NCBI RefSeq assembly: GCF_001640025.1
Contig: NC_031673.1
Location: forward strand, 806,001 to 870,000
DNA length: 64,000 bases
DNA from: Sugiyamaella lignohabitans
Lineage: Eukaryota > Ascomycota > Dipodascomycetes > Dipodascales > Trichomonascaceae
Direction of reading: 5' to 3'
Under the pieces are notes generated by a model. That model was not told the DNA's origin, searched no databases, and saw only the letters and a list, made by a program, of their open reading frames with translations. Each line of letters begins with the position of its first letter. The first letter of the stretch is position 1. Of this stretch, positions 1-64,000 are shown piece after piece. The translations under genes and the position numbers were made by a program.

Positions 1-2
1 GG

Positions 3-422
3 GCCCCGAGAAGAGAGGACTTCCAAGTTCTAGCATCGGCCCTAGACAATCTAAACCACGAGTCACCCGTAGTTCAGAACCTGATTCAACTTTTAAATCA
101 GGACGTCGAGAGTATGAACTCGCTAGGACCGACTCAGGCTCAAGGAGTATCTCAACAGTACCTGGACTCGCTCGACCGAATCGCCACTAAAAAGCTGAAA
201 CCCACCGACGAATGCGCCATCTGTGCCACGAAATACCTCCAAGACCAGTACCCCCTCGTGGTCCGCCTCCCGTGCCACCCAAACCACCATTTCGACCTCG
301 AATGCATCGGCCCCTGGCTCAAACTCCACGCGACCTGTCCCCTGTGCCGCAAACAACTTCTCCAAAAGGAACCAGTAGTCATCGACGACAGCGAGGACGA
401 ACTTGACGACATGTACGGGTGA
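3..422 (+). CDS. RING-H2 finger protein, 5' end outside the window
   Basis: Probable RING-type E3 ubiquitin ligase. The frame is open from base 3 to the TGA at 420-422; the first ATG is at 114, but 37 in-frame codons precede it without a stop, so the gene very likely starts upstream of the window. The C-terminal part has the cross-brace ligands ECAIC, then LPCHPNHHFDLEC, then a Trp (GPWL) and CPLC. The stretch YPLVVRLPCH resembles, from memory, the RING of S. cerevisiae YBR062C, so an ortholog is possible but not certain. It ends with an acidic tail (DDSEDELDDMYG). It converges on the bZIP gene, and a foldback element fills the interval starting 19 bp after the stop. E2 partner and substrate cannot be inferred. 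Confidence 0.85.
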   Translation, partial: APRREDFQVLASALDNLNHESPVVQNLIQLLNQDVESMNSLGPTQAQGVSQQYLDSLDRIATKKLKPTDECAICATKYLQDQYPLVVRLPCHPNHHFDLECIGPWLKLHATCPLCRKQLLQKEPVVIDDSEDELDDMYG

Positions 423-440
423 ATGAGGGGGGTCCGGGTG

Positions 441-669
441 TGCCTCCGGCGGCTGGGGCTGCGCCCCAGACCCCACTGCTCCTCTCGCTTCGCTCGAGTC
501 GGGGCTTGGGGTGGCCAGCAGCGTGTTTGTAATTAGTATATATGTATTTGTAGTGGTAGAAACTAGACTCCTGCCAATAAATATCAGTTCACCGAACGCG
601 ACGGTCCTAGCAACCTCCCGCGAAGCGGGAGCCACGGGGTCTGGGGCGCAGCCCCAGCCGCCGGAGGCA
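441..669. repeat. Foldback element, F-A arm and R-B arm, wide spacing
   Basis: F-A arm 441-501 and R arm 615-669. The inner hairpin of the right arm is CTCCCGCGAAGCGGGAG, a paired T-to-C/A-to-G change relative to the usual CTCCTGCGAAGCAGGAG. The flanks (GGGGTCCGGGTG left, CACCCCGACCCC right) extend the inverted repeat with one mismatch. It lies between the convergent RING and bZIP stop codons, 19 and 13 bp away. Confidence 0.9.
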
Positions 670-681
670 CACCCCGACCCC

Positions 682-2730
682 CTACAGTGGCCACACGGTC
701 CGATAGTTCACCTGTGGAAGCCCCTGTTGTTGGGCATGGGCCTGGGCTTGGGCTTGAGCATGGGCTTGCGCGAGCGCTACGTCGCCGGGCACGTTTTGGA
801 TGCCGGTGTTGAGTCCGGTGGGGAGGAGTCCGAGGTTGGGTGGTGGTTGGGTGGTTCCTTGGGCTCCGTTGGCGGCTGATGCTGCTGCGGTGGTGCGGAA
901 ATCGCCCATGTTGGGGTCCATGACTCGCTCGTTCATGAGCATGTTCAGCAGGTTGGGTGGTAGAGGGACTCCACAGTCGCGGTGAGCGAGAAGCACCGTT
1001 TTCAGGCCATTGACTTGGTCGGCCATCATCGCTAGTTGACTCGCTAGTTTTTCGTTTTCGGTTCCTAGATACTCAACTTTATTCTGGAGATCCGACAGCC
1101 ATTGCTTCTTTCGTTGTCGACATTTCAGGGCTGCGACTCGGTTTCGTTCTAAGAAACTCTTTCGTTTCTCGTCTACACTTTGCTTCGACTTTTTGTTGTT
1201 GCTGCTGCCGTTAGAGTTGTTACTGGTATCGTTTTGATCATCGTCGTTATCGTCATCTTGATCGGAATCGAGGTTGTCATCTGACTGTTCGTTTTTTATA
1301 CCAGTATCACGAGCAGTGGTAGACGTGTTTTTGGATTTGGTTTTAGCAGCTTTGGTATCTCTTTCTTTGGCGTTATCTTTTGGATCAGGTTTACGACTCC
1401 GTTTAACGCCTTTTTTCTCGTTGTTGTTGCTGGTTTTGGCGGCGCCAGCGCTGCCACTTTTACCCCCAGAACTGCCGTCACGGGCATTACTACTATCAGC
1501 ACCGCCTTTTCCACGACTGTTGGCATTGCCATGACCTCCTGGTGGCCCTCCTGGACCGCCATTAGTTTGACTGAGCATAAACAGTCCGTTGGCTGCTGCA
1601 TTTGCCTGGTCCTGATGAAGTCCAGTCGGTCCAGTTGCGGCTCCAGCAACGTTTGCTGGAATGCCTCGTTGAGGATATGTCTGGCCGTGGTTTTGATTGG
1701 CAACATTTTGACCGTGAAGATGAGCTTGATGTCCTTGTTGTTGTTGTTGTTGCTGTTGTTGCTGTTGTTGTGTTTGAGCAGGACTTTGACCTTGACTGAC
1801 TGGTGCTCCATTTGGCAACAGGTGTCCTGCTAGTAATCCGCCATCCGGTTGTGGTCCAGTAAGACCAAGAATAGCCGCAGTAGTTGGTCCTGGAGTAGTG
1901 GGAAACATAGATCCACTACCACCAGGCGTCAGACCCGTACGAATCATAGACGTCAGTGTAGGAACAGCTCCTAATCGCAAACCTCCAGTCACAGAAACTG
2001 ATCCACCAGGAGTAGTTCCTTCTGTAGATTGAGGGGCTTGTAGCATTGCAGGTGATAATGGCCCGGATTTTAAACTGTTGGCCCATGCACTGCTACCTGG
2101 AGATCCAGGGTTCGACAGCAGTGCAGACGGAGATGCCAGAGCTGTTACGGGTGGTAAAATATGTCTTCTTCCGCCAGGAGTAGCAACAATTTGTTGACCA
2201 GTACCTGTAGTTCCAATAATAGAAGGAGCAAGAGGTCCCAATCCGCCGTTAGCACCTCCATTAGCACCTCCAGCAGCCCCGCTAATACCGCTAATACCGC
2301 CAATTCCGGCTCCAATTCCGATACCGGCACCACCAGCACCACCAGCACCAACTACCACACCTGCAGTACCCGAAATGTTTGCAGGACTAACAGATTTCGA
2401 TCCTGTGCTCGTGGCATTACTGGCAAACGACTGTTCAAACGGATTAGGTTCTAAATCAAACGTGGTTCTAGGAGCCAAAGGTCCTGACAGAGCAGGTGAC
2501 CCGGAAGTCGATTTAATTATTCCAGCACCTGCACCGCTGCCATTGGCAAGACCAATCTGCTCATTCTGAACTCCACCCCCTTTTGTTTCCCCAATTGATC
2601 CTTTACCACCAGTTCCACCAGTTCCATCAGCTCCACCAGCTCCTCCAGCTCCTACACTAACTCCCGACCCAGACTGGATCTCATTCTGTGCGGCGCTTCC
2701 TTGCGCCCCATTATCCACGGCTGTACTCAT
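682..2730 (-). CDS. Atf1/CREB-type bZIP transcription factor
   Basis: Nuclear sequence-specific transcription factor of the fungal Atf1/Sko1 (ATF/CREB) type, which in relatives acts downstream of stress MAP kinases. The 682-residue protein carries its bZIP near residues 515-580: basic region FLERNRVAALKCRQRKKQWL followed by a leucine-zipper heptad run (LQNKVEYLGTENEKLASQLAMM). This wording is closer to S. pombe Atf1 than to Sko1. The N-terminal three quarters is low-complexity: Gly/Ala/Thr-rich tracts, a glutamine run around residues 315-330, and acidic DDNDDD stretches beside Lys-rich clusters before the basic region. The ATG at 2730 is the first in frame. CRE-like sites lie 340-610 bp upstream. 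I cannot identify an N-terminal Atf1 homology box with certainty. Confidence 0.88.
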   Translation of the reverse strand: MSTAVDNGAQGSAAQNEIQSGSGVSVGAGGAGGADGTGGTGGKGSIGETKGGGVQNEQIGLANGSGAGAGIIKSTSGSPALSGPLAPRTTFDLEPNPFEQSFASNATSTGSKSVSPANISGTAGVVVGAGGAGGAGIGIGAGIGGISGISGAAGGANGGANGGLGPLAPSIIGTTGTGQQIVATPGGRRHILPPVTALASPSALLSNPGSPGSSAWANSLKSGPLSPAMLQAPQSTEGTTPGGSVSVTGGLRLGAVPTLTSMIRTGLTPGGSGSMFPTTPGPTTAAILGLTGPQPDGGLLAGHLLPNGAPVSQGQSPAQTQQQQQQQQQQQQGHQAHLHGQNVANQNHGQTYPQRGIPANVAGAATGPTGLHQDQANAAANGLFMLSQTNGGPGGPPGGHGNANSRGKGGADSSNARDGSSGGKSGSAGAAKTSNNNEKKGVKRSRKPDPKDNAKERDTKAAKTKSKNTSTTARDTGIKNEQSDDNLDSDQDDDNDDDQNDTSNNSNGSSNNKKSKQSVDEKRKSFLERNRVAALKCRQRKKQWLSDLQNKVEYLGTENEKLASQLAMMADQVNGLKTVLLAHRDCGVPLPPNLLNMLMNERVMDPNMGDFRTTAAASAANGAQGTTQPPPNLGLLPTGLNTGIQNVPGDVALAQAHAQAQAQAHAQQQGLPQVNYRTVWPL

Positions 2731-3071
2731 TATAACAATAACCCCCTCTCACTCTCACTAAAATTAGTTCGCTGCAGCAAGCAACCCAAACCGCTCGATC
2801 GCAAAACTAAAATAAAAATCTGGCTGCTTGTACGCCCAAAAATAACCAAAATCGCTACCGCAGAGCCCGGCTGTGGTTTGACCGAAAATCAATGGTCCCA
2901 AATAACCAAAAATCCCACTTCACACAACCAAATTTCTTGAACAAATGATTCCCTGTCAATAAACAAAACCGACTCGTGGCTCTTGATATGGTTAGTCATA
3001 ATTCTCATTAGTGTGGCCCGCCATTCCCCGTATCAGTCAACTCCCCAGCTCGTGGCTACCTTGGTTCATCA

Positions 3072-3338
3072 TGACGTCGTCGCTAACTCGATGACATCAC
3101 TTTGCTCAAGGTTCACCAAATCTCGACTCGTGGGGCCTCACTCGACCTCGTCTGTTGCCTCGCACCATCCGCTGCCATCGCGCACTCGTCCAAATCCACT
3201 CACCTCAAATATCAAGTCCTCTCGCCAGCTCGTCTCGTGTATCTCGGCTTTTTGTAGGTGTAAACTTCAATAGCAATCAATAATCGCGTGTTTAATGAGA
3301 AAGAAAAATTCCCCCCTCACTAAATTGCGATGACGCCA
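3072..3338. promoter_or_regulatory. CRE-like sites upstream of the bZIP gene
   Basis: TGACGTCG at 3072-3079, TGACATCA at 3092-3099 and TGACGCCA at 3331-3338 resemble the ATF/CREB site TGACGTCA. They lie 340-610 bp upstream of the start of an ATF/CREB-type factor, so autoregulation is possible. This is inference from motif and position only. Confidence 0.35.
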
Positions 3339-3392
3339 TGCCCTAACCCTCCGCCGCACAGCCGCGCCGGTGGACCCTGACGGGAGGTGGTC

Positions 3393-3453
3393 TGCCTCCG
3401 GCGGCTGGGGCTCCGCCCCAGACCCCGCGGCTCCTCTCGCTTCGCTCGAGTCG
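3393..3453 (+). repeat. Foldback element, solo F-A arm
   Basis: TGCCTCCGGCGG end, GGGGCTCCGCCCC hairpin, then the A hairpin ending GAGTCG. It is preceded by GTGGACCCTG, a 10-mer that recurs elsewhere in the window. Confidence 0.9.
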
Positions 3454-3982
3454 GGCGTCGGGCGGTGGGCAGTGCTGGGGTGGAGCAGTTCGGAGTTTGG
3501 AGGGGTTGGCGAGCGGTTTGAGAGGTGGTTTGGGGGGCTTCGAGATGGGACTGGAGGGCTGCTGGTGGTGGTATTAACTCGAAAGTTGTATATTATTTCG
3601 GTGTGAGAGTTTCACTGGAGTTTAATTGAGTCCTGACTGGTCGTTAATCTTGTTTCCAGTGGTAGGACCCTGGCCGTTATCGGAGGTTAGTAAAGCTTCA
3701 AAACGCAGGGTCTGCATCTTCTCATATGCGGCAGAACTGGTGCTATAGAATATGGTCGTAAATAAAAAATATTAATTATTATTATTAATAATATTATATT
3801 AATGGATAAAACTGTCAGGGTCCTTTGAATTTTCTACAGTTAGCAGCTGTGGGTCACCTGTACACCCTCTGAGCCGGACATCTCATTCCGCGACTGGAAT
3901 AACCACTTTCTCTCCGGTGGACCCTGCCGATCCCCGCCGCGACCCTGTCGAGCCCTGCCTCATCCCACAACCAGAAAAACCA

Positions 3983-3999
3983 CCCCCCCCCCCCCCCCC
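3983..3999. repeat. Poly-C run (17)
   Basis: Uninterrupted run of 17 C, about 30 bp before the foldback arm at 4032. Confidence 0.95.
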
Positions 4000-4031
4000 T
4001 TGCCATCCCACACCCCCACGATCCTAGCAAT

Positions 4032-4086
4032 CTCCTGCGAAGCAGGAGCCACGGGGTCTGGGGCGGAGCCCCAGCCGCCGGAGGCA
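4032..4086 (-). repeat. Foldback element, solo R-B arm
   Basis: CTCCTGCGAAGCAGGAG hairpin, GGGGCGGAGCCCC hairpin, then the CCGCCGGAGGCA end. Confidence 0.92.
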
Positions 4087-4742
4087 CACCCCTCTGCCCC
4101 CCTGGCCCTCCGACTGAGATTGTTCCGGAGAGTTCATGACCCGAACACAGAGCGGACCGCAACCGGCGAGTGGCCGGTGTGAAATGAGTCGGCCGAAGTG
4201 CGGGTGTGGTATAATAGCGTGACTGATTTAGTGGGAAGCGTGTTTGTGCGCGGTTTCGGCATCATCGACTGGGAGGAGACCGGCCGGATAATTTTCGCGG
4301 CGCTAGAGACTGTGTGGATAGTCTCCGTCAGACCGAGGCAAGCGAGATGCCGAGAACGCTTTCTGTAAGGGCAATCACATGTGAGGTGGTTGGTGGAGAT
4401 CGTGGGTGTGCCAGCCGTGTGGAGAAACACAGTTTAAACGTGCATGGCCCCTACTCCCAGGCCCATCACCAGCCGAGCTCGCTCCGGTCGGTCCAAATAA
4501 ATGAGTCAATCGGATAATTTTTCCATCGGATTCCGTTGGCTTCTCTCTTCCTCAGCCCACCCGTTTCGCGATCCTGAAACGTGGGTCCCCCGTAGCCACC
4601 CCAGCAGCATCCACTACCGGCTGAACCTTCCGGCCCATTCTTCCTTATCGGCGGGTCGGAGCACGATTATCGTGCGCCCCAGTATCACCTCATCGCAGCA
4701 GCTGGGCTTGGAATACGGGCCAAGGGAGAGGGGATCGGGGGT

Positions 4743-4892
4743 CTGCCTCCGGCGGCTGGGGCTCTGCCCCAGACCCCGTGGCTCCTGCTTCGCAGGAGGT
4801 GGCCGGGATCGTGGCAGGGTGGGGTGCCCCCAAACCTCTCCTGCGAAGCAGGAGCTACGGGGTCTGGGGCAGCGCCCCAGCCGCCGGAGGCA
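4743..4892. repeat. Foldback element, F-B and R-B arms
   Basis: Both arms carry the B hairpin (F 4743-4798, R 4838-4892), so the pair forms a long, nearly symmetric inverted repeat, unlike the usual A/B element. It is upstream of ICL1. Confidence 0.92.
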
Positions 4893-5096
4893 CACAGGCC
4901 ACCCCCAAGGCCCGGGGCCTGGGCGCCTGCCGTGTTGGGTTCCCCGCTTTGAACGTGCAGGAAACGTGCAGATGGCAGCCCTTGCCCATACGGCCGAGCT
5001 CGGCTTTCCCCAGGTTTTCATTTTAAGCTGCCTCGGGAGTGCATATCGAACCGATTGGGTTGGTCGAGTCTTGGTAAGGGCCCGGTGGTGAAGAAG

Positions 5097-5106
5097 TATA
5101 TAAAGG
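5097..5106 (+). promoter_or_regulatory. TATA box of ICL1
   Basis: TATATAAAGG, about 280 bp upstream of the ICL1 ATG. It is the only strong TATA match in this promoter. The distance implies a long 5' leader or a leader intron that I could not resolve. Confidence 0.5.
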
Positions 5107-5384
5107 CCTAGTTTCCCGCTTCGGTTGTATGGAGATATATTTATAACTCGTTACCCTTTGATCCAGACTCTTCTGATAATCATCAAAAGGAATAAAGAAC
5201 GTCATCATTTGACTGATTTCTCATTAACATATTTGTACGCTCTGCTCGCTAGTTGCTAAATCGCTTGGATTTTCAGGTGTTTCTTTGTTAAGGTCACTTC
5301 ACAGCTCGCTATTTGAAAAGTAGCTGATCTGGTCATTGCTCGATCTTTCACATTCTTAAATTATAACAGATCACATCACACAAC

Positions 5385-7019
5385 ATGTCTGTCAACATTA
5401 AAGCCGAAGAACAGGCTTTTCAAGATGAGGTCGCCCAGCTGAATGCCTGGTGGAAAGAGCCCCGTTGGGCCCAGACTAAACGTGTCTATCCTGCTGAGGA
5501 GATTGCCAGAAAGAGAGGAACTCTTCTTCCTAAATATTCTTCGTCGACTCAGGCTGACAAACTCTACAAACTGCTACAAGAGCACGACAAGAACAAGACT
5601 GCCTCTTTCACCTATGGTGCATTAGACCCTGTTCAAGTCACTCAGATGGCCAAGTTTCTCGATACTATTTATGTTTCAGGATGGCAATCGTCGTCCACTG
5701 CTTCTACATCTAATGAACCTTCTCCTGATTTGGCTGACTACCCTATGGACACCGTTCCTAATAAGGTGGAACATTTATGGTTTGCCCAGCAATTCCACGA
5801 CCGAAAACAACGTGAGGACCGTCTCTCTGTCCCTCTTTCTCAACGTGAAAAGCTGCCTTATGTCGACTACTTGAGACCTATTATTGCCGATGCCGATACT
5901 GGACATGGTGGTTTGACTGCTATTGTCAAACTGACTAAGATGTTTATTGAACGCGGTGCTGCTGGTATTCACATTGAAGACCAGGCTCCCGGTACTAAAA
6001 AGTGTGGTCACATGGCTGGTAAGGTGCTTGTGCCTATTCAAGAGCATATCAACAGACTGATTGCCATTCGTGCCAGTGCTGATATCTTTGGTTCTAACCT
6101 GCTTGCTATTGCCCGTACCGATTCTGAGGCTGCTACTCTCCTTACTTCGACTATTGACTACAGAGACCATTACTTTATTGTTGGCAGTACGAACCCCAAT
6201 ATCCCACCTCTTGTTGATGTCATGGTTGAAGCCGAGCAGCGTGGAGTCGTTGGTGCCGAGTTACAAAAGGTCGAAGATAACTGGATTGCCCAGGCTAAAT
6301 TGAAGCTTTTCCATGAGGCCGTTGTTGACGAGATCAATGCCGGTTCTTACTCTAACAAGAAGGAGCTCACTGATAAGTTCCTTTCTGCTGTTGGTCCTTT
6401 GACGAATCAATCCAACAACCAAGCCCGTCAATTGGCAAAGAAGCTGCTTGGCAAGGATGTTTATTTCGACTGGGAGAAGCCCCGTGTCAGAGAAGGATAC
6501 TACCGCTACAGAGGTGGTACTCAATGTGCCGTCAACAGAGCCCGTGCCTATGCACCATACTGCGATCTAATCTGGATGGAGTCGAAGCTGCCCGATTACG
6601 CACAAGCCAAGGAGTTTGCCGACGGAGTCAAGGCTGCCTACCCCAACAAGTGGCTCGCATACAACCTTTCACCTTCATTCAACTGGACTACTGCTATGTC
6701 GCCTAGCGACCAACGAACCTACATCGACCGTCTTGCCAAGCTTGGCTATGTCTGGCAATTCATCACCCTCGCCGGTCTTCACACTAATGCCCTTATCTCG
6801 CACAACTTTGCCAAGAGATATAGCGAAATCGGCATGCAAGCCTACGGCGGTGACATCCAGCAGCCCGAGCTCGACTCCGGCGTGGACGTCGTCAAGCACC
6901 AGAAGTGGTCGGGCGCCGAGTACGTGGACAATATCCTGAAAATGATCACCGGCGGTGTCACGTCGACCGCTGCCATGGGTGCTGGTGTCACTGAAGACCA
7001 ATTCAAATCAAAAGCTTAA
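5385..7019 (+). CDS. ICL1: Isocitrate lyase
   Basis: Cleaves isocitrate to glyoxylate and succinate, the first committed step of the glyoxylate cycle, needed for growth on acetate, ethanol and fatty acids. The 544-residue protein has the usual fungal length. It shows the active-site loop KKCGHMAGK near residue 205, the upstream ADADTGHGG metal/substrate segment, [14 protein letters not shown] and [11 protein letters not shown]. The ATG at 5385 follows an A-rich leader and matches the conserved N-terminus. The C-terminal tripeptide is SKA, not a canonical SKL-type PTS1, so peroxisomal targeting is unclear. Repression by glucose is typical of the family; the promoter has a good TATA box but no clear carbon-source response element that I could confirm. 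Confidence 0.97.
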
Positions 7020-7060
7020 TTAGTTTCTCTTTATACTTTCTCAATAATATCTATGTTTTC

Positions 7061-8020
7061 TTACTTTCGGTGGGGGGTGTGCCTCCGGCGGCCGGGCTCC
7101 GCCCGGACCTGGTTGTGCTCGCTTCGCGAGCGGTCTGGGGTCCCCAGTCTCGACTCGAGCGGAGCGAGAGGAGCAGTGGGGTCTGGGGCGCAGCCCCAGC
7201 CGCCGGAGGCTGGTGGGGAGCAGCAGTCCGAGTCCCGGATCTCGGAGAGGAAGATGGCCAGATGTTCGAGGTCGGTGCGGTTGAAGAGGACAGCGGTGGA
7301 GTGGGTTCTGTACTGGTTGGGGATCAAGTGGATTGGGAGGAGTAGGTCGGTTTGTGATTGGAAGGAGAGGTCGGGATTCCAGTCGGCGTGGTCTTTTGTG
7401 AGGTTGATAATGACCCCTTCCTGGGATGGAGGGAGAAGTTGGTCTGTTTGGGTTTGGGAGGAGGAAGGAGTATCTTTCCACCGTTGCATTTGGTATCTTG
7501 TGTACAGTCTGAGGGTGACTGATGTGAGGGGTTCGTGGTCAATGTAGTCTAGCTTCAGCAGCAGAACGTATTCAACCTGCTGAGCATTAGTGCTTCCACT
7601 GAGCCAACCTCTTATGCGTTTCTCAGTGGTTGCCATGGTCTGGGTTGCGGCAATCTCAGCCACTAACTGGGGAACAACTTGGCTTCGAGAGTTATGCGTT
7701 TCGAAAGCTACTCCAATATTTACTTGCATTGGTCTCATTCCTTTTAGCAGGACTGTTTTTCCTGAGAAGTTGATTCGTTCCCACTGTGGAATGAAGAATC
7801 GGTCACATAGAATTTTTAGTCTTTGTTCTAGCTGTAGTTTTGCCATGTACAGTAAGTTGGATTGGGGACGATAGAGTATGGAAGCTTTGTGTAGAATCGT
7901 AAGAGAATTCGATTCTAAGAGGTCACTGGTAGATTCAGTAGCCAATTCATCTTCATTTGACTTCAGTATCTCCAAGCTCTTTTCTGAGTGAGATAAGTGC
8001 TTGTTTTCGCTCCTGATCAT
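7061..8020 (-). CDS. Hypothetical protein with a C-terminus encoded by a foldback element
   Basis: I do not recognise this 319-residue protein. Residues 1-265 look like genuine coding sequence (mixed composition, motifs such as KLQLEQRLKILCDRFFIPQWE), with no obvious signal peptide, membrane segment or known domain. From about residue 268 to the stop the frame runs through the foldback element at 7080-7211, giving an ASGGWGCAPDP-type tail unrelated to the rest. Either the tail is a true fusion, or a frameshift or insertion removed the original end. The ATG at 8020 is the first in frame. It converges on ICL1, with only 41 bp between stop codons. Confidence 0.65.
   Translation of the reverse strand: MIRSENKHLSHSEKSLEILKSNEDELATESTSDLLESNSLTILHKASILYRPQSNLLYMAKLQLEQRLKILCDRFFIPQWERINFSGKTVLLKGMRPMQVNIGVAFETHNSRSQVVPQLVAEIAATQTMATTEKRIRGWLSGSTNAQQVEYVLLLKLDYIDHEPLTSVTLRLYTRYQMQRWKDTPSSSQTQTDQLLPPSQEGVIINLTKDHADWNPDLSFQSQTDLLLPIHLIPNQYRTHSTAVLFNRTDLEHLAIFLSEIRDSDCCSPPASGGWGCAPDPTAPLAPLESRLGTPDRSRSEHNQVRAEPGRRRHTPHRK
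7080..7211. repeat. Foldback element, F-C arm and R-A arm, inside a coding 3' end
   Basis: F-C arm 7080-7131 has the variant stems CGGGCTCCGCCCG and GCTCGCTTCGCGAGC; R-A arm 7151-7211. It lies between ICL1 and the convergent orphan gene and is read as that gene's C-terminus. Confidence 0.88.
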
Positions 8021-10618
8021 ATTTAATTATGTGCGTGAAATCACCCTGACATTTTTAGACAGTTCCTGATGATTACATCTTTGACCCTATTAATGGCTAC
8101 CTGTAAGGCATAACCAACTTGAGGGTCATTTATTATGTTAGAACATCCTCCTGCTCTCAGCAGCACACTTTCTTCGTTGTTGCTTTTTTAATCTTACGTG
8201 AAATCTCTTCAGTCGTGGAAAGTAAAACTTAACTAGTTTTAGTTGAAGTGGAAGTGGAAGTGGTAGACATCGCTATTTCTATGTATTGTCTTCCTACTTC
8301 GACATATAGGGTTGGACAGAATACATATAATATATGGTATACTCTACTAAACAGTATTACAGTTGTCATGTTTGGAATAGTCAGAAATAATAGTAGAGAA
8401 TTTTTTTTTTTTTCTATACCTTGCCATACACACCACCAGCTAAGAACGAACAGGTGTTTGTATATGATATAGAGATCATATAGATGTTTGCATTTCGTTA
8501 TGCTCTGAAGCTACTCTTATGTGAGCCAAATGCAGGGTAAACTCATAAGACATTAAAAACTTGTGTTAGCAAAATTTCTTAAGAGTAAATGGATAAATGT
8601 TTTGGAGACGCCAGGGAAGATGGAGTAATGGTCTGCATGTGATGTGATGAAAGGCTGAGGTCTGGTCTATATATAGTGAACGTTATCATGCATGACGCAG
8701 GTCGATCAGGGGTACGTACACCTAAATATAGTAGACTAGACACCTCTGTTCAGAGTATCTTTGGAAATACAGACTTGGGTATATTACTGATAAATCTGAA
8801 GTATGACTCTCGCGTGTAGGCACTCTATCTTTTTGGATTGATATAATTGTTCCACCTGCCTTCCGAGCCCAACATCGCCATCTTCGAATCAGGTACAAAC
8901 TCAGAGAAGCTCGCGAAGCGAGCACAACCAGGTCCGGGCGGAGCCCGGCCGCCGGAGGCATGCCCACCCGGAAACCAGAACCTCCCCCCTAGAATCTAAT
9001 TTAATAATTTAGGTACATTGAAGTGGCATTGTATTTGGATTTTGAATTAACTAAACAAAATATAAGAATATTTGACAGAAACTCTGAGCTTTGGTGACTA
9101 CTGTCTTTGATGCTTTTACAGAGTCATCTGCAATGATCAATCCAACTTATTCCATTGTACTACTTTACTGCTAGTCAACCTTCTCCAGTAGTTGCTGGAG
9201 TCTAATGTTCTAGGCCATCTAAGCTGATACGAATGTGTATGTCCCGTTCCGTTTAAAAAAATCTAATAAGCCTGTTGAAAAGGTTCTTTTGTTTCCAGAA
9301 TAGTCCTTGCAAACGCCAGTCGCGACGAGAAATCATGTTCTATTACCCACCCCCAACTCATAACCATTTTAGACCCACCCACAATATGCTATACCTGAAT
9401 CGTATCTGTAAGAGGTAGTTTATATAGCGATTTGCGTAAGACCAGAGCCAGAAGTTAATACAGGAACTGGGAACTCGGTCGCTGTTATAGAATGAAATGC
9501 TAGTGATGTTTCAGGTTGACAAGTTGTCTGAGATACTAGTACTTGCAAGGACTATGGGAATCAACGATTCATTTCTTGAAAAAAAATAAAAACTAATCCT
9601 GGCTGACAAGGTAACTACGGCATTTTAAGACTAGTAAGTTATGAGACAAATGCCCAACTCCCATCTCTAAAAGCACGTCCCCATTCTACTCGCGTGACGA
9701 TATCAACAGATCGACAGTATGGCACCACTGCCAAAAAAATAGCAAATGGCAAATGTGGCCAACCTTTATCCGAAATGTATGTAATCTAAAAAATAAAAGA
9801 TATCTTTGGAAGATTCAAGACAACAGCAAGTTTCTTATATTCTGCTGATAATTGATAAATTATTGATACTAATAAATTTTAGAGGTGAAAGTTGGGTCAA
9901 TATCGACTGGTCCAGGGGTTGCTCAAAATATGTCAATTACGCATAGCCTCCCCACAGCCTCGCTTGCGCGTCAGTAGTCCTAATTTCGGTTTAATCCATC
10001 ACCACTTACCTCGTTGACAATCTTTTATGTGCGTTTGACATCATTAAACTTTGTTACTTTTTTTTTGCCGTCAATAATATTTTTGGTTAGTAAGTTTTTT
10101 ATTTTTATTTTCACTTGTCAGTGTACCTGAGTGCCAGCCCCATTGGCTACTTGAGACTTCAGAGTTGTAATCATCTGACTTTGCTTGTCTGGAGCGGCTT
10201 TTACACTACATTCAGGAACTGTCTGACTTCATTTTTATTAGGAATTGAACTGACCTTTAGTCTCTAGTTGAGTTGAAATTGGACTTTAGTTGTTAATTTC
10301 ACTTGTACAGGACAGTTTGTCGCTGGATATTACTATCAACGAAGAATTGGTAACCTGTCTACTCCGTATTATTTTGGTTGCTTTAGTTAAAGGACAGGTT
10401 CACGTTCAAGGTATTTACGATACATCGTTTCAACTATTTCAACCTGTTTAAACCTGCCTTTGGTTGATACAAATAATCGTTTATCGTGATTTGATCTGAT
10501 TTTGGTTCAATTTTTGGTTTGATTTTATTTGATTTTGGTTTGTTTGGTTTGACTTATTTTTGGTGAGATTGGCTTAATTAAAGCTTGGTTCATTTCGACG
10601 CTGTGAAGTACATTAAAA
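8021..10618. other. Long AT-rich intergenic region, one solo element
   Basis: 2.6 kb between two divergent genes, without an ORF I can support. It holds a solo foldback arm at 8909-8960 and T-rich tracts in the last 600 bp, which are probably the promoter and leader of the RhoGAP gene. I looked for tRNA B boxes and for snRNA 5' and loop motifs and found none. A non-coding RNA or an origin cannot be excluded. Confidence 0.5.
8909..8960 (-). repeat. Foldback element, solo R-C arm
   Basis: GCTCGCGAAGCGAGC hairpin, CGGGCGGAGCCCG hairpin, CCGCCGGAGGCA end. Both stems differ from the common form by changes that keep pairing. Confidence 0.88.
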
Positions 10619-12925
10619 ATGGACTCGTCTAATACACCTGCTGCCAACAATGGCAGGTCAGCATCCAATGGAAGCAGATTATCTAATAATACCACCACTA
10701 GTTCTGACGAGGGTGATAGCAATGTTAGCAACAATGCCCCATCAACAGCACCTACTGGTTCGGCTTTAACTGGCCCTCCTATCACAGGTCCTGGTATTAG
10801 AAAAACAAGTACGGTTTCAACTATTGGTGGAGGAACCGGTGGTAGTACTAGTGCCGGTCCTGCTTCGTCTATTGCACCTACCACAACTACTTTTAATTCT
10901 AGTGATACTGCAACTACCTATTCACTTCCTCAACCTGCTTCGTCCAGCTATCTCCTGGAAGATGCAAGACTTCGTGAGATCCTTATGTCAGATGTTGGTA
11001 CTGAAGCTTTGTTGAAACGTTTAAAGCAGAGCATTCATGCTGCTAAGGAATTGTCTTCGTTCCTCAAAAAGTCGTCGAACCTCGAAAATGAACACATGGG
11101 CCAGGTGCGTAAACTAGCCAGTTCTGCAATTTCCGAATTTGCTAAACCTGAATACCGTCAAGGAACATTTGCTGGCCAATTGAATCAACTAATCAAGGTC
11201 AATGAACGATCTTGTGACGCTGCTCGTTCGTTTACTACTGCCCTGGTGACAATGCAAAAAGAACTGGCTAATCTCAGTGCTACTGTAGATAAATCGCGAA
11301 AATCTATAAAGGAAAGTGCTCTTCGTCATGAAAGACAATTACTTGAAGCCGAACAACAGGCTGAAAAGGCAAAGTCAAAGTACGACTCGTTGGCAGAAGA
11401 ATTTGATAAAGTTCGTACTGGAGATCCTACTAAGAACAAGTTTGGATTCATGCACTCGAAAGGCGCTCAGCATGAAGAGGAGCTGCACAAAAAAGTCCAA
11501 ACAGCAGAGTCCGATTATAAACAAAAAGTTGAAAATGCTCAGCGTCTCAGAAGCGAACAGATCAATAAGAATCGTCCTGCAGCTATCAAACAACTAAAAG
11601 ATTTAATTCTTGAATGTGACTCTGCAATGTCTTTTCAATTACAGAAATATGCCAATCTTCATGAGATTCTCGCTCTTAATAGAGGTTTTATTGTAGCTCC
11701 CTTGAAGCCCAATGGTGCCGCTAATGGAAACTTGACAATGAAGGAGATGGCTGCTAAAATCGATAATGAGCTTGATTTATACAATTATGTTATTGGCGTT
11801 CCCAAGACAGTTAGCAGGCTCAATAGACCATTGGTCCAATTCCAACGCCATTCGACCCTTGCTGGAGCCTACCCAACTGGATCTATTGGCAACACGACCT
11901 CGTCAGTTCCACAATCGTTCCAAAACAATACTACTTCTCCACCTCCACCTATTTCAAAAGCACCAGGAGCTGGTATTGGAGGCACTGTTGGTGCTGGTAT
12001 TGGAGCCGGTGTTGGAGCTGGGGCTGGTCTCGCAGCTGGATTGGCATCTGGACCAAATGGACCAGGTTCTGCTGGTGCTGGTGCTGGTGCTCCAACCGCA
12101 CCAGCTGCGTTGAATTCACATACCGCGATTGGACCCAGTCCTGTTCTGCCACCAGTAGCAACCTCCGAACCTTTCAGTGTGTATCCCGGCAATGACACAA
12201 TCTCACCGAGTTCGACCATTGAAACTCAAGCAGTGTCTACAACGGCATCTAATTTTGACACTTCTGCCGGACCAGTGCCTACTGTGGGTCAACCAGGTTC
12301 CGGATATCCTCCTGGTACTGTACATTCGCGGCCCTCGTTCGGTACTCCTCTTGATGTTCTTCTCGATTATGAAGAGGCTACTGTTCCACGGGTTGTATTC
12401 CAATGTATTCAAGCAGTGGATAATTTCGGTCTCGAAGTCGAGGGAATCTATCGAACCAGTGGAAACAACAACCAAGTACAGGAGATTAAACGACTGTTTG
12501 ATTTAGATGCCGCATCTGTGGATCTGTTACATCCTACACACGGACTAAATGACATCCACAGCGTAGCGGGCGCACTCAAACTGTATTTCCGCGAGTTGCC
12601 AGACCCACTTCTCACCGGACAGTTCCACGACGAGTTTGTCGCTGCTGCCAAACTCCCAGCTGGCGACGAACGCCGCGATGGCGTGCACCGCATTGTAAAC
12701 GAGCTTCCCGACCCCAACTACACGACGCTGCGACATCTGATATTCCATCTGTACCGGGTCCAAACACGGGAAGCCAGCAACCGCATGTCCATCAGCAACC
12801 TGGCTATCGTCTGGGGCCCAACTCTAATGTCCTCGAGCCTTAACAACCCCGAAGACATGGCCCTCGAGGCCAGCGTTATCGAGACCATTCTCGTCAACGC
12901 ATACACCATCTTTGACGCTGACTAA
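10619..12925 (+). CDS. RGD1: F-BAR/RhoGAP protein, Rgd1-like
   Basis: GTPase-activating protein for Rho GTPases (Rho3/Rho4 in S. cerevisiae Rgd1), acting at the plasma membrane in polarity and wall-integrity signalling. The 768-residue protein has a Ser/Thr/Asn-rich N-terminus, an F-BAR coiled-coil region at about 110-400 (LRKL/SSFLKKSSNLENEHM segment; long Lys/Glu helices), a Gly/Ala/Pro-rich linker at about 420-560, and a C-terminal RhoGAP domain from about 574 (FGTPLDVLLDYEE). The catalytic arginine finger is in EGIYRTSG, and the fold continues with LKLYFRELPDPLL and NLAIVWGPTLM. This domain order is that of Rgd1. The ATG at 10619 is the first in frame. It converges on the cullin-4 gene across a full foldback element. 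Confidence 0.92.
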   Translation: MDSSNTPAANNGRSASNGSRLSNNTTTSSDEGDSNVSNNAPSTAPTGSALTGPPITGPGIRKTSTVSTIGGGTGGSTSAGPASSIAPTTTTFNSSDTATTYSLPQPASSSYLLEDARLREILMSDVGTEALLKRLKQSIHAAKELSSFLKKSSNLENEHMGQVRKLASSAISEFAKPEYRQGTFAGQLNQLIKVNERSCDAARSFTTALVTMQKELANLSATVDKSRKSIKESALRHERQLLEAEQQAEKAKSKYDSLAEEFDKVRTGDPTKNKFGFMHSKGAQHEEELHKKVQTAESDYKQKVENAQRLRSEQINKNRPAAIKQLKDLILECDSAMSFQLQKYANLHEILALNRGFIVAPLKPNGAANGNLTMKEMAAKIDNELDLYNYVIGVPKTVSRLNRPLVQFQRHSTLAGAYPTGSIGNTTSSVPQSFQNNTTSPPPPISKAPGAGIGGTVGAGIGAGVGAGAGLAAGLASGPNGPGSAGAGAGAPTAPAALNSHTAIGPSPVLPPVATSEPFSVYPGNDTISPSSTIETQAVSTTASNFDTSAGPVPTVGQPGSGYPPGTVHSRPSFGTPLDVLLDYEEATVPRVVFQCIQAVDNFGLEVEGIYRTSGNNNQVQEIKRLFDLDAASVDLLHPTHGLNDIHSVAGALKLYFRELPDPLLTGQFHDEFVAAAKLPAGDERRDGVHRIVNELPDPNYTTLRHLIFHLYRVQTREASNRMSISNLAIVWGPTLMSSSLNNPEDMALEASVIETILVNAYTIFDAD

Positions 12926-12969
12926 GCTCTAATATACTGTATTAATAGTCCAGCTCGTGGTCGGGGTGC

Positions 12970-13108
12970 TGCCTCCGGCGGCTGGGGCGCGGCCCCGGAC
13001 CCCGTGGCTCCTCTCGCTCTGCTCGAGTCGTTTTCGTCGACGGTCCCAGCCATCTCCTGCGAAGCAGGAGCCACGGGGTCTGGGGCGGAGCCCCAGCCGC
13101 CGGAGGCA
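12970..13108 (+). repeat. Full-length foldback element (A/B), convergent 3' interval
   Basis: F-A arm 12970-13030, spacer containing GTCGACGGTCCCAGCC, R-B arm 13054-13108; 139 bp. It lies 44 bp after the RhoGAP stop and 34 bp after the cullin stop, so both mRNAs should contain part of it. Confidence 0.93.
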
Positions 13109-13142
13109 TGGCCCCCCAAGCTCTAGAAATAAATAAATTGGG

Positions 13143-15929
13143 TCATACGTAGATGTAGGTGTCAGTGTTGTCGACACGCTCGAGGTACTCGCGCTCGAGC
13201 AGTTTCTCGATGTTCTTTTTGATATCTTGGACATTGGGGAGCCCACGTTCTTTGATCTGGTCGATGGTTTGTTGCACGAGCTCGACGTGCTTGAGTTTCT
13301 TGCGGGCTTTCATGAGTCGGATGATGGCGGCTTGGATCTCCATTTGTCGGTCTCGGTTGACGTCCTCGTGGATCTTTTTGGCTTCTTTAGGGCCGGCTTC
13401 GGCAGCTGCAATCTGACTGACCTTGATCTTGTATACAGGACTGGAGAACTCGAGGTTCACTTTGAACGTGTCGTTTTCATCTACTTCTCGTGTTGCAGGG
13501 TCTTTGACTAGAATCCTCACTTTACCACATGCTAAACTTTGTAGTGTTCTCCTCAAAGTCGAGTCATCCAACTGTGTAGATTGTTTCATTTGTGAATACG
13601 AAACTTGCTCGTCGGTGGTCACTCCGTCTTTAAATGTGTTGAATTGTAGCAGGACAACCGCTTGAATGAGGTTAAGAACAAGTTCTTTCGTTCCCCGTGG
13701 GAAGTTGGCCTTGACAATACAGTTTCCAAGACCATGCTGCCAGCTTAACTTACGGCGGGCTTTGCCGGCAAGATAATATTTTTCAAACTCTTTCTCATAC
13801 TCAACCAAAGCCGGTGGTAGAACAATTTTAGTCTCTGGCAATGTTGGCCAGTGGCCCTGAGTCAGAATATTAGCATTGAAAGCAATAGACTTGACTTTGG
13901 ATGACTTAGCTTGTTCCCGGAATTCTGTGGCATAAGTTTTAGACAGCTCCATATCTTTTATCATAGTTTCAAGCCGAGACGTAAACGACGGACCACATTC
14001 CACCTTTAATTTCGAAATCATCGACTTCTCGAAATCTAGACCACCAGACTTTGACTGCAGTAGTCGTTTGGCAAAGTCCTTTTTGTAGAACGCTTCAAAC
14101 ACATCCTTTCCTTGAACACATCTAAAAATGAGAATCAGCTCATCGAACTTTTCATCCAGTTCTTTCTCGGAACATGCTTTAATGCCGGATCTCAACAGCT
14201 CATCGGCATACTTGGCAAGCTTTTCAGCCACCATTCCAGACCGATCTTTATTAAGGAACTCCGCAAATGCCCGTCTAAAAGCATCTTCATAATTCGAATC
14301 CACCAATTCATAGGGCTCGGGAAATTTCGTACCACGCCTCACAATTTCTAGACATCTATGGTATAACTCAAGTAGACTGAGAATTAGATTGGACCCACCT
14401 TTCTTAGTTGACTTGGCCGAGTTGTTTTCGAGAACGCTTGTGCCTTCATTTATGACATAACCTCTGAAAGCAGCCAGCAGCTCTGTATCGAGGTCCAGCT
14501 CTCGTGAAAACGTATACAGACTCTGAAATCTCTCATAATCAGTCTTGTCTAATAACACCTTCAAATTTGCAAATACATCTTTGTACCGTGATTTTAACAG
14601 CAGGGCTTTCATGTTATCGACCATAGTGCTAATAAACTTAGTAGAAAAGTTGAGCGACTCGCCTAGTCTCTGCTCAATTGTTATCTGATTAAGCAGCATG
14701 TCTACAAACGACTCGATCCCGATTGTTTTGATATCAATGTCTTTATTAGTCAATTCTTTTGCCGAAGAAAGAATCTCGTTTTCGAGAAGTGAACGGTCAT
14801 CTTTGAACGAAGCCAACATTCTACTGATATTCTCAACAACAGAAAGTTCAGACTGCAACGAAACTCGATACGAGTTTACAATTTGAGAAATACTGGTTAA
14901 AATAATAGTGTTGAACACATCATCCTGCAATATGAGCTTGGAGAACCAGTCGACTCCTGTATCCCAAATTGGCTTCTTCTTGTTTTGCGGTGGTAGCAAA
15001 TATGCTCTATCCAGATAGAAAAATATATTTCGAACCAGAATTATTTTCTGTGACCATGACTTCCAAAGTCTATCTAGAGCCCTTAAAAATGGATACAAAT
15101 GCGACACAGCTTGAGCATCTGGAGTATTGGTATCAAGTAGAGAATGTGCAGATGAGTTTGAAGAAGCAGAAGCTGATGACAATTCAGAGTCTAAACCGAA
15201 CATTGGCCGGACTAGAGGATGTGCGGTCAAGCTTTCCAGGTGCGGTTGCAACACGTCAGGAAGCTTTTTTGCATACTTTTCAATCGTGTTCAAACACAAA
15301 TCAGCGAGAATAGCCGCTTTATTGTATCGATACAAGTTTTCAACACCACGATATAGTTCCTCCTGAGAGATCCCTCTAGAGTCAGGTATCAACTCGGACT
15401 TGTCAATTCCCGCTACACCAACCAGTCCGGGGCTTAAAATATCCTCTAGAGCCGTTTTAAGCTTTTCCATAGTTTCTTCATAGTACTTTGTTGCAGCATC
15501 AGAAGACATTTTTCTAGCCCTTCCACTGCCTGATATAGGTTCTTTTCCCTTACCATTATCATTGCCAGTGGAAGAATCATCACTAGTGGTACTAGAGCTT
15601 TTAATAACTAGACGACGAGTGGTTTGGGGCTTAGCACGGCCATAAAGCAACCGATTACCAACAATAGCATTCTGAAGCTTTCGAGAGTTGTTGATGCTTG
15701 ATTGGTTGCTAATCGGTAAGTCCGGACCAGGGAATGATGACTGCATTTCGAACAATGGAGAACTTGATCCAGAACCCGATCCAGGAAGTGAAGTAGATGA
15801 TGTCGGTAAATCTGTAGACGTCCTTATGTTTGCAGCTTTAGCATAGACCTTTCCAGAAGACGATGTCTTTTTTAAAGAATTAGGTGACGACGACGGCGAC
15901 CACAGAGATGAGGCCTTCCTTTTCGGCAT
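13143..15929 (-). CDS. CUL4: Cullin, Cul4 type
   Basis: Scaffold of a cullin-RING E3 ubiquitin ligase. The 928-residue protein has an N-terminal extension of about 150 residues starting with a basic KRKAS cluster (nuclear-type, as in Cul4), then the three cullin repeats. ELYRGVENLYRYNKAAIL and LDRLWKSW...RNIFFYLDRAYLLPPQ...IWDTGVDWF match Cul4 rather than Cul1 or Cul3. The cullin homology domain follows (GHWPTLPETKIVLPP). At the C-terminus the winged-helix motif AAIIRLMKARKKLKH holds the neddylation lysine (around residue 870), and the protein ends EYLERVDNTDTYIYV. I chose the ATG at 15929; an upstream in-frame TTG is not a plausible start. S. cerevisiae has only the diverged Rtt101, so a canonical Cul4 points to an early-branching yeast. 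Confidence 0.93.
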   Translation of the reverse strand: MPKRKASSLWSPSSSPNSLKKTSSSGKVYAKAANIRTSTDLPTSSTSLPGSGSGSSSPLFEMQSSFPGPDLPISNQSSINNSRKLQNAIVGNRLLYGRAKPQTTRRLVIKSSSTTSDDSSTGNDNGKGKEPISGSGRARKMSSDAATKYYEETMEKLKTALEDILSPGLVGVAGIDKSELIPDSRGISQEELYRGVENLYRYNKAAILADLCLNTIEKYAKKLPDVLQPHLESLTAHPLVRPMFGLDSELSSASASSNSSAHSLLDTNTPDAQAVSHLYPFLRALDRLWKSWSQKIILVRNIFFYLDRAYLLPPQNKKKPIWDTGVDWFSKLILQDDVFNTIILTSISQIVNSYRVSLQSELSVVENISRMLASFKDDRSLLENEILSSAKELTNKDIDIKTIGIESFVDMLLNQITIEQRLGESLNFSTKFISTMVDNMKALLLKSRYKDVFANLKVLLDKTDYERFQSLYTFSRELDLDTELLAAFRGYVINEGTSVLENNSAKSTKKGGSNLILSLLELYHRCLEIVRRGTKFPEPYELVDSNYEDAFRRAFAEFLNKDRSGMVAEKLAKYADELLRSGIKACSEKELDEKFDELILIFRCVQGKDVFEAFYKKDFAKRLLQSKSGGLDFEKSMISKLKVECGPSFTSRLETMIKDMELSKTYATEFREQAKSSKVKSIAFNANILTQGHWPTLPETKIVLPPALVEYEKEFEKYYLAGKARRKLSWQHGLGNCIVKANFPRGTKELVLNLIQAVVLLQFNTFKDGVTTDEQVSYSQMKQSTQLDDSTLRRTLQSLACGKVRILVKDPATREVDENDTFKVNLEFSSPVYKIKVSQIAAAEAGPKEAKKIHEDVNRDRQMEIQAAIIRLMKARKKLKHVELVQQTIDQIKERGLPNVQDIKKNIEKLLEREYLERVDNTDTYIYV

Positions 15930-16345
15930 CAAAAGGGGTGTAATAAGAATATACTAATAAGCAATGCCAGGCCAACACTACTCAGTAATATAGATACACC
16001 ACTCAGAAACGCCAATTTCGATCTAAACACAGGTTAAATTATGAGTTTTTCAGGTTATGTAAACGATGATTCGTATACAATGTAAAGAACTTGAATAAAT
16101 TAGGTTCCAATATCCCAATTCCTATTCATGGACTCCTTATTTAATCCTTATTAAACCAGTCAGGTAATCAGGATGGAAGTTCCGCCCCAGATAAACAGAT
16201 AACGGCTGCAGTAGCCGCTTCAGCGGCCGTTATCCGCACGGCTGTGATTATAAATATAAATCGAGATGTGTGAAATATGATTTCATTCCAGAACCATAAC
16301 ATCAGAAAAGTGCCAATAGGATATTAAACCGGCAAAAATTAGACA
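15930..16345. promoter_or_regulatory. Divergent promoter, cullin-4 / U2AF small subunit
   Basis: 416 bp, AT-rich, no element. A short GC-rich inverted sequence (AACGGCTGCAG...GCGGCCGTTATC, 16201-16236) sits near the middle. No other feature seen. Confidence 0.5.
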
Positions 16346-17261
16346 ATGGCATCGCGATTAGCGTCAATCTACGGCACAGAACAGGACAAAGTCAACTGGT
16401 AAGTAACGAGACTCAACTCAGGGTTCTCTTTTGTCTCCTTTTCATGGGTCTACAGGAGGTTTGGTCTCAAGCCTGATTCTCATGTTCTCAGGATGACATA
16501 AGGATTTCGCACCGACTCGAGCGAAGCGAGAGGAGCAGTGGGGTCTGGGGCGCAGCCCCAGCCGCCGGAGGCAGTCCTCGGACCGTAGTTCCTGACGGGA
16601 TGAGTGTTCAGGTACTCAGGAAGGACCCAAGAACAGCCAAGGAAAGATGCTATTGAAGTAGGGAATCGAATACTAACAGAAATACAGCTCGTTCTACTAT
16701 AAAATAGGAGCATGTCGACACGGTGACAAGTGCTCGAGGAAGCATATAAAGCCAGTGTACAGTCAGACAGTCATGTGTCCCAACCTGTATCCAAATCCAG
16801 ATCTACTGAGCAGGGTGCCATTATCAGAAAACGAGAAACAAGAGCGGTTTGATGCGTTCTACGAGGATTTCTTCTGTGAAGCATCACTAATAGGAAAATT
16901 AGAAGAGGTCGTGGTATGTGAGAATAACAACGAGCATCTCATGGGCAACGTATATGCACGATTTTCATACGAAGAAGATGCACAAAAAGCGCGAGATATC
17001 TTTAATAGTCGATGGTACGGGGGTCGACCAGTTTATTGTGAACTGAGCCCTGTCACAGATTTCCAAGAAGCCTGCTGTCGTCAGTACGACGTAGGCCAGT
17101 GCTCGCGTGGAGGACACTGTAATTTCATCCATGCCCGCCGACCAACGCGGTCTCTGCTTAAAGAGCTGAAAGACTCGCAAAGAAAGTACCGACTTCTGAA
17201 GGGTCTAGACGACTCGGACGACGAATCGCCCTCGCCAGACAGACGGAGGCGCCGCTACTAG
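16346..17261 (+). CDS. U2AF small subunit (U2AF35/23), one intron
   Basis: Recognises the 3' splice-site AG as a heterodimer with U2AF large subunit. Exons 16346-16398 and 16688-17261; intron 16399-16687 (289 bp) with donor GTAAGT, branch TACTAAC at 16671-16677 and acceptor ATACAG. The spliced product is 208 residues: MASRLASIYGTEQDKVN, then the first CCCH zinc finger (CSFYYKIGACRHGDKC...H, split by the intron at its first Cys), the UHM/RRM-like domain (GNVYARFSYEEDAQKA, RWYGGRPVYCELSPVTDF), and the second finger CCRQYDVGQCSRGGHCNFIH. The tail is short (RRRRRY) and lacks a real RS domain. The intron carries a solo foldback arm. S. cerevisiae has lost this gene. Confidence 0.95.
16513..16573 (-). 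repeat. Foldback element, solo R-A arm inside the U2AF intron
   Basis: CGACTCGAGCGAAGCGAG hairpin, GGGGCGCAGCCCC hairpin, CCGCCGGAGGCA end. It lies between donor and branch point. Confidence 0.92.
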
Positions 17262-17654
17262 CGACCGACAATGTTTATATATGTAAACTATTTATTTATT
17301 AAACTGTAATATATTACATTAACGTCTTATCTCACTCACTCACACCACCGCCACGCATCCTGCTACTCCTCTCGCTTCCCACTGCTCCAGGCACTATTTT
17401 GGGGCCAACTTTCCTGGAATTCCTAGTTCAGGTTCAGCACTCAGTCCGCCAACCATGCCCTCTCAGCGGTCAGTCAAAACCTGTCCCCTCCGATCACTTC
17501 TGGGAACCATATTCTTCGCGAGCCTGACTGGCCCGGGTAGATCGCCCACTGGTACCTGCATGCTGCATATGCACAATCAACCTCTAACGCCAGATCTAAC
17601 GGTCTCTACCTGGACCACTGACAACCACCTCACCTCCAAGACTGGGGTTGAGCC

Positions 17655-17793
17655 TGCCTCCGGCGGCTGGGGCTCCGCCCCAGACCCTGGTTGCTCCTCT
17701 CGCTGCGCTCGAGTCGTTTCGTGACGGTCCCAGTCATCTCCTGCGAAGCAGGAGCAACCAGGGTCTGGGGCGGAGCCCCAGCCGCCGGAGGCA
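17655..17793 (+). repeat. Full-length foldback element (A/B), convergent 3' interval
   Basis: F-A 17655-17716, R-B 17738-17793. It lies 44 bp after the STE14 stop and about 390 bp after the U2AF stop. The A-hairpin loop is GCTGCGC rather than GCTTCGC. Confidence 0.93.
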
Positions 17794-17837
17794 TCTGGCA
17801 TGAAAAGTGTATTACAATTAAGACCCGAGGTACAGGT

Positions 17838-18656
17838 CTATCTAATGAAAGGCAGTTTGGTGGAGGTGGTCCGTTTGTAGTCGCGGTACTTGTCGCCGAA
17901 GAACTGCACGAGATGGCGCTCTTCGTCGACGATGCGGTCGTGGAAAAAGCGCCACAGCACCACCACAAACCCGACAGTGCACACGGGGTTCAGTACAAAC
18001 AGCTGCAGACCAACTGCCCAGTAGAAGAACCCGAAGTACGAGGGATGGCGCGAAAAGCTGTATATGCCAGTCTGCACCAGTGTGTGCTCGGGCTGTCTCT
18101 CTCGTTGAATGACGTGGTTAAAATTCGACGACGCTTGAATCATAGCCATCGACCGCACAACCTGACCTGCAACAGCCAGAACTAGCCCGATGGTGGATAT
18201 TAAACTGTGTTTCTTCCATTGGGGAAAGAAAATGCTTTCAATTGCGGCCTCTACCAAAGCTGCTGCATGGGCTATAATATATGAGCTGCCGTTATTAAAC
18301 AGAAAAGCTGAGTCACGTTAGTTCTCTTTTCAATGCCCAAATCACAGCCAGTTTTCATATTTAGACCCTGTGAAAAGACAATACTTACAGTCTACAGACA
18401 CAGCATTCGGGTTGTACCGAGCAGTAACGTAGTATTCCAGAAAATGGAACAGCGACAGAGCTGTTAAGTACAATGGAAACTGTGGATACGAGTGTGGATA
18501 CACCAATGCCAGAGAAACTCCTAATGTAAAAACGATGCCTAATCCGGCCGAAATAGCTGCTACTTTGGCCTCGTACGAGGCAGACGGGTCCGTCGTCAGG
18601 CCCGATAAATGGTGTCGAGGCACCTCTCTATTAATTTGGATATTCTCGCTCCCCAT
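17838..18656 (-). CDS. STE14: Isoprenylcysteine carboxyl methyltransferase, one intron
   Basis: ER-membrane enzyme that methylates the prenylated C-terminal cysteine of CaaX proteins such as Ras and fungal a-factor. Exons (minus strand) 18656-18389 and 18307-17838; intron 18308-18388 (81 bp), donor GTAAGT, branch AACTAAC, acceptor CTCAG. The product is 245 residues, as expected for the family. Several hydrophobic segments precede the conserved C-terminal region: NFNHVIQRERQPEHTLVQTGIY, the SFSRHPSYFGFF motif (cofactor binding), and DEERHLVQFFGDKYRDY. The start is the ATG at 18656; an upstream in-frame GTG is rejected. The intron has no foldback arm. A likely substrate, Ras2, is encoded about 5 kb away. 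Confidence 0.95.
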
Positions 18657-19438
18657 TGCCAGCCACTTCACACACTCACGATCTTACACACACAAAATCC
18701 CACACAAAACCAACCAAAAAAAAGCACCATCAACCGAACTCGAAAAAAGCCTTCAACACCGTCTTATTTATATATTTCAACATGCCTCACTCACTCCATG
18801 CAATCAACATTTGAAAAGAAGAAGAAGATTATTTCCTCTTTGGGACATATAATACAACTGGCGCTCCGGCCGGGAATACTGGGCCTACCGGGGTTCACCT
18901 GGGGACGGGGCATGCCTCCGGCGGCTGGGGCTCCGCCCCAGACCCTGGTTGCTCCTGCTTCACAGGAGAGCGCCGGCACCGGACACGAAACCGACTCGAG
19001 CGAAGCGAGAGGAGCCGCAGGGTCTGGGGTGCAGCCCCAGTCGCCGGAGGCACACCCCGGGGATACTGGCAGTACCGAGGTTCATTTGGGGTCGTGGTGT
19101 GCCTCCGGCGGCTGGGGCTCCGCCCCAGACCCTGGTTGCTCCTGCTTCGCAGGAGAGAACTCGGACCGGAGACGGAACCGACTCGAGCGGAGCGAGAGGA
19201 GCCGCGGGGTCTGGGGCGCAGCCCCAGCCGCCGGAGGCAGACCCCGACCCCGAGTGAACCTCGACTCGAGCGGAGCGAGAGGAGCCACGGGGTCTTGGAC
19301 AGAACCCCAGCCGCCGGAGGCAATGGCCCTCTCCGTGGACCCTGGTAGGGTTAGGTAAAAACCCTGAAAAGTCACGTGATGCATGAAGATGCAGTTGGCA
19401 GTTAAAGGATGGTGGAGATCTGGTGGAGAAGTTAGAGG
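18657..19438. promoter_or_regulatory. Divergent promoter, STE14 / TRS33, filled with foldback elements
   Basis: 782 bp, of which 18913-19322 is five foldback arms. The remaining roughly 250 bp next to STE14 and 115 bp next to TRS33 must contain the core promoters. There is a CACGTG-like site at 19372 (GTCACGTGATG). Confidence 0.6.
18913..19322. repeat. Cluster of two full-length foldback elements plus one arm
   Basis: Element 1: F-B 18913-18968, R-A 18992-19052 (140 bp). Element 2: F-B 19100-19155, R-A 19179-19239 (140 bp). Solo R-A 19262-19322 with a degenerate middle hairpin (TTGGACAGAACCCC). Both full copies are in the same, reversed orientation (B then A). Confidence 0.93.
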
Positions 19439-20128
19439 ATGACGGAGAGAGATACAAAGATGGAGTCGGACTCGCCGTATATCAATGGCACGAATAAACT
19501 GGTGGCGGCGTCATCGCTGGACTTTCTTTTGATAGAAATAGTTCCATTAGCACAGAGCATAGTGCAACAGCTGATAGAGGATGCTGGAGCGAGACCGGGC
19601 CGACCAGGGTCATCGTCTTCTGCCAACGGTGGTGGAGCTGGTGGAGCTGGGGGTTCAAATGTCAGTGGTGGTATCAGTGGAACGAGTAGTTCGCCAGCAA
19701 ATTCATCAATGACAGCAGATGAGAACCTGGACGATGTGTACTACCGAATTGAAGGATATGGCCACCGAGTGGGACTGGGGCTGTCCCAGATATTCACGAA
19801 AGACCGGCCGTGGTTCACGGACCAGCTGGATATCATGAAATTTGTATGTAAAGAGCTATGGGTGATTCTCTACAAAAAACAAATCGATAATCTCAAAACC
19901 AACCACCGCGGAACTTACGTTCTCACCGACACCCAGTTCAAATACTGTTCTCGCATGGGCACCGCCTACGGTCCTAAAGAAACGCTCCGACGAGCCACTC
20001 CGTACCTGTGGTTCCCAGCCGGCGTCATCCGAGGAGCTCTGTCAGCGCTCGGCATCGATGCTGCCGTCACTTTCGATGCAGATCAGCTGCCCAAAGTCAC
20101 ATTCAACATCCAAACCTCGCCGACATGA
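19439..20128 (+). CDS. TRS33: TRAPP complex subunit Trs33 (TRAPPC6)
   Basis: Subunit of the TRAPP tethering complexes that act as guanine-nucleotide exchange factors for Ypt1/Rab at the Golgi. The 229-residue protein has the Bet3-family fold typical of TRAPPC6: N-terminal helix LDFLLIEIVPLAQ, YRIEGYGHRVGLGLSQIFT, FKYCSRMGTAYG and the C-terminal YLWFPAGVIRGALSALGI. A Gly/Ser-rich insert of about 50 residues (PGSSSSANGGGAGG...) separates the first helix from the core, which lengthens it relative to human TRAPPC6. The ATG at 19439 is the first in frame. It converges on OCA1 across foldback arms beginning 66 bp after its stop. Confidence 0.9.
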   Translation: MTERDTKMESDSPYINGTNKLVAASSLDFLLIEIVPLAQSIVQQLIEDAGARPGRPGSSSSANGGGAGGAGGSNVSGGISGTSSSPANSSMTADENLDDVYYRIEGYGHRVGLGLSQIFTKDRPWFTDQLDIMKFVCKELWVILYKKQIDNLKTNHRGTYVLTDTQFKYCSRMGTAYGPKETLRRATPYLWFPAGVIRGALSALGIDAAVTFDADQLPKVTFNIQTSPT

Positions 20129-20193
20129 CCACACGGGTCGACTTCTCTCTCTTTATATAATGCATTTTCCTGTAGATATTGGGCGGTGGGGTG

Positions 20194-20370
20194 TGCCTCC
20201 GGCGGCTGGGGCTCCGCCCCAGACCCTGGTTGCTCCTCTCGCTTCGCTCGAGTCGGGCGTCGGGACCCCTCGTGTGCTGTTTACTCTTGAAATATGATAA
20301 TCTCCAACCCCCGACGCCGCTCGCGAAGCGAGCACAACCAGGTCTGGGCGGAGCCCAGCCGCCGGAGGCA
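20194..20370. repeat. Foldback element, F-A and R-C arms, convergent 3' interval
   Basis: F-A 20194-20255 and R-C 20319-20370. The middle stem of the right arm is TGGGCGGAGCCCA, again with pairing kept. It ends 14 bp from the OCA1 stop. Confidence 0.9.
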
Positions 20371-20384
20371 TGTCCCCCCACCCG

Positions 20385-21491
20385 TTAAGCGCCCGGAGGA
20401 GGAAGGGTTTTTTTGAACCAGTCGGGCGCGTAGTCGAGGTTGATGTGCACGGATTTGGTGTCGAAAGCTTCGATGTGGAGCTCAATGAGCACCCGGCCGC
20501 CTTTGGCGCCCACGAAGCGTCGGTATTCGTCAGAGATGCTTGCGAAGTTCCAGCCTTGAACTCGTCGGAGACACCCGATGACGGTGCCTGTGCGGTGACG
20601 ACCCATTCCACAGCACACAAGAAGTGGGTAGTTGTTGACGTTCATAATAATATCGAGAGCACTGACGATAGACGACTCGGTCAGCTGGTCCCAGGGATTG
20701 CCTCCCTCGGTAACTAGACCCAGGTGGTGGAACTCGATCTCGTTGTTATCGGCAAATCCAAGAAATGCATCCGATGGATCTTCGACTGCTAACCATACAA
20801 TTGTTTTCAGATTGAGTCCTCGAAGAAACGGGAAGTTGATTGGAGCTGGCTGGCCACTTCTGTATAGTTGTCTCTCAGCCAGAGCGAAATTTAGTGGTGG
20901 AACCAGTCTGACTGGCGGTGGTCTTCTGATCTCAGCCAGCGTTGTACTGGATTTATCGACAGTGGTATTGTTACTACTCGTTGTGTTACTACTAATCGTA
21001 CTGTCGTTTGTAGTACTATTACTGGTGGTGCTGGTAGTGATATTATTGCTACTGCCATTGTTCCTACTGCCAGTCCCACTGTCATTAGTCGTCGTTGTAT
21101 TTTGATCTAATAGTATTGTTGTATTGTGCTCGGTTGATGTATTGGGAACCACAGAACTACCAGTATCAGCGACAGCTATTACAGAACCAATTGTGTTTGT
21201 GATACTGTCAGTTAGTGTATTAGTTGAACCCGTACCTGTATTCAATAGACTGTCTGTATTTGTTTTATTCGTCCTGGTACTGGAACTGTAAGTGGTAGAC
21301 GTAGTAGAAGTAGTAGGAGCAGTAGTATCAGCACCTGAATGAAGAGCATTCGTGTTCGTCAAACCATTGGTTCTATCTATAGCACCCGAGACACCTGATG
21401 ATTTCTGTTGTTGGGATTCTATACTGCTAGAGATAGCTGGATTATTCTGACCAGAGGCCAACTCGCCATTGCTTTGCGAGGGTATACTCAT
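20385..21491 (-). CDS. OCA1: Oca1-type atypical tyrosine phosphatase
   Basis: Member of the Oca/Siw14 family of dual-specificity-like phosphatases, linked in S. cerevisiae to oxidant-induced cell-cycle arrest and inositol-pyrophosphate signalling. The start is the ATG at 21491, giving 368 residues; an in-frame TTG further upstream is not credible. The first about 195 residues are Ser/Thr/Asn-rich low complexity, an extension relative to S. cerevisiae Oca1. The catalytic domain begins at [18 protein letters not shown]. The P-loop is [12 protein letters not shown]-x5-R is kept but the His that normally precedes the catalytic Cys is Cys, a known feature of Oca1, so activity may be weak or altered. 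It is followed by [12 protein letters not shown]. Confidence 0.92.
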
Positions 21492-22373
21492 CTGAACGGT
21501 ACTGTTCCTAGCCAAATAATTAAGATAAGATCTGATTTTGATACAATTTTGATTTGATTTCCTTTCTGATTATGGTTTTATCAGTCTCTTTAACTCTCAA
21601 TCAATCGAGTCTCTGTCAATTTTTCTCAGTCAGTCTGTTCAGTTTTGACAATGACACCACCCACTGGATCTTCTATGCAGTAGTGAAATAATATCTCGAG
21701 CAGAGCAGAGTCTGATTCAACAACAATCAAATTCCAAAAAATAAGATTAATCAGCCAGAAACCAAAAACCACAGACTGTGAAGAATCTGTCCAAGTTTAA
21801 AATTTACCAAATTCTATCAAATTCTCGATGTCGCTCAAACAACTGAGACACCGGTCAAACCAAGTCAAAAACGCTGGAGCTGTCAAACCCGAAAAAAATG
21901 ACGACTCAAAACTAGATCCCTCGACCCAAAACAAAATTAGCCACAAGTACAATCGATACTCGCAGCAAAAAAAGCGACAAAATCAATACAAAAAGAAGAA
22001 ATAACTTCAGTTGGTGTTCACGAACCTTGTCTAGCAAAGACTCAAGCGAGCGTTTCAAGTGATAGCCATACTACGAGCATGTTCACGTGCCGCTATTGTT
22101 ACTCACTCACTCAGATCCATGGGATGGGTGGGACTCACAGTACTGTACAGTACAGTACATCATAGAGACATTCTATGCGTGTAACCGCCAGATGCAAGAG
22201 AACACACGTAGAGGATCAGAGATGGTGAAGGTGAACTGTGAAATAGGAGTAACAACCGGAGTCGACATTTCCTGACAGCTGGCACCAAAACACCCGAAAT
22301 TCAATTGCAATTGCACTTGATCCAGCTCCCAAACCTGGCAAAAACCCCTCGCACATCCCACACACCCGCAAAA
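21492..22373. promoter_or_regulatory. Divergent intergenic region, OCA1 / OST2
   Basis: 880 bp without a foldback element. It holds a possible 58-codon ORF (21828-22004), a CACGTG site at 22084 and a perfect 14-bp palindrome GTACTGTACAGTAC at 22140-22153. Confidence 0.55.
21828..22004 (+). CDS. Possible small basic protein, 58 codons
   Basis: ATG at 21828, TAA at 22002-22004. The predicted peptide is very hydrophilic and Lys/Gln/Asn-rich, ending in QYKKKK; it has no membrane segment or cysteine. I recognise no family. It could be a small nucleic-acid-associated protein, or chance coding in the A-rich leader of a neighbouring gene. Only its open frame and the ATG support it. Confidence 0.25.
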   Translation: MSLKQLRHRSNQVKNAGAVKPEKNDDSKLDPSTQNKISHKYNRYSQQKKRQNQYKKKK

Positions 22374-22985
22374 ATGGTCAAAAAGCCCGTCACCAAACGA
22401 AAAGACCCGTCGTCGTCGTCGTCGGCTGTGGCCTCCGTGGCCTCTGTGTCCTCTGACTTCAACAAAATCTTCGCCAAAGTTCTATCCAACTACAAACAAA
22501 ACGCCACGACCCGCACGACGCTCATTGACAGTTTCCTGGCCTTCTTGGTCGTGCTCGGCATCGTCCAATTCGTCTTTTGCATCTTAGTCGGCACCTTCGT
22601 AAGTCACTCCCCTGCTGCCTCCGGCGGCTGGGGCTCCGCCCCAGACCCCGCTGCTCCTCTCGCTTCGCTCGAGTCGGTTGTGTCCACGATCCCAGCCAAC
22701 TCCTGCGAAGCAGGAGCAACCAGGGTCTGGGGCGGAGCCCCAGCCGCCGGAGGCAGCACCCCATCCCCTGAGTAGCACCCAGGACTAACAGAGCAGCCAT
22801 TTAACGGATTTTTGGGCGGGTTTTCCGCGACTGTGGGCCAGTTTGTGCTGACGGCGGCGCTGCGGATCCAGACGAATCCCGCTAACTTCAGCGAGTTCCC
22901 GAACGTGTCGCCCGAGAGAGCGTTTGGCGACTTCGTGTTCGGGTCGCTGCTGCTGCACTTCATCGTGTACCACTTCATCAACTGA
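22374..22985 (+). CDS. OST2: Oligosaccharyltransferase subunit Ost2/DAD1, one intron
   Basis: Small essential subunit of the ER oligosaccharyltransferase that N-glycosylates nascent proteins. Exons 22374-22598 and 22797-22985; intron 22599-22796 (198 bp), donor GTAAGT, branch GACTAAC at 22783-22789, acceptor GAGCAG. The product is 137 residues. Exon 1 gives a Ser-rich N-terminus and the first membrane helix (LIDSFLAFLVVLGIVQFVFCILVGTF). Exon 2 gives PFNGFLGGFSATVGQF, LRIQTNP, the DAD1 signature SPERAFGDF, and a final hydrophobic helix. About 70% of the intron is one complete foldback element. CTG codons fall at conserved leucines here, showing standard CTG decoding. It converges on RAS2. Confidence 0.96.
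22616..22755 (+). repeat. Full-length foldback element (A/B) inside the OST2 intron
   Basis: F-A 22616-22676, R-B 22700-22755; 140 of the 198 intron bases, leaving 17 bp after the donor and 27 bp before the branch point. Confidence 0.95.
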
Positions 22986-23029
22986 GTACAATAGAAACCG
23001 CTATTTATTCACATCTCTACACCCGGGTC

Positions 23030-23272
23030 TGCCTCCGGCAGCCGGTGAAATTCGACGGGTGGGTGCTGCCTCCGGCGGCCGGGCTCTGCCCGGACCCGTA
23101 GCTCGCTTCGCTCGAGACGTGGGGTCCCAGCAGCTGGACCGAATCACCAGGGTCCCAGCCAACTCCTGCGAAGCAGGAGCCACGGGGTCTGGGGCGCAGC
23201 CCCAGCCGCCGGAGGCAGCACCGACCCGTGAAGTTCAACCCGGGTCCGGGCAGAGCCCGGCCGCCGGAGGCA
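23030..23272. repeat. Composite foldback locus, OST2/RAS2 convergent interval
   Basis: Fragment 23030-23045 (CTCCGGCAGCCGG); F arm 23067-23118 with the CGGGCTCTGCCCG stem and a hybrid C/A hairpin; R-B arm 23163-23217; further R fragment 23241-23272. At least two generations of insertion or rearrangement are visible. Confidence 0.85.
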
Positions 23273-23549
23273 GGACCGGTTCGCGGAGTGTGGTTCGTAA
23301 CTCATTTGTTTATTTATTTACAAATCGGTGTCGTGGATATTGGCCCGGGGAGGGAAGGGTCCGGGGCAGCGGCAATAAATAAACACAGGCAGGAATAATC
23401 AAAAACAAACAGAAAGTCGTATCGTCGTAAGGTGTATTAGAATGCTGATGTGGCCGTGAGGAGGAGTGAGGTGTGAAGAGGTGGTGGAGTGGACGAGGAA
23501 AATTGAAGTGAATGAGAGGAGAGGAGGGAAGAAGAGGGGACAAGAGGGC

Positions 23550-24287
23550 TTATGAGATGATACAGCAGCAGCCGTCATTGTCGGGTTTCTCGTCGTAGCG
23601 GGTGCCGGGGTCGCGTTTGCTGCGAGCTGCCATGTTCGTGGGCCCACCGCCGATGGTATTGCCGCTATAGTAGGCTGCTTCGTGATTTAGAGTCGTGGTG
23701 CCTGACCGGCTGGTGTTATTGGGTCGTGATGGTTTAGATTTGATGGATCCGGTTCGTTCTGATCCGGAATCGCCTCGATTGAATTTCCGTACTTCGGTCA
23801 CAAGAGCATAGAAACTGTCGTCAACATTGATTCGTCGTTTGGCTGATGTTTCTAGGAATGGACATCCAAGACTGTCTGCCAATTGCTGACCTTCTTCAAA
23901 AGACACTTGACGCTCGTTCTCTAAATCGATTTTGTTACCAATAATCACTATCGGGAAAGCATCCTGATCCTTGACTCGCAAAATCTGTTGATGAAAATTC
24001 TTGACTTCGTCAAACGACGACCGTGAAGTCACGGAATATACAATCAAGAACCCCTCGCCTGTTCTCATGTATTGCTCTCGCATGGCCGAGTACTCTTCTT
24101 GACCAGCAGTATCCAGTACATCAAGAATCACTACCTCGTCGTCAATAAGGCATTGCTTTCGATACGAATCTTCAATAGTGGGATCATATTCATCCACAAA
24201 CTGGCTCTGGATCAATTGGATGGTCAGTGCAGATTTACCTACACCACCTCCTCCTACAACCACCAGTTTATATTCCCGTACCAGCAT
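23550..24287 (-). CDS. RAS2: Ras GTPase
   Basis: Small GTPase controlling adenylate cyclase/PKA or morphogenesis in yeasts. The 245-residue protein contains the P-loop [11 protein letters not shown] (residues 10-20), switch I with the effector sequence [12 protein letters not shown], switch [25 protein letters not shown] and ETSAK. A hypervariable Ser/Arg/Gly-rich tail of about 70 residues ends in CCCIIS, a CaaX box (CIIS) with adjacent cysteines available for palmitoylation. The Ser at the last position predicts farnesylation, then methylation by Ste14, encoded in this window. No activating substitution is present at the glycines equivalent to human 12/13 or at Q61. The ATG at 24287 is the conserved start. 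Confidence 0.96.
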
Positions 24288-25502
24288 TGTTAATGTGCTG
24301 TGTGTCCTTGATTTGACTGGTTTCGCTTCTACTTCTTTTGTTTATTTCTTTCGTCAATTCTGATACAATCTGTTTAGACTCTGTACCAGGTTTCAGTTGT
24401 TCTTGAATGACAATGTTGCCAGCTTGTTCCCGATGGTTCTAATTGGGTTCAGATTTGTTACCCGTGCTGTTTTACTTGTGACTTCCGTTCAATTGAGTTC
24501 GCTCAATTGAGTTCAGTTCAGATCTGTTTTTCAGTATGTTGTTTCAGTCCTGTCTGTCAGTCTATTCTCTTCAATTTGGAACAGATACCCTTAATAATCG
24601 GGCAGGATCAGTCAGGTATCAGTAAGACGGTGCAGACCCTGAGAATAAGGCAGCCCCGGCAATTCTAATATTCGACCTTTGGACTTGAAGATCGAGTCTA
24701 TTTTCAGGTTGCTTGTCTATAACCTTGTTTCTTTTCAGCAGCTGTTCCAAATAGTGCAACTGATCGATAGTACACCTTGTTAGTTGGCCGTCGGGTCAAT
24801 GAGTTTAGAATTTCGGTCTCGTATAAAATAATGGATTCTCTGTTGGTATACTTTTTCCATTGACCTGTAAATTTCTACTTGTCGTGTACTTTTCAGCTGT
24901 CAATGTTCAATTTTCAATTGTCAATTAGCAATTTTCAAATTTCAAATTTTTTTTTTTATTTTGCTTTTTTTTTTTTTTCTTCTGTTCCTGGAACTATGTT
25001 TGATCCCAACGATAAAGTACACCCGTATCAGATATATCAGATATGAATCAGGCAGACAAGTGTTTTACCAGAGCTTACAAAAAATAGTTGACGTCTGTGA
25101 ACCAATATATATATCCAATTACGAATAAAAGACTGATGTCGAACAAGTGCCAGATCAAAAAGTGCCAAAAACCCCCTTATTTGTCAAAAACATATATGTA
25201 TATATATAAATAAAAAAAAAACTAGCCCCGAGTGCGGTCAGTCGCTAATTACTGCAGCCCCGCTGCTGAACGGCTAGGTCTCTGTCTCTACAGACCTAAT
25301 TTATTTTTATTTTATTTTTATTTTATTTTTATTTTATTTTTATTTTCACTTTGTATATCTGATTTATCATAATTGTTTCTTTTTTTTCTCACATACAATT
25401 TTTTTTTTCAAGCATTTCTTTTTCCCATTTCTGCCATATCAGGACTCGTGCCGACGCAACCTGCATCCCCCTCCCAGGGGTGATCTCTTGGGGAGGGGGT
25501 TG
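24288..25502. promoter_or_regulatory. RAS2 upstream region, T-rich
   Basis: About 1.2 kb. It holds several long T tracts on the plus strand (24950-24980, 25380-25410) and an 11-bp TTTTATTTTTA tandem at 25301-25346. No ORF or element. Confidence 0.5.
25301..25346. repeat. T/A-rich tandem repeat
   Basis: About four copies of an 11-bp unit (TTTTATTTTTA). Confidence 0.85.
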
Positions 25503-25640
25503 TGCCTCCGGCGGCTGGGGCTGCGCCCCAGACCCCGCTGCTCCTCTCGCTTCGCTCGAGTCGGTTGTGTAGGGCCCCCAGCAGTCTCCTGCGAAGCAGG
25601 AGCTACGGGGTCTGGGGCAGCGCCCCAGCCGTGGGAGGCA
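25503..25640 (+). repeat. Full-length foldback element with matched flanks
   Basis: F-A 25503-25563, R-B 25586-25640 (138 bp). The right end reads GTGGGAGGCA instead of GCCGGAGGCA. The 13 bases outside each end are exact reverse complements (GGGGAGGGGGTTG / CAACCCCCTCCCC). Confidence 0.93.
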
Positions 25641-25867
25641 CAACCCCCTCCCCACCGGTCTTGCCGTGCCAGAGAGGGGCGATGAGGGGCCGACCGGTGG
25701 ACCGGAATTAAGATTAGCTCTGCTCGTATGTTCCTGTGGCCGGCCGCCCTCATTTCTGTCAGGTAACCTTAGCAAGGGACGGACTCGACTCGACCCTGTG
25801 CAGCACCGAGCCGCGCCGGTCGCAGTCTCGCGGCAGCTTGCTGGGAAACGCTGACAAGCGATGGGTG

Positions 25868-26005
25868 AGCCTCCGGCGGCTGGGGCTCTGCCCCAGACCC
25901 CGCTGCTCCTCTCGCTTCGCTCGAGTCGGTCGAGTGGCTCCCCCAGCAGTCTCCTGCGAAGCAGGAGCTACGGGGTCTGGGGCAGAGCCCCAGCCGCCGG
26001 AGGCA
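25868..26005 (+). repeat. Full-length foldback element (A/B)
   Basis: F-A 25868-25928, R-B 25951-26005 (138 bp). It lies 228 bp from the previous copy in the same orientation. A decayed A-like fragment (TCTCGCTCGAGTCGG) lies at about 26307-26321. Confidence 0.92.
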
Positions 26006-26621
26006 GCGCCCCACCCCCCCTCGGCTGAACCGAGGACGGAGCACCGGTTCGGATTAATTAGAGAGAGAGGGGAGATGTGAAACCGGATAATAGCTAACCC
26101 CCGAGGGAAGCTGGTAGATGCGGCTGCTCACAAAGCAGTAATGATTGGCGGAGTCGCTGATTAGCGAAGAGCGCTCGCTAGCTGTTTCGGGGCATGATGC
26201 GCCGATCAACATTTGTGTAGTCAGTGGTGGGATATGGCGGGCCTAATATAACGTTCATGCCAGCGGGGCCCGATACATACCCCCTCGGGCCCCGTGGCGC
26301 CTATCGTCTCGCTCGAGTCGGTGCGTGGGGTCCGAGGGGTGAGGGGGAGGAGAGGAGGGGGTAGTGGAGTTGGATTAGTCGGGATTAGAGTTTAGCGAGT
26401 GCTTATTTTCTAGACAGAACGGGAATGGATGCTGACCCTGATTATGCCCAAACGAGGGGGCATGCAGGGTGGATAATTGTGGCTCGAGGAGTGATTTTGG
26501 TCGTTGCTATTTACAAGGTAACTGGTGAGATTGGTTGATGCTTGGATTGTTCAGAACTAGAATGTTCGAGAACCAGCTGCTGGATGGTCTGTTGGTCGGT
26601 TAGTGGCTGAACCGAGCGAGT

Positions 26622-26677
26622 CTCCTGCGAAGCAGGAGCAACCAGGGTCTGGTGCGGAGCCCCAGCCGCCGGAGGCA
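26622..26677 (-). repeat. Foldback element, solo R-B arm
   Basis: B hairpin, then GGTGCGGAGCCCC, in which one stem base is changed without compensation, and the CCGCCGGAGGCA end. Confidence 0.88.
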
Positions 26678-27634
26678 TGCCCCGTCCCGTGGCTTGGCGA
26701 GCGGACCCGATGACGACGGCTTTGGTGCTGATGCTCGTTGGTGAAGAGTGGGTAGTGTGGTGGAGGAGTCTTAGCGTTACTTTTTCTGGATCAATGGTGG
26801 CTCCTGCAGCGAATGGCTCCTGCAGCGAAGAAGTATTGTGTGTGATGATAAAATATTGCGAGACAAAAGACTATCAACCATTCTAAGACATTTGTAAGAC
26901 AGCTGGTAAATCCAGCAGTAACTGAATTACAGAGTGGCTACGCCTACACGCCTCAATGCCAGGGAGGTTCAAGGATACTGGTGCCGTGAAAGGGATTGTG
27001 GATTGTGTGTAGGAGCAATTTCTGCAGCTGCAATTGAGTCCAGTGAATGTGGTTTCTGTTTTGTTTTATAGTTTGCCGTTTGTTGTTATTTTGTGTTCGG
27101 GGTATGTCTGTAGGTTGTAGTTTGCGCGTGATGAGGTGATGAGGTGGTGAGTACCTCGTCATTTCGAGATCTGGTGATCTGGTAGCCGGTTAGCGGTTTC
27201 AGCGAGAGTCGCTGGAAACAGGTGAAATTGAGCTAGCATGAAAAATCCGCTAGCACAATAGTAACGTAACCGTCTGGCGTTGAAACAAGATTATAGTTAG
27301 AGTTTTACCGGTTCTCGGTTATCAGAGGGACAGGCATGACATAGTTATAGCACAGTTATAGACAGAGCATGGTTAATAGGAGTGCTAGCACAGTACAGTA
27401 GCTTGCAAGTTAATTAATAATTATGAAAGGAATGCAAACGTGGTCCGGTCTGGCGGGAAAAGTCTCTGCCAGGTCGACCAAAATGGACCTATGTTGGACC
27501 ATATAAGCTCTATTGATCAATTGATGAGCTAATAAATTAATATCGGTCCCATATGCTGTGCCTCAGTTTTATATTCATGTCCGTTTGTTTATAGTTTATA
27601 TTGACGTATTGAATACCATTATGAGTTAGAGAAC

Positions 27635-27674
27635 TATAGATTTATAGATTTATAGATTTATAGATTTATAGATT
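27635..27674. repeat. TATAGATT tandem repeat
   Basis: Five perfect copies of an 8-bp unit. Confidence 0.95.
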
Positions 27675-28565
27675 TATTCGCTTAGGATCACCTGCTTGTT
27701 TACCAGAATCTGGTTTTCAGCAGGTGTAATCCCAAATTAGACTGATATGGCCTAAAATAGGCTCGAACTCGTTTGATTTTCGGTCTACCACGTTCTGACT
27801 CGTTCCAACGTTGCTCTTATCAGTTTTTTTTTAGTTTTAGTTCCATATTTGACAAAACGTGAAATCAAGCTCAAGCTCACAGCTCTCAGCTCACAGCTTT
27901 CAGAAAATCTATCAGCCTGAGTCCAGAGTCTAACTTCGCTTAACAATTTACCCTTTACTGCATTTACTGCATGCAACTCCACTTTGCTTTTGCAACCAGC
28001 CTTGATGCACAATTGAGTATAATCTATATTTTCAAAATACTATTGCTTTTAAATTTCCTGTTCAAAATCTTTCTTTTTTGTTTTGTGTTTTGTGTTTTGG
28101 TATTTCTGGTATTGCTTTACAGTACATGCCGCTGCAGACAGAGCTGCTCGACAGAATCAGACGTCGCTGCGAGTCGCGAACCAGCACCACGTATCCACTT
28201 TGGCCCATATCGGAATTCATTTACGGCTGGCGCTCTCTAGCCAGGCTCTTGTCCTCACTCCAGCCAATTTTTTTTTATTTTCTAAATTTATTTATATTTT
28301 AATTTATTCATTTATTTATTCTCAATTCTATTCTGGCCCTAGTTCATGTGTGAGATTCACCGCCAGTAGCCCTTCCCCCTCACCCCTCACCCCTCCTGCT
28401 TCACCCCTGGCGCCCCTTGTCTGTCCCGGCCAGGCCCAGCCAGCCAACGAATCCCGTTCGGGCTGTTCCCCTTGCATCCTTCTCACCCCGACAACAACCC
28501 CTCCAACGTCCCTGCCTTTATCTGGCATCCACTGCTAGATCCAACGGACTCTGCCCGATCCGACC

Positions 28566-28705
28566 TGCCTCCGGCGGCTGGGGCTCCGCCCCAGACCCTG
28601 GAGGCTCCTGCTTCGCAGGAGACTGTGGGCCTCGTCGACGCTAACGACTCGAGCGCAGCGAGAGGAGCAGCGGGGTCTGGGGCAGAGCCCCAGCCGCCGG
28701 AGGCA
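28566..28705 (-). repeat. Full-length foldback element, reversed (B/A)
   Basis: F-B 28566-28621, R-A 28645-28705 (140 bp). Its spacer is the reverse complement of the one at 29394-29416 with few changes, linking the two copies. Confidence 0.93.
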
Positions 28706-29254
28706 AGCCCCCAGTAAAGGGTAGCCAGGAAATTTTTGACAGCTGCACGCAGCAGCGCGTCCCGTTTTGTCACGGTCCCCACCGGTGCTAGCGTGGAAAT
28801 CGGGGGATGCATACCGGCCCACCCATGTACGCATGTCTCGCGACCGGCAGGCCAGCCGGCCGCCAATCCCACATGCCAGGGTACGTATTCTGCTGTCAGT
28901 CGATTTTGGACGGCGGTGGTCGACTGTGGGCTGTGGATCGGGCTCGGCGATTGTCTGATCCCGCCGATTGCGTCTGTCTGGCCAAAAAAATGCTGGTACC
29001 AGCCGCGTTTGAAATACATGGTCCGCTGTTTCAACTGCCATTCACCAGCCTTTCACCGCCGGGCCCCGGCACTGGCTGGGTCTGCTAAGCTCATCTCATT
29101 AGTTCCCGTTTGGCCTGCCCCTGTTCCTGTTCCTGTGCCTGCGCTGCCGCTGCCGCTGCCGCTGGCAATGGCTTGGCTAACCTGCTTTCGGGGGCCCCTT
29201 TAACCCCTCCTGCAGCTCGCTCCTGCAGCAGCTGCTGCTGGGGGAGGGAGGCCG
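28706..29254. other. GC-rich gene-free stretch
   Basis: GC-rich DNA open in several frames on both strands. Predicted peptides are Pro/Arg-rich and unlike any family I know, so I call no gene. Confidence 0.5.
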
Positions 29255-29472
29255 GCCTCCGGCGGCTGGGGCTCCGCCCCAGACCCCGCTGCTCCTCTCG
29301 CTGCGCTCGAGTCGGGGGTGGAGTGGGGGAGGGCCTCGGGCGGCTGGGGCTTTGCCCCCAGACCCCGCTGCTCCTCTCGCTTCGCTCAAGTCGTTAGCGT
29401 CGACGAGGCCCGCAATCTCCTGCGAAGCAGGAGCAACCAGGGTCTGGGGCGGAGCCCCAGCCGCCGGAGGCA
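29255..29472. repeat. Foldback locus: F-A arm plus full-length element
   Basis: Solo F-A 29255-29314, then a full copy F-A 29332-29393 and R-B 29417-29472 (141 bp). The second F arm has TTTG in the middle loop and CTCAAGTCG at the inner end. Confidence 0.92.
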
Positions 29473-29957
29473 GGCCCCCCTCCCCCACCAGGGTTAAGGG
29501 TATGCATTATCTGCCAGGTGATAATATCGCGAGAGATATGGTTTGAAACATTGTAAGTTTCATGTTGCCATACTGGGTGCTATAGGAAGTCTGTGGGATG
29601 TATGTCTGTCTATCTATAGCTGGGTCCTCTGTGGATGTGTGTGGGTGGGTATGGGTGCTGTTGGCGTATAGGGCTGGTGGGAGTATAACACGCATCTCCA
29701 GCAGTGGATGGTGGTAGTGGTAGTGGTAGTAGGCAATTGTTAGGAGGATAGAGGTAGGAGGAGGATGGGGTATCGTCGTAGAAATGGATGTAGGGTTGGT
29801 TGCATATGGTGTGATCATGCAGTTTGAGTCACTGCAGGAAAATAGCAGGCAGATTCGCTGACGGGTGTGGCTACATCTCCTGTAACGGAGCTGTATTCTC
29901 CATGGATGTAACTGTGAAACGGTGACAATTTACCCTAATTAAGTATTGGACTTCTGT

Positions 29958-30353
29958 TTACAATTCGTCGTCGTGCACGACGAAGAGACCGTCGACTGGA
30001 CAGAATACAATAAACAATACGGCTATGAGCATCCACAGGGGATCACGGCTTGGCAGAGTAGAGATTGATACCTGCGAGACTGACCCAGTTAGGGGCCGGT
30101 CTGAGACATTGTTTGCGGATTCGCACCTACAGACTGAGTCTGTCACCGGCAAATCTTGATAAATTATGCTCCGTACATCGCACACAAATGTAGCGTCATT
30201 GTCGACGGCACCAGGCCCTCTGGTGCACAACTTGTTGCTCACATATGTAATAGCCTGCCCTCCTGTATAGCCCCGCATCACGCTGACTAGATCCCGTCTA
30301 TTCCACTCGACACAGACTACTAACAATAAATACGGAACTGCTTCTCCCGCCAT
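29958..30353 (-). CDS. Uncertain hypothetical membrane protein, 131 residues
   Basis: From the ATG at 30353 the ORF encodes a short hydrophobic N-terminus (VPYLLLVVCV), a middle part with four cysteines (KLCTRG, FVCDV, VCRC), and a strongly hydrophobic C-terminal segment (LWMLIAVLFIVFCPVDGLFVV) ending HDDEL. A secretory-pathway or ER membrane protein is possible. DDEL resembles an ER retrieval signal, but it directly follows a membrane segment, so it may be coincidence. I recognise no family. It stands alone in a gene-poor region with a foldback arm 80 bp upstream. It may be a chance ORF. Confidence 0.35.
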   Translation of the reverse strand: MAGEAVPYLLLVVCVEWNRRDLVSVMRGYTGGQAITYVSNKLCTRGPGAVDNDATFVCDVRSIIYQDLPVTDSVCRCESANNVSDRPLTGSVSQVSISTLPSRDPLWMLIAVLFIVFCPVDGLFVVHDDEL

Positions 30354-30434
30354 CTTCGCACGTGTGCTGTTTCCTCTCGACCAAACAGCTACCCCTGACA
30401 TTTCCCAATTAGGCAATGACCACCTCGGAAGGTT

Positions 30435-30567
30435 CTCCTGCGAAGCAGGAGCTACGGGGTCTGGGGCGGAGCCCCAGCCGCCGGAGGCACGAGGGGGACA
30501 GGGGACTGCCTCCGGCAGCTGGGGCGCTGCCCCAGACCCCGTTGCTCCTCTCGCTTCGCTCGAGTCG
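30435..30567. repeat. Foldback arms in reversed order (R-B then F-A)
   Basis: R-B 30435-30489 followed by F-A 30507-30567, so the outer ends face each other across 17 bp and the inner hairpins face outward, the opposite of the full-length element. Confidence 0.9.
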
Positions 30568-32396
30568 GGCGTCGGTGGGTGGCATTAGGGGGGGTAAGGT
30601 TTTATGAGTTGACGGTGTTTTTGACCACCGGCTTCTAGCTCGTGGTCGTTATATCAGAGTTGTGAGAGGGTTGACTGTAGTGGTAGCAGAATTACCTTTT
30701 ACTATATTTTAGGTTGAATGGGATGTATTTTAGATAGCGTGAGTAGCTACTTTCAGTTATCTGTACTGGGAAGTCGTTTGTCGAAAGTTAAACATGTCAC
30801 TCTGAAACTACCAATAAGCAATATGTAGATGATATAATTCCACACCAACACAACTAAAGGAAGATGTTTGCAAGTTATGTCTGCACATAGTTTATTATTT
30901 GTGAATTATTAATTATTGCGTCATTGCAAGCGTCACTAACACTTGCTGATGTAAGTTCAATGGAGTAGGTACTAGTCTAATTGTACTTTTCATACTAGTT
31001 CTAAGTTGTATTAGAAGGATTTGGCTTGTGGCCTTCAGTTTAACTATGCTTTTCGTACACTTTTCGCAAAAGGATCAGCTGGTGAGCTCCTCACAGAATA
31101 ACCTGGGCCTAAAGAAGTTATTCCACAACTAAGGACAAATAAGGGGAGCAAATTTTTTATATCGCCAGTTTTGACAAGGGTATTTGTCACAAACTTCCCA
31201 CCAAGGCATTTATTCACCTTATTAAATGGCTAGAGTTGTGTGCTGCGTTTTGTCACATTAAGGTGTGGAACCTGTTAGATACTCAAATTCGTTTTCTCTT
31301 CTAGACTCCTCCTCAGTCATCTATCCACCCAGTGCTAGTTTACAAGCTCTTGCCAAGCCGTAGAAATTCGTTCAAAAATGATTTAGTCAATGCCGATGAG
31401 AACTGAACAGGAATGTGGTATATGTCTCCTGGTCCGTTGGGCAATCCTAGTCTAAACCATCCCCAACAATAAAGTGTAGAACGGATTTAGTTTTTTGACA
31501 CAATCTGAAGTACCCTAACTTATTTGATTAACTGCCCAGTTGTATAGTATGTAATCAAAACGATCCCTCAATTTTGGCCTTTGACGTACAAATTATAGTG
31601 TGGAATCTTTCAAATGGCTATGCGCTTGCACTCTGTTCATGTCTGACAGTGTCCTTCCGACTAATATTGACTGTTTCATCTCAGTCCTTTACTTATGAGT
31701 ATAATTGTTGTAGCTGTTAGATCGAAGGACGTGGATGGACCAGTATATGTGTGCTCTCAAGCGCACTTGGTGTGAACATTCTGACATGAAGGACGCATTG
31801 TCAGAAAACAATTCTCTGCTTTTTGGTCCGAATGAAACTCAGTAGGGTTAACATTTTGTTTGAGGCTACGCCAGCGGTACAGTTATTAATTCTTTTGCTA
31901 GATTATCAATATTCAACTGAAGCAGGTGTTGAAGAAACGGTAGTAAAAGTAAAACTTGCAAAAGCGTTATACAACATGCTGTAATGGAACAAGCAGAGTG
32001 GTAATTTGTGAGTTCACAGTTTTTTAAACTATTTTTTGGGTCCAGTGTTGTATCTATTAAATTGGCCCCGTAACAGACTCATGTGATCGGCAACAGAATC
32101 TGCATGACGTGCAGGTGATCTGGCATAAATCTGCAGATGATTGACGATAAAGCAAGTGATCAGAGATAAGTTGGGGTCCCTGCAGGCCAGCGATACGGAT
32201 CACAACGGGGTCTGGGGCATCGCCCAGCCGCCGGAGGCATTCAAAGACAGTTGGGAGTCACAGCAGCTCCGCGAAGCGGAGCACAACGGGGTCTGGGGCA
32301 GCGCCCCAGCCGCCGGAGGCAGGACGACCATTCGAGAGTCCAGCAGGCAGAGAAATGTATTAATATCAAATAAATAGAGCAGCTAACATAAACCAA
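30568..32396. other. AT-rich gene-free stretch
   Basis: About 1.8 kb between the last F arm and PHO23. No ORF above 60 codons outside the element at 32203-32321. I saw no tRNA or recognisable small RNA. Confidence 0.5.
32203..32321 (-). repeat. Foldback element, R fragment and R-D arm
   Basis: R fragment 32203-32239 (middle stem disrupted, GGGGCATCGCCC) and R-D arm 32266-32321 with the hairpin GCTCCGCGAAGCGGAGC, a fourth stem version that still pairs fully. It ends 76 bp after the PHO23 stop. Confidence 0.88.
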
Positions 32397-34376
32397 TCAG
32401 CGCTTGACAGCGGGCTTTTTGTACTTGGCAGCGCAGTCTTCGCAGAACCACTGGCCTTTTGGAGGTGATGATAGACCGATACAAGGCAAATGGAACCATT
32501 CACGTTTACATTCGGGTCCGTCACATCCCACCATTTCACCGAATGAGACCTGTTGACAGTAACAGTATACAGGTTCGCCGTCGTCTTTGGCATTGGCAGA
32601 CGAGCTGTTCGAATTGGCTCCAACGGTTCGGGTCCTCTGGCGTCCTCCACGACGACCGTTTCCACCGGCAGGAGTGGTGGGTCGGGAAATAGACTCTTCA
32701 TTTTCGTATTTCGATCCTTCATAGCCGTCAATGACGGAGTTTTCATTGGAATTGGAATTGTAACCTTGACCATTGTAACTGCCAGTGCCAGTATTGCCTG
32801 CTCCATTAGCATATTCGTTGTATTGATTAGTTTGTCCAGCATTTCCTGCGGCGGCAGAACCGTTATTTGAACCAGCTGGTCTGCCAGGACCATTGTTGGT
32901 GCCAGGTTGTCCAGCATAACTTTGTTGATATTCATAGTTGTAGGAATTGTAAGCTGTAGCATTAGACGAGTTGTTCGATAGTGCAGACGGTTGGCCAGCA
33001 GTAGTGTTTCCAGCACTAGCAGCGCCTTTTCGTCGTTTAGGAGCGGGAGTGTTGGAATGAGATAGTCCATTGCCGTAGTTAGAAGAAACAGATCCAGATC
33101 CAGCAGCACCTCCATTGGCAGAAACATTTCCACCAGCAGATGCCGAGCCGTTGTTTTTACCAGCACCTCTACCTCTTCCAGAAGTAGCACCTGATCCAAA
33201 TGCCGAGCCAGCACCGCCAGCAGTCGTGCTTCCAGCACTGCTAACAGCTGATCCAGATCCCTTGCCAGCCACGGGAGTCGAGTTTCTGCCTCCTTTAGCA
33301 CCACCAGAACCTGTAGCAGCAGATCCAGTCAGCCCATCAGCAGCGGCTGCTGCCTTTTTAGCAGCCATTGCTTCACGACGAGACTCGCTTCGACTGGTCT
33401 GATTTCCTTTCTGTTGTTCATTTGCCAACCTTGTCTCAGCAATAAAAGCTGGATGGTTAGCAGAACCGACTTGAATTCGTTCCGGAATCTCATTATTACA
33501 AATCAAATCAAAGTCATAATCAATTCGAGCTACATGTCTGGCCATAGCATCAGCTGCCACGCCTGCAACATGCATTTTCTCTTCCAAACATGGAACCAGC
33601 TCGTTAATCAGTCTTCGAATCTGTGCCAACAGCTCTTCTCGTTTCACAATCGAGGCTATCTCTTCTTCGGACACGGTAAGCACGTTCGAGCCAGTCACAG
33701 CAGGTTCAGCGCTGGTATTACCACTGTTGGCGGTGTTGTTGGACGCTCCATCAGTCTGGCTTTCCTGTACATTATTACCAATATTGCTACTGTTATCACC
33801 ATTATTACCATTACTATTGTTATTAGCAGGATTTCCATCACCATTGTTGTTATTATTGTTATTGCCATTGTTGATACTATTACTGGTGTCATTCTCGCCA
33901 TTCACCGGTGCATTTCCAGGAGCCACTCCAGATCCAGTGGCAGATCCAGCAGCTGCTGGATTCGTGGGTTCTTGTCCCTGCATTTCATTTGATCCAAACG
34001 AACTGCTAGCAGCCAGAGCTGCTTGTAATGTTGCTGGAGAAGGTACTGGCAGCGACAGAAACTCGACTATGAGTTCACCCAGTAGCGGCGTAGTTCCGAC
34101 ACACTTGGCATCAATCTCTTTCAACAGTGTAAAATGACGAACAATATCCATAGGAATCGCTTCTAAAGCATCGCTCATATCATTTAACCCTGGATAAATA
34201 TCGGTTGGAGCAGCCCGAGTCAGCTGGCCCGCTGCGTTTCGTTTACCTAAGCGACCACCTCCTCGATACGCGACCTCCTGCTCCTGTTCTTCCATTTCCT
34301 CGCGCTGTTTTCTCTGTCGCGACTTCTCGGCCAGTCGCTGAGACGGCTCCCTCGGAGGAAGATCGATCACTGGCAT
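32397..34376 (-). CDS. PHO23: ING-family PHD protein Pho23 (Rpd3L complex)
   Basis: Subunit of the Rpd3L histone deacetylase that reads H3K4 methylation. The product from the ATG at 34376 is 659 residues; an upstream in-frame TTG is rejected. The N-terminal ING motif is intact: YPGLNDMSDALEAIPMDIVRHFTLLKEIDAKC; this wording matches Pho23 rather than Yng1 or Yng2. A long Asn/Ser/Gly-rich insert (about residues 135-235) interrupts the coiled-coil region, which resumes at LLAQIRRLINELVPCLEEKM. A low-complexity middle with KRRK precedes the C-terminal PHD finger (about 602-650): CYCQQVSFGEMVGCDGPEC, WFHLPCIGL, WFCEDC, with all Cys4-His-Cys3 ligands and the aromatic Trp present. It is nearly twice the length of S. 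cerevisiae Pho23 because of the low-complexity tracts. Confidence 0.93.
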   Translation of the reverse strand: MPVIDLPPREPSQRLAEKSRQRKQREEMEEQEQEVAYRGGGRLGKRNAAGQLTRAAPTDIYPGLNDMSDALEAIPMDIVRHFTLLKEIDAKCVGTTPLLGELIVEFLSLPVPSPATLQAALAASSSFGSNEMQGQEPTNPAAAGSATGSGVAPGNAPVNGENDTSNSINNGNNNNNNNGDGNPANNNSNGNNGDNSSNIGNNVQESQTDGASNNTANSGNTSAEPAVTGSNVLTVSEEEIASIVKREELLAQIRRLINELVPCLEEKMHVAGVAADAMARHVARIDYDFDLICNNEIPERIQVGSANHPAFIAETRLANEQQKGNQTSRSESRREAMAAKKAAAAADGLTGSAATGSGGAKGGRNSTPVAGKGSGSAVSSAGSTTAGGAGSAFGSGATSGRGRGAGKNNGSASAGGNVSANGGAAGSGSVSSNYGNGLSHSNTPAPKRRKGAASAGNTTAGQPSALSNNSSNATAYNSYNYEYQQSYAGQPGTNNGPGRPAGSNNGSAAAGNAGQTNQYNEYANGAGNTGTGSYNGQGYNSNSNENSVIDGYEGSKYENEESISRPTTPAGGNGRRGGRQRTRTVGANSNSSSANAKDDGEPVYCYCQQVSFGEMVGCDGPECKREWFHLPCIGLSSPPKGQWFCEDCAAKYKKPAVKR

Positions 34377-34518
34377 CGCTAATTTCTCACCCAATTATTC
34401 GGTCTTCTCGAGCTTCACCTGTAGAGACAAGAAACTCGGCTCTCCTCTTTCCGCATCTTGTCCCTCATCGCTCAGCCGTGCTCTCGTGCATCACGTGATG
34501 TGTTGGGGTGGGGAGTGC

Positions 34519-34579
34519 TGCCTCCGGCGGCTGGGGCTCTTCCCCAGACCCCGTGGCTCCTCTCGCTTCGCTCGAGTCG
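34519..34579 (+). repeat. Foldback element, solo F-A arm in a divergent promoter
   Basis: Middle hairpin GGGGCTCTTCCCC (one stem pair lost). It lies between PHO23 and the PPR gene. Confidence 0.9.
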
Positions 34580-34787
34580 GTAGCGGGGGGTTCCTGATTT
34601 GTTTTTTGAAGCAGAAAATTTGAGGTTTAAAGGAAAGATAGCGTTCTTTTTATTAGATTGACTGGGCATTTTGACCTTTGCCCTAGCCCTGATTTTAAAT
34701 TATCAGGTTCACGAGTTTCGGCAGGCAGGATTGGCCTGTAGACTGGTTTGTTTCATTGCACTTGGAAAGCCTTTTTACCTGGAAACA

Positions 34788-36791
34788 ATGAAAAATGTTT
34801 CTGGCCAGGTGCTGTTTCCTGTAGCCCGGTCTCTGAGACGCAGTTTTTTGGTTCACAGAAGGACAGCTTCCACTTCGACTCATGGCCAGCATGTGCCAGA
34901 AAAGTCTGATCCGACTTCGGATCTGGTCGCCGATGTGGGAAAGTCAGCGACTGATTCTTTAGAAAAAACTGAAAAGTTACCAGAAAAGGAATCTTTGCAG
35001 TCTCCAAATCTACTACAATTGTCGCCAGATCTGCCAAAGTTCTATCAAAAGTTGAATGATGAGCTGCGACGATACCATCAACTGATGCCGTTAAGGACGT
35101 CGGCTGGAGATGAGACTCAAAGCCATAGTCAAAACACGCTGTCGACTCTTTTGACTATGGAGCAAGAAGCTAAAATAGAACTCGACCAAACTGCAAATGC
35201 AAATGAAAGAGAACGACAGAAGAAGAAAGAAAAAGAACATCGACAGTTGTCGAGACAGACTCAAATCAACGCATCACCCACATATATCCAGTCTATTATT
35301 GAAGTGTTAACATCAATGCGGACAGCACTGACTTCGTCTAATAATGAAATGGTTTTAGAGCGAAAGTTCACTTCGAAACCGCTGCCAAAGTTCCCTACTC
35401 AATGGTCCAGAGAAGGACTGGTTGCATATCTTCAACAACTCACCCAATATCAGCATACAAATTCTAAATATTCGTCGCCAAATGGCCTGATATCTTCAAT
35501 AGTGAAAGATTTGCTACGAGTTAATAATCCCAGTACCATGAACCATTTGTCTACTGAAGCATTTAACATTGGTATTTCCTATCACGCAAGAATCAGCGAC
35601 ATTCGCAGTTGTCGCCAGCTGTTCCAAGACATGTTATCGTCAGGAATATCTGTAAATACTGACACGTACAATATTTTATTAATGTCATGCCGATATCGAC
35701 TTGGAAATGTTAATGATAACTGGAAAGTCCATCCTCTCCGCGTTGTGGATGGATTTCTTAAACAAATGAGATCCAAGGGCATTCCTGCTAATATTGATAC
35801 CTGGAATATCGTCTTAGGAACTGTCCCTGAAGGGTCGAACAAGTCTCGAGTTCTAACTGAAATGTCAAAAAAGAATGTTCCGTTAAGTCGTAGAGGACTA
35901 GCGACTTGTGTAGGAGATATTGTGCAACAGGTAGGCCCAAAGCTTGCCATGGTCTACCTCGATAAGCAGCTTGAAAAGTACAATGTTGGCATAGACACTG
36001 TTAATACAATAATCAGTGGGCTGTTGAATGACGATAAATTAAAAGCTGACAAAGCCGGTATTAAGTTCACTCCTTCAGTTGAAACAGTTGATGTCGCTTG
36101 GAAATACCTGCATTACGCCATCAGTAAATGGGATTTGACTCCTAGCACCAGTGTTTTGAATACATTTGGCAGATTCTTTGCTGCTAATGGGAAACTCGAC
36201 TGGTTTATTGGACTTTATAGTGCCATGGTTTCACATCCAGAATGGAACATCCAGCCCAACTGTATCACCTACCAGTACTTGTTAGAAGCAGCAGTTCGTG
36301 TTCCGTTTCATCCATATAAGTACGAGATGGTTGAAACAATCAATCGCATCTCATATAAAGTGCCTCGAACGAAACAGTATCAGAATTGGCTTCTTCGAGC
36401 CAAAACACAGTTTGACTATTACAATTCTCTGAACCTGCTTTCTAAAAACACATTCTCCATGAACCGACATGCGACCCCAGAAACGACCCAAAACTTCGTC
36501 CAAGCACAGCATATCTTAAAATGGGCTGACCAAACCTTCAAACCAGACTACACCAATGTCCTCCCACGGCTTCAAATTGCCAAACTGCTCAACCTCTTCC
36601 CCTCCGATATTCCAGCAGAAGAAACACAACAACACACCCGCCAGAGTCGCCGAGTCTACAGCCAAACCACCAAACAGTTCCGGGCCACGACCTCTACCCA
36701 AGAAACGGCCACCAAACAACGGCTCATCCGCAAGGGCCCCTACCAAAAGTACATAGACGACCTCGAAGAGGAGGGGCTCATCGAGGGCTGA
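34788..36791 (+). CDS. Mitochondrial pentatricopeptide-repeat protein
   Basis: Probable mitochondrial RNA-binding protein acting in transcript stability or translation. I place the start at the ATG at 34788, which gives an Arg/Ser-rich amphipathic presequence (VARSLRRSFLVHRRTASTST); the frame is open upstream but begins with TTG. Of 667 residues, about 280-560 contain PPR-like helical pairs, e.g. TEAFNIGISYHARISDIRSCRQLFQDMLSSGISVNT/DTYNILLMSC and DTWNIVLG. A Lys/Glu-rich segment near 150 may be coiled coil. I cannot assign it to a particular yeast PPR protein (Aep, Rmd9, Dmr types). It converges on CAP2 across a foldback element 37 bp after the stop. Confidence 0.75.
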   Translation: MKNVSGQVLFPVARSLRRSFLVHRRTASTSTHGQHVPEKSDPTSDLVADVGKSATDSLEKTEKLPEKESLQSPNLLQLSPDLPKFYQKLNDELRRYHQLMPLRTSAGDETQSHSQNTLSTLLTMEQEAKIELDQTANANERERQKKKEKEHRQLSRQTQINASPTYIQSIIEVLTSMRTALTSSNNEMVLERKFTSKPLPKFPTQWSREGLVAYLQQLTQYQHTNSKYSSPNGLISSIVKDLLRVNNPSTMNHLSTEAFNIGISYHARISDIRSCRQLFQDMLSSGISVNTDTYNILLMSCRYRLGNVNDNWKVHPLRVVDGFLKQMRSKGIPANIDTWNIVLGTVPEGSNKSRVLTEMSKKNVPLSRRGLATCVGDIVQQVGPKLAMVYLDKQLEKYNVGIDTVNTIISGLLNDDKLKADKAGIKFTPSVETVDVAWKYLHYAISKWDLTPSTSVLNTFGRFFAANGKLDWFIGLYSAMVSHPEWNIQPNCITYQYLLEAAVRVPFHPYKYEMVETINRISYKVPRTKQYQNWLLRAKTQFDYYNSLNLLSKNTFSMNRHATPETTQNFVQAQHILKWADQTFKPDYTNVLPRLQIAKLLNLFPSDIPAEETQQHTRQSRRVYSQTTKQFRATTSTQETATKQRLIRKGPYQKYIDDLEEEGLIEG

Positions 36792-36828
36792 GTCTTTTGT
36801 AAATACTATTTATTCTTTTCCCCTTCAC

Positions 36829-36979
36829 TGCCTCCGGCGGCTGGGGCTCCGCCCCAGACCCCGTAGCTCCTGCTTCGCAGGAGTTTCGCACGGATCCCTG
36901 AGCTTCTGGGACCGTCCCAGCAGTCTCCTGCGAAGCAGGAGCTACGGGGTCTGGGGCGGAGCCCCAGCCGCCGGAGGCA
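36829..36979. repeat. Foldback element, F-B and R-B arms, convergent 3' interval
   Basis: F-B 36829-36883, R-B 36925-36979. The spacer contains a partly duplicated GGTCCCAGC-type sequence. It lies 37 bp and 32 bp from the two stop codons. Confidence 0.93.
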
Positions 36980-37011
36980 GAGCCACAAGTGTGCTAAGAA
37001 TGTATATTGTA

Positions 37012-38165
37012 CTAGGCACCCAGACCCTTGGCGACCTCGCTTTGTAGGGCCCGCTCGGTACGGACGTCAGTGAGCTTGGCGACGGTGCGGAGGTCGCCGA
37101 TGATGTCTCTGGTTTTGCCGAAGTAGACCTCGTTGAGAATGTTACGGAGTTTGGACTCGACTTCCTCGACGAGCGTGCCGATGTTGGCGATGTAGGATGC
37201 GTCATCTTCTATGGGCAGCGAGCGCTCGGTCTGACGGGTCAGGTTGCCAGAGATGCCCAGTGAACCCAGTGAGTTGTTCTTTTCGCTCAGATCGAGCATC
37301 ACGGTCGATGTCACTCGGAAGAGAGCTGTGCGTCTGGCTCCTTTCTCCACTTCGAATACATGGATACTGTCCCAGACACCTGTCTCGGTAGTTGTGCGTT
37401 CAGTGTCTTTTCTTGTTAGTTCTTGTAGGTTGGTTTGGCGGCCTCAGAAGCAATTGCTTCCAACAAATCATGCCATGAATATGGCGGCTAAGTCAGCTAA
37501 TATAATCCATACTTACTCTTCTTGAACAGGGCGACACCAGCAAAGCCATCATCCTGATCCCAGAGGTAGACGCTGGAGATGCCACCCTCGTAATACAGGT
37601 CGCGGTAGATGTCGAATGAGTCGTTTGCCAGGACTTCGAGTTTTCGCAGGCTGGTGCTGGGATGTGGTCCATCTGCAATATCAGGGATGTATTCATCAGA
37701 CCACGGTGATCGGTAACTGTCACCGTCTCTGTTATAATCGCATGTCAAGAACTTCTTTTTGGTTTTCGGGCATACTTGTACTCCCAATGGCTGGTCAACA
37801 GATGACAGAAGGTCTTCTGCAAGTGAAGGAGCAATCTTGCAAAGAGCAGTCAGGTTTTTCGAAGTGTTTTTGGGATCCAATCGGCGCAGGAGATCTAGCG
37901 AAGCATCAAACGGGTCGTCGGACTGTTGTTTTTATTAGTTTCCAGACTCAATGAGATCAAATAGTTTCAGATGTTGTATTTTAAAGCCAAATAGCTTCAA
38001 CAAACCACGCTCAAGGCCCATAGAAGACCTATTGAGCACTGAGCTGGAGTGAAGCAAGATGAGTTGCTCGGTTCACAACCCCCAGTTCCAGGTACAAAGA
38101 AACTGCACAATACCGTGTATACAAGACATAGAGTCTCATTTAATTACTTCTCCAGTACTTACCAT
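37012..38165 (-). CDS. CAP2: F-actin capping protein beta subunit, two introns
   Basis: Forms the heterodimer with Cap1 that caps actin filament barbed ends in cortical patches. Exons (minus strand): 38165-38163 (only the ATG), 37922-37517 and 37379-37012. Intron 1 37923-38162 (240 bp), donor GTAAGT, acceptor CAACAG; intron 2 37380-37516 (137 bp), donor GTAAGT, acceptor GACAG. The product is 258 residues: [44 protein letters not shown] segment (here [17 protein letters not shown]), [41 protein letters not shown], then [13 protein letters not shown] and NLTRQTE...[11 protein letters not shown]. All conserved blocks are present once the exons are joined. Neither intron carries a foldback arm. 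Confidence 0.94.
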
Positions 38166-39465
38166 GTTGAATTGAATGTATCACTAGGTGTGGGAAATGA
38201 TAAATGTACAGAACTGGTGAATTGGTTCCAGCTGTTTGTTTACAATTGACTATCGATACACCGTCTCATGCTGGCTGGTCTTTATCTGTATATGCTAGTA
38301 GGGATAGTGGTAGTAGTAGCCGTGCCAAGGAGTTAAGGAGCTTAATATTCCGGTTGTGGGATATCAAGCAATTGATACGAAGAAATAATTCACGATACTG
38401 ACCTTTTATTGATATCAAATTAATGATAATTGACTTGTAACAGGCTGATCTAGTTAAAAAGAAAAAACTTCTCTAAAATAATGGTTAAAGTAAAAGATAA
38501 ATAGTATTACTGATATACGAAATAGGGTTAGGTTCAAAGTTCCCCTGAGATATCCGATAATGTACATTACTTCAGACCAATTCTGGTACTGTGTAAATTA
38601 TGGTCTACTATTTAATTCTTCGATGATATCAGAGAAGATACAATAAATACAATCTGTGATCAAACTAACTAAAAATCACATTATATATTGACAACAACCA
38701 CTGTAATTGTGAATAGTCTTGAAGCCTAACAGGGTGAACTACCAAGTACCATCAAAATGGCAGGAGCTTACATTAAGAACGAGCAACGAGCCGCTGTTAG
38801 TACAATTAAACTACATCAAACCTCTTAGACAGCTGTGAATTTTCTCAAAGTTGATAAACTATGATCACCACTCTGTTTTTCTCTTTTTTTTTCTCTTAAT
38901 TAATTAAAATAAAATTTTATTGATCTTTTTTCACATTGGTCTCAAAATCGTAATATCTACAACCTGAGTCTATTCTTCTGCAAGCCCTACTTATCAAGCA
39001 ACCTTTAAATAACCGGCACATAGATTTATTTTCCAAAACTGATCAAAATTTCTTTGTCGATAGCAATCCATGATAGTCAATTAATTCCAATCGGTTTAAT
39101 TTCGAAAAAAGTTTTATTTCCAGCTGAAAAGTGAAATCTTTGCCCAAATTCATCTCTGATCGTGCTCACAGCATAGCAATACATATACAGACAGGTGCAG
39201 GGCGATATGGGCAAGGAAATCCTATCACGCGGCACAAAGATAACGGTATTGCTCGACCGATAAGTAAGGGGTGTAAACGGCCCACCACCCCACTATATCC
39301 CTATATACTACTATCACATATACAGTATAGCAACAACAGGAAACAGTCTGTAGCAATAAAAGAACAGAACAAGTAGAGGGGCTGGATGGATCAACGGGAA
39401 GGAGCAGAAGAAGAAGTTGAGAGAGTAGTCTATTGAAGCTTGGAGAAAGCGACAAATAATATACA
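38166..39465. promoter_or_regulatory. Divergent intergenic region, CAP2 / NCR1
   Basis: 1.3 kb, AT-rich, no element and no credible ORF. It holds a TTAATTAATTAA tract near 38898 and a run of TATA-like repeats (39296-39325) about 150 bp upstream of NCR1. Confidence 0.5.
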
Positions 39466-42400
39466 ATGAAGTTATGGCCGGGAAGTTGGTATTTATTAAT
39501 ACTGTCAATCGCTGGTAGCATCAGCCGAGCTAGTGGTGAAGTCCCAGAAGAGTCTATAAACAGCTCGGTGCTGCGAGAACCTGGTCGATGTTCGCTGTAT
39601 GGAAATGTAAGCAGAACCCCTAATCAGAGGAAAATGATAATGGTCGACCCGGATCAGATCGACTCGAGCGGAGCGAGAGGAGCCGTGGGGTCTGGGGCGA
39701 AGCCCCAGCCGCCGGAGGCAAGATGGCCACCCACAGGTCTAAAGCTCGTGACTAAGATCTATGGAATTGAATGGATAGCAACTAACAAGATTTCTAGTGT
39801 GGTAAGAAGTCGTTTTTCGGATCAGAACTGCCATGTCCTGCGAATGAGGTTGCTGTGGAGCCAGATAGTAAGACAAGAGAGGCGTTGGTTGAAATCTGTG
39901 GAGAGCGATTCAGTAGTGGTAATGTGTGCTGTGACAGTGGGCAGATTGCTGCTTTGAAGAAGAATTTGAAAAAAGCAGAAGGCATTATTGCATCATGTCC
40001 AGCATGTAAAGAGAACTTTTTCCAGTTTTTCTGCGAGTTTACATGTTCACCAGATCAGTCGCTATTCTTGGAGATAGTGGAAACAGGAAAGTCTACAGCT
40101 GGTAAGGAGGTGGTTACAGAGCTCAATTACTATGTAGAGGAGAATGAGGCTCGAGATTTTTATGATTCATGTCGAGAGGTCAAGTTTTCTGCTACAAATG
40201 GTTATGCTATGGATTTAATAGGCGGAGGAGCGAAAAATTATAAAGACTTTTTAAAGTTCCTTGGGGATGAAAAGCCATTACTGGGGGGTTCACCATTTCA
40301 AATGAACTTTCCCTGGTTGAATAAAACGGACGAAGATAGCAGAGATCCAGAAGGTGTGAAGAGAAGCGATGTGGATATGCATAGCTGTGGAGACGAGGAC
40401 GAACGTTACAGATGTGCGTGTTCCGACTGTTCAGTCGCTTGTCCCGAATTAGAACCTGTGAGAGACGGTGGCAAAGGTCGACTGGCTGTAAGCAGATGTA
40501 CGCTGTTTGGCGGAAGGGTGTTGTGTTTCTCGTTGGCTGTGTGGGTGGTTTATGTGATTTTACTGAGTTTCCTGTTGATGGGTCTGTGGGGGTATAGATT
40601 AGTTCGAGGACGAGTTGTTAAGGCTAATGAGTCGTTGAGCCTGCTCTATGATGACGGTGAAATTGATTCAGAAGATGAGTATGAAGACGATTTTTACCAA
40701 CGACCAGCATTTCTCAGACGTCACAGTATAGGAACGAGGAGGACGAGTGATGGATTGGAGGAAGACGATGATTATGACGACGATGACGATGACGCCAATG
40801 ATAATAGAAGAGTAGCAAATGTCATTTATAACCCCCGTCACCACCACAGCACCGCTCCATACAAATTAAACACAGTGCTACAAGACGGGTTTTCACGGCT
40901 GGGGTTGATATGTGCTAGCTTTCCAGCCGTAGTGATATCGTTTTCCTTGTTGGTGGTGGTCATACTGTCGTTTGGGTTGATCCGGTTCCAACTGGAGATA
41001 GATCCTGTCAAGTTATGGGTCAGTCCGACCTCTTTAGAGTACTCTGAGAAACAGCATTTTGACAGTAATTTCGGGCCGTTTTACCGTGCACAACAAATGT
41101 ATCTTGTCAATGATACCGGTCCTGTGCTATCCGACTATGGTACATTACAATGGTGGTTCAGTGTGGAAGAACGGATTGGCCGGCTGCGCAGTAGCCATTA
41201 TGGAGTTTCTTATAACGATCTTTGTTTGAAGCCACTAGGAGATGCTTGTGTGATTCAGTCAGTGACACAGTATTTCGGTGGAGATATCAATGCGGTACCG
41301 GAAAACTGGCAAGACAAGCTTCAGTCGTGTGCTGATTCTCCTGTTAGCTGCCTGCCGCCGTTTCAACAGCCACTGAAAAAGGAAATGGTCTTTGGTGGGT
41401 ATATTGGCGACGATGTAATTACGTCTAAAGCATTGGTAATTTCGTTGGTGGTAGAGAATTCGGATGATCCGGAAAAGTTGGCAGTGGCCCAGGAGTGGGA
41501 AGAGTTGTTAGAAATGTTTTTGTTTTCCGTTCAAAAAGAAGCAGCATACCGAGGTCTGAGATTGTCTTTTAATGTAGAGATATCTCTAGAAAAAGAGCTC
41601 AACAAATCAAGTAACACAGATGTGAGAATCGTTGTGTTATCATATGTGTTTATGTTTTTATATGCATCGCTGGCACTTGGTAGCGTGACCCCTCAGTTGA
41701 GTCGTAGATACCTCGTCAAGTCGAAATTTTCACTTGGTCTGTTTGGAATCTTTGTTGTTCTCCTGTCGGTAATTTCGTCAGTAGGTCTTTTTTCATATTT
41801 TGGAATCAAATGTACCCTTATTATCGCCGAAGTTATTCCATTTCTTATCCTAGCAGTTGGTGTGGATAATATATTCCTGCTGACACATGGCTTGGAAACT
41901 GTGAATTTGACCCATCCGAACCTGTCCATTGAGGAACGACTTGCTCTGGCACTTGGTCATGTTGGGCCTAGCATTCTGCTGTCGACTTTATGTGAAGTTT
42001 CGGCGTTTGCTCTTGGTGCGTCAGTGGCCATGCCAGCAGTACGAAACTTTGCCATCTATTCAGCAGGAGCAGTGTTCTTCAACTCGCTTCTACAAATGAC
42101 AATGTTTATGTCGGCACTATCACTAGATCAAAGGCGGTCAGAAGATGATCGAGCTGATTGTTTTCCATGCATTCGCATTCCACGCATTTCGGGAATCTCG
42201 CGACCCTCGTTTTCTTCTTTCACAGCTCGAGTACTGAGCTCACCAAGTATATTCGATGGACAGCCAGGACCTCTACCATCAGGAAACCATGGAGGAACAA
42301 ATGTGTTTTCTGATATTATTAGGAAAAAGTATGCTCCATACATACTATCTCCCCAGGTTAAACCTATTGTTATTGCCATATTCACAGGATGGCTGGCCAT

Positions 42401-43751
42401 TTCTCTGTCGTTACTGCCTCATATTGAGCTAGGACTTGATCAGAGACTAGCTGTCCCATCTGATTCGTATTTGGTTGACTATTTCAATGATCTGTACGAC
42501 TATTTCGGATCCGGGCCTCCTGTTTACTTTGTTACACATGACTTCAAAGTTACTGACAGATCCTCTCAACAAGCTCTATGCGGAAGATTCTCGACATGCA
42601 AAGAATTCTCGCTCATGAATATTCTTGAACAAGAACGAAAACGTCCTGCTGTGTCATATATCAACGACCCCGCTGCCAGTTGGATCGATGATTTCCTACA
42701 GTGGCTTAACCCGGACTTGGACGACTGTTGTCGGTTTAAAAAGGGCACTAATGAAACCGAAGTATGTGCTCCCCATGCATCTCCTCGCACTTGTGAGGTG
42801 TGTTATCTGGACAAAAAATGGGATATAACCATGGGTGGTCTACCTAATGGAGACGAAGAGTTTCTCAAATACTTCAACATTTGGATTGAAGCGCCTTCCG
42901 ATCCATGTCCTCTCGGCGGTAAAGCTCCATATAGCCATAGTGTGGTTGTTGACGATGACAGTTCCAGCATTTCTACATCCAACTTTCGAACTGCTCACAC
43001 TCCACTACGGTCGCAGTCAGATTTCATCAATGCATACGCTTCGGCGAGACGAATCGCCCAATCAATCGAAGACCATACTGGAGTTCCTACCTATCCGTAC
43101 TCTACTTTCTACATCTTCTTTGCCCAGTACTCAACAATTATCTATGATACTTTCCGACTACTGTCGGTGGCCCTATTTATTACTTTTATCCTTTCTACAA
43201 TCCTGTTAGGTTCTATAAGGACGGCATTTTCTGTTTGCATTGTGGTTGCCTGTATAGTGACAAATATCGGTGGTATCATGGCATTGTGGGATATCTCGCT
43301 CAATGCAGTGTCTCTGGTCAATTTAGTTATTTGTGTTGGTATTGGAATCGAGTTTTGCATTCATGTTGCTCGAGCTTATACATTCACACCTCGTATGGAC
43401 ATTGCAGGCTACACGGCCGTTTCGAAGGAAATGCGGGCTTTTAACGCTCTCACTGGTGTTGGTGGATCTGTATTTGGAGGAATTGCCTTGACAAAACTTA
43501 TCGGTGTCTGTGTATTGGCATTCACGCGATCCAAGATTTTTGAAGTTTATTATTTCCGAATGTGGACTGCTCTTGTTCTCGTAGCCTCTACACACAGTCT
43601 AGTGTTCTTACCAGTCGTGCTCACGTATATTGGAGGTCGTGGGTACTTAATAGACGGAGGTGATGAGGGCGTACCTGGAGATCTGGCCTCTAGACTTTAC
43701 GGTTCTGAAGAAAACTACGGTACCGAACCTGAAGAGGACTTCCTTGATTAA
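39466..43751 (+). CDS. NCR1: Niemann-Pick C1 sterol transporter, one intron
   Basis: Vacuolar membrane protein that moves sterols from the lumen into the membrane. Exons 39466-39606 and 39798-43751; intron 39607-39797 (191 bp), donor GTAAGC, branch AACTAAC at 39780-39786, acceptor TTCTAG. The product is 1364 residues: signal peptide (LWPGSWYLLILSIAGSISRA), Cys-rich N-terminal sterol-binding domain (GRCSLYGN/CGKKSFFGSELPCP joined across the intron, VCCDSGQ, CPACKENFF, EFTCSPDQS), an acidic cytosolic loop (DDDYDDDDDD), a sterol-sensing domain around 640-800 (GIKCTLIIAEVIPFLILAVGVDNIFLLTH), a Cys-rich luminal loop and a C-terminal membrane domain. The domain order is that of NPC1. The intron carries a solo foldback arm. 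Confidence 0.97.
39660..39720 (-). repeat. Foldback element, solo R-A arm inside the NCR1 intron
   Basis: Middle hairpin GGGGCGAAGCCCC, whose loop differs from other copies. It lies 54 bp from the donor and 60 bp before the branch point. Confidence 0.93.
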
Positions 43752-43838
43752 AATTTGTTTATGTTTTTTATTTTATTTCTTTGTAATATAATAATATCTG
43801 ACGCAATTGCATCCTTGAACTCTCTGTTTCGGGCTCAA

Positions 43839-43893
43839 TGCCTCCGGCGGCTGGGGCGCTGCCCCAGACCCCGTTGCTCCTGCTTCGCAGGAG
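43839..43893 (+). repeat. Foldback element, solo F-B arm downstream of NCR1
   Basis: It lies 87 bp after the NCR1 stop. Middle hairpin GGGGCGCTGCCCC. Confidence 0.92.
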
Positions 43894-44013
43894 ATATCAC
43901 GGGCAAACTCCACCTAGCTGTTATTTCCCTGGTATTTGATAAAAGATACCATTCTATCTTTTCTAAAAAGGTTTACCTAACATTATCCTTCCAAAAGTCA
44001 GTGAATCCGGAGC

Positions 44014-44019
44014 AAAAAA
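44014..44019 (-). terminator. RNA polymerase III terminator of tRNA-Gly
   Basis: Six A on the plus strand (T6 on the coding strand), about 10 nt beyond the tRNA 3' end. Confidence 0.75.
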
Positions 44020-44028
44020 GAAGGTCTA

Positions 44029-44099
44029 TGACCATTACGGGAATCGAACCCGTGGCAGCAGATTGGAAGTCTGCTATGTTACCACTACACCAAATGGCC
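44029..44099 (-). tRNA. tRNA-Gly(UCC)
   Basis: 71 nt without intron. The acceptor stem GGCCATT pairs with AATGGTC (one G-U), discriminator A. The anticodon arm GCAGA-CTTCCAA-TCTGC gives anticodon UCC, reading GGA and GGG. The T arm ACGGG-TTCGATT-CCCGT contains the B box GGTTCGATTCC; the A box TGGTGTAGTGG is also intact. Confidence 0.95.
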
Positions 44100-44798
44100 G
44101 GTGATTGTGTTGCCTAAATGAACAGAGCAGGGACAATCTTAGGTATAAATGAACTCCGTAATAGCTCACTATTATCAATAGAAAAGAAAATTCGTTTAAT
44201 TAGGTGTATTAGTTATAGCAGATTGCAATTCGAAATTGGCTCGAGGAGTCTGTTTACATGCTTTGCAGCTTGGAAAGATTCACAGGCTTATCTGCATAGA
44301 TCGTCCCGATGTCTGACATCCGGCAGTCGATTGAAATTACCAAATATTGACAATATTGATTCAAGCGGAAATAAAATAATATCATACAAGACAGAAGACT
44401 ATGAAACAAATGATCGAGAGGCTTCTCACTTAATATTTGATAAGTCGACCTCAAAAAAAACCATTCTTAGCTCTCAATGTAACCTGTGACCCTTGCCGCT
44501 ATCTTTTGAAAGAAACAGTATCTAAGAACTTTATCATTCGTCATTAACAACTAAAATATTTATAACTATTAAACAAAATCTCACAAAATTAACAACCATT
44601 GTTAGTGAACTCAATTAGTACCGCTTTTCTATGAAAAATCTCAATATCAGAATTTATTTGGCTGCAGTTGTAGTTTTGCCTCATATCGATTAGGGCAAGG
44701 AGCCCCTTTTAAACTGAAAAAAAAATATTCCACCGTGCATATAATGCAAAATCGTGAACTATCGAACCTCTCTCTCTATCCTCACCTTTTAACAAAAA
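44100..44798. promoter_or_regulatory. Upstream region of HMT1
   Basis: 700 bp, AT-rich. It contains a 123-codon ORF (44118-44489) with no recognisable feature that I do not accept as a gene. A short AT-rich leader precedes the HMT1 start. Confidence 0.45.
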
Positions 44799-45839
44799 AT
44801 GTCGGATTCCATGACTGACGTATCTCCAGCTCCTGAGGCATCTAATGGTGACCTTAACTACTCGGACCAACACTACTTCAACTCTTATGACCATTTTGGT
44901 ATCCATGAAGAGATGTTGAAGGATGATGTTCGTACCACTTCGTACCGCAATGCCATCTATCAAAATAGACACATGTTCAAAGACAAGGTTGTCCTCGATG
45001 TTGGTTGTGGTACCGGTATTCTCTCTATGTTTGCTGCTAGATCTGGTGCCAAGCATGTCATTGGTGTTGATATGTCAAACATTATCCACATGGCCCGTAA
45101 AATTGTAGACTTGAACGGATTTTCCAACAAAATCACTCTTCTTCATGGTAAAATGGAGGAGGTCGAGCTTCCATATCCCAAGGTTGATATCATTATCTCC
45201 GAATGGATGGGTTACTTCTTATTATATGAATCTATGTTGGACACTGTGTTGATTGCCCGTGACAAGTATCTCGTGGAAGGAGGTCTCATTTTCCCTGACA
45301 AAGCCACCATCTATGCTGCTGCCATTGAAGACGGCGATTACAAGGAGGAGAAGATTGGCTTCTGGAACGATGTCTATGGATTTGACTACAGTCCCTTCCA
45401 AGAACTTGCCCTTGCAGACCCTCTTGTTGACACTGTTGAGCTGCGTGCTGTGATCACTGACCCCTGTCCTATTTTCGATCTTGACTTGTACACTATTACT
45501 ATTGAAGACCTTGCCTTTTCCAGAGAGTTTAGCCTCAAAGCCAGACGTGATGACATTGCTCATGCCATTGTTGCATGGTTCGACATTGAATTCTCCAAAT
45601 GCCACAAACCCATCAAGTTCTCTACTGGTCCCCATGCCAAGTACACTCACTGGAAGCAAACCGTGTTCTATCTCGCCGACGAGGTTCTCATCAAAAACGG
45701 CGAGTACATCACCGGTCGTCTGACCAGCGGTCCCAACTCCGAAAACCCCCGTAACCTGGATATCACCATCACACACAAGCTTGAGACCGAGGACGAAAAA
45801 CGCAAGAGCGAGGGAGAGGCCCACTATGTCATGAAATAA
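44799..45839 (+). CDS. HMT1: Type I protein arginine methyltransferase (PRMT1)
   Basis: Adds asymmetric dimethylarginine to RGG-type RNA-binding proteins and others. The 346-residue protein has the family's length. Motifs: DHFGIHEEMLKDDVRT (N-terminal helix), SAM-binding VLDVGCGTGILSMFAARSGA near residue 65, the double-E loop SEWMGYFLLYESM near 134, and the THW loop (YTHWKQTVFYL). The acidic substrate-binding glutamates are present. The ATG at 44799 follows an A-rich context. Bases in the last 150 nt are more GC-rich than the rest. It converges on VHC1. Confidence 0.97.
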   Translation: MSDSMTDVSPAPEASNGDLNYSDQHYFNSYDHFGIHEEMLKDDVRTTSYRNAIYQNRHMFKDKVVLDVGCGTGILSMFAARSGAKHVIGVDMSNIIHMARKIVDLNGFSNKITLLHGKMEEVELPYPKVDIIISEWMGYFLLYESMLDTVLIARDKYLVEGGLIFPDKATIYAAAIEDGDYKEEKIGFWNDVYGFDYSPFQELALADPLVDTVELRAVITDPCPIFDLDLYTITIEDLAFSREFSLKARRDDIAHAIVAWFDIEFSKCHKPIKFSTGPHAKYTHWKQTVFYLADEVLIKNGEYITGRLTSGPNSENPRNLDITITHKLETEDEKRKSEGEAHYVMK

Positions 45840-45942
45840 AATGCCGCCTGTCCTCTGGTCCGTCGTCGCATCTTCTCCCGCATTGCATATTTATACTAAT
45901 ATTTAATGTAATTTATTGTTCGCTATCACCGCTCTCTGACTA

Positions 45943-46080
45943 TGCCTCCGGCGGCTGGGGCTGCGCCCCAGACCCCCCGGCTCCTCTCGCTCCGCTCGAG
46001 TCGTTCCATCTAAGGTCCCAGCCATCTCCTGCGAAGCAGGAGCCACGGGGTCTGGGGCAGAGCCCCAGCCGCCGGAGGCA
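45943..46080 (+). repeat. Full-length foldback element (A/B), convergent 3' interval
   Basis: F-A 45943-46003 (loop variant CGCTCCGCTCGAG), R-B 46026-46080 (138 bp). It lies 103 bp after the HMT1 stop and 42 bp after the VHC1 stop. Confidence 0.93.
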
Positions 46081-46122
46081 CGAGAACGAGGACACACGGA
46101 GAACGTGAAGAAATGCATTAAA

Positions 46123-49100
46123 TTACAAAGCAGTGGTTACAGTCATCGACTGGGAATGCAAGAGGATCATGGGAGGAAGGTCCTGGCACCATAATTCGAG
46201 CGATTCGACGTATTCGAGCGACTCGTCTTCGCTCTTGTGGGTGCCTGGACTGGGTGCTGGGAGCGTCGAGAAGATGACAACTGAGTCTTTCGATGTTTGG
46301 TTCATCATATCGTTAAGAATCACGTGTTGGGCTTTGGCAGGTAGGTCGTTGAAGGAAAGGTCCCGTTCTTCGTCTTCGGGTACTCCTGTATCTGTCAATG
46401 TGAGTGATGTGTTTGATGAGCTGCTCACTTTCTGCGAAGTCATGGTTGAAAGTGGTGATTTTTGTGAGAGGGCAGCAGCTGGCTGTTCATCGAACGTTAC
46501 TTTGTTGGTAGATAGTCCTGATAGTCCAGATTTTATCGATGATGGCCTCGATGGGCGGTTGGATGATGGTGCGGTAGATGTCTCATCAAACATTATAGAT
46601 CGTCTGCCTGCTTCAGGTTCTTCGACAACCCGTGTATCAGGCATGGTGTTGCCGAGGAAATGAGGCTTTAGTTTCTTAGATTTGATACTGCCAGTTCCTG
46701 AGTTCGTACGTATTAGTGAGGGCTTTGTCTGCTTGGCAGAAAGTGCGGCAGCAGCGATTTGACGAGCTACTTCGCTCGTTGGCTGTGATGGAGTAGTGAA
46801 CACAGGTCGTGTGGATCCAGGTAAACTGCCGCCACTGCTGGCCCGACGACGAACAAACAGCCTCGGTTCAGCCATCTCAAGACTATCGTCTGCATCCTCA
46901 AACTCTACTTCAGAATCAGATGACGACGAATCACTGTCATAACCATGCTTGGTCAAATTAGATTTCATCAAATTGTTGGTATGCATGGAGAATGAGACGC
47001 CTAATCGCTGAAGTTCCGAGACTGTATGGCGGCGTTTTTTGGCATCAATGATTTTGCGTAGTTGATGATTGGCTTCATTGCCAAGGTTCTCATCCGGTAT
47101 CAGATCACCAACGTTGCTGTTAATATGAATGCCATGATCAATGTTACTGGAACGAGCTTCTTGGAGTTCTATCCACCATTCGTCCTCGCCAAGAAGTCTA
47201 TGTACGCGACCTGACGTATCAGGTTTGCCATGAATAATAGTCTCGTAGGCACAGACATTGCCAGCACTAAGACACAAAACAAGAACTTCAGCATTGATAC
47301 GCAGTTTCTCTAGAAGTAGTTTTATACGCGACTCTTCGCTGGCAACATCTTCACCAAACTCAACGAACACAACTACTCGTAAGATGTGATTCTTTTTCCA
47401 CACTGGAACAGTATGCAAAATAGCACCCAACTGGAGAATTAGCGTGTATGTGTCAAAGTTGGTGGACAAAGCACTCATGGCACCATTTTCATCCACAATC
47501 TGAGCAGACATTTGAATCGGATACAGATCGATGTATCCCTTTGTGTCACTGAGAGAAGCATTCAGAGACTCCTTGGTAGGAAACTCTAGTCGTGGAAAGC
47601 CCTTGGCAATAGCAATATTTGCTTGCATTGTGAGTAGATCCTCTATAATGTGCACCCACTCGGTAACAGTTATGCTAGGTTCTTTCCGACAAGAGTCAGT
47701 TGGCAGGTCCTCGATCTGGATTGCTTCATCGGAACGATGTTGACCGGTCAACGACTCGTCTCCTCGACAATGACTATTGTTGTGGCGCGAGGGGTAGTGG
47801 TTCTTGAGTTCAAAGAAGCCCAAGACTGTAATATTAGGTTTCATACCACCCAGTCCAGATCCTAGATATACGTTACGGGCACCCCACACAACATTTGGAC
47901 CCGCTCCTATTTGTACAAATCCTTTAATGTTACTAACGTCACGAAGTTTCATCCACGAGTTTTGTTGCTTCTTCATTTCTGGGAACGACTGGGTAAAGTC
48001 CTGTGTCACCATAACATGACCCAGTATATACAAACCACCTTTCTTCAAGTGATTACAAAAATGAATCAAACTCCAGCTTGTTCTAGGATCATCTACTAAC
48101 AACAAGATCTGTGGTCTCCAGAACTTGACATGGTCTTGCCTAAGACGTAACAAGTACTTTCGCACTTGATGATAAATAAGCGTCTGTGACACATCGCCCC
48201 ATGGTTTTGGTGGTGAGATATAATGGATAGTGAGGAATAACATGGCAATAACACATATCATAGCAGATGCAGAAATTCCGTCTGCTACAAACATAGATAA
48301 CACACATAGAGCAGCGCCTAATCCAGCCGATGTAGAGTTGAAATATTTAAAAGACGGTCTAAAATTAGGCGCACTGGCAATCTTCAACAAGAAACAAGCC
48401 AAGTTAGTGACAACAAAAGTCATCAAATATGCCATTGTGATGAACACAGCAATTTGGTTAATGTCAAACAATAGAGTTATTTGAGTAAGAATATAACTCA
48501 AGAAAATTGCTGGCAACGGGTTATCGTCTGTAGAGTATCCCTTGCCAAACCATGAAGTGTATGGAAGAAGATTATCTCTAGCAATAGCTTGTAGAAGCTT
48601 AGCAGCACCAACAACGCCCATTAATGCGGAAAATAGTGAGGTCGAGAACTCGCCCATTATAATCAGCATTGGCGAAAGGTTGGAGTTGCGGATAATCTCC
48701 AAATCTCTATATAGCAAATCTCGCGATACAGTTGAACCAATTGATAGAATAACCAGACAGTAGCAAATAAAAGTCACCAACAGTCCCCATAGTGTTCCCT
48801 TAGGAATGCTCTTAGAGGGTGCTTTTAAGTCGCCTGACATGCTAGCACCAGCAAATATACCAGAAGTAGCAGGGAAGAAGATGCCAAACATGTCTTGGAA
48901 ATTTTCTTTCCCAGGCAATTGACTACCAGCAGCACCTGATGTGAATCTTGGAAAGAAGTTGTCTTTAAATGTCGACCAAGAAAGACCAGTATAAGCAGCA
49001 CCGCCAAACTTGGAATCCATATAGGGCTCCACTAAGAAAGTGGAAACAGGAACTGAAATCGTTGCTACTGCCAGAATAACAAACAAAATACGACTAGAGC

Positions 49101-50006
49101 GAGCAAATAGTGACGGTCCGACAACACATACCGCTGTACAGAGAGCTAACAAGATACTGGCGTATAAAAGCAGCCACCATCTTCCCTCAGGGAATATATG
49201 CGATATCGCACCTGACTCCTGCCCAAAGTTGCTTATCATAGGCTCACAGAAACCCACAACATTCATACCACTATAATACCGTTAGTTTTGACCCTGGATG
49301 CCGACTCGAGCGAAGCGAAAGGAGCAATGGGGTCTGGGGCAAAGCCCCAGCCGCCGGAGGCAGACCCTCACAATACACACCTATTAAGCACCTGACCGAT
49401 ATAGAAAATGACACCTATACTTCCGCCAAACTCAGGTCCAAGACTTCGACTGATCATGTAATAGGCACCACCACCACGAACCGTACCGTTGGTGGAGATA
49501 GCTGAGATGGAGAGAGTAGTAAGAAGGTTGACTCCGTATGAAGCCAGCAGCAAGACCATCATTCCCAAGATTCCCGTTTGACCCAGAATGAATCCAAAAC
49601 GTAAGAACATCAGAATTGAGAGAACATTGAGTACCGTTGGTACAAAGACACCTTCAAGAGTATTCATTTTGCTATATTGCGAGTTGCGATGCAGCTTCTC
49701 CTGCTGTTCTTCGACAACTGTGATACTTCGATTGAGACTATGACTCGGCTCAAACGATTCACCTCCTGTGGATCCATATTTGACTTTGCTTTTGCGATGC
49801 AACAATCCAGTCTTACTGGTCACAGTATCATAGTCAGAGGAATCACCACCTCGCGAATCCAAACCATGGATAGCGTTGGCACTTAGGAGCACCGAATCAT
49901 CCAGAGCTATCTTCGGCGAGGTGGATCTGGATATTTCAGAGCTCACATCAGAGCCTGTTCCAGGCCGTGAGCTCTTTCCACCAGCTGAAAGACCTCCCGG
50001 CGCCAT
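46123..50006 (-). CDS. VHC1: Cation-chloride cotransporter Vhc1, one intron
   Basis: Vacuolar K+/Cl- cotransporter of the SLC12/APC superfamily. Exons (minus strand) 50006-49381 and 49270-46123; intron 49271-49380 (110 bp), donor GTGTGT, branch AACTAAC, acceptor TTATAG. The product is 1257 residues. The N-terminal cytosolic part ends at [29 protein letters not shown], the first transmembrane helix of the family. [22 protein letters not shown] follows, then exon 2 with the remaining helices (VNFSF-type [40 protein letters not shown]). The C-terminal half is a large hydrophilic domain with acidic and Ser-rich stretches. The donor is weaker than others here, and 61 of the intron's 110 bases are a foldback arm. 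Confidence 0.95.
49302..49362 (-). repeat. Foldback element, R-A arm inside the VHC1 intron
   Basis: R-A on the plus strand, hence F relative to the gene. Middle hairpin GGGGCAAAGCCCC. It is more than half of a 110-bp intron. Confidence 0.93.
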
Positions 50007-51007
50007 ATACTCCTATCTATTAGTGTCTAACGAACCGCTTGATCCAACTTGTCTCTTATCGCCAATTGGATTGATACAGGCGGTGACCAAGGGATATGAA
50101 TGCTAAATTATAAGATAGTCACAGTCAAGGATCTAAGAGAACCGATAGAACCAATTATGTGGATTTCGAATTAAGTTTCACAAAAACCTGGTCCAATTAA
50201 ACGGCCTCCATCCACCTTATCGCACTGATCCTATTCGGTCGCAGTCTCTGCAAGATAGCGTGCCATGGCCCACGGCTGACAATCCCTAATACGGCGTACC
50301 TCGGTGGTATGTCTCACTATACAATATAATTTTAATCAATTCAAATGATGAGATTCATTTGTTATATACCAAGTGGACAGTTAGGGCGTCAAACTTTTAA
50401 TATCAGTTAGTGTACTTTTTTCTGTGGTTTTTGCAACGATGTAGCCCACAGGTGGACCCTGCATATTCACATCGGCAGGGCCCGTTTCCGACTCTAGAAC
50501 CTATTGGGAGGGACAAATTAAAAGCAAATTGAAAGCCTGGAGTCCTTTATAAGGAATAGTATTATTTCTCGGTTGGAATCTAGACGGTGGAGTTGTGTGT
50601 ATCCATTGCACGACATAACACTACTCGAAGGGCAGATTATATCGCATGCTTATCAATCCGAAAACGCTCCTGTGTTCTTGTCCAGACAATTGCTAAATCA
50701 CAAATTAAATAATCTAATAATCTCTACGTTCTCGAATAACCAGCATCAAAAGGCTCATGTTTAGTTCATGTTTATAAGGTGTCATCTCTTTCTTGTTTAT
50801 TAGAAAGCTGGTCATCTCAGTCGTACATATTCTGCGTTGTGATTGAACCTCATAATCCAAAAGAGAGAGCTGGGTTAATGTGTAACAGGTTAATAACCGG
50901 TCAACTAGTACGACCCAAACTCATAACTCGAGGGCAGTGTCTAAAACATAGTCCTAGTATCTTAGGAATTGTACAATAGTCATAACTAGGTATCATAACA
51001 GAATCAA
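50007..51007. promoter_or_regulatory. VHC1 upstream region / ABD1 downstream region
   Basis: 1 kb without an element or credible ORF. It includes another copy of GTGGACCCTG at 50453-50462. Confidence 0.45.
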
Positions 51008-52786
51008 CTATTCCTTCTCGAATGCAAAAACGGTATAGATACCAGCAGCTTCACGCTGGTCTCCTTCAATTCCAGGAGTTCCGTCTTCTTTATAGACTTT
51101 GAGGATACGACAGAAGAAGAGGATACGATCGCGACCACGACGACTGGCCAGCTCGTCATTAAAAAAGTCAAGAAAGTTTCTCCGCAGCACGAGCCGCAGT
51201 CCATACTCTTTAGCTAGTTCAGTAAAGGCCTCAAATGGTACCATGAACTCAACCACATTTGTAACCGCATCATCAAGGAAAAAGTTATATTTATAGCCAA
51301 AGATGTCTTTCAAGTCGTCATTTGATTTGGGAGGTTCGTCTTCAAACTGGATTCGGTAAGCTGAATTACCCCATTCACGGACACCCGCGGGAAGCTTTGA
51401 TATGTGCTCCAACAATCTGTCGCTATCAGGAGTCGTACCAATAAAAGTGCCACCCGGTTTTAGTGCCCTCGATACGTTTGACAACATAGTACGAGCTCTT
51501 TGTTCATTTTCAAAAGAATAATGGATAGTGAACTGACTGGATACAAAGTCCACAGGAAAAGCGTCAGGATGCACAATATCTTCAATGGTCCGCTCAAACG
51601 CATCACCCACACAGAAATCTGCCCAAAAAGATTTCTGTCTCAAATGTTCATATCGTTCTTTGGCTTGTTCTATACTGATATCGGCAATGTCCACACCAAT
51701 CAGCCCAGAAATGCGCTGTTTACTCCATTTCTGAAGATCACCACCTTTACCACAGCCGATATCAAGAACGACTTGACGAGGTCTTGAGAATATTTGAATC
51801 AACACTGATTTAATAAGGTTATTAAACGATCGCAGTTTGATAATGGGCGACTGTGTTCGTTCTTCAATAGATTTGTTAGGTCGTTCGTTATAATGAGCTC
51901 GGATATCGTCAGCGGCGGCTTTGTCGAGCTTTTCTCGTAGCTCTTGAGCTTTTCTGTCTCTTTCACCAACATCTGATCTTCGGCTTGGTTTTTTGAGTTT
52001 TCTTGGAGGCGAAGCAGGCGAGGGTGACCGTTGCCTTTTCACATTATCCGTTGTTTCCTTGTCATCAATGGTACTCTTCTGAGATGTGCTGTGAGTCTCT
52101 TCCTTACTCTCAGTCGACTCTGTAGTTCTACTCGTTGACCTAAATTCTGAGTTATTTGAATCTTCACTTATGTTTTCCTTCTTCTCCCCGCCGTTAGCCG
52201 AGGTTCTGTTGAGCTTTTCATCTGGCTCTAGAGCTTCTCTGTCTCTTTCACCCACATCTGCTCTTTGGCTTGGTTTTTTGAGTTCTTTGGGAGGCGAAGT
52301 AGGCGAGGGTGACCGTTGCTTTTTCACATCAGCCCTTTTTTCCCTTTCATCCACGGTACTTTTCTGAGATGCAGTCGATGAAGCTGATTGAGAATTCTTT
52401 TCGTCTATCACCTCACCGTCTAATTCAGACAAGACAGGTTCTGCGAGAACAGCAGCAGTAGCAGATGCTGCTTTAGTCAGAGTATCCACAGCAGCTTCTG
52501 CGACAGCTTCAACCGCCTCGATAACGGCTTTTCCAGTGGATGTTCTTGATTTTCCATTATTTTCCCTATCAACCAGACTTTCAGGCTGTTCAGTACTACC
52601 ATCATAGTCATCGTTGTTCTGGTCGTGAGTCTCGATACCACGGGTCTCTATCCTCACAGGCGCCTCGTCTTCAGTATCGCCAGACTCATCACCGTCACCT
52701 CCAACATTTGGCACTTTTTCTAGATCTTTTTCATCTGCGCTATTCTCAGTCGACGCATTCCATGCATCTCGCGCTGGGTCATACAT
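51008..52786 (-). CDS. ABD1: mRNA cap guanine-N7 methyltransferase
   Basis: Methylates the GpppN cap of nascent pol II transcripts in the nucleus. The product from the ATG at 52786 is 592 residues; an upstream in-frame GTG is rejected. The C-terminal about 290 residues hold the methyltransferase: NLIKSVLIQIF, SAM motif VLDIGCGKGGDLQKW near residue 335, GVDIADISIEQAKERY, FVSSQFTIHYSFENE, LKPGGTFIGTTPD and the C-terminal Phe-Glu (VFAFEKE). The N-terminal about 300 residues are hydrophilic and disordered and contain a roughly 60-residue direct duplication (SQKST...RSPSP...LKKPS...DVGERDR), so the protein is longer than S. cerevisiae Abd1 (about 440). The duplicated RSPSP segments may be phosphorylated; that is inference. 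Confidence 0.95.
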   Translation of the reverse strand: MYDPARDAWNASTENSADEKDLEKVPNVGGDGDESGDTEDEAPVRIETRGIETHDQNNDDYDGSTEQPESLVDRENNGKSRTSTGKAVIEAVEAVAEAAVDTLTKAASATAAVLAEPVLSELDGEVIDEKNSQSASSTASQKSTVDEREKRADVKKQRSPSPTSPPKELKKPSQRADVGERDREALEPDEKLNRTSANGGEKKENISEDSNNSEFRSTSRTTESTESKEETHSTSQKSTIDDKETTDNVKRQRSPSPASPPRKLKKPSRRSDVGERDRKAQELREKLDKAAADDIRAHYNERPNKSIEERTQSPIIKLRSFNNLIKSVLIQIFSRPRQVVLDIGCGKGGDLQKWSKQRISGLIGVDIADISIEQAKERYEHLRQKSFWADFCVGDAFERTIEDIVHPDAFPVDFVSSQFTIHYSFENEQRARTMLSNVSRALKPGGTFIGTTPDSDRLLEHISKLPAGVREWGNSAYRIQFEDEPPKSNDDLKDIFGYKYNFFLDDAVTNVVEFMVPFEAFTELAKEYGLRLVLRRNFLDFFNDELASRRGRDRILFFCRILKVYKEDGTPGIEGDQREAAGIYTVFAFEKE

Positions 52787-53193
52787 CACAAATACGGTAA
52801 TTAGATATTTTTCACTGGTTCGTTAACCAAGATCGACCTCTGGTTCACGAACATGAAATAGCGAGGCTTGTTCTTCAGCTGCATAACAGGACTATTTTGA
52901 TCTCTCCACCTCTAATCCACAGTCCACCACTTGTTAAACCAGCCGAAAAGGTTCTTTTCCCGGTCTCAATTAAAATAATTCAGCTATTTTCATAGCCAAT
53001 GCAATGAGGTCGATTCCACTAACTAAGTGATACCAGTTAAGTCCTCGTTTCAACCTTCATCGTCAATTCATAACACCTCTCCCAGCCTAGACATACACAT
53101 ATATACATTAGTTACATCATACAAGAGCTACAGAGCACACGTATAAGACCGCTAAACTCACACACAATCAACAAACCCTCGAGCCGGGTCCAA
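52787..53193. promoter_or_regulatory. ABD1 upstream / EMC5 downstream interval
   Basis: 407 bp, no element, no ORF. AT-rich with ATACACATATATACA near 53091. Confidence 0.45.
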
Positions 53194-53923
53194 TTACGAA
53201 CTCTTCTGTTTAGCCCACTCAGTAAACTCCTTCCGTTTGGCCAAAATGTCCTGGAAAACGGGTCTTGTCTCCAGAGCAATATACGGACTATCCCACGTTA
53301 GTACCAGTCCCGGACTGCCTCCGGCGGCTGGGGCTCCGCCCCAGACCCCGCTGCTCCTCTCGCTGCGCTCGAGTCGTTCCGTCGACGGTGCCAGCAATCT
53401 CCTGCGAAGCAGGAGCCACGGGGTCTGGGGCGGAGCCCCAGCCGCCCGAGTCGTTCCGTCGACGGTGCCAGCAATCTCCTGCGAAGCAGGAGCCACGGGG
53501 TCTGGGGCGGAGCCCCAGCCGCCGGAGGCAGAACCCCCATCCACACTTACTTTTTGCCCTGTGATTGAAGGTCTTTCATGGCTGATGAAAAGGAGATGGG
53601 TTTTAGAGACCCCGCTGACTCGAAAATGGCAGCGAAAACGGCCAAAACAACACCGACTAGAGCTTCAATTTGGATCTGACGAGAGAGTTAGTGACACAAG
53701 CCCGACAATGGCAACTAAAATCGAATTTGACTGAGCCATTATCTCAAATGAGTCCATGGGTGCGAACAGACTGGAAACTTACGTCCAAAGGAAGGCCGAG
53801 GTTCAGCAGCGACGAGGTTACTGGCTGACGTTTGGTGAACCGGGAGAACTCATAGGCCGAGTACGCAGAGTGAACAAGCGCCAGAACCGCCACAAAATAA
53901 ACAAGTTTGGCGACAGCTGACAT
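53194..53923 (-). CDS. EMC5: ER membrane complex subunit Emc5 (MMGT1 type), two introns
   Basis: Small subunit of the ER membrane protein complex that inserts and folds membrane proteins. Exons (minus strand) 53923-53783, 53675-53551 and 53287-53194. Intron 1 53676-53782 (107 bp), donor GTAAGT, branch CACTAAC, acceptor CGTCAG; intron 2 53288-53550 (263 bp), donor GTAAGT, branch TACTAAC, acceptor GATAG. The product is 119 residues: first membrane helix and HSAYSAYEF near the N-terminus (MSAVAKLVYFVAVLALVHSA), LPLD/IQIEALVGVVLAVFAAIF with the second helix, then RPVFQDILAKRKEFTEWAKQ, the conserved Emc5 tail. The match is to the family from memory of Kre27/Emc5. Intron 2 is mostly foldback element with a tandem duplication. 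Confidence 0.9.
53316..53530. repeat. Foldback element with a 77-bp tandem duplication inside EMC5 intron 2
   Basis: F-A 53316-53376, first R-B from 53399 (its CCGCCGGAGG end truncated at GCCGCC), second R-B 53476-53530 with a complete end. The segment 53370-53446 is repeated exactly as 53447-53523. Confidence 0.95.
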
Positions 53924-54103
53924 TGCAAATGCGAATCCAGGCCAGTACAAACAAGAAAAACCACACACTACCACTGCTGGAAAGTGAAAATAATACAGCA
54001 GCCACGGAATCTGTCGAGAGATACTCTGTAGATCGACTTCAAACGCACCTGCGAACATGAACAGCAACAGCCTTGCATCACCGACGCAGACGCTGGTGGT
54101 CGC

Positions 54104-54404
54104 TGCCTCCGGCGGCTGGGACTCTGCCCCAGACCCCGTGGCTCCTCTCGCTTCGCTCAAGTCGGGCTGGGGGGGGGGGGGGGGGGGGGGTGTCCAGAGC
54201 TCAGTCCAGGTGCTGGATTTGAGTTGTTCCGGGAGTGATTTTACCCGGAGAATCAGCTGTTTTCAACTCATATTTCACGCTTAATAAACTACAAAGAACT
54301 CAATTGCAAGAGGATCGAGACGCCATACCCCATCCCCGACGCCCGATTCGAGCGAAGCGAGAGGAGCAGCGGGGTCTGGGGCGCAGCCCCAGCCGCCGGA
54401 GGCA
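54104..54404. repeat. Two foldback A arms flanking 180 bp of other sequence
   Basis: F-A 54104-54164 (inner end CTCAAGTCG) and R-A 54344-54404. The interval holds the G run and AT-rich DNA, so these may be two solo arms or one element split by an insertion. Confidence 0.88.
54169..54190. repeat. Poly-G run (22)
   Basis: Uninterrupted 22 G on the plus strand, 4 bp after the foldback arm ends; could form a G-quadruplex. Confidence 0.95.
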
Positions 54405-54494
54405 GTCTGGCCCGGTGTTAATCAGTTACTGTATTGCCCTAAAAATGTTTAAATAGAAAAAAATAATAGTTATAAAAAAGTGTTCAGAGAGAAA

Positions 54495-57400
54495 TTAGTA
54501 CTCTGGTTTCTGGAGGTTCGAGTCGCCGCCAGTCAGGCCGCCGGCCTTGAGTTCGTACGAGGGGTCTTCAAAGGAGGGGTCGGCAGGGGAGAACTGCTGG
54601 TGGCCGGTCCTGGCTTTGAACAGTTTGCGGAGTTCGACTTTGGGGAGCTCCATTCCTCGGTGAGGAGTGGCAGGATTGTGTGTGTAATCACCGCCAACGA
54701 GACTCGAGATCTTGGGTCGTTCTCTGTAACCAGCAGGGATGCTGTGCTCTACAGAGGCTCCCTCGACTTGGAAATCCTTGGCGGCGCTTTTGTTGGCGTT
54801 GTCGACAATGTGCGACAGGGCCATGTCTCCTTGACTCATGCGACCAGCTCCAGATCCACCTGGGTATTCAAATTCACCATGCTCAAGAGCGTCTTCTTGA
54901 GCTCGGACAGAGGGAGGAAGAATCACAGCAGGGTCTTTGGTAATGGAGACAAAGTCTTTTCCTTTGTCAGAGACATCAGGATGACCGGGTCCTACAGTAC
55001 TGAACTTTGGAGATCCAGATGGCAAGACATCTTTAGCACCGTCGCTGGAATCATCAGAGCCGGCTGAGGAACGACGGCGGTTGAAGAAATCGGAAATGGA
55101 TCTTCTCTTCTCAGGGTTTTGACCAGAAGACCCGCTCATAGAGAACGCCACATCTCCTGAACGATGACTGCGGGGAACAGAATCATCATAGTACCGAGCG
55201 CCACTACGCTCACCATCACTAACAGAGGGAAACTCAGCAGCAACGCGAGCAGCATCATCAGGACCAACAATACCGTGGATATCCATATGTTGATTATTGT
55301 TCGAACCACTCTTGTTATCCACCCGGTTAACCATCGCATCGTGAGAAGGATTGGTAAGACCAGCATCTGTTGTAGGTTGTGGATTGGCGGCATTGTGTGC
55401 CGTCTCGGTGGGGTTACCTGACCCGTAGCTGGCGCCATTGTCGTTGTTCTTGGGGTCCCAGGGATTGATCAACTCGCTCTTCTTTTTGTTTAAAGAGTTT
55501 TGTACTGCTTCGGGGAGATGTGCAATTGACTTTTTACGAATTTGTTCTCTCGATGCCTCGTCTTTGATTACAATGTTCTTTCCAGTCTCGGGATCATAAG
55601 CAATGTTAGGTCTTCCACTCTTGGATTTGAATCGGAAATCTTGGTCTGCGATTTCTGCGTGAGTGTCAAAAGTTTCAGAGGTACTGCTCTTTCGGTGGCT
55701 ACTGGAACGTCTTTGCTTGTCAGCCATAGGACCACCTTCAGGCACAGCTGCGATGTTTTTACCACCAGAACCGGAGATGTTTGACTGGCCCTTGCTTGGA
55801 GGAGGCGAAGTAGAATCGGAGCCTGATCGACGGAAAACACCTAGAATCGATTCCTTGATACTCTTTCGGCGTTCGCCTTGAGAACCAGAACTACCGCTTC
55901 GTCGGTCTTTGCTCGAGCTGATTCCTACTCCAGACAAACCAGTAGGTTCGTTCGTGTCATCAATAGCACTGTCGTTGTAATCGTGCAAAGTGTTAGCCTT
56001 GGCTTGAGTTGAACTTTCGTGATAACCTTGAGACTGAGATTGGTCATAACCCATGGTTCCACTAGTCTGAGTTTGACCCTGGGACTCGGGACGATGAGAC
56101 TCTAGTCGTTGATCAGCGTTGTATGCCATGTTACCGGTGGTTTGATGAGCCTGATCAATGGTCTTATTTTTCTCGGTCTTTAGCTTATCAGAGAACGATT
56201 GCTGTTTGTTGGTTAGTTATATGGTCAAGGAAAAAAACAAAAGGGAGTGGGGTTACTTACGTTATTGTTGGAACTATCGACACCACTAAAATTCTGAGTA
56301 TCAGAAGAGGAGAATCCAGAACCAGCTGTTTGACCGTAGTTTGAGGTGCCAATTGGACCACCAGTTGTACGAGTGGTTTTATCAGTTAGAGGAGCACTGG
56401 TAGGTGCTGCAGGACTGATGTTACTGCTGCTGATACCACTACCAGTATTCGATGAACCGTGATAAGTTCCTGCTCCTGCTCCTGCTACTGCACCAGCTGC
56501 TAAACCAGTTCCAAGACCAGTTCCGTAGCTAGATCCGTGGTTTGTTCCGTGGTTTGTTCCGTGACTAGTTCCGTGACTAGTTCCTTGGCTCACTGAAGTG
56601 CCAGTGGCTGGTCCTAGAGTTGGATCGGTAGACTTGTGATTGACGTTGGCTTGAGGGTCCAAAGACTGATAAGTTGATGTAGAATTTACACCAGTTGGGT
56701 CAACTGATTTATGGTGAACGTTGGCTTGAGGGTCTAAAGACTGATAAGCCGATGACGAAGGTACACCAGTTGGGTCAATCGATTTATGGTGAACGTTGGC
56801 TTGAGGGTCTAAAGACTGATAAGCCGATGACGAAGGTACACCAGATGGGTCAGTCGATTTGTGATTGATGTTGGTTTGAGGGTCCAAAGACTGATATTTG
56901 TTCGAAGACGTGTCAATATCAGATGATTGTTGATAACCTGACTGTTGGTTGAATTGAGTTTGATTAGGATCTAACGATTTGTATGTTCCTGAAGAAGCGT
57001 TGGTTCCCCAGTTTTGATAATCGGTAGGGCCCACTTTAGAAGTACCAGAAGGCAATTGACCAGGTTCGGCACGAACTGCACCAGATGGGACTGTTCCTAA
57101 AGATCCAGAAATAGGAGCCTTTGTAGGGTCAGAAGATTTATAATTGACGTTCGAAGGATCGAGCGATTGATAGTTGTCAGAAGAGGATGCACTGTTTCCT
57201 TGCCAAACTTTGTTAAGATCTGTAGGTCCTACTTTAGAAGTGGCAGACGATAAGTTACCGGGTTCAGTACGTACTGCTCCGGGATGCACGGAGCTCAAAG
57301 AGCCAGACAATGGCTGCTTAACATAGCCAGGCGCATGTCTTTGAACAGACCCTGCATCGACACCTGACCCTGCGCTTTGTCCTGCAGGATGAACTGCATG

Positions 57401-57931
57401 CGATAAGCCCGATGCATTCTCGGCGATCACATCAGACTCACCGAGTCCAGTGTCTTTAAACCCACTATTAGTGTTAAGATTCGAAGTCTCATACCCCAAA
57501 CCGCCTGTACCGCTCTCATAATTGTACCCTCCGCCTGTCGATCCACCGCCCATACCGGCATCAACACCGCTAGTGGCACCACTTCCAGTGCCGCTACTAC
57601 CCATTGTTGAAGGTTTAGTACCGTCGTAACCATAACTACTACCGCTAGTATTACCGGTTCCAATACCAGAAATACCCTCGCTATGGCTTAGACTGTCGCC
57701 TCGAGTATGTTTTTTGTTCGAGCCGTCGTAAGAATAGCCTGACTCGGTAGCACCGCTTTCGCCAGCGGTCGAGGGCTCTACAAATGATCCTGGAATACGA
57801 ACATCGTCTGAATATCGAGGATTCGAAGCGTCTTCTGTGGTGTGTTGAACCTTGTCGTCACGTTTCGAGTGGCTGTCACCACTGCCAACACCGAGCTTTT
57901 TGATTTGTTCGACGAGCTTTCCGGCTGACAT
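54495..57931 (-). CDS. Large Ser/Gly/Thr-rich repeat protein, one intron, unknown function
   Basis: Exons (minus strand) 57931-56261 and 56201-54495; intron 56202-56260 (59 bp), donor GTAAGT, branch AACTAAC, acceptor AAACAG. The product is 1125 residues, hydrophilic throughout, without membrane segments. The N-terminus is MSAGKLVEQIKKLGVG. Exon 1 includes two copies of an AVRxEPG...SKVGPTD motif and about six copies of a YQSLDPQANVHHKSxDPTG repeat (56620-57190). Exon 2 has Arg/Ser clusters (ERRKSIKESILGVFRRSGS; KRRSISDFFNRRRSS) that look like kinase or membrane-binding sites, and a conserved-looking end (ELPKVELRKLFKARTGHQQFSP). The style recalls fungal eisosome or cell-cortex scaffold proteins, but I cannot assign it. 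The ATG at 57931 replaces a TTG upstream. Confidence 0.8.
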
Positions 57932-58761
57932 GGTCAATTGCTGTGTCTGTTTCAGTGTCTGTTTTGTTTCGAAGTATACTGCTTGACCAATAATCGCACA
58001 AGTAATTTCGTGTACAAATTAGTAACTGTACAGTTGAACGTGTAATGAAGTTGTCGAGAACTGTAGTAGTAGGTAATAATTATCAATTGCAATTCTCAGC
58101 AGAGTGAAAAAGGACAATTGACGTTGAAACCAAATTTGTAAGAATATATAATAATCACTAAACACTAAACACCTTTGCTTTCACAATTGTATTCAATGTA
58201 AATAACTAATAATAATTGAGTTTGGAAAAGTAATCACAAATAATTTGAGTTGAAAAAAATAGTAATAACAATATAGCAACAAGTAAACACAGCTATTTCA
58301 CAGAGAAACCAAGTCTTTATATACTCCAACTAACCGAGACAAGAATTTGTCAGGCTCTTGTTCTCCACAGTCTTGTGATTGAGTTCATTGTCTGGTTAAT
58401 TGTGATCGGATCGCAATCTAACCGCAATAGTGACGTGATGTGCCATTAACAGTATTGTAATTTTGCTATTGGCGACTGCCAATTACGAGAATAGCCTGGC
58501 CCGAGTTTCAGGGTTCCTTGCCAAACACAGCTAACCCCATAACCATCTGTATGGCAAGATTTCTCACAGGCGTAGTTCGCTGAACATGTGATGACGTTTA
58601 ATACGTAAAAAATGGAGAAGGTTTCGGTGCCATTCCCAGACAAGCTAGACAGGAATAAATGAGCTGTGTGCATGCATATGCCGTCCATCCCTCCCCAGGC
58701 AGGCAGTGATAACAGCAGCAACCTGCGACCGCTTTTATCGCTGCAGGGGGGTGGGGGTGTC

Positions 58762-58904
58762 TGCCTCCGGCGGCTGGGGCTCCGCCCCAGACCCCGCTGC
58801 TCCTCTCGCTGCGCTCGAGTCGTTTCTCGGGGGGTCCCCCAAGTAAAATCTCCTGCGAAGCAGGAGCCACGGGGTCTGGGGCAGCGCCCCAGCCGCCGGA
58901 GGCA
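58762..58904 (+). repeat. Full-length foldback element (A/B)
   Basis: F-A 58762-58822, R-B 58850-58904 (143 bp). G-rich left flank GGGGGTGTC and right flank CACCCCC are largely complementary. Confidence 0.93.
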
Positions 58905-59346
58905 CACCCCCACACCCCAAACTCCTATCAACCCCTAGAACTCAGTGGAAAGACTGCCACTAGAGAAAACAGGGTTCAGGGGCAAAAAAACCAGCGCCGT
59001 GTGAAAAAACCAGCTGGTTTGCCAAGTGAATGATCGGCAGCCACCTGCATAAGATTGCATGCATCGCATGAAACGAGAAAGGACCGACAGCAAGATAACA
59101 GCAACCAAGCAACCCCCTGAATTGATCGAAACAGTCCGAGCAATTGAGTGCTCGAGTCCAGTACCCACCTCGTACCAATACCGTAGTCAGAATATGTCAT
59201 AGACCAACTGATAGTCGGGCCACTGCAGCAAGGGAACAGGGTCTCGAACCCAAACGCAGCAACCGCTGTTGACTACGAGAGATAAACTTCTCCCTCGCTG
59301 TAGCAACCACTGGCTCAGGCGGAGCAATCTTTCAGGGTTCGAGGGT

Positions 59347-59594
59347 TGCCTCCGGCGGCTGGGGCTGCGCCCCAGACCCCGTGGCTCCTGCTTCGCAGGA
59401 GATTTTACTGGGGGGAGGGTGTGCCTCCGACGGCTGGGGCTCTGCCCCAGACCCCGTGGCTCCTGCTTCGCAGGAGTTTTCTCGAGGAGTTTTCGCCAGA
59501 GGGTCATAGTAAACAGCCACCGCCCCCCAAACCCGACTCGAGCGAAGCGAGAGGAGCAGCGGGGTCTGGGGCGGAGCCCCAGCCGCCGGAGGCA
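59347..59594. repeat. Foldback locus: two F-B arms and an R-A arm
   Basis: F-B 59347-59401, F-B 59422-59476 (end changed to CCTCCGACGG), R-A 59534-59594. It ends about 140 bp from the CMC1 stop. Confidence 0.92.
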
Positions 59595-59736
59595 CGCCCC
59601 GACCAGCAGAAGCAGCGCACCGAAGATGGATGCATGAGTTATTTACAGGAATGGAGAGAGAGTTTATATACAGTGAAGGTGTGATCAGCCGCAGGAGTGG
59701 GTAGTGAGAGGTCAGGGAGAAGCGTGGACGATGGGG

Positions 59737-60093
59737 TTATAGACGACCCTCTTTGCGGAGTTTTTCTTGTTTCTCGGTGATGTAGCGGTCTTGGACTTCT
59801 TCGAATTTCTCGGTGCTGCCCCAGTAAGCGACGCAATCGATCATGGCTTTTTTCTGCTCGGCACACTTCCAGGAGAACAGCAGCTGGTTTTTCTCGCTGC
59901 AGCGTCCAAAGGCCAGAAACTTGTCAGCACACATCCGGTCGGCTTGTTCTTGACATCTCGCTCGCACTTCTTTCTCTTCGTATGGTGCTAGCATCCAGGC
60001 TGGAACCTTACGTCCGGAACTGGCAGATGTAGCAGTTGTAGAACTGGTCTCAGAGCTGAGATTGGTGTGAGCAGTAGCAGGGGTGGATGACAT
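59737..60093 (-). CDS. CMC1: Twin CX9C protein, Cmc1 type
   Basis: Mitochondrial intermembrane-space protein of the Mia40-imported twin CX9C class; Cmc1 acts in cytochrome c oxidase biogenesis and copper delivery. The 118-residue protein has CADKFLAFGRC and CAEQKKAMIDC (both exactly nine residues between cysteines) in a helical hairpin, preceded by RCQEQADRMC, with a helical basic tail. The N-terminal about 30 residues are Ser/Thr-rich. Spacing and the YWG...F.. segment fit Cmc1 better than Cox17, Cox19 or Cox23, but a close paralog is possible. The ATG at 60093 is the first in frame. Confidence 0.82.
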   Translation of the reverse strand: MSSTPATAHTNLSSETSSTTATSASSGRKVPAWMLAPYEEKEVRARCQEQADRMCADKFLAFGRCSEKNQLLFSWKCAEQKKAMIDCVAYWGSTEKFEEVQDRYITEKQEKLRKEGRL

Positions 60094-60777
60094 CTTCGAT
60101 ATTGATCTGTTGTTTGTGATTATCTTGGGTTTCTCTAAGCAGTAAGTTCTACTGGACTAATATGAAGTATAGGAGCTGTGAAGAAGTTTGGTTCTTAGCA
60201 GATGTTCTTCTTAGGTTCTTAGGTTCTTGGATTTAGTAGTATGGACCGAACCAAAGATAAAAGTACAAATGAACTAGGGAACAAGTTATGAGAAAGTGTT
60301 GCTATATTTTTCAGAGTTGAAGTTAGTGAGGGAAACTCCAATGCAAGCTCTAATAAAAGTTTGGATGGAAGCTCAGATGAAAGCTCAGATGAAAACTCGA
60401 ATAAATCTCGAATAAATCTCAAATAAAAGCTCGGATGATCAGCTTGTCAGATCATGCTCCAGTCTGCATTTTTTTGAAAAACGCACGTTGATATATTCTA
60501 TTAGCGGGTAACTTTAGCGGCAGACTAGCACCACGTCTTGCAATGCAGAGTATTATCGTACATAAATTGCATAAATTATTAGTGGAAGTAAACAAACATT
60601 GCGTACTTCTCTCAAACCCCAAAAGTTTGGATCAGGATTTTATGCCTTATTCGTAGTGAAATCTTGGTAAATCTTGGTATTTATTTTAGAAAAATTGTAC
60701 ACGTGAATGTGATTATTGTTTACTGATCAGATTGTGCCTTTATCCACATTTATCGACGCGTGCCTTTCAGTCAAAAC
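60094..60777. promoter_or_regulatory. Divergent promoter, CMC1 / SPC24
   Basis: 684 bp, AT-rich, no foldback element. It includes a degenerate minisatellite (60345-60436) built on GCTCAGATGAAA and TCGAATAAATC. Confidence 0.5.
60345..60436. repeat. Degenerate minisatellite
   Basis: Two copies of GCTCAGATGAAA followed by two to three of TCGAATAAATC, with related flanking units. Confidence 0.75.
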
Positions 60778-61416
60778 ATGTCTGACGAGCTAGGGAATTA
60801 CTTCCCGTTGATTCAGTCAACTATGGAACATTTCGAGATCCAAGAGGATATTGATACATGTGACAGAACTGAACAGATGTTTCAACGGATACAAGAAAAG
60901 AGAAAGAAGATTACTGATGAGTCGTATGACACACTTCGTGCACTAAGTCGAAAACTAGAACTGGCGAAAGCAAAGACAGATCCATCTGAAAAGTCTGCAG
61001 CTCATCGCGAAGCTACTCAGCGTTTGGTACAATTGGACAGAGAAAAGTTTGCACTTGCCAAGTCGTTGAACGAACTAGAACAGTCCAATACCAGTAGCCA
61101 GACTACACTTGATATTCTACGACAAGAGCTAGAGGATTTAAAAGATGCAGATAGTATTGAAGAAACTAGTAGTCAGTACGTCGACAATGCAGCAGTACTG
61201 AAGCTTAAGTTTTATAGATCATTAGGACTCAGGTTTAGTGACGATGAGGATGAAACTGGTTTGGGAAGTGGAAAAACGTCTGCAGATGGACAGTCAGCTA
61301 GTACTGGTCTACGAGTATTTATCCAGTCGTCGACTGAAAACCGCGTCCATGTGTTTTCAATTGATAAGAATTACAGTTCACAGTTTGTTGCAAATTATAT
61401 ATGGGATCACATGTGA
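60778..61416 (+). CDS. SPC24: Kinetochore Ndc80-complex subunit Spc24
   Basis: Spc24 pairs with Spc25 in the Ndc80 complex and links it to the inner kinetochore. From the ATG at 60778 the product is 212 residues (an upstream GTG is rejected), the usual Spc24 length. It has an N-terminal helical segment, a long coiled coil (about residues 40-125; EKRKKITDESYDTLRALSRKLELAKAK, REKFALAKSLNELEQS), and a C-terminal globular domain with LKLKFYRSLGLRF and an end of FVANYIWDHM typical of Spc24. An acidic Ser/Gly loop (DDEDETGLGSG) interrupts the globular domain. Spc25 is the alternative, and less likely. Confidence 0.72.
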   Translation: MSDELGNYFPLIQSTMEHFEIQEDIDTCDRTEQMFQRIQEKRKKITDESYDTLRALSRKLELAKAKTDPSEKSAAHREATQRLVQLDREKFALAKSLNELEQSNTSSQTTLDILRQELEDLKDADSIEETSSQYVDNAAVLKLKFYRSLGLRFSDDEDETGLGSGKTSADGQSASTGLRVFIQSSTENRVHVFSIDKNYSSQFVANYIWDHM

Positions 61417-61688
61417 TGGATAGGTGATGTGCCATGTCGTTTGTACCATTTGCTGTAATTATCTGATATGACCAGTTGATATGACAGTTGATATGACCAG
61501 TTGATATGATATGCTGTTCTGAATCGTGCTGTGATAATTGTGACAGTATGATTTGTTGCGTGTTAGTGAGATGCTAAATAGACTCTCAAGCAATAAGTTG
61601 GGTGATCTGATGGTATTAGTGGTTGTAGTCGGAAGACTTGAGGTCCTATGATATCGGAGAATGCAAAAGTAATAAATGTGTGCTTCTG
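61417..61688. other. Convergent 3' interval without a foldback element
   Basis: The only convergent gene pair here that lacks the element. It holds a short tandem repeat (61464-61510). Confidence 0.6.
61464..61510. repeat. TGATATGACCAGT tandem repeat
   Basis: Three copies of 12-13 bp plus a partial copy (TGATATGA). Confidence 0.9.
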
Positions 61689-63290
61689 CTACATGGCACA
61701 CGGGACGTTAGCTAGGATCTCCTCGATAACCAGGTCTTCATCCCATTTATTCATCCATTGCGTGACGAGGTCAATATCTCCGCCATAACTAAGAGACGGT
61801 TCGTCGGTCGGCTCACACAGCTGGATTCTAAGAGGAAACAGCTTTCGTGCACTGATTGATACTATTGACGGAGTGACAAATTCATAGTCATGAAGTACAC
61901 TCAACGCTCGTACAAGATAGTGAAAGTCCTTGACTGCTTGGGGAGATACTCCTGAACGAACCAAGCGATGTGTGCGCAAAGCAACCACAATATCTTGCAT
62001 GTATCTTTGTATATTTGCAGCAATAGTAATAAGAGGAATCTTGTCAGCCATAGAAGATAGCAAGTTCTGAAATGATAAAGTATCTGCGTTGTCACTAGAA
62101 TGTAAACCCGGGGGTGGTGAAAAGTCTGGCAGGGTTGGTCTTCTACTCACTACTCCTACACCAAACGACGATGTGGATTTGTTGCTAATGTTGGTGTTCG
62201 ATTTAGTAAGTGCTGAGAGGTCATGCTTCCCTGGATACAAACCGGAACCCTGTTGAGTCGTCGCATTTACTATTGCTGTTTCTGAGTGTCGTCTATAACT
62301 ATCATCTTCACCTCCTCCAGAATAATATCCCTTGGGTGTTAATACAGAATTACTTTCTGAGGCTCGAGTAACCGGTTGTACTAGTTGCGGATCTGACATC
62401 CCACGTCTGTCGATATCTGTCAGTGGTGTATTGACACTCTCTGTACTGCCAGTACTGATGCCAATGCCACCAATGCCATTACCAGTACCAGCTGTGGCAC
62501 TAGTACTGCCATTACCACTACCACCAGCACTGACATTAGCACTACCACCGCCGACATTGTCACTGTTGATGCCAGCTCCAACTGCAGAAGACATCTGGCC
62601 CGTATGGGCTGGCTGGTCAGCATTTAAACCGTGGTCGTCATCTGTCTCAACGACATGCTCTAGTAACATATAATCACGTAAATGAGGCACCAGATTATGT
62701 CCATGTCCTATAATGACCAATACAAAATCTTCTGGCAGCGGATAGCTCTTCTTATTGACGACCAGTTTCCTCTCCACTAGGGTCGAGATCATCATCGTCT
62801 GAACAAGCTTTGCTGTCTTATCCAAGTTCTCTATAATCAAAAACGTCGGCACACTCACATTTGGATGCACACTTCCTTCATCATTGATATTTGGACTTCC
62901 ATTAACACCTTCTCGCTTAACACTCTCTTCATTATTGACATTCCCACTTCCATTTCCATCACCAAATAGATTCGGAGATCCAGAACCTGCAATCTCACAT
63001 TCTGTTTCATGCGAGAACTTGTTGCCATTCACAAGAATCGACTTCGCCAGCTGATGCCACGTCGTGTCAGCGTTGCAATGTACTACGACAGTCGCCCTGT
63101 CTTCACGAAATCCGAGCACATCGCGAGCCAGCGTCTGTAGAACCTCGCGAGTCGCACTCACCCGCTTCGACTGGATCACCAAATGCCTCCTCCCGACCGC
63201 AGCCACAACCAAAGCGATCAAAACATTCACATCGAAATTCTCATACTCGACACTGACCTGTTCACACAAACTCGCAAACGAACCTACCAT
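61689..63290 (-). CDS. Fungal Mg-chelatase-like/MoxR-type AAA protein, P-loop apparently degenerate
   Basis: Belongs, as far as I can tell, to a fungus-specific family annotated as magnesium-chelatase-like. Function unknown. The 533-residue protein has an N-terminal half with DVNVLIALVVAAVGRRHLVIQS, where a Walker A motif would be expected but GxxxxGK[ST] is not visible, and TFLIIENLDKT, where Walker B would be. A Gly/Ser/Asn-rich insert (about residues 220-330) follows. The C-terminal part (MQDIVVALRTHRLVRSGVSPQAVKDFHYLVRALS...FVTPSIVSISARKLFPLRI) resembles the helical lid of the chelatase family. ATP hydrolysis is doubtful. The ATG at 63290 is the first in frame. Confidence 0.55.
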   Translation of the reverse strand: MVGSFASLCEQVSVEYENFDVNVLIALVVAAVGRRHLVIQSKRVSATREVLQTLARDVLGFREDRATVVVHCNADTTWHQLAKSILVNGNKFSHETECEIAGSGSPNLFGDGNGSGNVNNEESVKREGVNGSPNINDEGSVHPNVSVPTFLIIENLDKTAKLVQTMMISTLVERKLVVNKKSYPLPEDFVLVIIGHGHNLVPHLRDYMLLEHVVETDDDHGLNADQPAHTGQMSSAVGAGINSDNVGGGSANVSAGGSGNGSTSATAGTGNGIGGIGISTGSTESVNTPLTDIDRRGMSDPQLVQPVTRASESNSVLTPKGYYSGGGEDDSYRRHSETAIVNATTQQGSGLYPGKHDLSALTKSNTNISNKSTSSFGVGVVSRRPTLPDFSPPPGLHSSDNADTLSFQNLLSSMADKIPLITIAANIQRYMQDIVVALRTHRLVRSGVSPQAVKDFHYLVRALSVLHDYEFVTPSIVSISARKLFPLRIQLCEPTDEPSLSYGGDIDLVTQWMNKWDEDLVIEEILANVPCAM

Positions 63291-63639
63291 GATTCGCTAC
63301 TTCACCAATCTCCAAGATCGGCTCTCTCTCCTTATCTAATCTCTCCGGATGTTAGGGTTCACCAGGGGGAGGGTTCTGCCTCCGGCTGCTGGGGCTCTGC
63401 CCCAGACCCCGTGGCTCCTCTCGCTTCGCTCGAGTCGGTTCCGTCTCGGGTCCCAGCCAACTCCTGCGAAGCAGGAGCAATCAGGGTCTGGGGCGGAGCC
63501 CCGGCCGCCGGAGGCAGGACCCCCCCTGACGACGCAGGGCTCGGTGATGCGGCGGAACTGTCGATCAAAATAAATTTATTTGGCTGATCTGTGGAGAGGG
63601 AAGTGGACAACAGCAGTTTTATTTATTTATAGAGACAAA
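63291..63639. promoter_or_regulatory. Divergent promoter with a full foldback element
   Basis: 349 bp between the AAA gene and UTP11, 40% of it one foldback element. Both core promoters must sit in the roughly 90 and 120 bp that remain. Confidence 0.55.
63377..63516 (+). repeat. Full-length foldback element (A/B) in a divergent promoter
   Basis: F-A 63377-63437, R-B 63461-63516 (140 bp). Left end CCTCCGGCTGCTG is altered; the right middle stem reads GGGGCGGAGCCCC followed by GGCCGCC. Confidence 0.93.
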
Positions 63640-64000
63640 ATGGTGGCGTTGACTCATAATATCGCCAAGAAACAGCATCGGGAACGTGCCCAACCGACCG
63701 AGAGACGCAAATGGGGTCTGCTGGAGAAGAAGAAGGACTATAAACTGCGGTCGCAGGACTTTCATAAGAAAGAGAACCATCTTAAGCTGCTGCGGAGAAA
63801 AGCCACTGAACGCAATCCAGATGAATTCTATCACTCTATGGTCAATAAAAAGACCGACAACAGAGGCATTTTAATAACTGAGCGAGGAAACGAAGTTTTA
63901 AGCAATGGAGCAGCCCAGCTGCTGAAAACACAAGACTCAAGCTACGTCCGAACGCTGACGAGCGGCGAAATCCGCAAAATCGAGAAGTTAGAAACCGAAC
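63640..64000 (+). CDS. UTP11: SSU processome protein Utp11, 3' end outside the window
   Basis: U3 snoRNP-associated protein needed for 18S rRNA maturation in the nucleolus. Open from the ATG at 63640 to the window end (120 codons). The N-terminal signature is HNIAKKQHRERAQPTERRKWGLLEKKKDYKLRSQDF, followed by LKLLRRKATERNPDEFYHSMVNKKT, which matches Utp11 closely. Very basic. The remaining part (family about 250 residues) lies outside. Its promoter holds a foldback element. Confidence 0.93.
   Translation, partial: MVALTHNIAKKQHRERAQPTERRKWGLLEKKKDYKLRSQDFHKKENHLKLLRRKATERNPDEFYHSMVNKKTDNRGILITERGNEVLSNGAAQLLKTQDSSYVRTLTSGEIRKIEKLETE

Follow-up and report, generated by a model that had tools for sequence, protein, structure and literature searches.

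Hairpin arms and doublets in the window

The window, by which we mean the whole 64-kb stretch of DNA analyzed, carries a GC-rich hairpin repeat between and within its genes. A covariance model built on 30 arms of the repeat, all from chromosome C1, was applied to the window at E ≤ 0.01 and gave 62 matches; 60 were accepted as arms and the two lowest scoring (22.6 and 23.4 bits) were left out of the count. The arms fall in 30–32 loci (gap of 300 or 200 bp), or 29 loci at a gap of 500 bp, and 12-base arm ends with ≤1 mismatch occur 59 times. The first-pass annotation had counted about 59 arms at 31 loci, with which this independent, C1-trained model agrees. It had also described twelve copies of 138–143 bp, and 13 A/B units were seen here, of 136–141 bp from GCC to GGC (138–143 bp with the flanking T and A).

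The building block is an arm of ~57 bp made of two successive hairpins. In the preferred unit an A arm faces a B arm across a variable spacer of 21–23 nt, and the whole 137 bp therefore also folds as one long hairpin (folding z for one copy: −14.8 as RNA and −14.4 as DNA, 200 shuffles each). Further kinds of arm have a third type of inner hairpin (C) or a different middle stem. The window holds 15 facing pairs at 125–155 bp, 13 of them A/B (136–141 bp) and two B/B (147 and 149 bp), which together with 18 from C1 make up the 33 such pairs of an unselected set of 264 kb (locus L006 was excluded as overlapping the window). In this set, 33 of 61 facing neighbors had that spacing versus 0 of 50 back-to-back neighbors (Fisher p = 1e-11). 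In a wider set, A/B accounted for 77 of 83 pairs, one place being counted twice, and 75 of the 77 spanned 134–142 bp. Loci L051–L089 were picked because they resemble the window's copy at 22617; these loci are included in the counts of pairs, direct repeats, introns, A-arm variation and linkage and in the intronic-arm conservation, and excluded from density and from the comparison of paired with solo arms. The place where L089 lies inside L014 is counted twice in the 83 pairs, the A-arm variation and the linkage, and once in the 81 flanks, the 12 introns and the comparison of intronic with other arms. The A/B share and the spacing excess bear out the earlier view that an asymmetric interior and a fixed length mark one copied unit; that the unit is also mobile is something we infer.

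Two A/B doublets lie between convergent gene ends, one of 137 bp between the RhoGAP and cullin genes (12971..13107, +) and one of 136 bp between the PRMT and amino-acid permease/SLC12 genes (45944..46079, +). Two more, each of 138 bp (18914..19051 and 19101..19238, both −), belong to the first and second copies of a 187-bp tandem duplication (18870–19056 and 19057–19243). A doublet of 138 bp (22617..22754, +) is within a 198-nt intron of the DAD/Ost2 gene (22599..22796, +; GTAAGT..GACTAACA..CAG), which measures 61 nt without it; the spliced product matches Pfam DAD at 1e-43, and a longest-frame reading had drawn the intron as 293 nt. Another, of 136 bp (53317..53452, +), is followed at 77-bp spacing by a second B arm (53472..53529, −), and the cluster is enclosed by a 263-nt intron (53288..53550, −) of the minus-strand MMgT/EMC5 gene (Pfam MMgT 2e-11). 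The remaining doublets are at 17656..17792 (137 bp, +), 25504..25639 (136 bp, +, with outer flanks complementary over 15 bp), 25869..26004 (136 bp, +), 28567..28704 (138 bp, −), 29333..29471 (139 bp, +), 58763..58903 (141 bp, +) and 63378..63515 (138 bp, +). The inverted pairs of two B arms are at 4745..4891 (147 bp) and 36830..36978 (149 bp), and an A arm (442–502) and a B arm (611–668) form a widely spaced pair of 227 bp (442..668, +).

Solo A arms were found on the plus strand at 3394..3454, 20195..20256, 29255..29315, 30508..30568 and 34520..34580, and on the minus strand at 7150..7210, 16512..16572, 19261..19321, 39659..39719 and 49301..49361. Solo B arms are at 43840..43897 (+) and, on the minus strand, at 4028..4085, 23159..23216, 26618..26676 and 30431..30488, the last back to back with the A arm at 30508..30568. 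Arms with a variant stem are at 7081..7136 (+, variant middle stem), 23068..23120 (+), 23221..23271 (−, at 27.1 bits the weakest retained), and 8904..8959 and 20314..20369 (both −, inner hairpin type C). A degenerate arm of an 82-bp-spaced pair (32181..32238, −) and a type C-like arm (32263..32320, −) were also detected, as were an A arm (54105..54165, +) widely spaced from another (54343..54403, −), two B arms in a 75-bp-spaced direct pair (59348..59405 and 59423..59480, both +) and an A arm at 59533..59593 (−). Everything other than full copies had been described as solo arms and fragments; the solo arms are not merely fragments, having the same sharp 5' end as paired arms plus a 3' consensus of their own, and they seem to form a separate population, not just doublets that have come apart.

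The family is genome-wide. A 200-kb sample of C1 contained 112 arms and 18 pairs (~1 arm per 1.8 kb), which extrapolates to ~8,900 arms and ~1,400 pairs in the whole genome, and a first-look scan of the genome returned 2690 candidates, 40 of which were scored. The repeat sits on contigs of 2.3–5.9 Mb with nuclear genes, not on mitochondrial DNA. In the window only a tRNA scored above an Rfam gathering score and the repeat matches no Rfam family; miRNA matches to it were rejected, with scores far under gathering. Literature searches gave no paper on the repeat by title, among the top matches listed where results were many. A 16-base arm motif was absent from the literature searched, and an 11-base arm core occurs there in 14 papers, none of them on repeats by title.

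Conservation of the arms in place

Among the 114 ungapped of 149 A arms, the head, stems and junction vary by 0–4%, figures that overstate the conservation of heads and middle stems because arm finding needs these parts to be recognizable and so misses decayed copies; the inner hairpin is less exposed to this bias. The three positions of the middle loop vary by 7, 18 and 29%, those of the linker by 13, 35 and 39%, and the inner-loop center by 43%. The inner loop is T[N]C in 139 of 143 A arms, or GNA on the opposite strand, a type of loop reported to be highly stable in DNA (PMC6479982). The argument from loop against stem variation was previously made for GC42 mitochondrial GC clusters (PMC4478555). 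Linkage of variable sites was strong only between the middle loop and the linker; 115 A arms showed 43 combinations.

The spacers of different copies diverge by 35%, as measured on the 12 that are 23 nt long among 23 spacers read. In the 187-bp tandem duplication of the window, 5 of 114 arm sites differ between the two copies, versus 19 of 73 sites in the remainder; pooled over tandem pairs (12 flagged of 28), the arms differ at 29/798 sites versus 92/379 in the rest, with little contrast in the tandem C arms at L023 (6/114 versus 3/24 and 5/73 versus 2/22). After insertion the arms change little and the spacer and flanks drift, the slower change of the arms being directly visible in the one tandem duplication. 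Selection or conversion between copies may account for the arm conservation. Conservation after insertion would not be expected of a plain mobile repeat, and the earlier reading needs changing on this point as well as to take in the doublets that lie in introns. No change at fixed sites was seen in 18 of 22 intronic arms versus 50 of 65 other paired arms, and the mean number of changes was 0.69 in paired arms (n = 62) versus 1.17 in solo arms (n = 86; p = 0.08).

Gene ends, introns and flanks

The codon nearest to a solo arm was a stop in 27 cases and a start in 9, and doublets showed no bias (6 and 6). An element lies within 300 bp of the stop in 28 of 64 genes and of the start in 14 of 64 (p = 0.014). 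Of the convergent regions 5 of 12 were occupied, versus 3 of 9 of the divergent ones, with convergent regions denser per kb. Type A arms were on the same versus the opposite strand as the gene in 9 versus 8 cases beside stops, and 2 versus 6 beside starts. Blocks of ~10 kb contain 0 to 15 arms, and arm density tracks the GC content outside arms (rho 0.81, 26 blocks).

Intron positions were read from spliced reading frames. Twelve independent doublets (13 rows) are in introns of 187–263 nt that measure 51–80 nt once the element is subtracted, the list having been restricted to introns of 180–270 nt with a common donor and a TAAC branch site, a filter that would admit remainders of ~43–133 nt for a 137-bp element. 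In these rows (n = 13) the donor is 15–32 nt before the element and the acceptor 29–56 nt after it. Spliced products were tested for 10 of the 12 intronic cases, and 9 of them contain a Pfam family. Element-free introns were taken as credible in 12 of 28 cases (46–107 nt), the longer ones being doubtful. Six of the 33 unselected doublets are in introns, with 0.4–1.2 expected if introns make up roughly 1–4% of non-coding DNA (an estimate). The element at L079 also looks intronic (250 nt), and failed the branch-site filter.

A regular target-site duplication was not found in 69 doublets compared with random non-coding control sites, in line with the first-pass annotation, which had noted none. 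The 69 were kept from 81 doublet flanks after removal of copies whose flanks contained a further arm. Strong flanking direct repeats were present at 5 of 69 doublets, versus 8 of 400 random non-coding sites of the adjacent kind and 2 of 400 of the spaced kind; at these few copies, such as L018:8315 (matching 13/13 bp), they are at varying distances and in no fixed position. Direct repeats exceed those of random sites, and a few copies may have a true target-site duplication. The direct-repeat score of own versus permuted flanks (13.80 versus 12.34, sd 0.27), highly significant at first sight, was rejected as evidence of target-site duplication, as random non-coding sites share direct words too; solo-arm flanks were compared against permutations only. 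In 41 doublets the two outer flanks complement each other more than their composition would give (490 for own flanks versus 414 ± 19; 0 of 10,000 permutations), an effect that was weaker in the larger set of 69 (13.97 versus 13.45; 248 of 5,000 permutations as high).

Known systems and the proposed spread of the repeat

Bacterial REPINs (PMC3116915) resemble the yeast repeat in having palindromic arms that are conserved and inverted, a fixed length, a spacer that varies and a whole unit that folds, in the occurrence of singlets alongside doublets and in being extragenic. The REPIN arrangement of a conserved, inverted pair of arms that form a hairpin and keep a fixed spacing was found in the yeast repeat. 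Unlike REPINs, the latter is in a eukaryotic nucleus with intron-containing host genes, occurs in introns as well, and has doublets with two different inner hairpins; no Y1/RAYT was found in the genome. REPIN doublets are better conserved than singlets, whereas the yeast doublets are not clearly so (0.69 versus 1.17, p = 0.08). GC42 clusters (PMC4478555) share GC-rich hairpins with substitutions concentrated in loops; in contrast, the yeast repeat is nuclear, about three times longer, sited in introns and at gene ends and without a regular target duplication.

MITEs and fold-back elements are short non-coding inverted repeats near genes. The yeast repeat is likewise short, non-coding, bounded by terminal inverted repeats and near genes, but it has no target-site duplication of fixed length, has hairpins within each arm and commonly occurs as solo arms. 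Introner-like elements of fungi are repeats inside spliceosomal introns, where the yeast repeat too occurs. An introner origin was rejected because the element does not include the splice sites; without it the introns are of ordinary length, and no more than 6 of the 33 unselected doublets were assigned to introns.

A six-frame search of the genome gave no match to Y1_Tnp (PF01797), with the control positive in 5 of 14 genomes, and a Helitron Rep-helicase search was also without matches, its controls being equally silent. RVT_1 had 13 matches in open frames of 453–1783 aa. A RAYT link was rejected, as six PF01797 loci of bacterial genomes (L045–L050) were without element ends.

In our preferred reading, to which we give a probability of about one half, the repeat is a non-coding, high-copy nuclear hairpin doublet that spreads, or has spread, as non-autonomous mobile DNA. 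A trans-acting factor would recognize the folded arms, so that the repeat would resemble bacterial REPINs, and also mitochondrial GC clusters, in how it works. Insertion would add ~137 bp and leave no regular target-site duplication, copies would settle in introns and in intergenic DNA, with solo arms oftener near stop than start codons, and the arms would then stay nearly constant as spacer and flanks drift. The conservation of arms in place is as compatible with a host function, or with conversion, as it is with mobility. Short non-coding mobile DNA is, to our knowledge, not prominent in budding-yeast nuclei, and the family offers a tractable system for studying how hairpin repeats spread and are kept up in a eukaryotic nucleus. 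Merger and shuffling of yeast mitochondrial GC clusters have been reported, and their mechanism was left undecided (PMC4478555).

Spread and homogenization without a dedicated mover, by replication template switching at hairpins together with (GC-biased) gene conversion, is an unlikely alternative. The flank complementarity of 41 doublets is what fold-back copying would give, and the restricted linkage, the correlation of arm density with GC, the tandem arm duplications and the few direct repeats of unfixed position are all in keeping with it. That complementarity was weaker in 69 doublets, however, and the process alone leaves unexplained the fixed 137-bp A/B unit, the ~137-bp insertions in introns and the thousands of dispersed copies. 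Selection at each site for a host function (3'-end formation, insulation or a splicing aid) seems rather improbable: it would suit the slower change of arms in place, the stop-codon preference of solo arms, the intronic excess and the strong folding of the one copy scored, yet type A arms have no strand bias beside stops, arms are unevenly spread, conservation is similar in introns and elsewhere, and convergent regions are not oftener occupied than divergent ones, though denser per kb.

We find it hard to see the repeat as a MITE derived by deletion from a cut-and-paste transposon, since the short, non-coding, gene-proximal form with terminal inverted repeats and cases such as L018:8315 are set against solo arms that are common and the lack of a target-site duplication of fixed length and place. 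Very improbable is a SINE-like hairpin RNA retroposed by a genomic reverse transcriptase, for which the RVT_1 frames and the variable direct repeats at few copies could be cited; no tail was seen at either end of the element, and it has no regular target-site duplication.

A more specific version of the preferred mobile-DNA reading, which we regard as doubtful, is a eukaryotic counterpart of REPINs, moved as a folded single strand by a nuclear enzyme without target duplication, exploiting introns because a perfect hairpin would leave splicing distances unchanged, and perhaps sharing ancestry with bacterial doublets that have the same 18-base ends. A 251-bp query with one doublet had no match in plasmids at E 1e-3. 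The 34-base outer part matched 78 plasmid records (E up to 10), among which 4 cover at least 80% of it, and 18 phage records, 6 of which cover at least 80%. Viral contigs had no exact match to the outer-arm pattern. Descent across domains was not favored; a pattern in which 29 bases are fixed had 4 exact matches.

In an Acetobacteraceae MAG the identical terminal 18-mer (GCCTCCGGCGGCTGGGGC) is found 343 times, in terminator-like doublets that are also inverted pairs with ACCCC after the hairpin. These differ from the yeast repeat in a longer middle stem, in the lack of A/B inner hairpins, in frequent T runs at the outer right end and in an arm spacer of ~20–55 nt (in the stretches read), and none of the 149 other genomes sampled from the MAG's order has the family. 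Convergence is a more likely source of the common 18-mer than shared origin. Three Desulfovibrio-type genomes had 8, 37 and 10 partial matches to a 63-nt query, and the exact 18-mer is rare there, being present in 2 of 81 genomes of one order, with one copy each.

Abundance and anatomy of the repeat

The repeat is real and abundant. With at most one mismatch allowed, its end motifs occur 59 times in the window and 108 times in a C1 sample of twenty 10-kb stretches, evenly spaced across the first 3.9 of 5.9 Mb. When up to two mismatches were allowed in the end and the middle hairpin was obligatory, 55 and 112 arms were recovered, respectively (167 in total), so the family also lies outside the window. 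A covariance model built from 30 C1 arms returned 62 window matches (two weak ones discarded) at 30–32 loci, in agreement with the approximately 59 arms at 31 loci of the first-pass annotation. Extrapolation of the C1 density, measured on 1.3% of the genome, would put the whole genome at about 8,900 arms and 1,400 doublets. The assembly comprises 15.93 Mb in four contigs, with the window at C4:806001-870000; for Sugiyamaella lignohabitans, the review PMC5499181 reports 16.0 Mb, four chromosomes, a coding share of 50%, and introns splitting only 5% of genes. The window's gene content is of ascomycete yeast type (e.g., isocitrate lyase, cullin, and an Aft1-type bZIP factor), and internal direct repeats lie inside long open frames at 51907-52371 (180 nt, two copies) and 56618-56896 (75-nt period, three copies).

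Each arm consists of GCCTCCGGCGGC, the middle hairpin CTGGGGC-nnn-GCCCCAG, ACCC with a short linker, GCTCC, and inner hairpin A or B; type C arms have a different junction. An A arm is paired with a B arm in 77 of 83 doublets, which bears out the asymmetric unit with two different inner hairpins proposed earlier. Arms without a facing partner under 300 bp account for 76 of 192 (42 A, 21 B, 13 of other type). Most doublets have T before and A after, with both present in 70 of 81. An outer G-rich tract occupies positions -14 to -4, and information is at background past about -15. A run of ~20 G was seen shortly past an A arm (window 54105-54200), and a shorter one near the B arm at 4085.

Variation among 114 ungapped A arms (out of 149) was 0–4% in the head, stems, and junction, 7, 18, and 29% across the middle loop, 13, 35, and 39% across the linker, and 43% at the centre of the inner loop. 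This inner loop reads T[N]C in 139 of 143 arms (GNA on the opposite strand, N being any base), and that of B reads TTC in 105 of 108; according to PMC6479982, GNA loops that contain a sheared G-A pair are highly stable in DNA. A total of 43 variant combinations were found among 115 A arms, with strong linkage between the middle loop and linker only, and the spacer differed by 35% from copy to copy. The mitochondrial GC42 cluster of yeast has a similar loop-versus-stem contrast, earlier taken as a sign of constraint on it (PMC4478555).

Doublets within introns

Eleven GTAAGT words lie within 80 bp of 81 doublets, ten of them facing the element. Using spliced reading frames and a filter (common donors, a TAAC branch site, 180–270 nt, frame score), we placed 12 independent doublets inside introns, with the donor 15–32 nt upstream of the element and the acceptor 29–56 nt downstream. 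Ten of the 12 spliced products were scanned, and nine matched a Pfam family (DAD, MMgT, HORMA, TB2/DP1, cyclophilin, Sas10/C1D, PBP, cyclin, and PSD13), and by our reading the DAD and cyclophilin matches span the splice junction. In the unselected 264 kb (the window plus the C1 sample), 6 of 33 doublets were intronic versus 0.4 to 1.2 expected, assuming by our estimate that introns make up 1.2% to 3.6% of non-coding DNA. Intron length less the element was 51–80 nt for the 12 doublets, and a related search found element-free introns from 46 nt upward (12 of 28, at 46–107 nt, are credible; longer ones are doubtful). An ordinary intron of 60 nt thus seems to gain ~137 bp on insertion, a figure into which the outer G-rich tract would not fit.

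Gene position and conservation in place

Of 64 genes of 250 codons or more, 28 had an element no farther than 300 bp from the stop, and 14 had one that close to the start (p = 0.014). The bias came from solo arms (27 versus 9), whereas doublets had none (six at each end). Type A solo arms were in the same and opposite orientation 9 and 8 times at stops, and 2 and 6 times at starts. Elements occupied 5 of 12 convergent, 3 of 9 divergent, and 13 of 22 tandem regions; convergent regions were denser in elements per kilobase, though not more often occupied. Across 26 blocks of ~10 kb (the window and the C1 sample), arm density followed GC content outside arms (rho 0.81) and, more weakly, GC at third codon positions in long frames (rho 0.52).

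In a 187-bp tandem duplication (window 18870-19056 and 19057-19243), the two copies show 5 differences over the 114 arm positions and 19 over the remaining 73. Recent arrival is ruled out as the cause of this contrast if a single event gave rise to both copies. Selection on each copy or conversion between copies may account for it. Pooling 12 flagged of 28 tandem pairs, some sharing an arm, gave 29 of 798 versus 92 of 379, a comparison biased towards conserved arms because both had to be recognised; two pairs of C arms in one C1 stretch (L023) had little contrast. Unchanged arms were similarly frequent in introns (18 of 22) and elsewhere (50 of 65), which makes a gene-end function less likely.

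Related repeats and candidate movers

Our search found no established name for the repeat, which is a hairpin doublet of the REPIN or GC cluster kind, but in a yeast nucleus. An outer-arm pattern of 29 fixed bases matched exactly in four GTDB contigs, three of Desulfovibrio type and one from an Acetobacteraceae MAG (G003). The latter carries 343 copies (174 + 169) of the terminal 18-mer GCCTCCGGCGGCTGGGGC, versus none of its reversed control and none of the 18-mer in 149 further genomes sampled from that order. Like the yeast repeat, it forms inverted pairs, found in seven of ten fetched stretches, with a single arm within the stretch in three (the 18-mer lies at L031 6766-6872 and in L090-L099); unlike it, outer right ends of the MAG doublets often pass into T tracts, resembling bidirectional terminators. 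By our reading, frames around one stretch look bacterial. We consider convergence of GC-rich palindromes more likely than descent as the source of this likeness.

The outer flanks of 41 doublets were complementary beyond shared composition (490 versus permuted 414 ± 19; 0 of 10,000), strongly so in a minority of copies; among 69 doublets the signal was weaker (13.97 versus 13.45, with 248 of 5,000 permutations as high). The absence of a target-site duplication claimed previously holds in that direct repeats flanking the 69 doublets followed no regular pattern, but strong ones at 5 of 69 exceeded random sites (8 of 400 and 2 of 400). A genome-wide search with working controls found no Y1 transposase, the type cognate to REPINs, and a Helitron search matched neither the genome nor its controls. 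Reverse transcriptase gave 13 matches, three of which (C1:3056215, C3:656590, and C3:703545) have equal scores and 1145-aa frames and are possibly recent retroelement copies.
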